From positions 62,001-126,000 of the forward strand of contig JACKQL020000069.1 in NCBI GenBank assembly GCA_018296165.2: a DNA stretch of 64,000 bases, given 5' to 3'. This DNA comes from Termitomyces sp. T153. Its lineage: Eukaryota; Basidiomycota; Agaricomycetes; Agaricales; Lyophyllaceae. The position numbers and the translations under genes are program-made. Each line of letters starts with the position of its first letter. The stretch's first letter is position 1. The notes under the pieces are model-generated. The model saw nothing but the letters and a program-made list of their open reading frames with translations, searched no databases and was not told where the DNA came from. This document shows positions 1 to 64,000 of the stretch, piece after piece.

Positions 1-1544
1 GACCGAGACAACAGAAAATTACCTCGGAGGTTGAGTATATGACTGTACCCGAGCCATCACTCTCTCGGACAATACGGATGACTCAGGTCATTCTGACTAC
101 CCTTCCAATATCCGTCAACGTTGAAGATTTCTTTCGTGGCTCTCGGTATGGAATTGACATGACTTCTGCACCTCCAGTCTCAATACGGTTCTTTTCAGGC
201 TCTTTTCCAAATTTACGATATCAACAACAAGTCACCAACATGTACGGATATGTGCTGCTAAACTGATGACTCAGAAAGACGGACTCGATGGAGTCAAGAT
301 CTCGTCGACCGCGACCAAGAATCGCTCAGTGGTGGTACAGTATTCCTAACTTGTTTGGAAGGATCTCGGTGACCTTCGGGTTCTATTCAGACTGTCACTC
401 CTGCTCAACCGGTTAACTTCTTGTTCCACATCGATTCCGCTCATGGCCCGGGTCTGTCAAATTCCAAATTGGCTTGACTCTGACTAACTTTTCCCCCAGT
501 TCACGAATCGTTAATCCTACGAATACGATATCGCATGTTACGGGAAGGTACAGCATCTTTCCCGCTGGAGTCTGTCGGGCTACTCATTTTTCATAGAGGT
601 CGAGGCTGTAGTGAACCAAACTGTCGCAAAAGTGGTCGTAGAATCGCCCACCCCTCATCAGCACCGCGCAGCTCTCATAAATCAGCTTGTCGAGGCATTG
701 GAAGGCGATGCTGGATGGGTCGGCCTGTATGGGATAACAGGGGAACTCAAGGTCCCTGATACTCCCAAGGACGCAGCGAACAAAGAGACTGCCGAGTTGC
801 TCAAAAAGGCGAAGGAGGTTCGATCCTCCGCAAATACCTTTACGCATTGATGTGACACTTCGATCTAGCTTCTCAAAGACCATAGACACCCTTGTCCGCC
901 TGAAGGGAAGTGGAGGGAGATCACAATACCAGTCGATGTGCCACATATGAACGTATGGTTAAATTTGATAACTTATCTTACCTTTCGTGTTAATTCCATT
1001 ATCATCCAGATCGTGGCTTCTGTTAGCCTCCAAATTCTATCGACACCGTTCAGCGACTCGTCTGTAAAGACAGGCTCGTTACCTCCTCTATATGCGGGGC
1101 AACCGATGTCTGCGACCATTTCAATCCGTACGTCCTTCCACTGGGGCTCCGGCGCGGGGAACAAGGAACATCGATACATGCTGAGATACGACGTGGAGGA
1201 GATGGTACGCGACTGGCTCGTGAGTGGACCAAAACGCGGGGACTTTACTGCTGCAGTAAGTTGTCTCGTCACAATTCATGGTGCTGAACGATCATATTTG
1301 CCTTTTGAAACAGGATGGGGAGACGAAGGTAGTGCCTATAACACTCATCGCGCTTCATCATGGGGAGTTGGCGTTGCCTAAGGTGTCAGTTACAGCGCTG
1401 CCATTGGCAGGCGAGTTGACGATGGGTTCGATGGCGATACCTAGTATAGAGACGTTTCAGATCTATGGAGCTGAGACGGTGCTGGTTCTTCCTCGGGGTG
1501 GTAGGAGCACATTTGTCCTCAACATGGGCTCCAATTGCAATTAG
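1..1544 (+). CDS. TRS130: TRAPPC10/Trs130-like TRAPPII subunit, C-terminal part
   Basis: The 5' end lies outside the window. TRAPPC10/Trs130 is a TRAPPII-specific subunit that helps activate Rab/Ypt GTPases at the late Golgi. The reading frame is open from base 3. Removing seven short introns (146-198, 335-390, 452-499, 548-596, 818-868, 953-1009, 1256-1313) gives one continuous protein. Recognisable family landmarks in order are LPISVNVEDFFRG, VTPAQPVNFLFHIDSAHG, RYRMLREEVEAVV, an ITIPVDVPHMN strand, YDVEEMVRDWLVSGPKRGDF and the terminal LPRGGRSTFVLNMG. The stop is TAG at 1542-1544. All introns are GT..AG and restore the frame, so the gene looks intact. The fourth exon boundary pair (818/868) is the least certain. 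The family call rests on remembered conserved motifs, not an alignment. Confidence 0.82.
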
Positions 1545-1711
1545 TTTACCTGTGTATGTTGTTCTCTAGACTTTTGGGCAGTAGTGAGCAGAGGTTTTTT
1601 TTTCCGTGGAGCAGAGTAATGATCGAGTTGCCAAACGATAGAAGGTATCGTTGAAAGTTAGAACAGTCTTCATGGACAATCGTGTGGTGAAGCTTGAATG
1701 GAAGTAAAAAG

Positions 1712-1801
1712 CGTCACCTGAGCGATTCGAACACTCGCGCACAAAGTGCAACCGCTTGAATGTATAGCAGGCGATCCCGTTAACCACTCCGGCAAAGTGA
1801 C
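1712..1801 (-). tRNA. tRNA-Ser(GCU), 8-nt intron
   Basis: On the minus strand the acceptor stem GTCACTT pairs with AGGTGAC (one G-T pair), followed by discriminator G. The D-stem is CCG/CGG around GAGTGGTTAA. The anticodon stem is ATCGC/GCGGT with loop CTGCTA..A, giving anticodon GCT. The long variable arm GCAC-TTT-GTGC is typical of serine tRNAs, and the T-arm contains GTTCGAATC. An 8-nt intron sits one base 3' of the anticodon. A run of T follows the gene as an RNA polymerase III terminator. First of three copies. Confidence 0.88.
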
Positions 1802-2402
1802 TGTGACGACCAATTTGAATGATCTCCTCAGGAATGCGATGTGTCAAGGCGGAAAGTCGAAACTAATGGACAACTTCATACTTTAAGTGCCTCATTCGAG
1901 ACGTTCCTTTATGAGTTGTTCATCTTATTGTAACTACGGCTGTTTTCACCTTCACTATGCTTCACTCGATTTATTTGCTCAAAGCAAAGTCGAATGACCA
2001 GAAATTGATCATAACTCATGCCAGATAAACGAGGCCGACTCAGATAACAATAAAAATCGATTCTATTGATCGACGGTATCATTCAAAGCATTGCGACAAA
2101 ATTAATGCACTCCAATATCAAGTCTACGTATATGCATTTTACAGTTCTTTGTCCTGCATGATGGACATACGCCTTTCTGCTCAATAGGCTTAGAGAAGAG
2201 CATGAGTGATTTGAATCAATTAAGTAAGTGGAAAGTTTTTACTCACGGTATGCAGAAAAGATGGTCACAGCGATGCGACGGACTTTGGGTGACTGAGGCA
2301 GACTGGGCAATAGTATGAGCGTGATACGCTCAATACATCACGGTTACGGCGAGCTATGAAGTTCTAAGACGCAAAGTTAGCAAAAGTAGGGAAAAGGGGA
2401 AT
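1802..2402. other. Intergenic, nothing recognised
   Basis: AT-rich spacer between the first tRNA-Ser gene and the decayed zinc-finger gene. I see no convincing reading frame, RNA gene or repeat. Confidence 0.5.
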
Positions 2403-2992
2403 AGTATAACTGACCAGCATTGCCTGTCTGCGCTGTACGTTCGCCAACCTCTTGTCTTCCTCATGGTCGGTTGTAAACTGCTCCTCAACCTGCTTAGCAC
2501 ACGCTTCCCTCTCGATCTGTTCAGCAAGTTCCTACTCCCATCCATCTGGACGATCATCGACTGCATCCTCGTCGTCGTCGTCGTCGTCGTCGTCTGAATC
2601 ATCTGAGTGACGGATAGAGTGCTGGAGATGCACGTTGAGCTGCGTGTGTCTTGAAGAGTTTATCACACACATCGCAGTAGATGTGGTTACAAGACATCGC
2701 ATAGTGTTAAGCGGGGAAGGAAAGGTGGGGATTATATAAAATCGTGTGGCGCATGGTGCATGCGAATTTACTTACTTACTTTTCTGCGGGAGTGTCTGTT
2801 TAGGAACGCACGGTTGCAGGGCTCACAACGTGGGTGGATATTAGATGTTTGGATGTGCTGCAGCGGATCTGCGAGCGATTCACTGTATTGGTCGCACGGT
2901 GTGCAGTACATACATTGTCTCATTGAGCGCGACGGGGTCGAGATGCGATGAAGCCATTGTTTAGTTGTGGAAGAAAATGTCAGAGATGACAA
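2403..2992 (-). pseudogene. C2H2 zinc-finger protein gene, probably decayed
   Basis: The minus strand encodes a basidiomycete-style C2H2 array. A first segment (about 2786-2992) holds CMYCTPC and CEPCNRAFLNR, followed by a GTAAGT donor. A second segment (about 2403-2697) starts MSCNHIYCDVCDKLFKT and continues, one base out of frame, as QLNVHLQHSIRH, then an eight-residue aspartate run and an Asp/Glu-rich tail. A TAG stop interrupts the tail just after PDGWE. The offset between KT and QL plus this stop suggest a pseudogene. An unrecognised intron could explain the offset but not the stop. The target and role are unknown. Confidence 0.5.
2570..2594. repeat. (CGT)n trinucleotide run
   Basis: About eight CGT/GTC units in a row. 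On the minus strand they encode the poly-aspartate run of the decayed zinc-finger gene, so the repeat is part of former coding sequence. Confidence 0.8.
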
Positions 2993-3645
2993 TCAGAGGT
3001 CAAGTGCGATGGTCAGGTTGGTGACTTGACGTCGTCGTCGACGACGACGAAACGGCTCGCCTTTTATATCTTTCTTTCGCCACCTCCTTTTTACGAACTC
3101 ACTCTTCTCCGAACGTCGCAACGCCACTGCGTCACATTTCGCCACACGCACTCTTCTTTGAGTGAGTCGTTTGGCTGCAAAGAACATACTGCTCCAACTT
3201 GAACACAGCCTGCGGATCGATATTGAGGGGGCTCTTCAAGGTACTTACAACTTAAAAGTGTGGGCTTTGTAGAGAATGAGCCTGAGTTTTTGTGAGAGGA
3301 GTATGTATTATGCATACATAATATGAAGGGCTGGATGAGAATATGATGAGATCAGAATCGAATTAAGAGCCAAACCAGAAAAGTGCCCTTCAATCTTCTC
3401 ATGTTCAGATTGCTCTGAGGAGGAAACCTGATCTTAATGACGAGCATGGAAGAATACTTACTTACGTAGGAGCGGCGGCGGCCTGGGCGTTTTGCAACCC
3501 TCAACGCTTCAAGTTTCGGTTCGAAAGACTGAGATATGTACACAGTCCACACCAAGACCAAGTGTAGTGTGTAGTGTATACACACTAACTAACCCCATCA
3601 ACCACAACCAAAAAAAAGAAAAGAAAAAAAAAGAAGAAGAAAAAG
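2993..3645. other. Intergenic / possible upstream exon region
   Basis: Lies upstream of the decayed zinc-finger gene. It holds a short GTC/GAC-rich patch near 3030-3050 and an A-rich tract at 3608-3644 that serves as the T-run downstream of the second tRNA gene. No protein was recognised. Confidence 0.4.
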
Positions 3646-3762
3646 CGTCACCTGAGCGATTCGAACACTCGCGCACAAAGTGCAACCGCTTTGAAACATG
3701 TACCAGCAGGGCGCTTGAACGTGTATAGCAGGCGATCCCGTTAACCACTCCGGCAAAGTGAC
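3646..3762 (-). tRNA. tRNA-Ser(GCU), about 34-nt intron
   Basis: The mature part matches the copy at 1712-1801 in acceptor, D, anticodon, variable and T arms. The intron after the anticodon (CTGCTA^...^A) is about 34-35 nt and differs in sequence from those of the other two copies. An interrupted T-run follows on the minus strand. Identical exons with freely varying introns indicate selection on the tRNA only. Confidence 0.87.
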
Positions 3763-6176
3763 GATGGTCGATCATTGATCAACTTTGGAGGGGAAGAGAA
3801 GGTCACGCACTAACCAATCGGGACCCCACCGTGTGCGCTACTGTGACATTTGGGTGAGATGAGTATGTATGTGTGTGTGTAGTAGGTACAGCCCCAAGAT
3901 TCGAGGGATGTATGTTGTATGTACCCTGTCCGACTGACAACGTACGTATCCATATCGGCCCGTCAGCCGTCAGCCGTCGGCGGTCGAACTGAAGAGAAGT
4001 CGATGATCAATTTCATCCATGAAGGGCGCGCTCTTCGGCCGCAATGCCCGCTACTTTTCGCTTTCACCCATCACCAAGTATGTAATAACTAATTCAATCA
4101 CAACAACATATCTTTCATGACGATCTGAACATTCCAACAACATATTCTCGGTCTCGGCCTGAGAGTTGCACCGAGCTATACGATGCCTCAAGTGGTCGGT
4201 CTGTTACAGAAGCAAGCAAAAGCAAAGAATTCCTTGGATGTAACAAGCCTCAGTGTTCATGTTCATGTACAAAGGGCAATCAGTAAGCTTGTAGCAAACG
4301 CACTAATGTCGATTTACATCATGTGACACATATATAATGGCATGTGACCAACGTGTAGCGTCTTTATTAGTTGGTAAGTAAGGCCTTTCTATAGAAGAGA
4401 ACTTGTTACAACTATGCTTTTGTTCATTCAACGCCATCATATCTGTTGTCAGACGTACTGCCTTTGTTTTCAATCATTTACATAGTTACACGCTAATTTG
4501 TCCTTGTGGCCGACAATATTTGTTTAACTCTATACTTTCAAAATGTCCAGGATAATCCATATGTTTCATGCTCGAATCCATAGCCCCGTGGTTCTACAAG
4601 ATGCAAAGGATGGATTGAGTTTTGTCGTGAAGAAGTTTCTGGATGTTTTGTTAAACATCAACCTTCTTTTTCTTTCCTGGAGGTAAGTTACACAACCAAT
4701 GTAACCAAGCACCAATTTATTGTACAGGTCACACAATCATTCTCATACCTCATCAAAGTATCACACATTACGAGGCTTCAACCATAGCAGCTCAATGGTC
4801 ATGATATTACATGTGTTGAAAAAGAACGACCGAGCATGGAGTTATGGAATGGGGGACACAAATTTCTGATGGAGGGCCAAGTGAGAAACACAAACGAGGG
4901 CTGGATGTTACAAACCAATGGATAACATTTGCACATCCAGTATACATCCAGTATAACAATGCTGGTACATAACTTTGGAGGCCAAACATACAACAAGATG
5001 CAAAAAGATCAACCTTCACACCAGGACCCATAACCAGAGTGCTATCAATTGAATTGAGGGATAAGTCATAACTGATTAAAGTAGAGGGGAAACAAGATTG
5101 GACATGATCAGCAATAGGGATGTAAATCCCAGGGATTGAGAATTTATCTCCCATATGCAACAGAGAATCAATAATTTCTGGACACAAAGGCTGAGAGCTC
5201 AGAAAAGATCTAAAGGATTCAGAGTATGTACACCAGTGAAACATGAAACAACATATGGTTCAAATGAGTATATAGTGCAAAGAAGGATAGAAAAATTGAC
5301 AGTGTCCTCACTGATAATGCAGATGGTATGTATCTGTTGACTCTGGTGCAATGAACATGCACTCCACATCACCTTAAATACTGGCAAAAGCCTGGCAAAA
5401 ATAGAAGTGAGAATGCAAAAAATCGAATTGCCAATCAGCTGGACTAGATTGCCATCAGAGAAAGAGACAGAACAGGTAGAGGGAAAAGGGACATTGCAAT
5501 AAGTTAGAGACAAAATACAGAAAAAAAGGGGGGCATGTGGATACCGAACAGAGACATATGATCACAGTGGATTCACGTTGATAGCTGCTGCGAGGGAAGA
5601 ACTCGGACTCGGACTAAAAGTTGGCACAGCTTATCTGAAAGGTCGAACAACGAATAAGGAAACGACGGGAAATAAATGGAAAGGATGGAAATGAACACTC
5701 GGCAAAAAAACGGCCCGGGCGGATCAACGGTCCGGAAAACGTGACTTTTCAACCGAATCAACCTTGTAGCGGGGATGATCGCAGTCCTAGTCAAGAGTCG
5801 GATCTCAGAACACGTAGTAGTATGAATCAAACAACCAATACCAATAAATCATCTACTTCTACTTCTACTTCTACTTCTACTTCTACTTCGATGCAATGCA
5901 CACTCATGCCTCAAACATATACTGCTGCTGCTACTATATACAACTCCAGAATCCACAATCCACAATCACAGACAGAGTACAGAGACAGACAGTTCCATAT
6001 ATATCGATACATCGATACATCGAAACAAACACTCCCGATTCCCCCTTCCCTCCTAAGCCAACTTCCCCATACGGACAAAAGGGCCCGTGTATTATGTATG
6101 TATATACGTATACGTATACCTACTTGTCACCATCCTCGTTTCCACCCAAACCCCAAAAAAATCCTCAAAAACACAC
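3763..6176. other. Long intergenic stretch, no gene recognised
   Basis: About 2.4 kb without a supported gene. A minus-strand frame at 4807-5244 and an overlapping one at 5199-5513 are open, but they have no recognisable domain and lie among stops. The region contains a CTTCTA microsatellite (5852-5889) and TATG/TACG-rich patches. It may hold lineage-specific exons that cannot be judged from sequence alone. Confidence 0.45.
5852..5889. repeat. Hexanucleotide microsatellite (CTTCTA)n
   Basis: About six uninterrupted copies of the six-base unit tctact/cttcta. Non-coding as far as can be seen. Confidence 0.85.
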
Positions 6177-6292
6177 CGTCACCTGAGCGATTCGAACACT
6201 CGCGGGCAAAGCCCAACCGCTCTCGTACAATCCTGTTGTTCTGTGCTGTGGATCATAGCAGGCGATCCCGTTAACCACTCCGGCAAAGTGAC
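6177..6292 (-). tRNA. tRNA-Ser(GCU), about 34-nt intron
   Basis: Third copy. Acceptor, D-, anticodon and T-arms match the other two. The variable arm is GGGC-TTT-GCCC instead of GCAC-TTT-GTGC, a set of compensatory changes that keeps the stem paired. The intron is about 34 nt and unrelated in sequence to those of the other copies. T-runs follow on the minus strand. Confidence 0.88.
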
Positions 6293-6381
6293 TTGCGGAG
6301 AATTCCTAAGCGCCAGTAGTCTAAGCGTGTGTCGATGATACAGGGATGAACATTACTCGTTATACGATAACTATAAATTTT

Positions 6382-7695
6382 CTACGCCGTCGTCTCCTGT
6401 TCAATAAACTCGCGCATGTACGCCACGAGCTTGTCCACCCACTCCTCAGTGACAGCATTATAAAGCGACGCCCTCATCCCCCCAACAGATCTACAACAAA
6501 ACAAATCAGGCCAACGAAAACACACACACAAAACGCGCCACACGCACCGATGGCCTTTGAGCCCCTTGAGCCCCCTCTGCTCCGCGCCGTCCAAAAACCT
6601 CTTCTCCGCGCCATCACCACACACGCCAAACGTCACATTCATCCAGCTGCCCTGGCCCCTCCTCACCTTGGGCCTAAACACGCCCCTCCGCTCGCCCTCC
6701 CACAGCACCGCATAAACGCTGTCCATCTTCCTCCTGTTCACCTCCTCGCACCCCCTGACGCCGCCAAGCGCCGCCATGCGCTCCAGCACGAGCCCCACGA
6801 CATAGACCGCAAACACGCTGGGCGTGTTGGGCATGGAGTCCTGTGCGGCGTACGGGGCGTACGCAAGGGACACGGGGACGGGGTAGCCGCCGAAGGGCAG
6901 GGCGGCGTCGACGTCGACGATGCAGTCTTTACGGACGATGACGATGCTGGTGCCGGCGGGGCCGAGGTTCTTTTGTGCGCCGGCGAATATGACGGCGTGG
7001 TCTGCGAGGCGGGGGATGGGGCGGCTCATGAACGAGGAGGAGTAGTCTGCGACGAGGGGGAGGAGGGGCTCGGTGGGGAGGAGGTGGAATGGGAAGGCGT
7101 CGGGGCCGTCTGTGTGGGAGAACTGGGTGCCCGAGACAGTCTCGTTCTCGCAGTAGTAGATGAGGACGGGGTTGGGGGAGAAGGAGTAGGCGGCGTGCGG
7201 CGGGAGGCCGTCGAATGATTTGCGGTCTGCAGAGTGGGCGCGGGAGTCTGCGGCGATGCGGACGGTGGCGCCGTGGGCGAGGCGCGTGGCTTCGGTGTAC
7301 GAGGCTTGGGACCATGTGCCGCTGAGGACGTAGTCGAGCACGCGGTCTTTTTCGTCCATGGCAGGATGGAGCAGGCGGTGGCGCGCGAGGAGGTTGAGCA
7401 CGACGGCCGAGAACTGGGTCGTCCCGCCGCCCTGCATGAAGAGGATCTCGTGGGTCGGGGGCACGTCGAGCTGCTCGCGGATGAGCTGGGCGGTGTGTCT
7501 GATGTACGCGTTGAACTCTGCGGAGCGATGCGAGATTTCGGCGATGCCGATGCCTGTGTTGTTGAAGTTGAGCAGGCCCTGTGCGGCCTCGACGAGCACA
7601 GACTCGGGCAGCGCAGACGGCCCCGCTCCAAAGTTGGCCAGCCGGTTTGCTGCCATCGACGCAGGAGTCAAAAAAGTCACGGTCACGGGTAACAT
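6382..7695 (-). CDS. SER1: Phosphoserine aminotransferase
   Basis: PLP-dependent class V aminotransferase that converts 3-phosphohydroxypyruvate plus glutamate to phosphoserine, the second step of serine synthesis, probably cytosolic. The N-terminus NFGAGPSALPESVL and the ISHRSAEF segment are family hallmarks. AGAQKNLGPAGTS holds the PLP-binding lysine, and GGMRASLYNAV marks the C-terminus. One intron at 6491-6547 joins KGHR to SVGGMRASLYNAV. The listed start gives 418 residues. A second Met 13 codons in (ATG at 7654-7656) begins MAANRLANFGAGP and better fits the usual length of about 395-405. All key motifs are present, so the gene appears functional. Confidence 0.92.
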   Translation of the reverse strand: MLPVTVTFLTPASMAANRLANFGAGPSALPESVLVEAAQGLLNFNNTGIGIAEISHRSAEFNAYIRHTAQLIREQLDVPPTHEILFMQGGGTTQFSAVVLNLLARHRLLHPAMDEKDRVLDYVLSGTWSQASYTEATRLAHGATVRIAADSRAHSADRKSFDGLPPHAAYSFSPNPVLIYYCENETVSGTQFSHTDGPDAFPFHLLPTEPLLPLVADYSSSFMSRPIPRLADHAVIFAGAQKNLGPAGTSIVIVRKDCIVDVDAALPFGGYPVPVSLAYAPYAAQDSMPNTPSVFAVYVVGLVLERMAALGGVRGCEEVNRRKMDSVYAVLWEGERRGVFRPKVRRGQGSWMNVTFGVCGDGAEKRFLDGAEQRGLKGLKGHRCVWRVLCVCFRWPDLFCCRSVGGMRASLYNAVTEEWVDKLVAYMREFIEQETTA

Positions 7696-7850
7696 TGGAA
7701 ATACATTTCTGGGATATTCTATACGAGTACACTACTAGATGTATGGAAACAGAGATTGAGAGATATTGCGTGCGATGTGAGAATGCTGAGATGCGACGAA
7801 AGCTTGAGTACAGATACAGACGGGCAGCGAAGCCGGGAACGAAGGCTGAG

Positions 7851-7952
7851 GATGCGAACAAAGGCTGGAGGCGAAGGCTGGAGAATGCGAACGAGGGCTA
7901 AGAATGCGAACAAAGGCTGGAGGCGAAGGCTGGAGAATGCGAACGAAGGCTG
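7851..7952. repeat. Two 51-bp direct repeats plus decaying units
   Basis: The unit ATGCGAACAAAGGCTGGAGG.. (about 51 bp) occurs twice in tandem with a few changes. It is followed at 7977-8030 by shorter related pieces built on AAATGCGAAC. It sits between the SER1 start and the orphan frame at 8006-8410, so it may lie in promoter or UTR sequence. Confidence 0.7.
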
Positions 7953-8005
7953 ATAATGTGAGATCAATGGGTTTGCAAATGCGAACAATGCGGCTGCAAA
8001 TGCGA

Positions 8006-8410
8006 TCAACGGGGTGCAAATGCGAACTCGTCGTCGCAGAGCACAGGCATGAGATTGTGGAAGCGCACCCGCGACGGGACAAAGCGCGACGGGGGGGTGG
8101 TTGGACGCGACGGGGGGGTGCTGGGGCACGGCGGCGGTGTCTGGACGAGATCCGGCACAGGGCGACGGGGATCTGGGATCTGTGAGAGATCGGCAATGTC
8201 GGCGAGGGCGCCGCTGGGTGTGGCGTCGAGCGCGGCCAGCCACGGCAGCGCGTCGAACGGATGGTCTGGCAATGGGCCACGCATGGCCGGGCGGCGGCGG
8301 CTCGAGTACGGCTTTGTGCGGCGGCGCGTCGACGTCGGGCACGCGCGCCGGGGCTTCGGCAGGTCGGCAGGCGCGACGAGCAGCGGGCGGGGGGCGACGA
8401 TGGCAGGCAT
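8006..8410 (-). CDS. Orphan proline/arginine-rich protein, hypothetical
   Basis: A 134-residue frame beginning MPAIVAPRPLLVAP. Third codon positions are strongly GC-rich, as in the nearby SER1 gene, and unlike flanking DNA. It is rich in Pro and Arg, with a central MRGPLPDHPFDALPWLAAL segment, and has no signal peptide, membrane segment or known domain. A TATAAG sequence lies a few tens of bases upstream on the same strand. Other frames are also open because the DNA is GC-rich, so this could be chance. I do not recognise the protein. Confidence 0.38.
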   Translation of the reverse strand: MPAIVAPRPLLVAPADLPKPRRACPTSTRRRTKPYSSRRRPAMRGPLPDHPFDALPWLAALDATPSGALADIADLSQIPDPRRPVPDLVQTPPPCPSTPPSRPTTPPSRFVPSRVRFHNLMPVLCDDEFAFAPR

Positions 8411-9538
8411 TTGCGGGCGCTGCGGGCGAGTGTCCTTCTTATATCATCGCCCGAGACAAGGCCAAAAATGGTCACGCCCACAATGCAATCATTTGCCTCC
8501 GAGTCTCGGCTCCCATTGTTCTTTTTCTCATTCAACTCCCCCTTCAGGACCATCATTGCCTCAAGTGAAAACAATACAAAATTCAAGTCCTGACTCGGCG
8601 TCGTCTGCCCCATATGTAGCACAATTATGCAGACAATTCCTCAAAACAAGTCATCAATGTACTATCGCGAGCCATGCCAGCACTTGATTAATATCACATA
8701 CTAATACCGCCCCAATCTCTCCGGGGCCGCGTATGTAGCACATCCACAACAGTTCCCACATCGAGAACCGAGGCGGTACACTCGCGCTGCGGATCTGACT
8801 CGGGGTTTATTCTCCATCTCCATCTCCATTTTCGTCTTCACCCCCAATACATCTAAAGAACATCAAAAATCCAACGAATCAATCAATGTTTCACGTCTAA
8901 TCATGTAGGAGCCGTAAAGTCGGCGCATGCTATGCTACGCTATGCTATACCACCTGCACACATCAAGATCAAAAATTCCAAACCCCCAGAACGTACGTAC
9001 GCCATTCATCATACATCATGCGCTCCTCATCTATGTACGTATGTTTCAGAACGCAGTAGGTCCTCTTGCTTTCCATTCCTCGATGGTGTGTATACATACA
9101 TACATAGATAACACCCCCCACGGGTAGCTTTCTTTTTCTTATCATCTCAGTGTGTGTGACGACGACGAGTTTCGGGGTTCTCCCATGTATATCTCGGACT
9201 TGCGTTTACATTCCTCGATAGTGTGTATGCATAAATACACCTCAGGTGCGGCGGTTCACGCCGATAGTTATGTACGATATGAGATAGAATGCATTTCCAT
9301 GGGGTAACGGAACTCGTCGCTTATCACCATCACCTCATCTGCAGACGAAACCCAATCAAAGCCAGACAAGCTGTAACAAAAAAAAGCAAACAACGTTGAG
9401 ACTAAAAAAAACAACTATGTAGATGATGCATGCAAATGGGGGTGAGGGGGGGGGGGCGTTGATACAAATGATGTATTGGAAGATCGGATAACCAACAAAC
9501 GACAACAAGAAACGAAAGAGAGCACCCGTCCCAACCAT
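8411..9538. other. Intergenic, no gene recognised
   Basis: Spacer between the orphan frame and the 3' end of HSP90. It holds simple TACG/TACA-rich patches and a partly duplicated motif (TCCTCGATGGTGTGTATACA near 9080, a similar one near 9210). The part next to 9538 is HSP90 3' UTR. Confidence 0.45.
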
Positions 9539-12041
9539 CTAGTCAATCTCCTCCATTGCTGACGTAGACGCCGCCTCAGCCGCCGGTGTTTCAGTGACGA
9601 TAGGCTCAGCAGCAGTCTCCTCGTCCTCATCGACATCAAGTCCCAGACTAGTCGAATCATCAATCAATCAATCAGCAAGCACAGTGAAAAAGAAAAAGCA
9701 AGACGTACGCAATCATACGGTGGATGCGCTTAGCGAATGATGTGGGCTCGTCGAGGACGAAGCCAGAGGTGAGCAGGGCAGTCTCAAAGAGGAGGAAGGT
9801 AAGGTCCCGCACGGACTTGTCGGCCTTGTCCTCTGCAACCTTCCGCTTGAGTTCCTTGACGATAGCGTTGCTGGGGTTGAGCTCAAGTGTCTTCTTCGAT
9901 GCCATGTATGACGACATCGACGAATCACGGAGAGCCTGTGCCTTCATGATACGCTCCTACACACAAATCATTCAGCACCAATATCTACTTGAGGAGGAAA
10001 GAGCCAACGCACCATGTTAGACGACCAACCAAACTGGCCAGTGACGAGCACGCAAGGCGAGTCGACGATACGGTTGGAGATGACGACCTTCTCGACCTTG
10101 TCACCGAGCGCTTCCTTGACAACAGTGCACAGATCAGTGAACGCAGTGACCTCGGCCTCACGAGCTGCCTTCTCCTCATCAGTCTCCTCGAGCTCGAGAC
10201 CCTCCTTCGACACGCAGACGAGCTTCTTGCCCTCAAACTCCTTGAGCTGGGTGATGGCGTACTCATCAATAGGGTCAACGAGGAGCAGGACTTCGAAACC
10301 CTTCTTCTTGAGCACCTCGAGGAAGGGAGAGTCGCGCGTGGCAGCGAGGGACTCGCCGGTGAGGTAGTAGATGGTCTTTTGGACCTCGGGCATGCGGGTG
10401 ATGTAGTCTACAAAAACGTCAGTCGATGTTTACGATTGAGAGACGCGAAACGTCGTACCCTTCAACGAGACCTGCTCCTCGGTGGACTTGGTAGAGTAGA
10501 AACGAAGGAACTCAGCAAGCTTGGAGCGGTTCTGGGCATCCTCGTGAATACCAAGCTTGATGTTCTTGCCAAACGCCTCGTAGAACTTGGCAAAGTTGTC
10601 CTTGTCCTCCGCAATCTCACTGATGAGATCCATGGTTTTCTTGACAATGTTCTTGCGGATGACCTTGAGGATCTTGTTCTGCTGGAGGGTCTCACGGGAG
10701 ATGTTGAGGGGCAGATCCTCAGAGTCGACGATACCCTTGACAAAGTTGAGGTACTCGGGGATGAGATCCTCGCAGTCGTCCATGATGAAGACGCGGCGGA
10801 CGTAGAGCTTGATGTTGTTACGCTTCTTCTTGGACTCGAAGAGGTCAAAGGGAGCGCTGATCACAATAAATTAGGATCGGCATGAATGCAACACGCAAAG
10901 AAGACGTACCGCTTGGGGATAAAGAGGATGGCCTTGAACTCGAGCTGACCCTCAACAGAGAAGTGCTTGACGGCAAGATGGTCTTCCCAGTCATTGGTCA
11001 AGCTCTTGTAGAACGACCCATACTCCTCAGTGGTAATGTCGTTGGGGTTGCGTGTCCAGATGGGCTTGGTCTTGTTGAGCTCCTCGTTGGTGGTCTCCTG
11101 CTCCTTGATCTTCTTGGTCTTCTTCTCCTTGGGCTTCTCATCCTCATCTTCGACCTCCTCAATCTTGGGCTTATCACCCTCGGTCTCCTCAGTCTCGGCC
11201 TCGGCCTCTTCATCCTCGACCTCCTGAAAGTCAACCATGTCAGATGAGTACAAAAGATATCAACAAGAGACAAACCTTTTCAACCTCCTTGGTCACCGCC
11301 AACTGAATGGGGTAGGAAATGAACTCGGAGTGCTTCTTGACAATCTCTTTAATCTTCTTCTCCTCAAGGTACTCGAGCTGATCCTCCTTGAGGTACAGCT
11401 TGATCTCAGTACCACGGCCGAGAGGAGGGTTGACGGAGTCGGGGGTGATGGTGAAAGTACCACCGGCAGCAGATTCCCAAATGTACTGCTCGTCATCGTT
11501 GTGCTTGGAGATAACCTGGACACGCTCGGCGACGAGGTATGCAGAGTAGAAACCGACACCGAATTGACCGATCATGGAGATGTCAGCACCGGAGCTAAGT
11601 GCCTCCATGAAGCCCTAAGACACAAACATCGAATGTCAGTTCATACATACGAGATAGTGTGGCGAAGATGAACTGAACTGACCTTGGTACCGGACTTGGC
11701 GATGGTACCGAGGTTGTTGACCATGTCGGCCTTGGTCATACCAATACCGGTATCACGGATGGAGAGGATCTTGTTCTCCTTGTCGGGAACGATACGGATG
11801 AAGAGCTCCTTGCCGGACTCGAGGACAGTTGGGTCGGTCAAAGACGCGTAGCGGATTTTGTCGAGGGCATCAGAGCCGTTGGAGATGAGCTCACGAAGGA
11901 AGATCTCCTTGTTAGAGTAGAAAGTGTCTGTGACGATGATCAGATCATGAATGTGGGGAAGAACATAAAAGGCTACGCACTGATAATGAGGTCGAGCAGT
12001 TGGCTGATCTCAGCCTGGAATCCGAAGCTCTCAGTCGCCAT
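9539..12041 (-). CDS. HSP90: Hsp90 molecular chaperone
   Basis: Cytosolic ATP-dependent chaperone. Eight exons (12041-11981, 11927-11683, 11614-11276, 11223-10910, 10856-10459, 10407-10013, 9956-9709, 9647-9539) total 2109 nt, exactly 703 codons. It starts [19 protein letters not shown]. The GHKL ATPase motifs [16 protein letters not shown] and [14 protein letters not shown] are present, followed by an acidic/lysine charged linker near residue 220-260. The middle domain has TKPIWTRNP and [11 protein letters not shown], and the C-terminal domain ends in SAMEEID. The last five residues are MEEID rather than the usual MEEVD that docks TPR co-chaperones. All introns are 51-68 bp, GT..AG. A heat-shock element lies about 200 bp upstream. 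Confidence 0.97.
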
Positions 12042-12244
12042 TGGTCTGGATACAAACGATCAAGTAGAGGTCAACAGACAAAAACGGAGGGACTGACAGT
12101 TTTTTTTTAGAGTGGAGGGTATGTGAAGGGTGAAAAGATCAACTTGGGGAGTAAGCGCGCGTCCCAATTCTCTTATGTACACCAAAATTTTAGTTCTCGA
12201 AGAATCCGAAACTTGCCTTTTTCGGTGTTGTGGCGATGGCCGTC

Positions 12245-12257
12245 GAACCTTCGAGAA
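12245..12257. promoter_or_regulatory. Heat-shock element upstream of HSP90
   Basis: GAAccTTCgaGAA is a perfect three-unit array of inverted nGAAn pentamers, the binding site of the heat-shock factor trimer. It lies about 204 bp upstream of the HSP90 ATG. A two-unit site TTCtcGAA is at 12194-12201. The position and match suggest HSF-driven induction of HSP90. Confidence 0.7.
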
Positions 12258-13955
12258 TATATGCCAAAAACAATAATTCCAACCACTTCTTGCTGTTGAT
12301 CCTTGATTTATCATCAGTGACATATCCGAGTCGGTGCTCTTCGTGATGGATATGTTTCCTTCTGTGGAGAGCTGATACTCTCTCATTCGTTTCACGAGGT
12401 TCAGCTACTTACTACTTCACTTGACCGATCGGGTTGAACGTTTATATTGATCGGGCGCCGGTATTTTTTTAGCAGTTTTCGGCAGTTTTCAAGCATGTAT
12501 TTGCAAGTAAATCAAGGGCTGCCAGCCATGATTCATGTCGAATCGAATGCACTGGAACGCGTTTGTATCACGGCGAACTCGTTGATTCTATGGTGTTTTT
12601 TTGTCTTGGTGAAGTACGCCAATCACACTTCCTTTCTTATTTGGTACTCTATGAAGTGTAAACCTCACCACCTGATGAACTGTATACTCTTTGAAAACAA
12701 AGAAAGTCGGCTTTGGATTGAGGGACAGGGCAAGGCAAGTTAATGGACTAAGTCATACATGTGCGCATATGAATTGGCGCAAGAAAGAAAATGGGGTTGA
12801 AAGGATATCTTCGTTCACGTTCGACGTTCGAATTTTGTAGGTCCAAAGACTACTAAATGGTATCTCCAATTACAGACATCGTGACGTCGTCCTTCCCGCT
12901 CTTCCTTTCGTCATGGTCAGGAACATAATGAACGTTATAGTTGTAACTAAGACGGACACTACAGAAAGAATCCAATTTTGGTTCACGCTTTAGCGCCTTC
13001 AGTCAAGCATCATGCCCACCCCCCCATTTCCTGAATTCTCGATATCATCGAGTTGTCTTTTCCTTCATATGCACTACATCTTTTTCCGAACAGACGCTTA
13101 CTTCTTCACTTCGGACATATACACGACACAATCAAAGTCCATTGATTTCCGTTTGTTTCTCTGTTCCTGGTGTGCTACGGCATCAGCCCAGGCTCTCTTC
13201 TTCATCTCGGACACATACATGTACCCTTCCAATGATACATGATTTACTACTCACGAGATTTCTACGGACCGATACACGCGAACAGAATCACTTTATCAAC
13301 TTTTGATCTGCTAAAAAAAACCGCCGGTGTACCATTGCTACGCTCAATTCGGATAGCATTTGGTGCATTGGTGGTTGACAAATATATGATGGCTGGGTTG
13401 GGACTAGGCTGTAACAGCCCTCCCGAGAAGTCCCAGCCGAGTTTTCGAGTATTCTTGTCGTCCGAGTTCAGATATTGGCTATGAATAATGCATCTTGCAG
13501 TGGGTCGATGAGAGTTGTAGCTGCAACTGAGCCTTCTGGACGTAAGTGTATCGTCACTTTGATCATTATTTGCTTCTAAACCTCCGTTGACCACAACTCG
13601 TCGATAAGCTAATGAACTGTTGGGAGATATCTACTTGCCGAGCATGCGAAAGGGCGAAAATTGGTCAACTTGGGTGATTCAAGGCCGTTGATTTCAACGA
13701 GATTGCTAATTACAATTTAGGGCAAGAGCGCCGAAGAGAACTTGGTAATACTACCTTCTCAAATTGAAGCATTTTGGTTTCTGTGTTGTCGCATCCATGT
13801 ACATAATCACCATCTAACAAGTGCAACCCTGAAGTCATGCACCAGAGATCCGTGTCCTTGAAAGAAAACAAGATCGATATATGCAAATAGACACGTAGGG
13901 TATGACTGCCATATCGTTCCTTCACCCATGAAATACAAGAAAAATAAATCAAGAT
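12258..13955. other. Intergenic, no gene recognised
   Basis: About 1.7 kb between the HSP90 promoter and the 3' end of the ALDH gene. Short open frames (for example 13262-13594 and 13710-13952, minus) have no recognisable content. It presumably holds HSP90 upstream sequence and the ALDH 3' UTR. Confidence 0.45.
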
Positions 13956-16377
13956 TTACTTCCGCATCGCAGCGACGAGGCGGTAGAGACCACTAATTCT
14001 TGTCCGCCACCCATCAGCATACACGAAGCGGATGAGACCACTGGCAAATTCCCTGAGAATAACAGTCAATTCGTTTCCAAAAGGGCGAGAATATGATATG
14101 AGAGCATACCAGCTCTGGTAGAGAGATCGAACAGGATAGTCGAGAACCTTGGGAATAGAAGTCTGTATGATTGCAGGCCATCTATCTGTCATTATCGCCT
14201 TGACATTGGTGAGAGATCGTAAACCCTCTGGACCACCTTGGAAAAAGCACTTCAATTACAATGGTTGGTCGGAAGGAACAACCACTTACCAAATCGTCCG
14301 TATCCGCTGCGTTTGGCGCCTCCAAATGGTAGATCTTGACTAAAAAACCGAGTCATCGGATGAATGAAAGAAAAAGTTCATGGAATGACTCTTACTTGAC
14401 CTAGAAGAATGTTAGTTTTAGAAATTTCAACAAGGTCAGAAGAGATCTTACATAGAACACTCCAAAATCGTTGATAGAGACCATGCCACATTCAAGTTTT
14501 TTCGCTACTTCGAGAGCTTGTCGCTGATCAGGACCAAAGACACTAGCTCCAAGACCGTACCGGGTCCCATTCGCAATTTCAATTGCCTCGTCGACGGTTT
14601 CATAGGTCATCAGGACAGCAACTGGAGCGAACACTGATCATTCGTAGTCAATTTCAATATTCAGAGATCCAGAAGCATGAGTGTTACTTACACTCCTGTT
14701 TAGCGATTTCCATTCCAGTATCCACGGGACCCACAAGAGTTGGCGAGAAGTAAGCGCCGTTTTCCATGTATGCATGGTTATACGGAGTTCCATTTAGGAC
14801 ATGCGCACCCTCCTCGCCGGCATCTTGTATGATCCTTTCTAGGCCTCGGAACCTTTCGCTAGAGATCATGGAACCACAGTCAACGGTGGCAACATAACCT
14901 TCGGGCGAGGGCGCTAGAACCGAACCGACTCTGAGTCTGCTGATACGCTCGTTGAAGATGGCATGCAATTCGTCATATTGACTCGAATGTACAAGCATTC
15001 TTTCAATGCCAATGCAGTTTTGTCCTGCATTCTGGCTGAGATAGGTAGTCAGAGAGTTTGTGCTCTAAAGGAATCAAGGATCCTACTCACAAAATTCCGC
15101 GCATCCATAAGCTAGCCCATTGGTTGAGATTAGTGCCAGGAAGAACGATCGCTGGGTCCTTGCCTCCAAGCTCCAGGGTGACAGGAGTCAGATGTTCTGT
15201 CGCCGCTATAGCAACCTGTAACACTATTACAACGGAAATCACCCAAACAGACTTAACGACTGACCTTGCGCCCAACTTCCTCAGAGCCAATGAATGTGAT
15301 GTGTTTGATTATCGGCGACTTGGTTAGAGCCTCAGCCTGCTCAGGCCAACAACATACAACCTGAACAAGTTCCTCGTCATGGCCACAAGTACGAAGGCAT
15401 GACTTAATGATGTCAACAAACCAACCGGTCGACCAAACAACGTTCTCAGAGCACTTGAGCACAATCGAGTTTCCAGCAAAGAGAGCGGCAAGGATTGGCG
15501 ACCAGGCGTTATGCAGAGCTGAACTACAGTCAGAATAAGTCTGTAGAAAAAAGAAGACAAGAAAAGTACGATAGTTCCACGAAACGATAGCAGCAACAAC
15601 ACCCAATGGCTCATACACAACTTGGGAATGCTTATAGAACAATAGGAAATTGCTCGCCCTCGTTTCCGGCTGGAGCGCCTTCTCGCCATGTTTAAGCAGC
15701 CATTCCATTTTTGAACAGGTCGTCAGTATTTCTCCAAGTGCAGCATCAATAACTAGAAATACATGTCAACGACAGAATTCCAAAAACATCTAAGAAATGA
15801 ACTGACGCGTCTTTCCGGAGTCCCGACAGGCAACCCTTGCACACAGATCCTGATTGTCCACTAACCACTTCAACAGACTTCTTACGACGCGTTTTCTCTG
15901 TGTAAATGTTGTATTGCGCCAGGTCTTCTGCGCTTTCTGGGCTGCGAGAATCTTTCCATGGATTTCTTCCTCGTTGTCAGCAATATACGTATGAATATGG
16001 AGGCCGGTAGCAGGATCAAAGCTCGTGATATACTTTCTTTGACTATCATTGGCAGCAGGCAATAGGTCGGGGTGATCCTCGTGTGACTCCAGGCGGGGAT
16101 TTTTGATAGGAACCGATTCCCAGTCTGGATCTGCAGGCTATTGGGATATGGTAAGTTGTACATACAACAACCAACATGCAAGAACTACCTTCGGTATATC
16201 GAATGGAAACGGAACTGGGTCATTGTGCATTTTGTGATATCGCTGAATTACGAGCCATATTCCTATGGCGAAGAAGATCGTGAGGGGGTAGACAATGTCG
16301 ATACCGTGCTGGTCGTCATCATCGGATATGTTAACGGGTATAAGAGGGTGAAGTATGAGAGAGAGAACAGCGTTCAT
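13956..16377 (-). CDS. MSC7: Membrane-anchored aldehyde dehydrogenase, MSC7-like
   Basis: NAD(P)-dependent aldehyde dehydrogenase of the yeast Msc7 type, with an N-terminal membrane anchor (about residues 28-45, IVYPLTIFFAIGIWLVIQ) that is probably in the ER. Eleven exons total 1887 nt, giving 628 residues. The catalytic set is complete: general base in TLELGGKDP (E334) and nucleophile in QNAGQNC (C368), with the 34-residue spacing usual in ALDHs. PFGGAKRSGYGRFGG and a hydrophobic C-terminus follow. Introns lie at 16138-16188, 15753-15806, 15519-15569, 15216-15264, 15036-15090, 14634-14691, 14401-14451, 14340-14395, 14237-14289 and 14053-14109. A 5-nt exon at 14396-14400 is required to keep the frame. 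Natural substrate unknown. Confidence 0.9.
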
Positions 16378-17917
16378 GGTGCAGATGAGAGCACAATATC
16401 ATCCACTGAATGCCTCAAGGTTTAGAATGAACAGACCAAAGGACGAACAACCACGCGGCGGTGACCAAAAGGGAGTTACGGTCACGTGATTCACAGTTGC
16501 CCGCAGAAGTAATATAAGCAAGTATGTACTAAAGTGACGTGGTCTCAAAGTAACGCGGTCTCGTGGGTCGCGATATCGTCAAGAGAAGTCTATTTATGCC
16601 GCCGGCAAGCCACAACACAGGGCTAAGAGGCGGGGGTAAAATGGCTAGTGTACTCTACACTGGTTTTGTATAATGGTATCGGTTGTAGTAGTGTACTTGT
16701 ATTGTAACGTTGGACATTAGAACTTTCCTCGCAGAGTTTGACAACATCGTCAAGAGCACCCTGCTGCACACAGCTCACTCACTGAGTACTGAGTATCAGT
16801 ATTAGTATTACGCCCAAGTATCTTAAAGTCTTTAAGCTTGTTAGCTTGAGGCTGATATATAGCAGTGTTCTGGGACCTTTCCTAATAGCTTGATAGGGTC
16901 TCGATCTCGGTAAATATCAGTCTTGGTATCAGTTTAGATGAAAATGAGCCTCCTTACTTGTAGTAATTCTAGTAGGTACAACAACCATCCCAACCTGAAA
17001 TAAAATGACAAGAAGAGGGATTGACGCTTCTTCGCCGTCCTCTGAGTATGAGTGCAGCCTGAGGTAACAAAAGAAGTGAAGTTGTGACCAGTTGTTTCTT
17101 GAGCTCCCCGGTATTCAAGCTATTGATCGTCGGCAAACAAATGCGTCAGCCAATGAAATAAAGGGCTCGTCACACATTATTCTCACGCCACCCGTTTCGC
17201 ACAAAAGGCTCACGGAAGTTGGTCCTTTCTTTCCTCGACTTCCCCAAGTTTCTCATATCCATCTCACATCCTTTTTACTTTAATCTCTCATTTCATCGTA
17301 TGGTTTCTCCAATCTCTTTCGCTTCGCCTCTATGGCCTGGCGTGAAAGAATATCTGTATAGATAACGTCCTAGCTTTGTGGTCCCAATCAAGACACTCAT
17401 TGTTAGTCATGTTATGTTAGTGCGTTTCTCCGCCTTTTCGTTCTATGGTGGTCGCTCATCATCCTCCCAACCTTCTGTGTGCTGCATTCCAACTCATGGC
17501 GAATACCACAATTTGGTCTCGACTGGCGAACCGATGTCACGTTCAGTTGTTTGCAACTTGCTCCCATTGGTTGGCTGTCTCTTGTTTGTTGCGATCGTCT
17601 TTGGCTGCCACTTCAGCATCGAAAAATTTTTCTCTTGGACCATGTGGTCTGACTCGGGGAAAGCTCCGAATGATCATTGCCATTGCAATTCGTCTCGCCA
17701 ATTGTTACTCTCGTTTTCGGGCCTTCTTCTCTTAGCTTGGTGTGCCCTTGAAGACCCTCCTTAATGTACTCTGGATCACAAGTGACAGTCTCTCTAAAGA
17801 AGATTTTGTGCAGCCTATCTGTTATTTGTATTTGTTTAATCTCAATGATATCGTTTTTCCAAAGTTGTCTCACGGCCTGAACTGCTTTCACATCGCTGAC
17901 CCTGGTCATACTCACTC
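16378..17917. promoter_or_regulatory. Divergent intergenic region, ALDH / ferric reductase
   Basis: 1.5 kb separates the divergently transcribed ALDH (-) and ferric reductase (+) genes, so it should hold both promoters. I see short direct duplications (for example GTGACGTGGTCTC / GTAACGCGGTCTC near 16534-16563) but no site I can name. Plus-strand frames at 17378-17764 and 17445-17735 look like chance. Confidence 0.4.
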
Positions 17918-20199
17918 ATGTCGGATACAGGTACTCCCCCGGTCATCCCAGCCGACCTCCAACAATATGAGTACGTCGTCTTGCTGAAAATATCAGGATT
18001 TCGGCTCATTATATCGATAGTTCGTACGAAATCGATCCGAAATGGCAGGTCAAGTTCACCATCATCTGGACGTCGGCGCTAGCCCTCTTCGCCCTTATTA
18101 CTCTTTCGTCTATTCTTCGTGGTCGTCGAAGGTGGATGGAGGAGTTATTTGGTATTACTGAGAATTGGCATGATAAGTCCACACGCGTTGGAGATGAAAA
18201 GAAAGAGTCCTACTTCGGCGGAGGACTTCTACCTCCACCGCGACCCAAACGTGTTGTCGTTGCAAGAATTCTCTCTACGATGGGTTCCGTCTTCTACTGG
18301 ACGCCGCCTGGGATCGGGCTCAACGTCGGCCAAAGTACGTCTGCTCTAATCGAACACGCTTACGTCTAACTGTTGTGCAGTGATACTAATAGCAGGCTAT
18401 GCCGCTGTTGTCGTAGTGTGTATTTGCACGTCTGCCGAACTCGTGACAAATCCCAACCGCGCAGGCTTTCTTGTCCTTGCACAGCTTACACCGGTCTTCC
18501 TTTTCTCGTCGAAAAATACGGCCCTTTCGCTGCTCCTTCCTTCGTTCTTTGCGTACACCCGTCTCAACGTCCTGCATCGTTGGGCAAGCCGCACTCTGTT
18601 CCTCGCAGCCCTCTTGCATGGCTCGTTGTGGATCAACAATCATCTCGTGTGGGATATCCAGATTTTGGGACAGCAAAAGGAAACGAGTGGGGTGGCTGCC
18701 TTCGGCCTGTTGTGTGCTATTGTGCTTACAAGCTTGAGACCTGTAAGGGCGTGGGCGTGGGGAATATTCTACTGGGTTCAGTGGGTCCATCCTGTTTTAT
18801 CGTAGAGAATCCATTTGATATCTCACAAACAGCTTCTTGGCGGTGCCTGCATTCTTCATTACAGTGTGTTACCACACTATCTATGCCCCACCGTGGATCT
18901 TCCCGCCTATCGCAATATACGCTTTCGACCTTTTGATGCGCGTTGGAAGGTTCAGGCTTAAGGATGCCAGGTTGGTCCCCGTAGATGATGAGATGACGAT
19001 CGTACGTTTCTCCTGTCATTTTCCTCTGCTTCATACTCATTTGGAGACACAGATACACATTCCGGATTGCGACGGTGGGTTCCAGGCGGGGCAACATCTT
19101 CGTCTACGTGTCTTTTTTGGAGGGAGGATGTTCGAATCCCATCCTCTTAGTATCATATCTGCGCCGTCTTCATCGTCTGGTTCCACAACTTGTCTTACTG
19201 CTGCCGACATGGATGCGTACTATCGATCCGACTTCAACTCTTTGATCATCCAGGCCAGCGCTAATGAATCCGGAACTGTTCAGGGGCCAGGTATACTCCT
19301 TGGTGCACGTGCGGTTGGAGACTGGACCAAAGCGCTCAACGAGTATGCTCGCGATTGGATCCGGGAGTCGGCTGTCATTGTCAATGATGAGGACGAGAAC
19401 GTAACCGGAGCTCCATCGATGACGAAGGTGCGGAAGGTGATGCCGATGAGTGTACCAGTCCATGTGCTGTTTGATGGTCCGTATGGCGGATGCTCCATTG
19501 ACCTGTGGACGTTTGATCGCGTATTGCTTGTGGCGGGCGGGAGTGGGGCGACGTTTGCGATTGGGTGTATGGATGCGCTTGTTGCGTTGTGTGCGAGACC
19601 GCCACCCACAAGTCTTCATGCGCCGAGAACGAGGAAGATTCATTTTGTGTGGTGTATGCGGTCATTTGGTGGGTTGCTCCTTATCCGGCATTTCAAGCTG
19701 CCTAAATTCTTAACATTGGTATAATTTGTCAGGCTACTTGAATTGGTTCGCGCCTCTTCTGCGTGCCATTGCACGTACTGCGGCCGCAGCGTCCGTACGT
19801 CTCACAATGACGGCTTACGTGACGTGTATGTGTTCACCAGAGGAAGTCGACGTCCCGGGGCTGGTGGTGCGTATTGGAGGTCGTCCAGACGTCTCGCGGT
19901 TAGTACGTGGTGTCGCCGTTGGTCACATCGGGACAACAACCAGAGGCAGTGAGGAGGATCTATGTACATGTGGCTGCGTTGATGAGGCGCTCAAAGCGCA
20001 GGAAGAGGATGAGGATGAGGAGAGTTTGGGGGGCGATGTGGAGAAGGGGAAAGGAGTTGTGAGGGGAGAGAAACAAGAGTCAGTGGGAGTGTGTGCGAGT
20101 GGGCCAGAGACCATGATCAGGGAGGCGACGAATGCTGTTGCGGGATATGCGGTGGAAGGACGGGAAGTTGGGTTCCATGCCGAGGTGTTTGCGATGTGA
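17918..20199 (+). CDS. FRE-type ferric-chelate reductase / NADPH oxidase family
   Basis: Plasma-membrane flavocytochrome that moves electrons from NADPH through FAD and two hemes to extracellular ferric (or cupric) iron. Six exons (17918-17970, 18021-18334, 18381-18780, 18833-19001, 19053-19668, 19733-20199) total 2019 nt, giving 672 residues. Several hydrophobic helices span about residues 30-300. Both bis-heme H-x13-H pairs are present: H188/H202 (HRWASRTLFLAALLH) and H256/H270. The FAD motif is HPLSIIS (342-348). NADPH-binding parts are GPYGG (454-458), AGGSGATFAIG (473-483) and a terminal SGPETM. The cytosolic loop near residue 590 is acidic and cysteine-containing (CTCGC). No siderophore genes are adjacent. 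Iron regulation is likely from the family but not shown here. Confidence 0.9.
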
Positions 20200-20795
20200 A
20201 CTGGATTTATGCAAATGTAACTGTAATTGTACTCATGACAATCGGAAAGACTTATGTTCACCAGCCTTGTTTCTGGGTGAGCCATAATAATATCTTGTAT
20301 CTTGTGGCGTTTGTGCATCATCAGTCTCAACTCTTGACTGGACCATGGGATAAGTTACCAACAGAAGGAGCGATCTTCCTGTGTTTGAACTCAAGTTTGA
20401 CATGACAGAGTAAACAGTATTGAGATTTATGGGAGGACAGATACTGATGGCAATTGTAGACGAACAAAGGGACCAGTACTCGAAATGATTTTTACTAGAG
20501 AGACTTGCAGCAGTGAGTGATTTAACGTATCAAATAACAGCATGGTCGTAACGCGGTTCTATAAAAACAAAAGAGCAATGATACATGGTTCGACCACATC
20601 CTGCCTAATCCCTCATCTGAATGTTATCTTTGAGACAGCTTTTTCTGACCAAGAGGACAATTACTCAGAAGGAATTCCAAGTCGGAGAGCGAATACTGTG
20701 CCTTCTTTCTTGGAGAATCAGATTTGACATTTGATGCATATAATACAGGTCAATCAATGATGATCAGTAATTATCCGAAGTATCTGCGTTCATAA
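20200..20795. other. Intergenic, nothing recognised
   Basis: Spacer between ferric reductase and the broken P450. It contains the ferric reductase 3' UTR and may contain further unrecognisable P450 remains. Confidence 0.4.
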
Positions 20796-22207
20796 TTAAA
20801 TTTCTCGTTTGCTCGCTTCGAGGAAGTATGCGGTAATTGTAAGAACAGGGGTGACTATCAAAGAGTGTTTGAGAACAGCGGAGTTAGACAAATGAACTCA
20901 GGAAGGTCACTGTACCTTATCGTTCATACAAAGAATTGATAATAATTACCTGCGTCCAAAGCCAAAGGGACCGTTGGGATGCGGTTCGTGGTTGCCGTCT
21001 GGTAGGGGAAGTTACCGTGAACGATTGAAGATATGAGGGTTGGAATAGGATTTCTCATCAAGTGATATCGCTCTGAAGGGAAAATCAAGCTACAAAGATT
21101 TGACATCTTTCGTAGTATTATCATACCTGGTGTTGACAATAATGATGGAACCCTTGGGGATGAGCATTCCGCGGTAGACGTCATCCTCTAAAGAACGATG
21201 TGGTACACCTGGTACGGGCTAGATCAGACAATTGTGTCACAGGAAAGAAAAAAGTCAATTTGCGTGCCCATTGGCAAACCATTGCTCCATCTATGAAGGC
21301 AGGATTGAGTAAACAACTCGGAATCGCCTAAGAAAGCACACCTTAATGTTTCCTGAAGTATACACTCAACGTAAGGTAACGAATCTCGATCAGAGAAGTC
21401 AGGAAGACGTCCAGGTCCAACAAACCTATCAACCTCTTCTTGCGCTTTGCGTTGGCACTCTGGATATAAAACCATTGACAACAAGAAAGAGGATAACGTG
21501 GCCCAGGTCTAGTCAACTCGGATTTTAGTCACATACCATGAAAAGTATTCCAGCTTACCGTTTCAGAACCTGCACAATACAGCACTGCTGCCGCTCCCTT
21601 GATATCGAGGAGAATATCATGTCACTCTCACGAAATGGGAAAAAATCAACGGGTGTGCTCCCGGGCGGTCCAGCATTTATCATTGCTTCACTGACCCCTT
21701 CCATACCCAAATGGATCATCGTCCGAAACGATCCGATATCCAGAGGCAACTCTGATGATAATGGCAGTAGTAAATCTTCGATAGAAATTCTGAGTCAAAA
21801 TTCCTGGAAGACCAATTGGAAAGGAAAAGAAAAGTTACCGTGGTAAAGCTTTATCAACGCTAGTGGCATTTGATAACGAAGATTGTAGAAGGACGCGTGC
21901 TTCTTGAATTTGTATCGGCCGATAAGTCGAAGCCTTACTCAACTCGAGATGTTCTTGGAACATTTTCTTCAATTTGTGAAACCTTTTGCCATATGGTGTC
22001 AAGGTGATGCTTCTGACCCAGCCCACACTGTGATTTCATCAGTAATGGTTATTTAGAGATCTAATCAACGTACAGCTCGTACACAACAAAGCGGGGCTTG
22101 TCGCTATAGTTTGCGCCTCGCTTGTCAAGGAGGTTTACAGCAGCCTCGATGCTGTTCAGTACGATCATCGGTTGGCCGAAGACTTCCAGATATATAACAA
22201 TTTCCAG
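20796..22207 (-). pseudogene. Cytochrome P450, decayed body without N-terminus
   Basis: Minus-strand P450 exons in order: YLEVFGQPMIVLNS (about 22207-22075), GWVRSITLTPYGKRFHKL (22026-21835), RVASGYRIVSDDDPF (frame 1), then GMEGVSEAMINAGPPGSTP in a shifted frame, the I-helix DIKGAAAVLYCAGSET, LPYVECILQETLR (K-helix ExxR), PERY, and HPNGPFGFGR before a splice donor. Damage includes the frameshift after SDDDPF, a missing stretch between the VDFFPF block and the I-helix, and no CPG heme-cysteine exon downstream. A piece like SPVLTITAYFLEA near 20796-20880 may be the remaining C-terminus. Without the heme Cys it cannot be an active P450. Confidence 0.8.
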
Positions 22208-22280
22208 CTGTCAGGAAGCTGTTACGAGATCATTAAAAGAGGATGAAGCTGAGTTACTTCTTCATCTTCTCTCTATCCAG

Positions 22281-22463
22281 ATGATACAGATATCAATGTT
22301 CATCGCTCTACTCGTTCTTGGTCTTCCATTGTTACTCCTGGCGATCAAGAAACCTCGACGACAAATACCTCTGCCGCCCGGTCCTCATGCTGATCCCCTT
22401 ATAGGTCATCTACAAAAAATCACACAGAAAAGCTTACCCGATACCTTCTATGAGTTGGGGAAG
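22281..22463 (+). pseudogene. P450 N-terminal exon in opposite orientation
   Basis: Plus-strand frame with a membrane anchor (MFIALLVLGLPLLLLAI), basic stop-transfer KKPRR, the proline hinge IPLPPGPHADPLIGH, and TFYELGK. This is exactly the first exon of a microsomal fungal P450. The adjoining minus-strand P450 body starts at the residue that would follow (YLEVFG..) and has no N-terminal exon of its own. Either this exon was inverted in place, or it is the remnant of a second, divergent P450 truncated near the Helitron block. Confidence 0.75.
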
Positions 22464-22566
22464 ATGGTGACACTGCCAGAGCCCGCCGCCACCGCCACAT
22501 GACCATGTGTTGAATCTGTATTACGTAAGAACCAATGCATCAATTTATGGTAATGATAAGGATTGA

Positions 22567-23701
22567 CCAGAGCATGCCCCGTGCCTTCGGCACGGGCCTG
22601 TAGCTCTTGCTTCATCCCAGACCCAACCTCACTTCGTTCGGTTAGGTCCTTGTATTTCAAACTCAATGCCAAGTCCCAGACCCAACCTCACTTCGTTCGG
22701 TTAGGTCCTTGTATTTCAAACTCAATGCCAAGTCCCAGACCCAACCTCACTTCGTTCGGTTAGGTCCTTGTATTTCAAACTCAATGCCAAGTCCCAGACC
22801 CAACCTCACTTCGTTCGGTTAGGTCCTTGTATTTCAAACTCAATGCCAAGTCCCAGACCCAACCTCACTTCGTTCGGTTAGGTCTTTGTATTTCAAACTC
22901 AATGCTAAGTCCCAGAACTATTGAGAATATCTATACTACACTGTCAACTCATATACATTAGGTGCTGAAATTCACAGAGATTAGCAATTTGGTGTTTGAA
23001 AGAGATCTACCTTAAAAGCAGAAAGCCAATAACTGTTTAGAAAAGAAAATGGATAATACTTGAATTAGTTCTCAGACAAATATAGAAAAAGCATACCTGC
23101 AAAGCTACTGAACACTCAGAAAGGGAGCCTAATGAAGAATGTAGTGAAGTCTGATTTCAGCCATGATTTGTCCCTAAAAGTTACACTCAAAAAAAGAGTA
23201 CACCTAGCCCAATTCAGCTTCAATATAGAAACAACCACCAAAATCAGCTATTGGACAATTAAGCAAAGAAAAGAAAGCCCACCTGAAAGAAGAGAAAGCT
23301 ACTCAATGCTCAGAAAAAGCCTGAAGAAGGATGCAATAGTGGAAATCTAGTTATCAGCTATGATCAGTGATTGGAGATGACAAACAGTAGAGCATACATG
23401 GCCAGGTTGAGTGTAAAAACCTCCAAAAGAGGGTCAGTAGAGTCTATCAGGCCAAACAAAGCTTCTTCTCACAGTATCAGAGCAGAGAGAATGGTTGATG
23501 CTTCATATTGGAAAGAGAGGTCAAAAGAAAGAGTGATTCGGTGCAATGATTGATCTTTGCCACACACCAAAGGAAAAGGCCGAAAATTTGAAGCCAGCCA
23601 ACTTACGTAATTTTACATAAGCATTACATAAGGAATCTTCCCAGGTTGTTGGAAGATTGAGGCACAGCCACTTTCCCAGGGGTCGTCGCATAGTATATAG
23701 A
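22567..23701 (-). mobile_element. Hel-1: non-autonomous Helitron, about 1.1 kb
   Basis: Read on the minus strand it starts TCTATATACTATGCGACGAC (5' TC) and ends in a 58-bp minisatellite plus hairpin CCCGTGCC-TTC-GGCACGGG close to the left edge. The edge reads CTCTGG followed by T, which fits the Helitron CTRR|T rule. No coding capacity is recognised. It is the left-most (3') member of the tandem block and of the same type as Hel-3 and Hel-8. Confidence 0.7.
22615..22918. repeat. 58-bp minisatellite of Hel-1
   Basis: About five near-identical units built on CCCAACCTCACTTCGTTCGG..TTAGGTCC, followed by a variable half (TTGTATTTCAAACTCAATGC). The last unit carries a CpG-type change. Confidence 0.9.
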
Positions 23702-23747
23702 CGAGCTACGCCCCGTGCCTTCGGCACGGGCCTGTAGCTCTTGCTTC

Positions 23748-24545
23748 ATCCCAGACCCAACCTCACTTCGTTCGGTTAGGTCCTCGATATTCTACTCAAT
23801 GCTTCATCCCAGACCCAACCTCACTTCGTTCGGTTAGGTCCTTGATATTCTACTCAATGCTTCATCCCAGACCCAACCTCACTTCGTTCGGTTAGGTCCT
23901 CGATATTCTACTCAATGCTTCATCCCAGACCCAACCTCACTTTGTTCGGTTAGGTCCTCGATATTCTACTCAATGCTTCATCCCAGACCCAACCTCACTT
24001 TGTTCGGTTAGGTCCTCGATATTCTACTCAATGCTTCATCCCAGACCCAACCTCACTTTGTTCGGTTAGGTCCTCGATATTCTACTCAATGCTTCATCCC
24101 AGACCCAACCTCACTTCGTTCGGTTAGGTCCTTGTAATTTAAACTCAATGCTTCATCCCAGACCCAACCTCACTTCATTCGGTTAGGTCTTTGTATTTCA
24201 AACTCAATGCTAATTCCCAGACCCAACCTCACTTTGTTCGGTTAGGTCTTTGTATTTCAAACTCAATGCTAATTCTCAGACCCAACCTCACTTCGTTAGG
24301 TTAGGTCCTTGTATTTCAAACTCAATGCTAAGTTCCAGACCCAACCTCACTTCGTTCGGTTAGGTCTTTGTATTTTGTCAACTCAATGCTAAGTCCCAGA
24401 CACAACCTCACTTCATTATATTCTACTCAATGCTAAGTCCCAGATCCAACCTCACTTCATTATATTCTACTCAATGCTAAGTCCCAGATCCAACCTCATT
24501 TTATTTGGTTAGGTCCTTGTATTTCAAACTCAATGCTAAGTTCCA
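23748..24545. repeat. 58-bp minisatellite of Hel-2, about 14 units
   Basis: The longest array in the block. Early units use TCGATATTCTACTCAATGCTTCAT as the variable half and later ones TTGTATTTCAAACTCAATGC. Units differ mainly by TCG to TTG or TCA, and the final units are shortened. Confidence 0.9.
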
Positions 24546-24940
24546 GAACTACTGAGAATATCTATACTACACTGTCAACCCATATACATTAGGTGCTGAA
24601 ATTCACAGAGGTTAGCAATTTGGTGTTTGAAAGAGATCTACCTTAAAAGCAGAAAGCCAATAACTGTTTAGAAAAGAAAATGGATAATACTTGAATTAGT
24701 TCTCAGACAAATATAAAAAAAGTATACCTGCAAAGCTACTGAACACTCAGAAAAGGAGCCTAATGAAGAATGTAGTGAAGTCTGATTTCAGCCATGATTA
24801 GTCCATAAAAGTTACACTCAGAAAAGGAGTATACCTAGCCCAATTCAGCTTTAATATAGAAACAACCACCAAAATCAGCCATTGAACAATTAAGCAAAGA
24901 AAAGAAAGCTCACCTGAAAGAAGAGAAAGCTACTCAATGC

Positions 24941-25603
24941 TCAGAAAAAGCCTGAAGAAGGATGCAATAGTGGAAATCCAGGAATATCCACAGTAGCTTG
25001 AGCAATAGCAGGCTGATTGACTGGTCCCAGCCTATTGACTCTTTCATATACAGGCAGAGGTGGCACCATTCTAGGTAAGACATTCTGTAAAGGGGCATTC
25101 CAACCTTCAGGCAGATGAGTTTCAGAAATACCCATAGTTGCAATAGGCTGATTGAGTCTATTGACTCTTTTTTGTATAGGAGCAGGCAGAGGAGGCACCA
25201 ATCTAGGTAAGGGATTCTGTAAAGAGGCATTCCATCCTTCAGGTAAAACAGTTTCAGGAATGACCATAGAGAATGGATCATCAGCAGGTGCTAACTGCCT
25301 AATAGGTCTTCCTGAAGAGCCAGAAGTGGTGGCTATAGATTGGTGATTAAGCCTCAATCCCGCAGATCCTATATCCCCAGATCCCATAGATTGATTGTTA
25401 CCCCTAGGCCTCAATTGAAGTGGTGGGACAACCACAGTATTGATCTGTTCCAAAGATCTATTGTTTCTATTTGCTCGACAATTGTCAGGATCTGTCATTT
25501 GTAGCTGTTCAAGTCTCCTTTGATTCCTAGCTTGTTGCCTTTGGCTTTCAGGAGTAGTAGGTGGTTGCCTGAAACACCCATTGTTAAGCAATTTAACAGT
25601 CAA
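24941..25603 (-). pseudogene. Truncated N-terminal piece of RepHel protein
   Basis: A 220-residue frame starting MTVKLLNNGCFRQPPTTPES, like the N-terminus of the RepHel genes in Hel-6 and Hel-10. It contains two IPET/IxETxLPEGWNA repeat units, then runs into unrelated sequence (after DIPGF) at the Hel-2 chimera junction. Rep and helicase domains are absent. It could still be translated as a short Q/P-rich protein. Confidence 0.65.
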
Positions 25604-26091
25604 AAACCATTAAAATTGACTTGCATGATGAGATATTTGATGTATCAATAGCTCAATGTGGTTAAGGAGTTACTAATAAGCTTGTTAGTCAACATCAATC
25701 AATCAATAGATGTGAGAAAACATACTTTGTCATGTGGCCTCCTTTCCACAACCTCGGAAATGCCCATTGTTTGGTCATATTGTGTCAAAAAACGCGCGAG
25801 GCGTGAAAAACAGTGTCCACTAAATCGCGTTTGGCCTTTTTCATCCCTGCAGACTAATTGGCACCTTTTACACATAGTCAAAAGATAGTATATATGTATT
25901 AAAGCTGTCTACTGCATTTGTTTTGGTAAAAAACTTATCCGAAGAGCGTAAAAACAGCCAAATCTGATTGTATTACCATAAAAGGGTTGAAATTTGTCAG
26001 CATTTGTCAGCGCTGACAAATTTTAGTCAGCAGAAAAGTCGTCGCATAGGCGCAGCCACATTCCCACGTCCGTCGTCGCATAATATATAGA

Positions 26092-27223
26092 CGAGCTACG
26101 CCCCGTGCCTTCGGCACGGGCCTGTAGCTCTTGCTTCATCCCAGACCCAACCTCACTTCGTTCGGTTAGGTCCTCGATATTCTACTCAATGCTTCATCCC
26201 AGACCCAACCTCACTTCGTTTGGTTAGGTCCTTGTATTTCAAACTCAATGCCAAGTCCCAGACCCAACCTCACTTCATTCGGTTAGGTCCTTGTATTTCA
26301 AACTCAATGCCAAGTCCCAGACCCAACCTCACTTCGTTCGGTTAGGTCCTTGTATTTCAAACTCAATGCCAAGTCCCAGACCCAACCTCACTTTGTTCGG
26401 TTAGGTCCTTGTATTTCAAACTCAATGCTAAGTCCCAGAACTATTGAGAATATCTATACTACACTGTCAACTCATATACATTAGGTGCTGAAATTCACAG
26501 AGATTAGCAATTTGGTGTTTGAAAGAGATCTACCTTAAAAGCAGAAAGCCAATAACTGTTTAGAAAAGAAAATGGATAATACTTGAATTAGTTCTCAGAC
26601 AAATATAGAAAAAGCATACCTGCAAAGCTACTGAACACTCAGAAAAGGAGCCTAATGAAGAATGTAGTGAAGTCTGATTTCAGCCATGATTAGTCCATAA
26701 AAGTTACACTCAGAAAGGGAGTATACCTAGCCCAATTCAGCTTCAATATAGAAACAACCACCAAAATCAGCCATTGAACAATTAAGCAAAGAAAAGAAAG
26801 CTCACCTGAAAGAAGAGAAAGCTACTCAATGCTCAGAAAAAGTCTAAAGAAGGATGCAATAGTGAAAATCTGGTTATCAGCTATGATCAGTGATTGGAGA
26901 TGACAAAAAGTAGAGCATACATGGCCAGTTAAGTGTAAAAACCTCCAAAAGAGGGTCAGTAGAGTCTATCAGGCCAATCAAAGTTTCTTCTCACAGTATC
27001 AGAGCAGAGAGAATGGTTGATGCTTCAGATTGGAAAGAGAGGTCAAAAGAAAGAGTGATTCGGTGCGATGATTGATCTTTGCCACACACCAAAGGAAAAG
27101 GCCGAAAATTAGAGGCCAGCCAAGTTACGTAATTTTACATAAGCATTACATAAGGAATCTTCCCAGGTTATTGGAAGATTGAGGCACAGCCACTTTCCCA
27201 GGAGTCGTCGCATAGTATATAGA
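26092..27223 (-). mobile_element. Hel-3: non-autonomous Helitron, about 1.1 kb
   Basis: The 5' end TCTATATACTATGCGACGAC abuts the CTAA end of Hel-4. The 3' end has the minisatellite and the hairpin at about 26099-26120. It is almost identical to Hel-8 and related to Hel-1. No recognisable gene. Confidence 0.75.
26147..26438. repeat. 58-bp minisatellite of Hel-3, about 5 units
   Basis: Same unit as in the other elements, with TCG/TTG/TCA variants. Confidence 0.88.
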
Positions 27224-27859
27224 TTAGCAAGGCCAAGCAAAACAGTCATGGATTTGTAACTGTTCAAGTCTCCTTTGATTCCTAGCTTGTTGCCTTTGGC
27301 TTTCAGGAGTAGTAGGTGGTTGCCTGAAACACCCATTGTTAAGCAATTTAACAGTCAAAAACCATTAAAATTGACTTGCATGATGAGATATTTGATGTAT
27401 CAATAGCTCAATGTGGTTAAGGAGTTACTAATAAGCTTGTTAGTCAACATCAATCAATCAATAGATGTGACAAAACATACTTTGTTGTGTGGCCTCCTTT
27501 CCACAACCTCGGAAATGCCCATTGTTTGGTCATATTGTGTCAAAAAATGTGCAAGGCATAAAAAACAGTGTCCACTAAATCGCGTTTGGCCTTTTTGACA
27601 CCTGCAGACTATCTGGCATGTTTCACACATAGTCAAAAGATTGCATATATGTATTAAAGCTGTCTACTGTAATTTTTCTTCAAGAAAACATGTTCAAATG
27701 GCCAAAAACAGCCAACTTGTATCATGTTCACCTTTAAAAGGCAATTCTTATGTAAGAATTGGTCAGCATTAGTCAGGCTTACTTCAGCAGAATCCCAAAA
27801 AGTCATTGCATATATAGGCACAGCCACTTTCCCATGTCCATCATCACATATATTATAGA
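27224..27859 (-). mobile_element. Hel-4: short Helitron derivative, 0.64 kb
   Basis: The 5' end TCTATAATATATGTGATGAT is followed by the leader and the first codons of the RepHel gene (to RRLEQLQ). It then jumps to TCCATGACTGTTTTGCTTGG and ends CTTGCTAA directly before the T of the next element. CTAA|T is a canonical Helitron CTRR|T terminus. It has no minisatellite. Same type as Hel-9. Confidence 0.7.
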
Positions 27860-29799
27860 CAAGCTATGCCCCGTGCCTTTGGCATGGGCCTGTAGCTCTT
27901 GCTTCATCCCAGACCCAACCGAACAAAGTGAGGTTGGGTCCTTGATATTCTACTCAATGCTTCATCCCAGACCCAACCTCACTTCATTTGGTTAGGTCCT
28001 TGTATTTCAAACTTAATGCTTCATCCCAGACCCAACCTCACTTTGTTCGGTTAGGTCCTTGTAATTCAAACTTAATGCTTCATCCCAGACCCAACCTCAC
28101 TTTGTTCAGTTAGGTCTTTGTATTTCAAACTCAATGCTAAATCCCAGACCCAACCTCACTATGTTTGGTTAGGTCTTTGTATTTTGTCAACTCAATGCCA
28201 AGATCCAAACTCAACCTCAGTTTGTCTTTTATCCCAGACCTAACTGAACAAAAGCTGACTTTGGTCTTTCTTTTTTAAATCAATGTGTTGATAGTCCTGT
28301 CATTGTCAATGTCAGTAGACATAAGTCTTTACTATGATTTCAATTATATTTCACTCAATCAAATGAACTTTCCTTTATAAGTATTCCATTATTTTTAACA
28401 TAATGCTGAAATCCAGACCAAACCTCACTTTGCTTGGTTAGATTTTCAATATTCCAACTCTTGCAAGTGATTAACATTAATAGATCATCTATAATATACT
28501 TGAACATTTAGAATTATTGATCAATCAAAGTCTCCTCCACCTTCTATCCCCTTATTACTCATGCACTTCGAAGAGCATGTTAGACAATTTTTGGACACCA
28601 AAATATACTAAAGAGAAACAAATTAGGGAAAGCAGTCTGAGTGATGAGATATCTACAATCTCATTATTGGTATCACTAAATGATACTAATACTTAGCAAT
28701 CAGACCTTTGACATCACTCATCTGTTGTCTTCAACTTGATATATCTGACTATACAATTATCTAATCACAAACCATACACCTTCAAATCAGAAATCCTGTG
28801 GATCCTCAGAAACAGGACCTAGCCTACAGCTATTAGTAGTGACCAAAAAACCTCCTGTTTCTTAACAGAGGACCATCAACTTTGCACATTCTATATTAAT
28901 ACTGCCTTCTGAAACTTTTTCCATCTCAAAGTAATCTTCAATGCTCTCTTCACTAATAGTAGCATACTAAATTAAATCCACCATCCTTTTTCAGGGCTGT
29001 CATAATGTAGTCAAATATCTATTGAGAGCAGGAAAAGTTGGAGATGATCAGGAGTAAGTTGACTCTAAGACATAAGGAACTGATTACTGTAAAATTATAA
29101 GAATTCACACTTGCAAGTCTGAACCATACACCTTGAAATCAGAAAGCCAGCAAACAGCTATATACACTGGGCAAGTATAGCTTCACTTTGTTTGGTTAAG
29201 GATTTGAATTTACAATTCAATGTTGGTACCATCTAACATCACAGAATACACATTCCAAGTTAGGGGATATCAGCAATCAAATTCAAGTCAGATTTATAGT
29301 CAAAACATACTGTATGTCATAAACCTCTCAAAGTCCCTCAAGAACCATAGTTGCCTAGAGATATACACTGGGCAACTATTCTCCTTTCCAAAGAATAAGT
29401 AGAAGCCTTTAAGAGTTAAAGAAACATTTTATACCACTTCTTTAGCCATTTTTGATCATGAATTTCATTGTTCTGAACTTTCTTTCTTTCCCAAAGAACA
29501 GCCAGAAGTGTTGCTTGAAGAGGTACATCAAAAGACAGTACATTTCACATAAGTCATGCCTGAAAAAGGCTAAAAATTGCCTGAAATATCAATCTTAAGG
29601 CTTGAAGAAACAATAGATTCATGCTATCAACCAAAGCTGTCTGTTTTTCCCTATTCAAAGTGTGAACAAAGAGCCAACTGCCTTAAAAGGCAATTCTTAT
29701 GTAAGAATTGGTCAGCATTAGTCAGGCTTACTTGAGCAGAGACCCAAAAAGGCATCCACACAGCCACTTTCCCACGTCCGTCGTCGCATAATATATAGA
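27860..29799 (-). mobile_element. Hel-5: non-autonomous Helitron, about 1.9 kb
   Basis: The 5' end TCTATATATTATGCGACGAC is followed by an AT-rich body without a convincing gene, then a degraded minisatellite and a CpG-decayed hairpin at about 27866-27890. Very similar along its length to Hel-7. A 60-codon open frame (29220-29402), shared with Hel-7, has no recognisable content. Confidence 0.75.
27906..28206. repeat. 58-bp minisatellite of Hel-5 with one flipped unit
   Basis: About five units. In the first (27910-27940) the core reads AACCGAACAAAGTGAGGTTG, the reverse complement of the usual core, inside normally oriented flanks. Confidence 0.85.
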
Positions 29800-29845
29800 C
29801 GAGCTACGCCCCGTGCCTTTGGCACGGGCCTGTAGCTCTTGCTTC

Positions 29846-30362
29846 ATCCCAGACCCAACCTCACTTCGTTCGGTTAGGTCCTCGATATTCTACTCAATGC
29901 TTCATCCCAGACCCAACCTCACTTCGTTCGGTTAGGTCCTCGATATTCTACTCAATGCTTCATCCCAGACCCAACCTCACTTCGTTTGGTTAGGTCCTTG
30001 TATTTCAAACTTAATGCTTCATCCCAGACCCAACCTCACTTCGTTCGGTTAGGTCTTTGTATTTCAAACTCAATGCTAATTCCCAGACCCAACCTCACTT
30101 CGTTCGGTTAGGTCCTTGTATTTCAAACTTAATGCTTCATCCCAGACCCAACCTCACTTCGTTCGGTTAGGTCTTTGTATTTCAAACTCAATGCTAAGTC
30201 CCAGACCCAACCTCACTTTGTTCGGTTAGGTCTTTGTATTTCAAACTTAATGCTTCATCCTAGACCCAACCTCACTTCGTTCAGTTAGGTCCTTGTATTT
30301 CAAACTCAATGCTTCATCCCAGACCCAACCTCACTTCATTCGGTTAGGTCTTTGTATTTTGT
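29846..30362. repeat. 58-bp minisatellite of Hel-6, about 9 units
   Basis: Near-identical units ending in a TTGTATTTTGTTGACC variant. It lies between the RepHel 3' region and the terminal hairpin. Confidence 0.9.
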
Positions 30363-30649
30363 TGACCAAGTGTTGCTTTTCTCTTACCATTCAATACACT
30401 GAGATTTCATCTATAAACCAATCATGTATCTATATTACATTATTAACAAAATACTACAATGTCCACTGATATATATTAGAGATGCTGAAAATTATAAAAG
30501 TTAGTACTAACCAACCAATTATTTAAACTGTCACACTTACATTTGTAAACCATTAAGAATATCTATACTACATGGTCCAGCTATAGACATTAGGTGCTGA
30601 AGTTCATAGAAGTTAGCAATTTCTTGCTTGAGTCCAACAAAACTCACAC

Positions 30650-33600
30650 TTACATTTGTAAACCATTCAGGATTTCCTGATAGACAATATTTGCAGTCTT
30701 TCTTGATGTGTTTTCTGGGTCCAAGATGACTTTGATACGATCTCCTGATGTGCACCGAGAGAGTGCAACATAAAGTTGGCCATGTGAAAAAACTCCTGAT
30801 CAAAGGTCCAATCCAACATGCTTGACTGATTGACCCTGAGACTTGTTGATAGTCATGGCAAAGGCCAATCGAACTGGGAATTGTCTCCTGCGCAATGGAA
30901 TTGGCAAATCTTCTTCAGACACATCCATGTTGATTCTTGGAATCAAAACAATTGATCCTGCAAACTTGGCATCTCCACTGATGATTCTACATCTGAGAAC
31001 TCTGGTGCTGATGTGAGTGACAATCATTCTTGTCCCATTGCAAAGTCCTTTGGTTGTATCCAGATTCCTGAGCAGCATGACAGGAACACCAATCTTCAGA
31101 GCCAATTTAGCCAAAGGCAAACTGCTGGCTCTGAGAGAGTTGAGGTATTCCATTGGATACAATCCAAGGCCATTAGGATTCCTATCATCAGATATGACAG
31201 AGTCTGCACTCTGCAAGATTTTCTCTTCTCCTGGACATTTCTGCAGAACTTCAGAGTTGATATCCTCTACATCAGAGTTCTTGCCAGAAAGGATGGTACG
31301 GTCCAGGTAATACTGATCATCTTGATGGTGATCAATATGAGGATAAGTGGAAGAGATCAATCCAGTGACAGAATTGTCATCACAGATCATGATTTCTGGA
31401 AGTTGTACTGTTTCTCCAGGCCCAAGGTTTTTTCCAGCACCAACATCCAATAACCAAGCTGCATGAGCAATGTTATCAGGAGTCTGATCCAATCTCATGT
31501 TTTGAACCAAGTAGTGGACTTGAATCTGATCCCAAAGTCTTCCCCTCTTGAGTGAAGCAGCAATCATCTGCTGCCTGAGTCCTCGTTGGATAACTGGGAG
31601 AGTTTGCCTGAAATCTCCTCCAAACACCACAGTCACTCCACCAAAAGGAACATCCTTCTCCAGAATGTCTCTGAACCCTCGATCCACAGAGTCAATGGCA
31701 TTTTTGTGTTGCATTGGGACTTCATCCCAGATGACAACTTTGGTCTGGAGTAAGAGTTGAGACAACTGAGTTCCTCTTTTGATATTGGCAATGGATGTAT
31801 CCAGAGCAGGAATGGGGATTTTGAACCTTGAGTGTGCAGTTCTACCACCCTCCAGCAATAAGGCAGCAATCCCAGATGATGCTACACATAATGCCACATC
31901 TCCATTGGACCGAACAGCAGAAGCCAAAGTGTTGCAGACAAATGTTTTGCCACATCCACCTGCACTGTGAATGAATATCATCTTGCCCAAGTTGTTGTCC
32001 ACAGAGTCCATAACTTCATTGAAGGCCCCCAGTTGTTCACCATTAAATCTGGCCTTGTTTTCATCCACCCTCCTCTTCAACTCCTCAATATCATAATCTG
32101 TTTCTTCTTGCAAAAGCCTATTTCCTGAAACTATTTGATCAGTATCAATGTCAACTCTTTATACAATGTCCAACTTGCCTGGAATCACATTCCAAACTTG
32201 TTGGGGTTCTGGCATGTTTGGAAAGTCTTGAAGAGTCTTGCCAAAATTCTTCAGATTGTCATTGATCAGATGAAGGCCATAGTCATAGACATCTTCATCA
32301 GTAAAGACTCTGTTCCTGTACTGCCTGATATTCTCCAATCTGTGTTGAAGATCATCACAAATGGAGTGCTTGAATTCGTCCCATAGAGCCTCTGGAGTGG
32401 TAGGAGCACAGTGGAATAGGATTGTGCAAAAGAGCTGTCTGAGAGCTGATCCTGATTGGATTGGAGCAGCTTCAGCAAGACATTGCCTCCATTCTGCATC
32501 ATCTTCTAGAAGACCAAGGGCCTTGCATGCCTCCTTGTAAGTTGGATAGGTGTGGCCATTGACTGTCCTGAGATTAGCCCATGATGTTGCATTGGTCACA
32601 ACTGTCAGGAGCATCCTAAGGTAGAACCTTTCTCCCTGTTTTGGTGAAGCAAAGTACATCCTCCCAATAGCTGTTCCTCTCTGCCTCTCCTTCCAGGTCC
32701 TTTTGGAAGCATCATAGACAAACTTGGTTGGAAAGTTCTGATAGGTAGTGTTGTTATCAGGGAATTTGGCATTGGCTTCAAACCAAGCAGTGAGTGCAGT
32801 CTTGTTTGCATTAGGCCTGGCAGCTACCATCTCCAAAGGCTCATTATCCTGAAAGTAGACTTCATGTTGGCCCTCCAAATGCACAGGTAATCGATACACA
32901 GAGGGATGTTCTCCATGCATGTTGAATTCAAAGATGTGCCAGCAAGCCTCAGGTGCAGAGATGTATCTGGCATCCAAGTGTTCCTTGATTTCATCCCTTT
33001 GCTCTCCAGCAATCTCCAAAGTTGTCCTATCATGGCCTTTGTAGATGTACTTGTGAATGTACTTGATGGCTTCCACTGAAGCACAGACCTCCACATTGAT
33101 GTGACATTTGTACTTGGCTGAGAGATAAGGGTTGTATGGAACAACATCTCGATTGTCATAATGATGACCATTCTTTTCAAAGAAGTGGCCATTGTCAGGC
33201 CTGGCATATTGAGGATAGCCATTATCTCCATACTGAGTAGCCTCTTGGAATTCCTTTGGGTATTTCTTGGAACATTTGCCATCTACCATGCACTTAGCAT
33301 TGGGTTTGGCAGCTCCACATGGGCCATGGACCATGTTGGTAATAACAACCTGACAACAAAGATAAGTTACTGAATCCAGAATTTAAACAAAGCCTATACC
33401 TGATACAATTCAGGCTGAGCAACTGGATCTGGAATTTGGGCAGAAACAATGGAATCCACATCAGGTGCATCCTTGATCCTGTGATGATGGTGGAAAAAGA
33501 TCAAGATGTGCATGTGTGGAAGTCCTCTCTTTTGGAATTCAATGGTATGAACATAAGCCACACAGCTGCCAAAGAGACCTTCCTTGATCTCCTTTACTAC

Positions 33601-36509
33601 AGCATTCTTCTTGAGTTCAAATACTCTGGCAACAATATCAGGTCGATCAGCAGCTGTTTGCTTCTTCCCATTGACTGCAGGTTCCTTCAAGAGAGCTTCT
33701 TCAATTTCTGACCACTTTGGATTGGCAGTCATAGTCAAGAAGAGATCAGGTTTTCCAAAATGCCTGCAAATAGCCATAGAGTCCTGGAATAATTGCTGCA
33801 TTTGTCGTTCACTTCCAGTATGAGAGGAAGGAAGGATGACACGACGGCTTTGTGGGGTGACCTCTTCATCTCCAGCAGCAGCATCCACCACTCCCTGATA
33901 GACTTCAGCTCTGATCTTCTTCTGATTGTGCCGAACCCAATTCAACTTTGTTTGCTCAGTTGAAGCCCATGCATCAACAACATATTGCTGAAATAGCCTC
34001 CCACTCCAGAGTAGAGCAGCATTATATTCCAGAGTTCTTTGTTGAAGCCTATATGCATAGTATGAAGTTTGAGAGACCTTATTTGTCCTTTGTTGCCCCT
34101 GTGGTCCATGTCTAGCAAGAATGTTGATGTGGTATCCAGGCTCTCCAGTGGGAAAGATGATTGTGTAGTGCAATGGAGTGTAATATGGGTGCAAGTGACT
34201 GATCTGCTTTAATTGACCTCCATGCAAGTGCAAGACTATATCACGATCATTTGATCGCTCTTCTGAGCCATCTCCTGGAATTACAGCTGCAACTCCCTCC
34301 TGTTCATTGGGGTCATTATACCGTCGAGGGTCTCCAAAATCAGCTGTAAGCTTGACATAAAGCCTTTGTGGTTGGCCTTCTGGAACTTCTCCCATAATCT
34401 GCCTGGCCTGCTTGTATAAGCCAATGAAGGGATTGACTCTAGCAAGCATATCCTGCAAAGAGGCCATTATCTGAGGATCAAGCCCAGGATTCCTCTGTTG
34501 ACGAAAAGCTAATTGCTGATTATGGTCATAAAAGTAGACCTGTGCATATGTAGGAAGATTGCCTTCAATAGGAAGCAAGGCACCTGTCAAATGATGTAGT
34601 TCTCCATTGATCCTAAAGCTGTATGGTCCACGGGCATTGGTAATTGCATGATCAATCTTGACTCCCAGAGATGTGAATGCAAAGGCTGCATTGTATTGAC
34701 GGATAGATGTTTTAAAAGTATCAGAGAGGGGATGATGCCCATGGAGTAGGTTCAGTAAATCTGCTGGAGCATCTCGAAGCCTGGGCAAATTCACTTGGCC
34801 TTGTAAGCAGCACATGCCAAACTTTGGATTGTAAATAGTAGACTTGGTGAGCTTTTCAGCATCAAAATGTAGAGCTTGGCAGTGTGGACATATGACAGTC
34901 ATAGGACCAAGATAATGTGGTGCCATCAAGTAAGGTTGCCTTCCTCTTGGAATAGGCTGAACAGGGCCAAGTTGTGGTGGAATAGGAAGTTCAAGGGGAG
35001 GCTGCTCAGCAGGATTTTGCAGTCCTACTGGATGGTTGGGTAGAGCAGGGTCCAAGTCTTCTGCAGGTCTCTGTTGAACAGGATCAACATATTCCAAGTC
35101 ATCATCAAAAGGTATGTCATCCTGAGGACCCAATAGCACATCAAGGGGAAGATCTATTTGCTCTGCTGGTTGATGCCCAACAGGATCAACATATTCCAAT
35201 TCATCACCAGAAGGTATGTCATCTTGAGGACCTAATGGATCATCAAGAGGAGGATCCAATTGCTCTGCTGGTTGATATTCAGCAGGATCAACATATTCCA
35301 ATTCATCATCAGAAGGTATGTCATTCTGAACACCTAAACCATTGAAGTCCTCTTCCAGATCAGCTGCATGTTGCTCTTCCCAGCCTAGAAAGATCCTTTG
35401 AGCCATGGCTGCATTCAAAGGCCTATGCTCAGGATTCAAATCTATATGCTGCTCAACTTTATTAGTCAAAGTAGCATTTAAATCTGTCTTGAACTAACCT
35501 CTGGCATAAATTGCTCTTCTTCCTCTCTCTCTCTCTCCTGGCTCAGAATAGCCAATGCTTGTTGTTGCCTCTCTTGCTCTTCAGCTATAGCAATCTGTCT
35601 AAGCCTTTGTTGCTTTTGTAGTACTGCTAGTGCCTCCTCTTGCTGCCTCTTCTGCTCTTCAGCCAGAGCAATATGTCTCAGCCTTTGTTGCTCTTGCAAG
35701 GCTGCTAGTGCTTGCTCCTGTTGCCTCTGTTTCAGTCTTTGCTGCTCTTGAAATAGAGCTAGTGTGTTAGGGGGAGGTGGTATCATTATGGGCATAGGTT
35801 CTGGTAAAGGAGCTTTTATAGCTCTTCCTTGTATAGGAGCAGGCAGAGGAGGCACCAATCTAGGTAAGGGATGTTGTAAAGGTGCATCCCATCCTTCAGG
35901 CAGATGGGTTTCAGGAATAGCTTGAGCAACAGTAGGCTGATTGACTGGTCCCAGCCTGTTGACTCTTCCATATACAGGCAGAGGTGGCACCATTCTAGGT
36001 AAGGCATTCTGCAAAGGAGCATCCCAATCTTCTGGCAAAACTGTTTCTGGAATGACCATAGCAGCTTGAGCAAGAGCAGACTGATTGACTCTATTGCCTC
36101 TTCTCTGTATAGGAGCAGGTATAGGTGGCACCACTCTGGGAATGGGATTCTGCAAAGGACCATCCCACCCTTCAGGCAAAACAGTTTCTGGAATGACCAT
36201 AAGAAATGGATCATCAGTAGCAGCTGCCTGCCTAATAGGTCTTTCTAAAGAGCCAGAAGCAGTGGCTATAGGTCTCAAACCCCCAGTTCCCATAGATTGA
36301 TTGATACCCCCAGTTCCCATTTGAAGTGGTGGGACAACCACAGTATTGATCTGTTCCAAAGATCTATTGTTTCTGTTTGCTCGACGATCATCAGGATCTG
36401 TCATTTGTAACTGTTCAAGTCTCCTTTGATTCCTAGCTTGTTGCCTTTGGCTTTCAGGAGTAGTAGGTGGTTGCCTGAAACACCCATTGTTAAGCAATTT
36501 AATAGTCAA
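30650..36509 (-). pseudogene. Helitron RepHel protein of Hel-6, decayed
   Basis: Rolling-circle Rep plus Pif1-family helicase. The N-terminal extension (36509-35478) is Q/P-rich with three IPETxLPEGW-type repeats. Next, from 35469, come three acidic LEYVDP repeats, a CPHC..CC cysteine cluster, the Helitron-like N domain, the Rep HxH motif PHMHILIFF, a short intron at about 33335-33393, and the two-tyrosine motif YIHKYIYKG. The helicase (32113-30800) has Walker A GGCGKT, Walker B IWDE, GDFRQTLP and NKSQGQS. Damage: a one-base deletion joining extension to Rep (about 35480), an in-frame TAA at 32159, and CGA to TGA at 30800 before [16 protein letters not shown]. The separate frames stay long, so decay is recent. 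Confidence 0.88.
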
Positions 36510-37001
36510 AAACCATTAAAATTGACTTGCATGATGAGATATTTGATGTATCAACAGCTCAATGTGATAAAGGAGTTACTAATAAGCTTGTTAGTCAACA
36601 TCAATCAATCAATAGATGTGACGAAACATACTTTGTCGTGTGGCCTCCTTTCCACAACTTCGGAAATGCCCATTGCTTAGTCATGCTGTGTCAAAAAACG
36701 CGCGAGGCGTGAAAAACAGTGTCCACTAAATTGCGTTTGGCCTTTTTCACAGGTGTAGACTAATTGACACCTTTTACACATAGTCAAAAGATAGTATTTA
36801 TTCATTAAAGCTGTCTACTGTAATTTTTCTTCAAGAAAACATGTTCAAACGGCCAAAAACAGCCAACTTGTATCATGTTCACCTTTAAAAGGCAATTCTT
36901 ATGTAAGAATTGGTCAGCATTAGTCAGGCTTACTTGAGCAGAGACCCAAAAAGGCATCCACACAGCCACTTTCCCATGTCCGTCATCGCATAATATATAG
37001 A

Positions 37002-39179
37002 TGAGCTACACCCTATGCCTTCAGCATGGGCCTGTAGCTCTTGCTTCATCCCAGACCCAACCTCACTTCATTCGGTTAGGTCCTTGTATTTCAAACTTAA
37101 TGCTAATTCCCAGACCCAACCTCACTTTGTTCGGTTAGGTCCTTGTATTTCAAACTCAATGCTAAGTCCCAGACCCAACCTCACTTTGTTCGGTTAGGTC
37201 CTTGTATTTCAAACTCAATGCCAAGTCCCAGACCCAACCTCACTTCGTTCGGTTAGGTCTTTGTATTTCAAACTCAATGCTAATTCCCAGACCCAACCTC
37301 ACTTTGTTCGGTTAGGTCCTTGTATTTCAAACTCAATGCCAAGTCCCAGATCCAACCTCACTTTGTTCAGTTAGGTCCTTGTATTTTGAACTCAATGCTT
37401 AGTCCCAGACCCAACCTCACTTTGTTCGGTTAGGTCCTTGTATTTCAAACTCAATGCCAAGTCCCAGATCCAACCTCACTTCATTTGGTTAGGTCCTTGT
37501 ATTTTGAACTCAATGCTTAGTCCCAGACCCAACCTCACTATGTTTGGTTAGGTCTTTGTATTTTGTCAACTCAATGCCAAGATCCAAACTCAACCTCAGT
37601 TTGTCTTTTATCCCAGACCTAACCAAACAAAAGCTGACTTTGGTCTTTCTTTTTTAAATCAATGTGTTGATAGTCCTGTCATTGTCAATATTAGTAAACA
37701 TAAGTCTTTACTATGATTTCAATTATATTTCACTCAATCAAATGAACTTTCCTTTATAAGTATTCCATTATTTTTAACATAATGCTGAAATCCAGACCAA
37801 ACCTCACTTTGCTTGGTTAGATTTTCAATATTCCAACTCTTGCAAGTGATTAACATTAATAGATCATCTATAATATACTTGAACATTTAGAATTATTGAT
37901 CAATCAAAGTCTCCTCCACCTTCTATACCCTTATTACTCATGCACTTTGAAGAGCATGTTAGACAATTTTTGGACACCAAAATATACTAAAGAGAAACAA
38001 ATTAGGGAAAGCAGTCTGAGTAATGAGATATCTACAATCTCATTATTGGTATCACTAAATGATACTAATATTTAGCAATCAGACCTTTGACATCACTCAT
38101 CTGTTGTCTTCGACTTGATATATCTGACTATACAATTATCTAATCACAAACCATACACCTTCAAATCAGAAATCCTGTGGATCCTCAGAAACAGGACCTA
38201 GCCTACAGCTATTAGTAGTGACCAAAAAACCTCCTGTTCCTTAACAGAGGACCATCAACTTTGCACATTCTATATTAATACTGCCTTCTGAAACTTTTTC
38301 CATCTCAAAGTAATCTTCAATGCTCTCTTCACTAATAGTAGCATACTAAATTAAATCCACCATCCTTTTTCAGGGCTGTCATAATGTAGTCAAATATCTA
38401 TTGAGAGCAGGAAAAGTTGGAGATGATCAGGAGTAAGTTGACTCTAAGACATAAGGAACTGATTACTGTAAAATTATAAGAATTCACACTTTCAAGTCTG
38501 AACCATACACCTTGAAATCAGAAAGCCAGCAAATAGCTATCAGCACAGTCCAAGTATAGCTTCACTTTGTTTGGTCAAGGATTTGAATTTACAATTCAAT
38601 GTTGGTACTACCTAACATCACAGAATACACATTCCAAGTTAGGGGATATCACCAATCAAATTCATGTCAGATTTATAGTCAAAACATACTGTATGTCATA
38701 AACCTCTCAAAGTCCCTCAAGAACCATAGTTGCCTAGAGATATACACTGGGCAACTATTCTCCTTTCCAAAGAATAAGTAGAAGCCTTTAAGAGTTAAAG
38801 AAACATTTTATACCACTTCTTTAGCCATTTTTGATCATGAATTTCATTGTTCTGAACTTTCTTTCTTTCCCAAAGATCAGCCAGAAGTGTTGCTTGAAGA
38901 GGTACATCAAAAGACAGTACATTTCACATAAGTTATGCTTGAAAAAGGCTGAAATTTGCCTGAAATATCAATCTTAATGGCTCACAGAAACAATAGATTC
39001 ATGCTATCAACCAAAGCTGTCTGTTTTTCCCTATTCAAAGTGTGAACAAAGAGCCAGCTACCTTAAAAGGCAATTCTTATGTAAGAATTGGTCAGCATTA
39101 GTCAGGCTTACTTGAGCAGAGACCCAAAAAGGCATCCACACAGCCACTTTCCCACGTCCGTCGTCGCATAATATATAGA
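37002..39179 (-). mobile_element. Hel-7: non-autonomous Helitron, about 2.2 kb
   Basis: 5' TCTATATATTATGCGACGAC, an AT-rich body nearly identical to Hel-5, about ten minisatellite units, and a hairpin with CpG decay (CCCTATGCC-TTC-AGCATGGG). No recognisable gene. Confidence 0.75.
37051..37618. repeat. 58-bp minisatellite of Hel-7, about 10 units
   Basis: Same unit as elsewhere. It is longer than the array of its sister Hel-5, although the bodies are nearly identical, so unit number changes faster than the body sequence. Confidence 0.9.
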
Positions 39180-40481
39180 CGAGCTACGCCCCGTGCCTTC
39201 GGCACGGGCCTGTAGCTCTTGCTTCATCCCAGACCCAACCTCACTTCGTTCGGTTAGGTCCTCGATATTCTACTCAATGCTTCATCCCAGACCCAACCTC
39301 ACTTCGTTCGGTTAGGTCCTTGTATTTCAAACTTAATGCTAATTCCCAGACCCAACCTCACTTCGTTCGGTTAGGTCCTTGTATTTCAAACTCAATGCTA
39401 AGTCCCAGACCCAACCTCACTTCTTGGTAGGTCCTGTATTTCAAACTCATGCAAGTCCCAGACCCAACCTCACTTCGTTCGGTTAGGTCCTTGTATTTCA
39501 AACTCAATGCCAAGTCCCAGACCCAACCTCACTTCGTTCGGTTAGGTCCTTGTATTTCAAACTCAATGCCAAGTCCCAGACCCAACCTCACTTCGTTCGG
39601 TTAGGTCCTTGTATTTCAAACTCAATGCCAAGTCCCAGACCCAACCTCACTTCGTTCGTTAGGTCTTTGTATTTCAAACTCAATGCTAAGTCCCAGAACT
39701 ATTGAGAATATCTATACTACACTGTCAACTCATATACATTAGGTGCTGAAATTCACAGAGATTAGCAATTTGGTGTTTGAAAGAGATCTACCTTAAAAGC
39801 AGAAAGCCAATAACTGTTTAGAAAAGAAAATGGATAATACTTGAATTAGTTCTCAGACAAATATAGAAAAAGCATACCTGCAAAGCTACTGAACACTCAG
39901 AAAAGGAGCCTAATGAAGAATGTAGTGAAGTCTGATTTCAGCCATGATTAGTCCATAAAAGTTACACTCAGAAAGGGAGTATACCTAGCCCAATTCAGCT
40001 TCAATATAGAAACAACCACCAAAATCAGCCATTGAACAATTAAGCAAAGAAAAGAAAGCTCACCTGAAAGAAGAGAAAGCTACTCAATGCTCAGAAAAAG
40101 TCTAAAGAAGGATGCAATAGTGAAAATCTGGTTATCAGCTATGATCAGTGATTGGAGATGACAAAAAGTAGAGCATACATGGCCAGTTAAGTGTAAAAAC
40201 CTCCAAAAGAGGGTCAGTAGAGTCTATCAGGCCAATCAAAGTTTCTTCTCACAGTATCAGAGCAGAGAGAATGGTTGATGCTTCAGATTGGAAAGAGAGG
40301 TCAAAAGAAAGAGTGATTCGGTGCGATGATTGATCTTTGCCACACACCAAAGGAAAAGGCCGAAAATTAGAGGCCAGCCAAGTTACGTAATTTTACATAA
40401 GCATTACATAAGGAATCTTCCCAGGTTATTGGAAGATTGAGGCACAGCCACTTTCCCAGGAGTCGTTGCATAGTATATAGA
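39180..40481 (-). mobile_element. Hel-8: non-autonomous Helitron, 1.3 kb
   Basis: 5' TCTATATACTATGCAACGAC and 3' minisatellite plus intact hairpin. Nearly identical to Hel-3. Like Hel-3 it is joined at its 5' end to a CTAA-ending element (Hel-9). Confidence 0.75.
39229..39690. repeat. 58-bp minisatellite of Hel-8, about 8 units
   Basis: Units as elsewhere. One unit near 39412-39455 has several single-base losses (CTTCTTGGTAGGTCC). Confidence 0.88.
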
Positions 40482-40951
40482 TTAGCAAGGCCAAGCAAAA
40501 CAGTCATGGATTTGTAACTGTTCAAGTCTCCTTTGATTCCTAGCTTGTTGCCTTTGGCTTTCAGGAGTAGTAGGTGGTTGCCTATAACATCCATTGTTAA
40601 GCAATTTAACAGTCAAAAACCATTAAAATTGACTTGCATGATGAGATATTTAATATATCAATAGCTCAATGTGGTTAAGGAGTTACTAATAAGCTTGTTA
40701 GTCAACATCAATCAATCAATAGATGTGACCAAACATACTTTGTCGTGTGGCCTCCTTTCCACAACCTCGGAAATGCCCATTGTTTGGTCATATTGTGTCA
40801 AAAAACGCGCGAGGCGTGAAAAACAGTGTCCACTAAATCGCGTTTGGCCTTTTTCATCCCTGCAGACTAATTGGCACCTTTTACACATAGTCAAAAGATA
40901 GTATATATGTATTAAAGCTGTCTACTGCATTTGTTTTGGTAAAAAATCTGT

Positions 40952-41999
40952 TGATGTGCTCCTATGCCGCCTAGTGCCGTGCAGGAAACCTAACACTTGT
41001 CACTAGATAGGATAGCTGGCAGTAGGAAGTTAATAATTGAGGGCGAGTCAGTAACCGTCCCAGAGAACTAGAGCGAAAGTGGTGGCAAGGAGGTGAAGTC
41101 GAAAAGAATCGCTACTGCTAACGATAGTCGCAGCGAAACTGAAACGGTGGCGGGGCGAATAAAGGAGAGAGACGGCGGTAAGAGTAAAACTAAGATCGAC
41201 GGACGAACGTAAACTTATCGCTAGCCGCAATTGCTAGCGTCACTAAATTGAAATAACGCTAATAGGCACCTGTAATCGGTACCACACTAAGTCGAGGTCG
41301 AGGTTGAAGAGGTTTGTCGTGAACCCAAAGTCGAAGACGAGATGAGGGAAAGGGATGAGGCGAATGGAATCTTTAAGCTGGTAGCTTATAGATGGAGGAG
41401 TAATACGATGGTGATGCGATGATAAAATTTATTGTCGGGTGTCTATGTACAGGCAGTATTTATACGTTTTCGAAGTATAGTAAGGGAAGGTAAGCAATTA
41501 AGCGCCACTAGCGGCGGCGTCTGCCACTGTGTTTAGGTTGCATGCCAGGCGTCAGTCCGTAACTAAGTAAAAGGTCATAGGGGAGGCCTTGGCGACGACT
41601 AATTGCTAATAAGAACCAAAAAGAGAACGAGTCCGATGTCAATACCTGAAGTAAGAACACCGTTCAGGGATGTTGGTAAGCTCAACAAGGGGAATGATAG
41701 TAAAAAGGTACGCGTCTGGTAATATGTCCATATATAGTAAAGGAACGCCGTTTTGTTGCCAGGATCGCTAAGATTGCTAATAATCGTCGCCAAGAGGGTC
41801 TAGGCCTTGATGGTCTAGGCCCAAGTTCCAGGCTTCACGTGATGTTCCCCGTGATCAATAAGTCTCATGGTCACTAGAGTCTTGTGCTTCGGTCCAATCC
41901 TAGGGCTAAGTCCCGTGCGCTGAGTGTTGTGACTTGTGTCAAATTCGAAGTAGTCAGCTGCCGCCGAAAAAGGTGCTCAGCAATAACTGGGGCTCATCA
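40952..41999 (-). repeat. 3' LTR (1048 bp)
   Basis: TGATGTGCTCC...GGGGCTCATCA on the plus strand, with short inverted ends TGATG/CATCA. It pairs with 51063-52110. Most differences from the other LTR are C/T or G/A at CpG. Confidence 0.95.
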
Positions 42000-42008
42000 T
42001 CCTCCCCC
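42000..42008 (-). other. Polypurine tract
   Basis: On the coding (minus) strand GGGGGAGGA directly precedes the 3' LTR. This is the expected plus-strand primer site for reverse transcription. Confidence 0.75.
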
Positions 42009-42172
42009 GTACTGAAATATTGACTGTCCTCAGTCAACCCAAAAGTCACGTGCTTGATCGCCTGGTCCGTGCGCCAAAGGGATTCGAATAACAGTGGCTG
42101 GCGGTATCGCTTGAACTTCATCATCCCCCTTCCTTACCATCTAATCTCTCCTAGCCTCTCAATCTTATTGCT

Positions 42173-44180
42173 ATGTCCGATCTCGCCTCCCAATTTGAGA
42201 AGATTACCATGGCCCACGCCTTCCTCGATCGGGTCGACAGGTTGCTCGCGGTGGCCTGTGCATCGTTGGCGAAGGATCCTCGCTTGGCGGTCACCGCCAT
42301 CTTTCAGACGTGGCTCCAGTGGTTCAAGACCTCGGGGAGTGGAGTCGAGTGGCCGGAGTTGGCGACTGTCGAGAAGGAGTGTCGCCAGTTATATGAGAAG
42401 TACAAGGAGGAAGAATGGGTTCGCCCATTCGATGTTCACTTTGTAAGTTCCCTTTTTTTCCTTTTGAGCGCCAATTGCTAATACGATCGCTAGGCGCCAA
42501 TCGACCCTTCGCTGGAGTTCCTGATGGACGATCTCACGGCGGGAATGACGGTAAGTGCCTCGGCAGTCGCTAGTGCTAGCGACCCCGCTAAGGTACGTTA
42601 GCTCTTTGAAGACTTGTCACCGAATGACCAGTTCCTTTTCCAGCACCCGGTAGGTGCGTTAGCGGTGGCGAGGGGGGAGGGACGGAGCGAGGGTCGTAGG
42701 AACGAAGAGGCGGCGAATCGTGGGGACATTCAAGAGGCGGGCCCCTCGACTCCCAAGGCTGCAGCTGGCGGCGTCGCTAGGGGGTTGGCGACGTCGCCAA
42801 GATTGGCGACAACTCCGAAGAGCAAAGGGAAGGGGAAAGGAAAGGCAAAAGCACAAGATGAGGAGGACGAGGATATTGAGGTGAGTCGTTTTCTTTCCTT
42901 TCGCTGATTCTTGGCGACGACCGCTAACCTTTCCTGCAGGATCATGTTGAAGAATCGTTTACCGACAAGCGACTGGCGACGCTCCTTCGATGGCGAAGGA
43001 CGACGACGGTGGTGGATACGGGGCTGGGAGCAGGAGTGAAGTTGGACAAGGCTAAGGGTAAGGTAACAGTGTCGCTAGAGAAGCGGCAAGAATATAAGTA
43101 TACGCAAGGAGCAGTGAGTATTTAGCGGTTCTTTTTCTCTTTTTGTCGCTGACGCTTTCTTTTAGTGCGACAATTGCTGGGCCGATAACGACCCAGAAGG
43201 CTGCTGGTACCCCACGGGGGTCCAGCCTTGCTATCGTTGCGACAGCACTAGGAAGAGCTGTTCGCACAGCGGCCTGTCATCGAGGAGCACAGGCAGCAAA
43301 TTCGCTAAGAGGATAGCGATCAAGGCGGCGTCGGTAAGGGGTGCGAGGGCCTTCGTGGAGAGGCAGAGGGAATTGGCGAGGAGAGGGGAGCCGATCGAGA
43401 TCAAGCATTCGAGCTTGACCTTGCCGACGTCGCAGGAGGAGGGCTTGGTGGGAGGGAGTGGAGGCGCTAGGGTGAAGAGTAGGGAGATGGTGGAGAGCGA
43501 CGAGGACGAGGACGACAATGACAGTGACGGCGACACGCCCCGAGCACTGAAACGGGCCGCAAGCCCATCATCGGTCGCTAGCGCTAAGCGACCTCGGACG
43601 GTCGCCAGCGAGGAGGGAAGGGAGGACGTGGAGATGAGGGAGACGACTCCCTTGGCGACGGTCGCCGAGGTGGAGGCGAGTGACATGGAGCTCGAGGGTG
43701 AGGAGGAGGTGGAGGCCGTACCCGTCGCTACTGAGGAGGAAGAACGAGTTGAAGAGATCGAGGTCGTACGACGGGTAAGTTATTTTCTCCCGCTAGCTAC
43801 CTGATCGCCAACCGCTTCGCTAGGGAACATGGAGCGACACGCCGTTGCGTCAGGTGGGCGACGACGAGCTGGAGTGGCTGGGCGAGGACCTCAGATGGCC
43901 GACGCCGCTAACGTCGGCGGCGTCGCTACTGGACTTCGACGAGAGGGCGGCGGGAGTGGAACGACGGTTCCGAAGGGAGCTGGAGGCGGCGAGGGAGGAG
44001 TTGTTAGCGGCACGGGCTCGCTACACGGTCGCTAGGCGGACACTGGCGACTCTGGCGGGATATCGACGCGACTGCCAGGCCTTCCTGGCCTGGCAGGAGG
44101 AGAACAACATCGGCGAGGGGGATTGGGAGGAGACGGAGGCGATGGAGGTTCCTGACAACGACGCTGACCTTGATGCTTAG
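42173..44180 (+). CDS. Antisense spliced gene inside LTR element, Cys-rich motif protein
   Basis: Runs opposite to gag-pol, between pol and the 3' LTR. Six exons (42173-42442, 42494-42550, 42602-42880, 42940-43113, 43166-43774, 43824-44180) join to 581 residues. All five introns are 49-59 bp, GT..AG and phase 0. The N-terminus is helical (MSDLASQFEKITMAHAFLDR). A basic low-complexity stretch (KGKGKGKAKA) precedes a cysteine cluster CDNC-x8-C-x9-CYRC-x6-C at the start of exon 5, possibly a zinc-binding or DNA-binding motif. Acidic tracts, a KRPR-type basic patch and a C-terminal coiled-coil-like region (RRELEAAREELLAARARY) follow. I do not recognise the family. Nuclear DNA or chromatin association is only an inference. 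It could be a captured host gene. Confidence 0.7.
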
Positions 44181-44612
44181 CGACCGTCGCCTCCTGTATA
44201 TAAATTTTATAATTTTGTTAGTAGTTTGGACCTAGCTTAGCCCCCTTAAGGGGCTCCCAAAATGTATAGTATTTTTGGCGAGCAATCAGAAAGTGAAACG
44301 AAATAGAAGAAAGAAAGCAAAACTCAATTGGGCATACTAGCGACTGTCGCCTAATGCTAGCGACATTTTGAAGGCAAACGCTCAGTAGATCATCATGGCG
44401 AATTACCCCGAGAGGCGTGCCAAGCGCTGGCGACAGAATAGCCTAGCGCAGCATCGAAACAAGACAGTAGTAAAGTGAAGTGTCTGTGAAAGGCTTTTTA
44501 ACTGTATTAAAATTGAAAGAGCAACGAGACGAAAAGGACTTAGGTTTTGTAAAGTAATTGTTGATGGATTTTCTGGGTAGTAGAGATGAGAGCGGTAAGA
44601 AACGAAGCAGAG

Positions 44613-47600
44613 TTAAGATTCGTCACTAAGGCCTAGCGAAAGGTAGTTTTCTTCTTCACTGGCGTTGTCACCAGTGTCATTGTCGTCAACAAGTTCGGTT
44701 TGCTCCAGTTCTCGGAGACGCGAAGTGTCGATGTCGAAAGTGTCGCTAGGCACGGTTATGTGTTCTCTAGCGAGATAGGGGATTAAGCGGAAAGCAGCAA
44801 CAGGGCGATGTAGAACTGAGCCATCTAGTTCGCAAAGAATGTAAGCTCCTCCACGGTTGCAAGAGATTACCACGAGTGGGCCTAGGTATCGCGGCTTCAT
44901 TTTCTTGTTATGCGATACTTCGATTCTCGTATTCCTCATTAGTACGAGGTCGCCTGTTTTGAAGTTGTAATCTCGAATCGTAGCGGCGTGATCTTTTTCA
45001 AAGGAAATGGCGGCCAGGCAACGGGCGCTAAGCACTTGGCTATGCAGGCGGTCGAGATCTTCTTGGCGACGCTGAAGGTCAATCGCTCGGCGGGCTATAA
45101 GATCGGTGGTTGATAATAACGAGTTTGGCGGCGGTTGCAAATATGTCGCTTCAACTATGTCAGCAGGCAGGAGAGGGTGGGTACCGGTCGTCGCGTAGTA
45201 AGGGGAGCAACCCATTCGCTTGCGCACTGTAACACGTTCTGACCAAAAGACCGAGTAAGTAGCCGTACTCCACCTAGACTGATCGCCATCGACAGCTTTA
45301 AAAAGGGCTTGGCGAACGTCGAAGTGAGGCCGCTCAACTATTCCATTAGCGCGCTTATTATAACCAGAGATCCGGATATGGCGTAAGTTATACTTCTTCG
45401 CCAAATAGGTAACCGCCTTTAGGATCGGGGGTCCATTGTCGGTCACGATTTCGCTAAGCGCTCCCCAACGACAAATGACGTCCTCGTATAGCCACTTGGC
45501 GATAGCTTCGGTGTTTTCTCGGCTAAGCATGCGAAATTCCGGGTAATGAGTTAGCGAACAACGTCCTTGGATGATGTACTTGAACTTATTGGAGGGCGGC
45601 ATGAACATGGTATCGACGTATATCTTGCTGAACAAAGGCGCCGGGGTAGCGACAGTTGGCGGAATAAGCACTTTAGTTGTCTGGTGTATCTGACAGAGAT
45701 GGCAGGTCCTAAGGTACCACATGATGTCGGCGCTAACTTGGGGCCACCAAAATCGTTCTAGAAGGGCAGAGCGAGGAGCGAAGAAGCCTCTGTGTCCCAA
45801 GTCGTCGTGCATCGCCTTCAAGACCCGTAAGCGACTGGCAATAGGGACAAACACCTTGTGAGCACCGTCTCGACTTCTTCGCCAAAGCTTGCCTCCCGTA
45901 ACGAAAAACATAGATGCGTAGCGAACGAAAGTGGCATATTCTTTGTCACTAAAGCCTTCGGGTCGGATTAGGTCGTGAAGCCATTTCTTAACTAAGAGTA
46001 TACGGGCATCGTTGGTGGTAGCTTTAGCACTGCGGGGTACGTCGCTATAAGTAGTGGTGCCATCGTCTCGGAGGGGGGTTATATCGTCGCTGGTCGCTAA
46101 TCGTGGAGCAGTGTCGGTGTCGCTGGCGAAAGTTGCTAAAGCAGGCGAACAGCCGAGATCGGCAGCAGGGAATAAGCGACGTGCGCCCATTGAGAGATGG
46201 CGAAGGAGCGGCAGCGGTAACTGGACCTGGTGTATGAACCCATGCAAACGATCAATCCAATCCTCATAGACAGAGTTGTCGCTATCATCGACAGGGGGAT
46301 CATCAGGCTGTGGTGGGCGCCGCAACAGCCCATCCGGGCCGTGGAAAGTTCCCTTGACGTGCACCAGCTCGAAATGGAACATCAGAATCGCCACAATCCA
46401 GCGGTTCATGCTAGCTGAAGGTTGAACGTCGGGGTTCTGAAGCATACCCTTAATGTAGCAAGCGTCTACTTCGATGATGAGGTTCCTAACGCCAATTAGG
46501 TACATCCGTAAAGCTTGTAGCGCTCGATAAAGGCCGTAAAGCTCCAACTTAGGCTGACTGAATCGTGCCTCTCTGTCGTTTAGCGTAATTGACCTGAAGC
46601 GATTGTAGCGGCGCTCCTTGCGATTATCGCTAGCACACTGGCAAAGGTAATATCCGACCGCTATATATGACGTATCGACCGCTAAGATGACGGGGTCAGG
46701 TGATTCATAGTCGATAGGAACAAGGGGCTTAGCGTCTTGTAAGGCCTTCACGAGGTCACGTTGAGCATTAATCTGATCGGGACCAAACTCAAAAGGGACG
46801 CCAACACGAGTAAGTTTCGTCAAGTTATGGGCTCGATGGGCGAAGTTTTTGACGAAGATCCTTAACACCCCAACGGTACCTAAAAAGGCGCGGACTTCCG
46901 ATAGTGACTTGCAAGGACCCCATCGCTCGATTAGCGCTAGGCGACTTTCGTTGGGGATTCGACCACTAGGAGTACAAACGTGACCGAGAATCTTGAAGGT
47001 CGGGGCGCAAAGAACAAGTTTGTGACCGGAAAAAGTGCCACCGCAATATTTCATCCGCTGAAGGATCCTGTTAAGAAGTTCAAAGAACTCCCAGAGCACT
47101 AGGCGGATGTGCGGATTAGCGGGATGCTTAGCGGGTCTACCATTAACGACCTTCCAGTCCTTGGGTCCTTTAGCGCCAACGTCATCGATAAAGCTGAGCA
47201 CGTTGTGGGGTATCTCCGGCTGCAGAATAAAGGTAATGTCGTCGTGAAATATAGGCACAGAGTTGGTCCACCCCATCGGCAAGGTTACTAAGCGAAGAGC
47301 GCCAAACGGAGTCTGGAATGTCGTTAAGTCGCGTGATGCTGGGTCGATAAGTCGTTCGTCGTAGCCAACGTAGAGGTCGAGAGTGGCACCACAAATGCGT
47401 CCAGCGAATGATTCGGCGACGTGATCTGGAAAAGGTGGTACTCCAGAATGGCGAATGGTGACACGGTTGAGCGGCTCTAGACTGTGTACAATCCTGAGCT
47501 TACCGTTTTTCTTGAGAACGCAAAACCATCGCGAGCGATAAGCGGAATTCGAGGGTTCATAGACGCCGGCGCTGATCTTGTCGCGAATAATTTCGCATAC

Positions 47601-47813
47601 TTCCTTTTCTAGTCCCGGGGGTATGGGGCGATTGTGCTGAACCCAAGGTACATGCGGAATTGTTGGTATGCGTACTGGCGGAAAGAAGTCGGGGCGCAAA
47701 CTTCCTCGTTCGGAATCTTCCCAAGCGAAGGCTTTTTCTTGCTTGGCGACCATGTCGACCAATACGTTGATTTCGTCGCTAGTGAGGAACCCAGTGTCAT
47801 GGTTGCTGACCAA
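44613..47813 (-). CDS. pol: Retrotransposon pol: RT, RNase H, integrase
   Basis: A 1066-residue open frame. Reverse transcriptase: catalytic Asp in ATLDLYVGYD (D146) and FIDD at 208-211 (a variant of YxDD). RNase H: VILAVDTS, LELYGL, IIEVDA. Integrase: HDDLGHRG..CHLC zinc module, then D in YVDTMF, D in VTDNGPP and E in NGIVERPH, a complete DDE set. The C-terminus has the LGPLVVISCNRGGAY DNA-binding fold seen in gypsy integrases and no chromodomain. No stop falls inside the frame, so the enzyme part is intact. The same frame continues upstream of a TGA codon (47823-47825). Confidence 0.94.
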   Translation of the reverse strand: MVSNHDTGFLTSDEINVLVDMVAKQEKAFAWEDSERGSLRPDFFPPVRIPTIPHVPWVQHNRPIPPGLEKEVCEIIRDKISAGVYEPSNSAYRSRWFCVLKKNGKLRIVHSLEPLNRVTIRHSGVPPFPDHVAESFAGRICGATLDLYVGYDERLIDPASRDLTTFQTPFGALRLVTLPMGWTNSVPIFHDDITFILQPEIPHNVLSFIDDVGAKGPKDWKVVNGRPAKHPANPHIRLVLWEFFELLNRILQRMKYCGGTFSGHKLVLCAPTFKILGHVCTPSGRIPNESRLALIERWGPCKSLSEVRAFLGTVGVLRIFVKNFAHRAHNLTKLTRVGVPFEFGPDQINAQRDLVKALQDAKPLVPIDYESPDPVILAVDTSYIAVGYYLCQCASDNRKERRYNRFRSITLNDREARFSQPKLELYGLYRALQALRMYLIGVRNLIIEVDACYIKGMLQNPDVQPSASMNRWIVAILMFHFELVHVKGTFHGPDGLLRRPPQPDDPPVDDSDNSVYEDWIDRLHGFIHQVQLPLPLLRHLSMGARRLFPAADLGCSPALATFASDTDTAPRLATSDDITPLRDDGTTTYSDVPRSAKATTNDARILLVKKWLHDLIRPEGFSDKEYATFVRYASMFFVTGGKLWRRSRDGAHKVFVPIASRLRVLKAMHDDLGHRGFFAPRSALLERFWWPQVSADIMWYLRTCHLCQIHQTTKVLIPPTVATPAPLFSKIYVDTMFMPPSNKFKYIIQGRCSLTHYPEFRMLSRENTEAIAKWLYEDVICRWGALSEIVTDNGPPILKAVTYLAKKYNLRHIRISGYNKRANGIVERPHFDVRQALFKAVDGDQSRWSTATYSVFWSERVTVRKRMGCSPYYATTGTHPLLPADIVEATYLQPPPNSLLSTTDLIARRAIDLQRRQEDLDRLHSQVLSARCLAAISFEKDHAATIRDYNFKTGDLVLMRNTRIEVSHNKKMKPRYLGPLVVISCNRGGAYILCELDGSVLHRPVAAFRLIPYLAREHITVPSDTFDIDTSRLRELEQTELVDDNDTGDNASEEENYLSLGLSDES

Positions 47814-47822
47814 TTTCGCTTG

Positions 47823-48386
47823 TCACTCGCTGGTGAATCGCTTTGTCGGGACGAAAGGTGGCGGGTTTGGGTTAAGCGGCGGAATGGTCGCTAGTGGATC
47901 GCCTATAACTTGACGCTCGATTCGAAAGTCTTCGCTAACATGGCTGGCGACCGGTTTGGTTTTCATGACTACGGGTTTGTACTTCTTCTTGACCTGTACT
48001 CCTTTCCGCTTAGGAGGTTTGTTAGCGACATACTGAGCGGGGAATGGGATGTTAACATAGGTGGGGGTAGTGTCCGTAACACACGTATCAAAGGGCAAAG
48101 TCTGTCCAAGAATCGAGGGATTAGAGGTATCAGTAGAAACGAAATAAGAACGAGGTGGAAGGGACAAATCAGAAATGTCGCTAGCCGTAGTGTAAAGGTA
48201 TGCTAGCGCGGGATTAGTCTGTGTGTTAGAATCGGTAAGCAAAACGTCTTGGTCCAAATCACAAGAAGCTATACACGTCGCTAGACCAGTTAAATGGTCA
48301 TAGCTGATAACGATCACTATGTCGCTATCTTCTTCATTGCCTCGGGCGATGAAAGCAACGGGGTGCCTCTGTTTCAAAGCGAACAT
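47823..48386 (-). CDS. Upstream part of pol frame (linker), ends at TGA
   Basis: 187 residues, in the same frame as pol and separated from it by one TGA. It overlaps the 3' end of gag-protease by 53 bp in a +1 relative frame. Basic (KPPKRKGVQVKKKYKP) with no recognised domain. Likely the N-terminal part of the Pol polyprotein, reached by frameshifting from gag. The TGA is either a readthrough site or a simple CGA to TGA mutation. Confidence 0.65.
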   Translation of the reverse strand: MFALKQRHPVAFIARGNEEDSDIVIVISYDHLTGLATCIASCDLDQDVLLTDSNTQTNPALAYLYTTASDISDLSLPPRSYFVSTDTSNPSILGQTLPFDTCVTDTTPTYVNIPFPAQYVANKPPKRKGVQVKKKYKPVVMKTKPVASHVSEDFRIERQVIGDPLATIPPLNPNPPPFVPTKRFTSE

Positions 48387-50988
48387 TTTGACGGCTGTTT
48401 CTCTTAGATTTGCCGCGTGGAAAGGTAGGGATAGTGCGCCGGAGACCAGTATTGGGGTCCGTAATTGTTATAGTTGTTTCGATGTCGCTAATGGTATTAA
48501 CCGTACTTCGGGTTAATACGTCGAATGGGTGACCGAGTAGGATGTCGTAAGCGGGAGACCGTAAAACATGAATTTGAAGATAGACCGTCACGTCGCCAAT
48601 CGTGCATGGTACGTTTCTAGCTAGTCCCAGTGATCGATCCATGGTACCGTTGGCGCTCTGCATGTTTAGCACGATGTTGGGGTCATAGGATAAGCCAATG
48701 TCGCTAGCGATTTTGGCGGACATCGAAATAATCTGAGAACCGCTGTCGTGAATGCATTCGACTTCCTCTTTATTGTCGATCAACATCATGACGGTACGAA
48801 GTGACTGAGATTCCTTAGCGACAGTGAGTACCACAGGCTCTTCTCCGGGGGATAGCGCATCAATATAGGCCTCGACAGGGTCGACTGAAGCGAGTGGTGC
48901 CTTGTCCGCGGTAAGTCCTTTAGCGGTATCAGCGTTTGACCCAAGCGAAAACTGAGGTTCTTCGATAGCGAACGTCGGCAAAATTTCTTCAAAAATGTCG
49001 CTGGAGTCCTGAACTGCATTAACGCTAGCGCCAACCGATCGTTTGGGCGTAACCGCTGTCCTAAACTGATTCCTGATGTCCTGGGATACAGAACAAAGTT
49101 CGCCAACCGATATCGTAACCTGGGTGCGTAAGACTCGTTCGAAAACCGCTTTGGATTGCTCGATGTCGTAGATGGGTGGCATCGTTCGATATGCGCCGTC
49201 GTTAGCTTTGTCGGGAGCAGCGAAATTCCGGTTAGCGGGTGGGGCGTAGCGACTAGGGAGGCCAGAAAATGGATGAATAGGAGGCTGAGCCACCGGTTCC
49301 TTAGCGGCAGACGGTTGTTCCTTAGCGACGGTGCGTTCAGGTGCTTTGCCTTTGTCAGCAGGCTTAGTGGCAGGAACTGGAGCTGAATCAGAAGGGGTGG
49401 AAGTTGCCGGAGGGTCACTGGTCGAGGGCGTTGCCTTTGAAGCATCACTTGCTGGTCGGTAAGTCGCTCGGGGGACTTGTACGCCGTCGAATTTTTCGCC
49501 GTTTCGCCGGAGTGCAAATAGCTCGCGTTCCAAAGCCTCGATCCGTTCTTCCTTGCTTAGCACTCGGCCTGTGGCGACGTCCTGTTGCATTACCTCGTGT
49601 ATTAGCGACTGCTGCATTGCCGCCTGCTCTGGGTCTGGGTTAGCGTTGGAAGAAAGTCTGCCTGTAACGATTTGTCCTGGATTAAGCCGGTGCCATTCCT
49701 CGATGCGTTCAATGTATAGTCGCTTGCCGGAATAGTTGGGAATCATGGCGCCAGACGGTAAAATGATCTTGCCTTCGGCGTTACGACGGATCTTACCCTG
49801 TCTGATCATTTGCTCAAGCTTAATACAAGTGCCTCGGACCATAGTGTGACCTATTTCCCCGCAGAAGTGGCAAGTGCTGTTAGCGAACTGTTGGCGAGGT
49901 TGGGCGTTACCGCTGGTTAGAAGGGCTTCCAAACGTTCCAAGGCGCTGACGATTGCGGTAGTGGTCGCTAATTCCAATGCTTCTTGCTTAGGTGCCGGCG
50001 AAGGGACGGTCGGCGGGTTAGCGATGGGCGATGACGAATGGATGCCGGTGGTGCCATTGCTGGTCTTAGCCGTGGAAGTGTCCGTTCCTTTTAGAACCCA
50101 CTTAGCGCCTTCGAAGACTTGGTCAACATCGTAAGGGTCCTCAGGATGGTGATCAGGAAGGGTGATTTCGAGGCGGCGGACGACTTTAGACCATAGCGAT
50201 GTGGGGATACCTTGTTGGAACAAGCGACGTTCCTCGTTACGATATAGCTTGCCGTTAGCGAGTAACCATCTAGCAATACGTTGGAAGTCCCGGTAGTAGT
50301 CAGAGAACCTTCCCAAAGTCGCTAAGCCGCTGTTGAAAGACTGGTTAACTAGTCGTTCCAGATCGCCAAGATTATAACGAGCACTAGCGTCAGCGCCAGG
50401 GTACAACCTAAGCACTGCCGCTTTCCATTCCTGGTAATTGTAGGGTCGAGGAGCATCGTTGTCGACCATAATATTGTCGCCAAATTCAGGTAAGCCAAGC
50501 CAAGTCTCCGCCGTGTCATAGGAAACATATCGAGACGCGTATTCTTTCTTTTGTGTGTCGTCAGTGATACCGCAATCAGCGAAGAGATATTCCAGTTCTT
50601 TGAAGTATTGGGGGAGTTCCCTAGGGCGACTCTCATCCCACTTAGGTGCCGTAGTGTCATTGCGAGGCGGCATTCTAGCGCGCCGAGCAACGGGATCGTT
50701 GTTCATGTTAACGGTTGTCGGATTTAGCGGAGGACGGGGGATAGTTGGTGATACGGGAATAGAGTGGGCTTCGGGGAAGAATATAGAGTCGGTTGGGGTT
50801 AACGGTGAAAGCGGCGCGTCGAGAAAACTTTCAATGAGAGCGCCTGGGAAGTCGGCAAGGATTTCGCTAACGTCGCGAAGGTTTTTAGCGGTTTCGAGTT
50901 CGTCGGCAAGGGGTCGAGGACGGGCTGCTGGTGAAGAATGCCGAGGGGTCGAAATGGAAGACTGGGGTGGTTCAAAAGGGTTTTTCAA
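48334..50988 (-). CDS. gag: Retrotransposon gag-protease
   Basis: 884-residue frame. Capsid-like region at about 130-290 (ELPQYFKELEYLFADCGI, WLGLPEF, RYNLGDLERLV). A CCHC-like knuckle CHFCGEIGHTMVRGTC has six rather than four residues between His and the last Cys. A long Ser/Pro/Thr-rich spacer follows, then an aspartic protease with IHDSGSQIISMS (DSG active site) and DILLGHPF. It ends in a basic tail. Because protease lies in the gag frame and pol in +1, expression of pol probably needs a translational shift, as in Ty3. Confidence 0.9.
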   Translation of the reverse strand: MKNPFEPPQSSISTPRHSSPAARPRPLADELETAKNLRDVSEILADFPGALIESFLDAPLSPLTPTDSIFFPEAHSIPVSPTIPRPPLNPTTVNMNNDPVARRARMPPRNDTTAPKWDESRPRELPQYFKELEYLFADCGITDDTQKKEYASRYVSYDTAETWLGLPEFGDNIMVDNDAPRPYNYQEWKAAVLRLYPGADASARYNLGDLERLVNQSFNSGLATLGRFSDYYRDFQRIARWLLANGKLYRNEERRLFQQGIPTSLWSKVVRRLEITLPDHHPEDPYDVDQVFEGAKWVLKGTDTSTAKTSNGTTGIHSSSPIANPPTVPSPAPKQEALELATTTAIVSALERLEALLTSGNAQPRQQFANSTCHFCGEIGHTMVRGTCIKLEQMIRQGKIRRNAEGKIILPSGAMIPNYSGKRLYIERIEEWHRLNPGQIVTGRLSSNANPDPEQAAMQQSLIHEVMQQDVATGRVLSKEERIEALERELFALRRNGEKFDGVQVPRATYRPASDASKATPSTSDPPATSTPSDSAPVPATKPADKGKAPERTVAKEQPSAAKEPVAQPPIHPFSGLPSRYAPPANRNFAAPDKANDGAYRTMPPIYDIEQSKAVFERVLRTQVTISVGELCSVSQDIRNQFRTAVTPKRSVGASVNAVQDSSDIFEEILPTFAIEEPQFSLGSNADTAKGLTADKAPLASVDPVEAYIDALSPGEEPVVLTVAKESQSLRTVMMLIDNKEEVECIHDSGSQIISMSAKIASDIGLSYDPNIVLNMQSANGTMDRSLGLARNVPCTIGDVTVYLQIHVLRSPAYDILLGHPFDVLTRSTVNTISDIETTITITDPNTGLRRTIPTFPRGKSKRNSRQNVRFETEAPRCFHRPRQ

Positions 50989-51041
50989 GCGACGTTTCGC
51001 GTGAGCTCTTGTTTCTGGCGGAATGGTTAACTTCTAAACAG

Positions 51042-51059
51042 CCCTCGCGGTGGGCTCCA
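51042..51059 (-). other. Primer-binding site
   Basis: On the coding strand TGGAGCCCACCGCGAGGG lies 3 nt after the 5' LTR. It begins with TGG, complementary to a tRNA CCA end. I cannot assign the primer tRNA with confidence. Confidence 0.7.
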
Positions 51060-51062
51060 AAA

Positions 51063-52110
51063 TGATGTGCTCCTATGCCGCCTAGTGCCGTGCAGGAAAC
51101 CTAACACTTGTCACTAGATAGGATAGCTGGCAGTAGGAAGTTAATAATTGAGGGCGAGTCAGTAACCGTCCCAGAGAACTAGAGCGAAAGTGGTGGCAAG
51201 GAGGTGAAGTCGAAAAGAATCGCTACTGCTAACGATAGTCGCAGCGAAACTGAAACGGTGGCGGGGCGAATAAAGGAGAGAGACGGCGGTAAGAGTAAAA
51301 CTAAGATCGACGGACGAACGTAAACTTATTGCTAGCCGCAATTGCTAGCGTCACTAAATTGAAATAACGCTAATAGGCACCCGTAATCGGTACCACACTA
51401 AGTCGAGGTCGAGGTTGAAGAGGTTTGTCGCGAACCCAAAGTCGAAGACGAGATGAGGGAAAGGGATGAGGCGAATGGAATCTTTAAGCTGGTAGCTTAT
51501 AGATGGAGGAGTAATACGATGGTGATGCGATGATAAAATTGATTGTCGGGTGTCTATGTACAGGCAGTATTTATACGTTTTCGAAGTATAGTAAGGGAAG
51601 GTAAGCAATTAAGCGCCACTAGCGGCAGCGTCTGCCACTGTGTTTAGGTTGCGTGCCAGGCGTCAGTCCGTAACTAAGTAAAAGGTCATAGGGGAGGCCT
51701 TGGCGACGACTAATTGCTAATAAGAACCAAAAAGAGAACGAGTCCGATGTCAATACCTGAAGTAAGAACACCGTTCAGGGATGTTGGTAAGCTCGACAAG
51801 GGGAATGATAGTAAAAAGGTACGCGTCTGGTAATATGTCCATATATAGTAAAGGAACGCCGTTTTGTCGCCAGGATCGCTAAGATCGCTAATAATCGTCG
51901 CCAAGAGGGTCTAGGCCTTGATGGTCTAGGCCCAAGTTCCAGGCTTCGCGTGATGTTCCCCGTGATCAATAAGTCTCGTGGTCACTAGAGTCTTGTGCTT
52001 CGGTCCAATCCTAGGGCTAAGTCCCGTGCGCTGAGTGTTGTGACTTGTGTCACATTCGAAGTAGTCAGCTGCCGCCGAAAAAGGTGCTCAGCGATAACTG
52101 GGGCTCATCA
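51063..52110 (-). repeat. 5' LTR (1048 bp)
   Basis: The same length as the 3' LTR, with the ends TGATG/CATCA. By eye I count 13 substitutions between the two, 11 of them transitions at CpG. Confidence 0.95.
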
Positions 52111-52297
52111 CTGTTCCAAGTGCGGCAAAAATAGCCCAAGCTGCCCAAAAGGAGGTTCTTGGTCAGCAGCTGACAAATTTTAGTCAGCACAATCCAAAGT
52201 CGTCACGCAGTGAGTGCTGTACTTTCCCAGGGTCGTGCCATATATTATGAGCGAGCTAAGCCCCGTGCCTTCGGCACGGGTCTGCTTCTTGCTTCAT

Positions 52298-52635
52298 CCC
52301 AGACCCAACCTCACTTCGTTCGGTTAGGTCCTTGTATTTCAAACTTAATGCTTCATCCCAGACCCAACCTCACTTCGTTCGGTTAGGTCTTTGTATTTCA
52401 AACTCAATGCTAATTTCCAGACCCAACCTCACTTCGTTCGGTTAGGTCTTTGTATTTCAAACTTAATGCTAATTCCCAGACCCAACCTCACTTTGTTCGG
52501 TTAGGTCCTTGTATTTCAAACTTAATGCTTCATCCCAGACCCAACCTCACTTCGTTCGGTTAGGTCTTTGTATTTCAAACTCAATGCTAATTTCCAGACC
52601 CAACCTCACTTCGTTCGGTTAGGTCTTTGTATTTT
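52298..52635. repeat. 58-bp minisatellite of Hel-10, about 6 units
   Basis: Same unit as the other arrays, ending in the TTGTATTTTGTTGACC variant shared with Hel-6. Confidence 0.9.
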
Positions 52636-52924
52636 GTTGACCAAGTGTTGCTTTTCTCTTACAATTCAATACACTGAGATTTCATCTATAAACCAATCAT
52701 GTATCTATATTACATTATTAACAAAATACTACAATGTCCACTGGTATATATTAGAGATGCTGAAAATTATAAAAGTTAGTACTAACCAACCAATTATTTA
52801 AACTGTCACACTTACATTTGTAAACCATTAAGAATATCTATACTACATAGTCCAGCTATAGACATTAGGTGCTGAAGTTCATAGAAGTTAGCAATTTCTT
52901 GCTTGAATCCAACAAAACTCACAC

Positions 52925-55900
52925 TTACATTTGTAAACCATTCAAGATTTCCTGATAGACAATATTTGCAGTCTTTCTTGATGTGTTTTCTGGGTCCAAG
53001 ATGACTTTGATACGATCTCCTGATGTGCACCGTGAGAGTGCAACATAAAGTTGGCCATGCAAAAAAACTCCTGATCGAAGGTCCAATCCAACATGCTTGA
53101 CTGATTGACCCTGAGACTTGTTGATAGTCATGGCAAAGGCCAATCAAACTGGGAATTGTCTCCTGCGCAATGGAATTGGCAAATCTTCTTCAGACACATC
53201 CATGTTGATTCTTGGAATCAAAACAATTGATCCTGCAAACTTGGCATCTCCACTGATGATTCTACATCTGAGAACTCTGGTGCTGATGTGAGTGACAATC
53301 ATTCTTGTCCCATTGCAAAGTCCTTTGGTTGTATCCAGATTCCTGAGCAGCATGACAGGAACACCAATCTTCAGAGCCAATTTAGCCAAAGGCAAACTGC
53401 TGGCTCTGAGAGAGTTGAGGTATTCCATTGGATACAATCCAAGGCCATTAGGATTCCTATCATCAGATATGACAGAGTCTGCACTCTGCAAGATTTTCTC
53501 TTCTCCTGGACATTTCTGCAGAACTTCAGAGTTGATATCCTCTACATCAGAGTTCTTGCCAGAAAGGATGGTACGGTCCAGATAATACTGATCATCTTGA
53601 TGGTGATCAATATGAGGATAAGTGGAAGAGATCAATCCAGTGACAGAATTGTCATCACAGATCATGGTTTCTGGAAGTTGTACTGTTTCTCCAGGCCCAA
53701 GGTTTTTTCCAGCACCAACATCCAATAACCAAGCTGCATGAGCAATGTTATCAGGAGTCTGATCCAATCTCATGTTTTGAACCAAGTAGTGGACTTGAAT
53801 CTGATCCCAAAGTCTTCCCCTCTTGAGTGAAGCAGCAATCATCTGCTGCCTGAGTCCTCGTTGGATAACTGGGAGAGTTTGCCTAAAATCTCCTCCAAAC
53901 ACCACAGTCACTCCACCAAAAGGAACATCCTTCTCCAGAATGTCTCTGAACCCTCGATCCACAGAGTCAATGGCATTTTTGTGTTGCATTGGGACTTCAT
54001 CCCAGATGACAACTTTGGTCTGGAGTAAGAGTTGAGACAACTGAGTTCCTCTTTTGATATTGGCAATGGATGTATCCAAAGCAGGAATGGGGATTTTGAA
54101 CCTTGAATGTGCAGTTCTACCACCCTCCAGCAATAAGGCAGCAATCCCAGATGATGCTACACATAATGCCACATCTCCATTGGACCGAACAGCAGAAGCC
54201 AAAGTGTTGCAGACAAATGTTTTGCCACATCCACCTGCACTGTGAATGAATATCATCTTGCCCAAGTTGTTGTCCACAGAGTCCATAACTTCATTGAAGG
54301 CCCCCAGTTGTTCACCATTAAATCTGGCCTTGTTTTCATCCACCCTCCTCTTCAACTCCTCAACATCATAATCTGTTTCTTCTTGCAAAAGCCTATTTCC
54401 TGAAATCATTTAATCAGTATCAATGTCAACTCTTTATACAATGTCCAACTTGCCTGGAATCACATTCCAAACTTGTTGGGGTTCTGGCATGTTTGGAAAG
54501 TCTTGAAGAGTCTTGCCAAAATTCTTCAGATTGTCATTGATTAGATAAAGGCCATAGTCATAGACATCTTCATCAGTAAAGACTCTGTCCCTGTACTGCC
54601 TGATATTCTCCAATCTGTGTTGAAGATCATCACAAATGGAGTGCTTGAATTCGTTCCATAGAGCCTCTGGAGTGGTAGGAGCACAGTGGAATAGGATAGT
54701 GCAAAAGAGCTGTCTGAGAGCTGATCCTGATTGGATTGGAGCAGCTTCAGCAAGACACTGCCTCCATTCTGCATCATCTTCTAGAAGACCAAGGGCCTTG
54801 CATGCCTCCTTGTAAGTAGGATAAGTGTGGCCATTGACTGTCCTGAGATCAGCCCATGATGTTGCATTGGTCACAACTGTCAGGAGCATCCTAAGGTAGA
54901 ACCTTTCTCCCTGTTGGGGTGAAGCAAAGTACATCCTCCCAATAGCTGTTCCTCTCTGCCTCTCCTTCCAGGTCCTTTTGGAAGCTTCATAGACAAACTT
55001 GGTTGGAAAGCTCTGATAAGTGGTGTTGTTATTAGGGAATCTGGCATTGGCTTCAAACCAAGCAGTGAGTGCAGTCTTGTTTGCATTAGGCCTAGCAGCT
55101 ACCATCTCCAAAGGTTCATTATCCTGAAAGTAGACTTCATGTTGGCCCTCCAAATGCACAGGTAATCGATATACAGGGGGATGTTCTCCATGCATGTTGA
55201 ATTCAAAGATGTGCCAGCAAGCCTCAGGTGCAGAGATGTATCTGGCATCCAAGTGTTCCTTGATTTCATCCCTCTGGTCCATCTGCTCTCCAGCAATCTC
55301 CAAAGTTGTCCTATCATGGCCTTTGTAGATGTACTTGTGAATGTACTTGATGGCTTCTACTGAAGCACAGACCTCCACATTGATGTGACATTTGTACTTG
55401 GCTGAGAGATAAGGATTATATGGAACAACATCTCGATTGTCATAACGATGACCATTCTTTTCAAAGAAGCGTCCATTGTCAGGTCTGGCATATTGAGGAT
55501 AGCCATTGTCTCCATACTGAGTAGCCTCTTGGAATTCCTTTGGGTATTTCTTGGAACATTTGCCATCTACCATGCACTTAGCATTGGGTTTGGCAGCTCC
55601 ACATGGACCATGGACCATGTTGGCAGTAACAACCTGACAACAAAGATAAGTAACTGAATTCAGGATTCAAACAAAGCCAATACCTGATACAATTGAGGCT
55701 GAGTGACTGGATCTGGAATCTGAGCAGAGACAATGGAATCCACATCAGGTGCATCCTTGATCCTGTGATGGCGATGGAAAAAGATCAAGATGTGCATATG
55801 TGGAAGTCCTCTCTTTTGGAATTCAATGGTATGAACATAAGCCACACAGCTGCCAAAGAGACCTTCCTTGATCTCCTTTACCACAGCATTTTTCTTGAGT

Positions 55901-58572
55901 TCAAAAACTCTGGCAACAATATCAGGTCGATCAGCAGCTGTTTGCTTCTTCCCATTGACTGCAGGTTCCTTCAAGAGAGCTTCTTCAATTTCTGACCACT
56001 TTGGATTGGCAGTCATAGTCAAGAAGAGGTCAGGTTTTCCAAAATTCCTGCAGATAGCCATAGAGTCCTGGAATAATTGCTGCATCTGTCGATCACTTCC
56101 AGTATGGGAGGATGGGAGGATAACACGTCGGCTTTGTGGGGTGACTTGTTCATCTCCAGCAGCAGCATCCACTACTCCCTGATAAACTTCAGCTCTGATC
56201 TTCTTCTGATTGTGTCGAATCCAATTCAACTTGTTTTGTTCAGTGGAAGCCCATGCATCTACAACATATTGTTGAAATAGCCTCCCACTCCAGAGTAATG
56301 GTGCATTGAATTCCAAAGTCCTTTGCTGCAGCCTGTATGCATAATATGCTGTTTGGGTGACCTTTGCTGATCTTTGTTGATTCTGTGGTCCAAAATGAGA
56401 GTGAATGTTGGTGTGAAATCCAGGCTGTCCAGTGGGAAAGATGATGGTATAATGCAATGGAGTGTAATATGGGTGCAAGTGACTGATCTGCTTCAATTGA
56501 CCTCCATGCAAGTGCAAGACTATATCACGATCATTTGATCGCTCTTCTGAGCCATCTCCTGGAATTACAGCTGCAACTCCCTCCTGTTCATTAGGGTCAT
56601 TATAGCGTCGAGGATCTCCAAAATCAGCTGTAAGCTTGACAGAAAGCCTTTGTGGTTGGCCTTCTGGAACTTCTCCCATGATCTGCCTGGCCTGCTTGTA
56701 TAAGCCAATGAAGGGATTGACTCTAGCAAGCATATCCTGCAAAGAGGCCATTATCTGAGGATCAAGCCTGGGATTGTTCTGTTGACGAAAAGCCAATTGC
56801 TGATTGTGATCATAAAAGTAGAGCTGTGCATATACAGGCAGATTGCCTTCAATAGGAAGCAAGGCACCTGTCAAATGATGTAGTTCTCCATTGATCCTAA
56901 AGCTGTATGGTCCAGGTGCATTGGTAATGGCATGGTCAATTTTGACTCCCAAAGATGTGAATGCAAAGGCTGCATTGTATTGACAGATTGATGTTTTAAA
57001 GGTGTTAGAGAGAGGATGATGCCCATGGAGCAGGTTCAGTAAATCTGCTGGAGCATCTCAAAGCCTGGGCAAGTTCACTTGGCCTTGTAAGCAGCACATG
57101 CCAAACTTTGGGCTGTTTCTAGTAGACTTGGTGAGCTTTTCAGCATCAAAATGTAAAGCTTGGCAGTGTGGACATATAACAGTCATAGGACCAAGATAGT
57201 GTGGAGGGTATTCAACCAAGTAAGGTTGCCTTCCTCTTGGAACAGGCTGAATAGGACCAAGCTGTGGTGGAATAGGAAGTCCAAGGGGAGGCTCTGGTTC
57301 TTCTGCTGGTATATTTTCAGCAGGATTTTCTGGTTGTGGTGGATCATTGGGTAGGGCAGGGTCCAAGTCTTCTGCAGGTCTCTGTTGAGCAGGATCAACA
57401 TATTCCAAGCCATCATCAGAAGACATGTCATCCTGAGGACCCAATGGATCATCAAGGGGAGGATCCAATTGCTCTGCTAGTTGATGTTGAGCAGGATCAA
57501 CATATTCCAAGTCATCCTCAGAAGGTATATCATTCTGAGGACCCAAATCATTGAAATCCTCTTCCAGATCAGCTTCATGTTGCTGTTCCCAACCTTGAAA
57601 GATTCTTTGAGCCATAGCTGCATTCAAAGGCCTATGTTCAGGATTCAGATCAATATGCTATTGAACTTTGTTAATTAAGGTAGCATCTTGAAGTAGTCTT
57701 GAACTGACCTCTGCTCTGAATAGCTCTTCTTCCTGTCTTGCTCTTTCCTGTCTTTCCTGGCTCAAAATAGCTAATGCCTGCTGCCTGTCCTGCTCTTGTC
57801 TCAGCCTTTGTTGCTCTTCTAATACAGCCAATGCTTGTTCATGTCTGATCTGGTAGTTTTCCATCTCCTGAGCAACATTAGGAGCAGGGGGAGGTGGAGC
57901 AGGTCTGATTCTTCTAAGTGCAGGAGCAGGTAGAAGAGGCACCATTCTGGGTATAGGATGCTGTAAAGGAGCATTCCATCCTTCAGGCAAAATAGTTTGA
58001 GGAATGATCACTGTAGGTTGAGCAATAGTGGGCTGATTGAGCCTATTGTCCCTTCCATGTACAACAGATAGAGATGGCATCATGATGGGCATAGAATTCT
58101 CCATAGGAACTTTTCTCACTCTTCTAAGTGGAGGAGCAGGTGGAGGAGGCACCATTCTAGGAATGGGATTCTGCAAAGGAGCATCCCATCCTTCAGGCAA
58201 AACAGTTTCAGGGATCACTATGGAAAATGGATCAGCAGCAGCAACTGGCTGCCTAATAGGTCTTCCTGAAGAGCTAGAAGTGGTGGCTATAGCTTGGTGA
58301 TTAAGCCTCAAACCCTCAGATCCCATACCCCCAGATCCCATAGATTGATTAATACCCCCAGTTCCCATACCCCCAGGCCCAAATTGAAGTGGTGGAACAA
58401 CCACAGTATTGATCTGTTCCAAAGATCTATTGTTTCTATTTGCTCGACGATTGTCAGGATCTGTCATTTGTAACTGTTCAAGTCTCCTTTGATTCCTAGC
58501 TTGTTGCCTTTGGCTTTCAGGAGTAGTAGGTGGTTGCCTATAACATCCATTGTTAAGCAATTTAACAGTCAA
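52925..58572 (-). pseudogene. Helitron RepHel protein of Hel-10, decayed
   Basis: Same architecture as the Hel-6 gene: Q/P-rich extension (58572-57658) with two LPEGWxAPLQ repeats, acidic LEYVDP repeats, Cys cluster, Rep HxH motif PHMHILIFF, intron near 55625-55680, YIHKYIYKG, and a Pif1 helicase (54409-53144) with GGCGKT, IWDE and GDFRQTLP. Here extension and Rep are in one frame, showing they form a single protein. Stops: TAG after NKVQ (about 57659), CGA to TGA at 57058, TAA at 54434 (shared with Hel-6), TAA at 54410, and CGA to TGA at 53144. All are explainable as C to T. Confidence 0.88.
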
Positions 58573-59057
58573 AAACCATTAAAATTGACTTGCATGATGA
58601 GATATTTGATGTATCAATAGCTCAATGTGGTTAAGGAGTTACTAATAAGCTTGTTAGTCAACATCAATCAATCAATAGATGTGACGAAACATACTTTGTC
58701 GTGTGGCCTCCTTTCCACAACTTCGGAAATGCCCATTATTTGGTCATGTTGTGTCAAAAAACGCGCGAGGCGTGAAAAACAGTGTCCACTAAATCGCGTT
58801 TGGCCTTTTTCATCCCTGCAGACCAATTGGCACCTTTTACACATAGTCAAAAGATAGTATTTATTCATTAAAGTTGTCTACTGTATTTTTTTTTGTAAAA
58901 AATGTATCCGAAGAGCGGCAAAACAGCCTGTTACCATAAAAGGGTTGAAATTTGTCAGCATTTGTCAGCGCTGACAAATTTTAGTCAGCACAGTCCAAAG
59001 TCGTCGCATATAATGGGCGCACAGCCACTTTCCCAGGAGTCGTCGCATATCTATAGA

Positions 59058-59080
59058 TCCGTCGTCCCATATATTATAGA
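59058..59080 (-). mobile_element. Helitron 5' terminal remnant
   Basis: The first 23 bases of another family member (TCTATAATATATGGGACGAC..) lie directly upstream of the Hel-10 5' end and border host DNA. This suggests Hel-10 inserted at, or was templated next to, the 5' tip of an older copy. Confidence 0.6.
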
Positions 59081-59755
59081 ATTCTTGGATCTAAGTGCTT
59101 AGTTGTGGTCATGCAAGAACATCAAGATGTCAGCACAACGGGGTTAGAGAGTTTAAAATTATTTTAGGTCGTGAGATTGCCACCATCAGAAGACTTCTTC
59201 CGCCGCAAACAGATCGGCTTTTCGTGCACTTATCTATCACACATGGGCCGCCCTACGCCCAAGGCCCTCTAATCTTTATGCAGGAAGTCTTTCTGATTAG
59301 GATGACAGCATGAATTCGACGATGTACGGCAAGATAAGCTCTTCGAGTCAGATTATTCAATTTTTTGACGATTATACTCTAAGTACTGCATGTGGCCGTG
59401 ACATGCAGAACAGAAATGCTGAAGGCGCGAATGGAAATGACCACGGGGTATAAAGAGACAAAAATGCTGGTCTTAAGTACATGCAAAATAAGTGGTGAAG
59501 TAAAAATGAAAAGAACTTGCGAAGTTCGAGATGTGCGGAATTTGGCTCTGTATGTAGAGAAAGAAAAAAAGAAGGGGCTCAGGCGTCAAGTGAGTTGATG
59601 AAATGAATGTTCAGTCATGGTCCAGTATTATGACCTGGGTCTGGATGAGAAAAGAAATATTACAAAAACGAGGAGGAGCAGAAAGAGGGAGAAAGAGGAG
59701 TTGAAAAATGATCAAAAGGGGTGCCTCCCTCGCCCGAAGAATTATAGGTTATAGT
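59081..59755. other. Host intergenic, nothing recognised
   Basis: The right flank of the transposon block up to the KNR4 stop codon. No gene recognised. The last part should be KNR4 3' UTR. Confidence 0.45.
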
Positions 59756-61893
59756 TTATGTTGCAATAGAGCTCTCCATACCTTTCAAGCTGCTCGTAGA
59801 GTTTCGTTTGAGTCCCAGACCGAGCTTTTTCAGACTAGCCAAACTACTTTTGGTCTTCTTGTGCGCCTTGGCGCTACTCGCCGCCGAATCCGAGGATGCA
59901 GCATCCGAAGCCACGTCCTCACTGCTGCCAACTCGAGCCTTGTCTTCCTTTTCTTCGGGCTTGGCGATCCCAACGACTCCTCCACCTCCAACGAGCCGGA
60001 CAGTATTATCCGGTTCACCACCCTCCTGGGTAATAGCTGCTGCTGCAGGCTTCTTTTCATCATCTAAGCTTGGCTCTTGTATTGGTGTCGCAGACGAAGC
60101 CGACGCCTTCGCCGACCCGGGCGACAATGGCGCGATAGGTCTCGTGTACAACGACGGCGCCGAATCAGCAAGTAGATCAGGAACGTTAGTTTGGACATGT
60201 GACGCTGGTGGAGACGTTGGCCGCTCATCTGTATCAGATAGTGATGTTTGCAGTTGTTGAGGGACGACCAAGGCAGATATAGATGTGTTGGAACTGGCGT
60301 TTGAGTTTGAGTGTTCGCGGGGTGATGGACGGCGAGAGACAAAATCGGAGACTTCGCGCCTACCGATGCTTCGTCCGGATTCTAGGTCTTCGTCGAAGGA
60401 GGATGGGAGGGATTCTGGTGGGGAATCGGGGAGAATGTCGCTTGGTTGGGGAAGTTCTACGGGGATGGGGACAGGAGGGCGGGTGACGGATATTGAAGGC
60501 AATGATGCAGAATGAGGCAGTTGTTCAAGCTCGGGAATTGAAGCAGGAGCGGGGATGGGTGCATCTCCATCTGTTAAAATGGGTATTCCGACATCGACAC
60601 TCGATTCGTGTCTAATGTTAAGAACTTCAGGCTCCGGTTCCTGACGAAAAGTTGACGGAAAATTTGTAGATTGATGCATACTGACTTACCTTGGTCTCTT
60701 CTAAGGGTAGTAGGGAAATATCTGTTATCACCCCAGCGTCATGCCATCTCCTTAGACTCCGGTCTGCCCATGCCTCTAAAACGTTCCAACCTCTATATTC
60801 GCCAGTTAATCGCAAACCACTGTTACCAGTATCTCCACCACCATCGCCCTGTCCGCGTCCAGTCCCATCGTAAAAGTAGCTTTCGTAACCGAGGTCGTCT
60901 TCACTGTCATCGCTCGTATCACCGCTACCGATCTCAAAACCCTCCCCGCTCTCTAACTCCTCTGCAAAACTGGCGAGCCATTTTGCCCAGCCACCGGGAC
61001 CATCACCTCTCCAAAGGACGACTTTGGTATCAAAATCACGCCCAAAAATAATGACTTGCCCCACAGAACCACTTTCATCGGGATTAAGGTCAACGCCAAT
61101 GTAATTACCTACTTTATCAGCGATAAGAGGGATCCAACCACGTTGAGAATACTCCTTCCGGATCCAGCCTGGAGGAATGGACTGCATCGCTTCTCGTAAT
61201 CGAGGATTAGCACCTGTCGCAGGATCTCCATCTACCTCTCTCCAAAATTTCCATTCCTGGAGAACGTCCTCGAGCGGGAGCAGTTTAAGACCGAAAAATA
61301 GACCCTCGGAGCAACCAGCAGCAGACTCGGCTTCCTGGCCATCGCAGCACAAATACGACTCACGAATTACGGGCGGCAACGCAAATCCGAACTGCATCTC
61401 TATTTGGGAAAGGTCAAGGGGCAGTATTCCGTAATTGAGAGTATCGCCGAGCTCAGGATATTCGCGGTGAAGCCAGGCGCGAATACGGTTCCACGAGCTT
61501 GCCAGTGGAGGGAAGGAAGATGTTGGAGAAAGAGAGGTGTGGTGACGGTCGTGGTGAGAGGGAAGCAATGACGCTGATGCAGGACGAGAACTGAGTCCAG
61601 CGCTTGGTTGCGTGAGTGATGAACAGGGTAAAAATAAAAAAGGGCGCTTACAATGTATGAACATAGCCATATGAGCCTCTGCCTTGAGGTGGATATGTAT
61701 AGACAGTATTCATGGAGGCTTCGAGGTCGGGAGTGTGGAGAGTGTCTGGATCGAAGGCGTCGGGGTGAGGGTGGCTAAATGTGGGGGACGAGGTGGGCAG
61801 CGAGAACGCCTCGTGCGTCGACGAGAGCGCCTGGCCCTTCCTTGAGTACTGAGACGAGTCTGCAGACGAGAAGAACGAGGAAAGCCAGCCCAT
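59756..61893 (-). CDS. KNR4: KNR4/SMI1 cell-wall synthesis regulator
   Basis: Intrinsically flexible hub protein linking cell-wall integrity signalling to growth. Three exons (61893-61652, 61602-60690, 60640-59756) total 2040 nt, giving 679 residues. It begins MGWLSSFFSS. The globular SMI1/KNR4 domain spans about residues 115-300: WNRIRAWLHREYPELGDTLN, LPPVIRESYLCCDGQEAES, GNYIGVDLNPDESG, VVLWRGDGPGGWAKWLASF. A conserved YESYFYDG and LTGEYRGWNVLEAWADRSLRRWHDAGVI block precedes a long Ser/Pro/Glu-rich disordered tail ending in a lysine-rich SLKKLGLGLKRNSTSSL. Introns are 49 bp. Divergent from the kinase with a shared promoter. Confidence 0.93.
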
Positions 61894-62111
61894 GGCAGAC
61901 GTGGCCAAAGTCCAATCAACTACCTGCCTCCTCGACCACCTCTTATGTAAGCACCTCCTCTCTCCTCCTCGTCCGTCAGTTGCGATCCAAATCGTGTATA
62001 TAAATGTCATCCAATGTCTCAACCCCTCTGTAGTCCGTTGCTTCGTGCACTGTCATCCTGTCATCTGCTCTCTCTCGTTTCTAGCCTTTGTTACCGCAAT
62101 ATCAAACGATT
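61894..62111. promoter_or_regulatory. Short divergent promoter, KNR4 / kinase
   Basis: Only about 220 bp separate the KNR4 ATG (-) from the first possible kinase ATG (+). The stretch is pyrimidine-rich (CTCCTCTCTCCTCCTCG) on the plus strand. Co-regulation of a wall regulator and a kinase is possible but not shown. Confidence 0.5.
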
Positions 62112-64000
62112 ATGTCGTCGACCTTGACATCCACTGTTCGTCGACCTTTCTTTTCGTCGTCTTCTATGGCTGACGGCTCCCCCTTTCTAACCTAGCTCGC
62201 CGCTTCAAGATACCGTCCCGTTCTTGCCGATTTCGAACTCTTGAAGCTTCTCGGCCAAGGCTACAGCGGCCTTGTCTATCTAGCTTTAGAAAAAGTTTCG
62301 AAGAGACCCGTGGCCCTCAAAGTCGTGAACAAAGGAAATGGTCATGATTCTAGGACACTTTCCGAACAAGAGATTCAGCGAAGTCTCTCCAAGTCCTCCT
62401 TCGCTCTTCCTCTACTGGCATCCTGGCACGACGCTAATAATTTCTATCTTGTCTCCGTCCGTGGTTTCCTATCTCCTTTGTCGCTTGTGATGTCTAACCT
62501 CCTATTCAGCCCTTTTGCGGGGGCCATGACATGAGCATCAACTTGGCTGTGGAGGGCCGGTTTAACGAAGACCGAGCACGGTTCCACGCGGCGGAGCTGG
62601 TCAGTCATTCCTTCATTCATAATTATAAAATTTTCTGATGATGTCCTGATTCAAGCTCGTCGCCCTTGAAGAGATGAAAGCGAAGAAAATTATACACCGG
62701 GACATCAAGCCCGCCAACATTGTGTTTACCGCTCAAGGTCACATCAAGCTTGTTGACTTTGGGTTTGCGACGAAGCTCAAGGAATCTCCTATTACTCATT
62801 ACGTGTTCGAGGTAGACCCCGATGCATGTTCAGGGTCATTCGCCTTCCATGATCCTGACTTCACGTCAACGGAACGGGTGGGTACACCCTCATATATGAG
62901 CCCTGATCAGCATCTTGGTCGCCCTTATTCCTTCGAGGCCGACCTTCACTCATTGGGCGTCACCATCTATCAAATGTTGACCGGTAGAGTGAGTTTTATC
63001 GATTCTTCAATCTTGTTACAGCGGCTGATCATCATCATAGTTCCCGTTTGGTGATGGGGTGAAATCGCTCGACGAAATCTTTGAGGCGGTTCTGTGCGAA
63101 CACCTGGTTTTCAGACCGGAAGACAAGGTTTCGCCCGAAGCCCGCGATCTACTGGCTAAATTACTTCAACGGGACTCTAAACAACCCGCGCAACTGGAGG
63201 ATATCATCCAGCATCCCTGGTTCGCTGGAGTGTAAGCAGTCATGTTTCATCTTATTCGTCTTTGGAATGATTCATTTTCTTGCAGACGTTGGGATCGTGT
63301 CAGGTCTCTTGCGACGTCTCCCTCTTGGAAGCCTCATCTGTCCCCCCTCCCCAAGGACACTAGTATCTGTCCAGTGATTGAAGGCGAACCCTGCTTTCCT
63401 GATCCCCACCCAAGCTTCACATATGTATCGCCTGACTTCACTGCCATGCGGACTCAAGAAGATGGGAGCATCTTAAACAGGCTCGCCAGGTTGTTTACTC
63501 GGGACCAGCCTTCTCTTCCCTCTGCGGCTCCTTCGTCTCCGTCTCCGTCCACCTCTTCTCCGCTTCCGTCAGCCTCCCCCTCCGAGGTCCGCACAGAACC
63601 GACGCAATCATCACCGCCCGTAGTTTCGCCATCTTCTTCGACTTCTTCAACTTCAAAGAGGAATCCGCCGCCAACCCCTCCTCCCACTATTCCGCTTCCA
63701 CCACTCCCTACGGCAGTGGCAACGTTCTCACAGCCCTCCTCTTCGTCGAGATCCTCTCACGCCCAGTCTTCCACCGCTCGGGGCGATCTTCCGCCTCTTC
63801 ACATCCGTCAGCAGCTCATCAGGCGAGCCCCTCCGCCTTCCAAGCCCCGGCCATTACGCGGGGACATGACTCTCATGCCGCAGGTATTCATCACCCCTGC
63901 GGATGATGATGACGACGCTAAGCAGACTCTGACGGATGCGCCGCCTGTCCTGCGGTTACCGCTGGGTGATATCACGAACCAGCGTCTCCTTTCACCGAGT
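62112..64000 (+). CDS. Serine/threonine protein kinase, AGC-like, 3' end cut off
   Basis: The kinase domain is complete: glycine loop GQGYSGLVYLAL, VALKVVNK (catalytic Lys), HRDIKPANIV, DFGFAT, VGTPSYMSPD (APE variant SPD), and ADLHSLGVTIYQMLTGR. Exons: about 62196-62456, 62510-62599, 62656-62988, 63041-63231, 63286 to beyond 64000. An HPWFAGVRWDRV segment follows, as in AGC kinases, then a long Ser/Pro-rich tail. The insert between DFG and APE (ITHYVFEVDPDACSGSFAFHDPDF) is unusual. The start is uncertain. ATG 62112 needs a weak GTTCGT donor to reach the exon at 62196; an unrecognised first exon is possible. Substrate unknown. Confidence 0.85.

What the first reader, a model, noticed from the sequence alone, without database searches (positions are those of the whole stretch)
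22567..59080. Head-to-tail concatemer of ten Helitron-type elements
Seen directly: ten units all on the minus strand. Each begins TC(T)ATA..ATG.GACGAC and ends with a hairpin or CTAA, and each 3' end abuts the next 5' TC with no host DNA between. Junctions lie at 23701/2, 26091/2, 27223/4, 27859/60, 29799/800, 37001/2, 39179/80, 40481/2 and 52250/1. Known: Helitrons move by rolling-circle replication and can produce tandem copies by read-through or end-targeted insertion. Inference: this is a large natural concatemer mixing autonomous-type and several non-autonomous types, which could show how composite Helitrons arise.
Basis: partly seen in the sequence, partly recalled or inferred. Interest (0 to 1): 0.85.

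Follow-up and report, generated by a model that had tools for sequence, protein, structure and literature searches.

The report
Self-targeting Helitron array in Termitomyces
A stretch of what is probably a termite-farmed mushroom's genome holds several different copy-making DNA transposons stacked nose to tail, most likely because each newcomer inserts at the front end of one already there, which resembles the family's preferred landing site.

Summary
Real, but over-counted, and probably not a rolling-circle concatemer. All units lie on the minus strand; seven boundaries are true 3'-end/5'-end junctions. The two "CTAA" boundaries (27223/4, 40481/2) are internal seams of one composite element, and most of unit 40482-52250 is an 11.2-kb LTR retrotransposon: eight elements, not ten. 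They are A|T-inserting Helitrons (5' TC, 3' hairpin, Rep and PIF1 helicase) ending CTCG rather than CTRR, in a Termitomyces-like genome. The pattern is genome-wide: 53 of 105 exact 3' ends run straight into another 5' end. Neighbours differ in type, which argues against a multimer. Best explanation: insertion at the A|T formed by a host A and the first T of a resident. Listed non-tandem 5' ends follow A in 105 of 117; target flanks share a motif that three of four 5'-end variants of the element fit well, and a matrix of it ranks an LTR hotspot (21 hits, 449 empty copies) first of 37 sites. Tests of 5'-ward growth are mixed: one supportive, others weak or null. Tandem Helitrons are known; how their G/T junctions arise was left open in 2008.

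The parts
52251..59080 (-). Element 1: autonomous-type Helitron, outermost 5' unit; Rep ORF 55660-56952, PIF1 ORF 53144-54409
   Evidence: 94.9% to the unit 29800-37001 over 5,257 bp; PF14214 E 1.7e-64; PF05970 E 4.2e-68
39180..52250 (-). Element 2: composite = 5' fragment of an autonomous-type element (ends ...CTTGCTAA at 40482) fused to an N1 unit (39180-40481)
   Evidence: seam recurs elsewhere
40952..52110 (-). LTR retrotransposon inserted in the 5' part of element 2 (RNase H and integrase zinc-binding matches, weak aspartyl protease matches)
37002..39179 (-). Element 3: non-autonomous type N2
   Evidence: 95.9% to 27860-29799
29800..37001 (-). Element 4: autonomous-type Helitron; Rep in ORF 33394-35469, PIF1 in ORF 30800-32113
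27860..29799 (-). Element 5: non-autonomous type N2
   Evidence: first 360 bp 100% to an array unit on C64
26092..27859 (-). Element 6: second copy of the composite = 5' fragment (27224-27859) + N1 (26092-27223)
23702..26091 (-). Element 7: chimera, 5' part autonomous-like, 3' part N1-like
22567..23701 (-). Element 8: non-autonomous type N1, 3'-most unit; altered 3' tail
23702..23740 (-). Example of the 3' terminal hairpin ending GTAGCTCG (inner 8-bp stem with GAA loop about 10 nt from the terminus, plus an outer stem)
   Evidence: -19.9 kcal/mol, z -6.6
29860..30360 (-). Example of the subterminal 58/59-bp minisatellite found inside each of the eight 3' ends of the window

Best explanation
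The array is a stack of separate transposition events by one canonical Helitron group. The Rep/helicase inserts its single-strand or circular intermediate between A and T. The A|T formed by a host A and the first T of a resident element (A|TCTATA...ATG) is a preferred target, because the sequence just downstream of the element's own 5' nick site resembles the preferred host target. Each insertion there gives A-[new ...CTCG]-[TC resident], a perfect G|T junction, and restores an A|TC site at the new outer end, so the array grows at its 5' edge. SHOWN: ends, A|T rule, empty LTR sites, heterogeneous neighbours, target motif, hotspot. INFERRED: that the initiation nick and the target nick are made by the same recognition; the 5'-ward order of events.
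For: 105 of 105 exact 3' ends are followed by T, 53 of them directly by another 5' end. The base before the 5' end is A in 105 of 117 listed non-tandem ends (84 of 96 after removing the hotspot, the CTAA seam and repeats); in 53 listed tandem ends it is G in 42, A in 7, T in 4 (170 of 265 exact 5' ends were listed). 45 distinct flanks of non-tandem 3' ends have AT[AG] starting at +6..+10 in 31, against 17% of 793 control A|T sites in the same flanks. A position matrix trained on 43 of these, without the LTR sites, ranks the LTR hotspot first of 37 A|T sites in one LTR copy, and puts three of four 5'-end variants in the top 0.3-5.2% of control sites. Hotspot: 21 Helitron 5' ends at one nucleotide (19 with <=2 mismatches) against 449 empty copies. 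Direction: the 5'-end CpG reads TG in 28 of 53 junction-downstream ends but in 28 of 112 others, P=0.0007 (61 of the 112 counted by hand), whereas 3' ends at junctions are not more decayed than the rest (0.37 against 0.46 of sites, P=0.35).
Against: Growth order is not proven. Nearest-neighbour identity shows no polarity (upstream higher 22, downstream higher 21, ties 3, of 46 usable pairs). 3'-end decay shows none (last unit more decayed in 11 arrays, less in 11, of 24; no trend with position). With equal selection, outermost 1 of 22 against inner 13 of 58 is only suggestive (P=0.10), and the contrast weakens to P=0.07 in the main 3' family; subfamily differences could cause it. The window's own outermost unit has T, not A, before it. 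12 of 117 non-tandem ends lack A. The hotspot has the best matrix score but lacks the AT[AG] triplet, a second used LTR position ranks only 12th of 37, and one 5' variant (TCTATAGTATATG) scores poorly. The motif gives only a few-fold preference, far short of the self-targeting seen, so something more, such as Rep binding at resident 5' ends, is needed. Insertions into existing elements may also survive selection better.
Confidence: 0.7

Rival explanations
1. Insertion at the 3' end of a resident: the newcomer enters the non-canonical G|T at CTCG|T, so the downstream unit is the younger.
For: Gives the same junction; the 3' hairpin is a natural Rep recognition site (inference); the polarity tests do not exclude it.
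Against: Needs G before the 5' end, seen in only 4 of 117 listed non-tandem 5' ends. The downstream member's 5' CpG is more, not less, decayed than that of other 5' ends.
Confidence: 0.13
2. Rolling-circle read-through or multimeric circles inserted as one concatemer.
For: Tandem Helitrons of plants and bats have been called reminiscent of this (PMC5876387, passages); joined-end Helitron products were seen in Fusarium (PMC5148889, passages).
Against: Adjacent units in the window differ in type and length; in only 2 of 58 adjacent pairs is either unit the other's nearest relative, and 5 of 77 array members with a nearest neighbour have it in their own array (first 360 bp).
Confidence: 0.07
3. 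Recombination, segmental duplication or haplotig duplication between existing arrays made much of the tandem order.
For: C10 (163-165 kb) and C148 (85-87 kb) share a unit of equal spacing and 100% identity over its first 360 bp, both flanking 3' ends and the start of the next unit; the minisatellites offer homology.
Against: Explains spread of arrays, not the origin of exact junctions in many unit combinations; only 5 matches of ordered pairs at >=94% were found, one of them within a single array.
Confidence: 0.08
4. Assembly artefact.
For: Repeats can be mis-joined; reads were not available.
Against: 58 exact 19-base junction matches on many contigs (at least one, on C48, is not a Helitron 5' end), with unlike neighbours and a consistent base rule.
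Confidence: 0.02

Closest known systems
Adjacent head-to-tail maize Helitrons (Du et al. 2008, PMC2267711; passages read)
   Same: Two different Helitrons with a perfect G/T junction; the authors favour consecutive insertions, name both the 3' GT and the 5' AT routes, and say the order is not clear
   Different: One pair there; here, depending on the pattern, roughly 100 to 170 junctions, a target motif and an LTR hotspot bear on the choice
Tandem Helitron arrays of bats and plants (as cited in PMC5876387, passages)
   Same: Head-to-tail arrays
   Different: There described as reminiscent of rolling-circle concatemers; here neighbours are unlike
Pleurotus HELPO1/HELPO2 (PMC4289320; passages)
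   Same: Basidiomycete Helitrons, AT insertion, subterminal hairpin, RepHel; HELPO2 also departs from CTRR (CTTG)
   Different: The passages seen report AT-rich flanks; 'tandem' has 0 occurrences in that text
Fusarium FoHeli (Helitron2-like, PMC5148889; passages)
   Same: Fungal; one insertion 2 bp upstream of another element's 5' end and one triple tandem in Metarhizium noted
   Different: Asymmetric terminal inverted repeats, not found here, and other insertion sites

Membership tests
Helitron (canonical, Helitron1) | 5' TC, insertion between A and T, no target duplication | tested here: met
   105 of 117 listed non-tandem 5' ends follow A; 105 of 105 exact 3' ends precede T; LTR empty sites AATAA|TTCAG against occupied ones
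Helitron (canonical, Helitron1) | Hairpin about 10-12 nt from the 3' terminus | tested here: met
   one unit folded; inner stem about 10 nt from the end
Helitron (canonical, Helitron1) | 3' terminal CTRR | tested here: not met
   CTCG, with CTTG and CTCA as variants; HELPO2 has CTTG (PMC4289320)
Helitron (canonical, Helitron1) | Rep (Helitron_like_N) plus PIF1 helicase | tested here: met
   in both long units, in separate ORFs; exon structure not worked out
Helitron2 / Helentron | Asymmetric terminal inverted repeats | tested here: not met
   six units, exact matches no longer than in shuffles; only first 40 and last 120 nt compared
Helitron2 / Helentron | Endonuclease domain (Helentrons) | tested here: inconclusive
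   no endonuclease match among the ten ORFs given to Pfam; small ORFs and exons not covered
Rolling-circle concatemer | Neighbouring units near-identical | tested here: not met

The most novel reading that the evidence does not exclude
The Rep uses one recognition rule for its origin and its target: the element's left end is among the best targets in the genome, and host targets, including an LTR hotspot, are weak copies of it. The family is therefore self-targeting and builds 5'-growing arrays, a way for a rolling-circle transposon to limit harm to its host and to breed composite elements.
Probability: 0.45. Interest if true: 0.7.

Novelty: new variant of a known kind. Interest (0 to 1): 0.5.

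Why it matters
How perfect Helitron head-to-tail G/T junctions arise has been open since at least 2008 (PMC2267711, passages). A genome with a hundred or more such junctions, a few hundred 5' ends, a measurable target motif and a ~450-copy LTR family that acts as a natural target assay makes the question directly testable. It also shows one concrete composite Helitron: a 5' fragment fused to an N1 element that recurs as one unit.

Tried and rejected
Hairpins at targets: DNA folding of the first 30, 40 and 60 nt shows no excess over downstream segments or shuffles. Nearest-neighbour age polarity: null. 3'-end decay polarity: null. Near-miss insertions: five flanks match resident 5' ends at +29 to +48, but the last 60 bp of the 3' end offers only one A|T, so this does not discriminate; in all 19 of 96 5' flanks and 18 of the distinct 3' flanks matched some Helitron sequence at that loose cut-off, and reversed flanks gave 5 and 5. 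Empty site of this array: none. Asymmetric terminal repeats: none. Literature searches. The one paper holding both 'Helitron' and 'Termitomyces' (listing only) is about Pseudoxylaria; no listing showed this target motif in title or abstract start. Most subscription papers are not held.

The motif was chosen after looking at the flanks, so its P value is optimistic; the LTR ranking is the out-of-sample check. Flanks dropped before the motif analysis: of 52 non-tandem flanks, 5 lying in Helitron 5' sequence and 2 duplicates by their first 12 bases; 45 kept. A few kept flanks lie inside Helitrons or LTRs. Capped lists: one search showed 100 of 195, 100 of 151, 100 of 192, 100 of 170, 100 of 449; some searches were complete.
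Full report
WHAT IS THERE. The window is part of contig C69 of a 72.4-Mb assembly in 307 contigs. The Rep ORF of the outermost unit is 99% identical to a protein of Termitomyces sp. J132, so the host is a Termitomyces or a close relative (inference). The ten proposed units were printed end to end and compared with each other. Two long units (52251-59080 and 29800-37001) are 94.9% identical over 5,257 bp and carry Helitron_like_N and PIF1 helicase. 37002-39179 and 27860-29799 are one non-autonomous type (N2, 95.9%). 39180-40481, 26092-27223 and 22567-23701 are another (N1, 96-98%). 23702-26091 is a chimera of an autonomous-like 5' part and an N1-like 3' part.

CORRECTION OF THE COUNT. The two units said to end in CTAA carry neither the 3' hairpin nor the 59-bp subterminal repeat. 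They are matching 5' fragments (95% over their last 446 bp), each fused to an N1 unit, and the same seam recurs on other contigs (5 rows, one of them the window's own; two in the C64 array, one of them also). They are the front halves of one composite element. Unit 40482-52250 is mostly an LTR retrotransposon at 40952-52110. The array therefore holds eight elements with seven junctions.

THE ENDS ARE REAL. In all 105 exact 3' ends of the genome (one CpG site allowed to vary) the next base is T. Of 117 listed non-tandem 5' ends, 105 follow A. 449 stretches of an LTR (<=3 mismatches) read AATAA|TTCAG without an insertion, and 21 have a Helitron 5' end at that point (two of them at 3 mismatches). 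The matching 3' flank appears behind eight of 196 listed 3' ends. In the 12 occupied LTRs fetched, several 5' types of Helitron are seen; the DNA beyond the LTR differs in most, while three run into what looks like the retrotransposon's own interior. This is a paralogous empty site with no duplication, and it fixes both termini. The 3' hairpin folds at -19.9 kcal/mol, z -6.6. The 3' terminus is CTCG rather than CTRR. No asymmetric inverted repeats were found.

THE PATTERN IS GENOME-WIDE. 53 of 105 exact 3' ends run straight into another 5' end. With three CpG sites allowed to vary there are 247 3' ends; 196 were listed, 91 of them junctions, a weighted share of 0.51. From the 5' side, 53 of 170 listed ends (49 of 100 W rows, 4 of 70 S rows) follow a 3' end. 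A second array, C64:41646-55065, was read in large part: same types, different order (outer end). Eighty further 5' segments were fetched; with the window and C64 this gives 88 segments in 30 arrays and 5 others.

HOW IT FORMS. A rolling-circle multimer predicts like neighbours; in only 2 of 58 adjacent pairs is either unit the nearest relative of the other within the 93 sampled segments. Separate insertions must therefore be end-targeted, and two routes give the same G|T junction: into CTCG|T at a resident's 3' end, or into A|T at a resident's 5' end. Du et al. 2008 state this choice for one maize pair and leave the order open (PMC2267711, passages). The 5' route needs no exception to the A|T rule; the 3' route needs G before the 5' end, seen in 4 of 117 non-tandem cases. 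Targets show a motif in the bases that become the 3' flank: AT[AG] at +6..+10 in 31 of 45 against 17% of 793 control sites. The common 5' ends of the element fit it. A matrix trained on 43 targets without LTR sites ranks the LTR hotspot first among 37 A|T sites of one LTR copy, although that site lacks the AT[AG] triplet, and scores three of four 5'-end variants higher still; a second used LTR position ranks 12th. With roughly ten million A|T sites in the genome (extrapolated from the density) and a few hundred 5' ends, a share near one half means enrichment of more than a thousandfold. The motif alone is too weak for that, so direct recognition of resident left ends by Rep is the likely remainder (inference).

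DIRECTION OF GROWTH. The 5' route predicts older downstream units. In favour: TG instead of CG at the 5'-end site in 28 of 53 junction-downstream ends against 28 of 112 others, P=0.0007, while 3' ends at junctions are not more decayed than others. Weak or null: the same contrast in the main 3' family alone (16 of 38 against 12 of 51, P=0.07); outermost against inner units (P=0.10); nearest-neighbour identity (22 against 21); last against earlier 3' ends (11 against 11 of 24 arrays). Subfamily differences could also produce the contrast. The order of events is therefore supported only moderately.

PLACE AMONG KNOWN THINGS. The elements are canonical Helitrons with a variant 3' terminus. Tandem Helitrons are known in plants, bats and a few fungi (PMC5876387, PMC5148889, passages). 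What I did not find in the searches named in Tried and rejected is a Helitron group in which about half of all 3' ends are stacked on another element, with a target motif that matches its own left end and a sharp LTR hotspot.

Noticed in passing
L041-L052 (C9, C10, C20, C31, C140, C190, C82, C6, C4, C23, C168, C247): LTR hotspot: 21 Helitron 5' ends at one nucleotide of a ~430-bp LTR against 449 empty copies; several 5' types among the 12 fetched.
   Followed up: partly
L081-L083; L059 (C29:628799): A second LTR position on the opposite strand (CAGTA|TGACAGAG) was used by at least two Helitrons; it ranks only 12th of 37 in the motif matrix.
   Followed up: partly
G000:C19:1494-1589: Three Helitron 5' ends spaced 31 bp apart, the listed upstream bases being 5'-end sequence itself for two of them: a miniature 5'-end repeat or very short elements.
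   Followed up: no
L099/L100 and L128/L129 (C10 and C148): A unit 100% identical over its first 360 bp, with the same altered 3' end (GTAGTTCG) and the start of the next unit shared between two contigs; haplotig, duplication or co-mobilised block.
   Followed up: partly
window 23702-26091: Chimeric element joining an autonomous-type 5' part to an N1-type 3' part.
   Followed up: no
window 22567-59080: A 58/59-bp minisatellite with 4-12 copies lies inside each of the eight true 3' ends; CpG observed/expected differs between Helitron units, 0.13-0.45 (retrotransposon-bearing unit left out).
   Followed up: partly
G000: Four junctions read TAGCT|TC instead of TAGCTCG|TC, as if the 3' end had been cut two bases early.
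   Followed up: no
window 60627-61670 (-) and 18837-19724 (+): Flanking ORFs match SMI1/KNR4 and, weakly (just below the cut-off), a ferric reductase NAD-binding domain.
   Followed up: no
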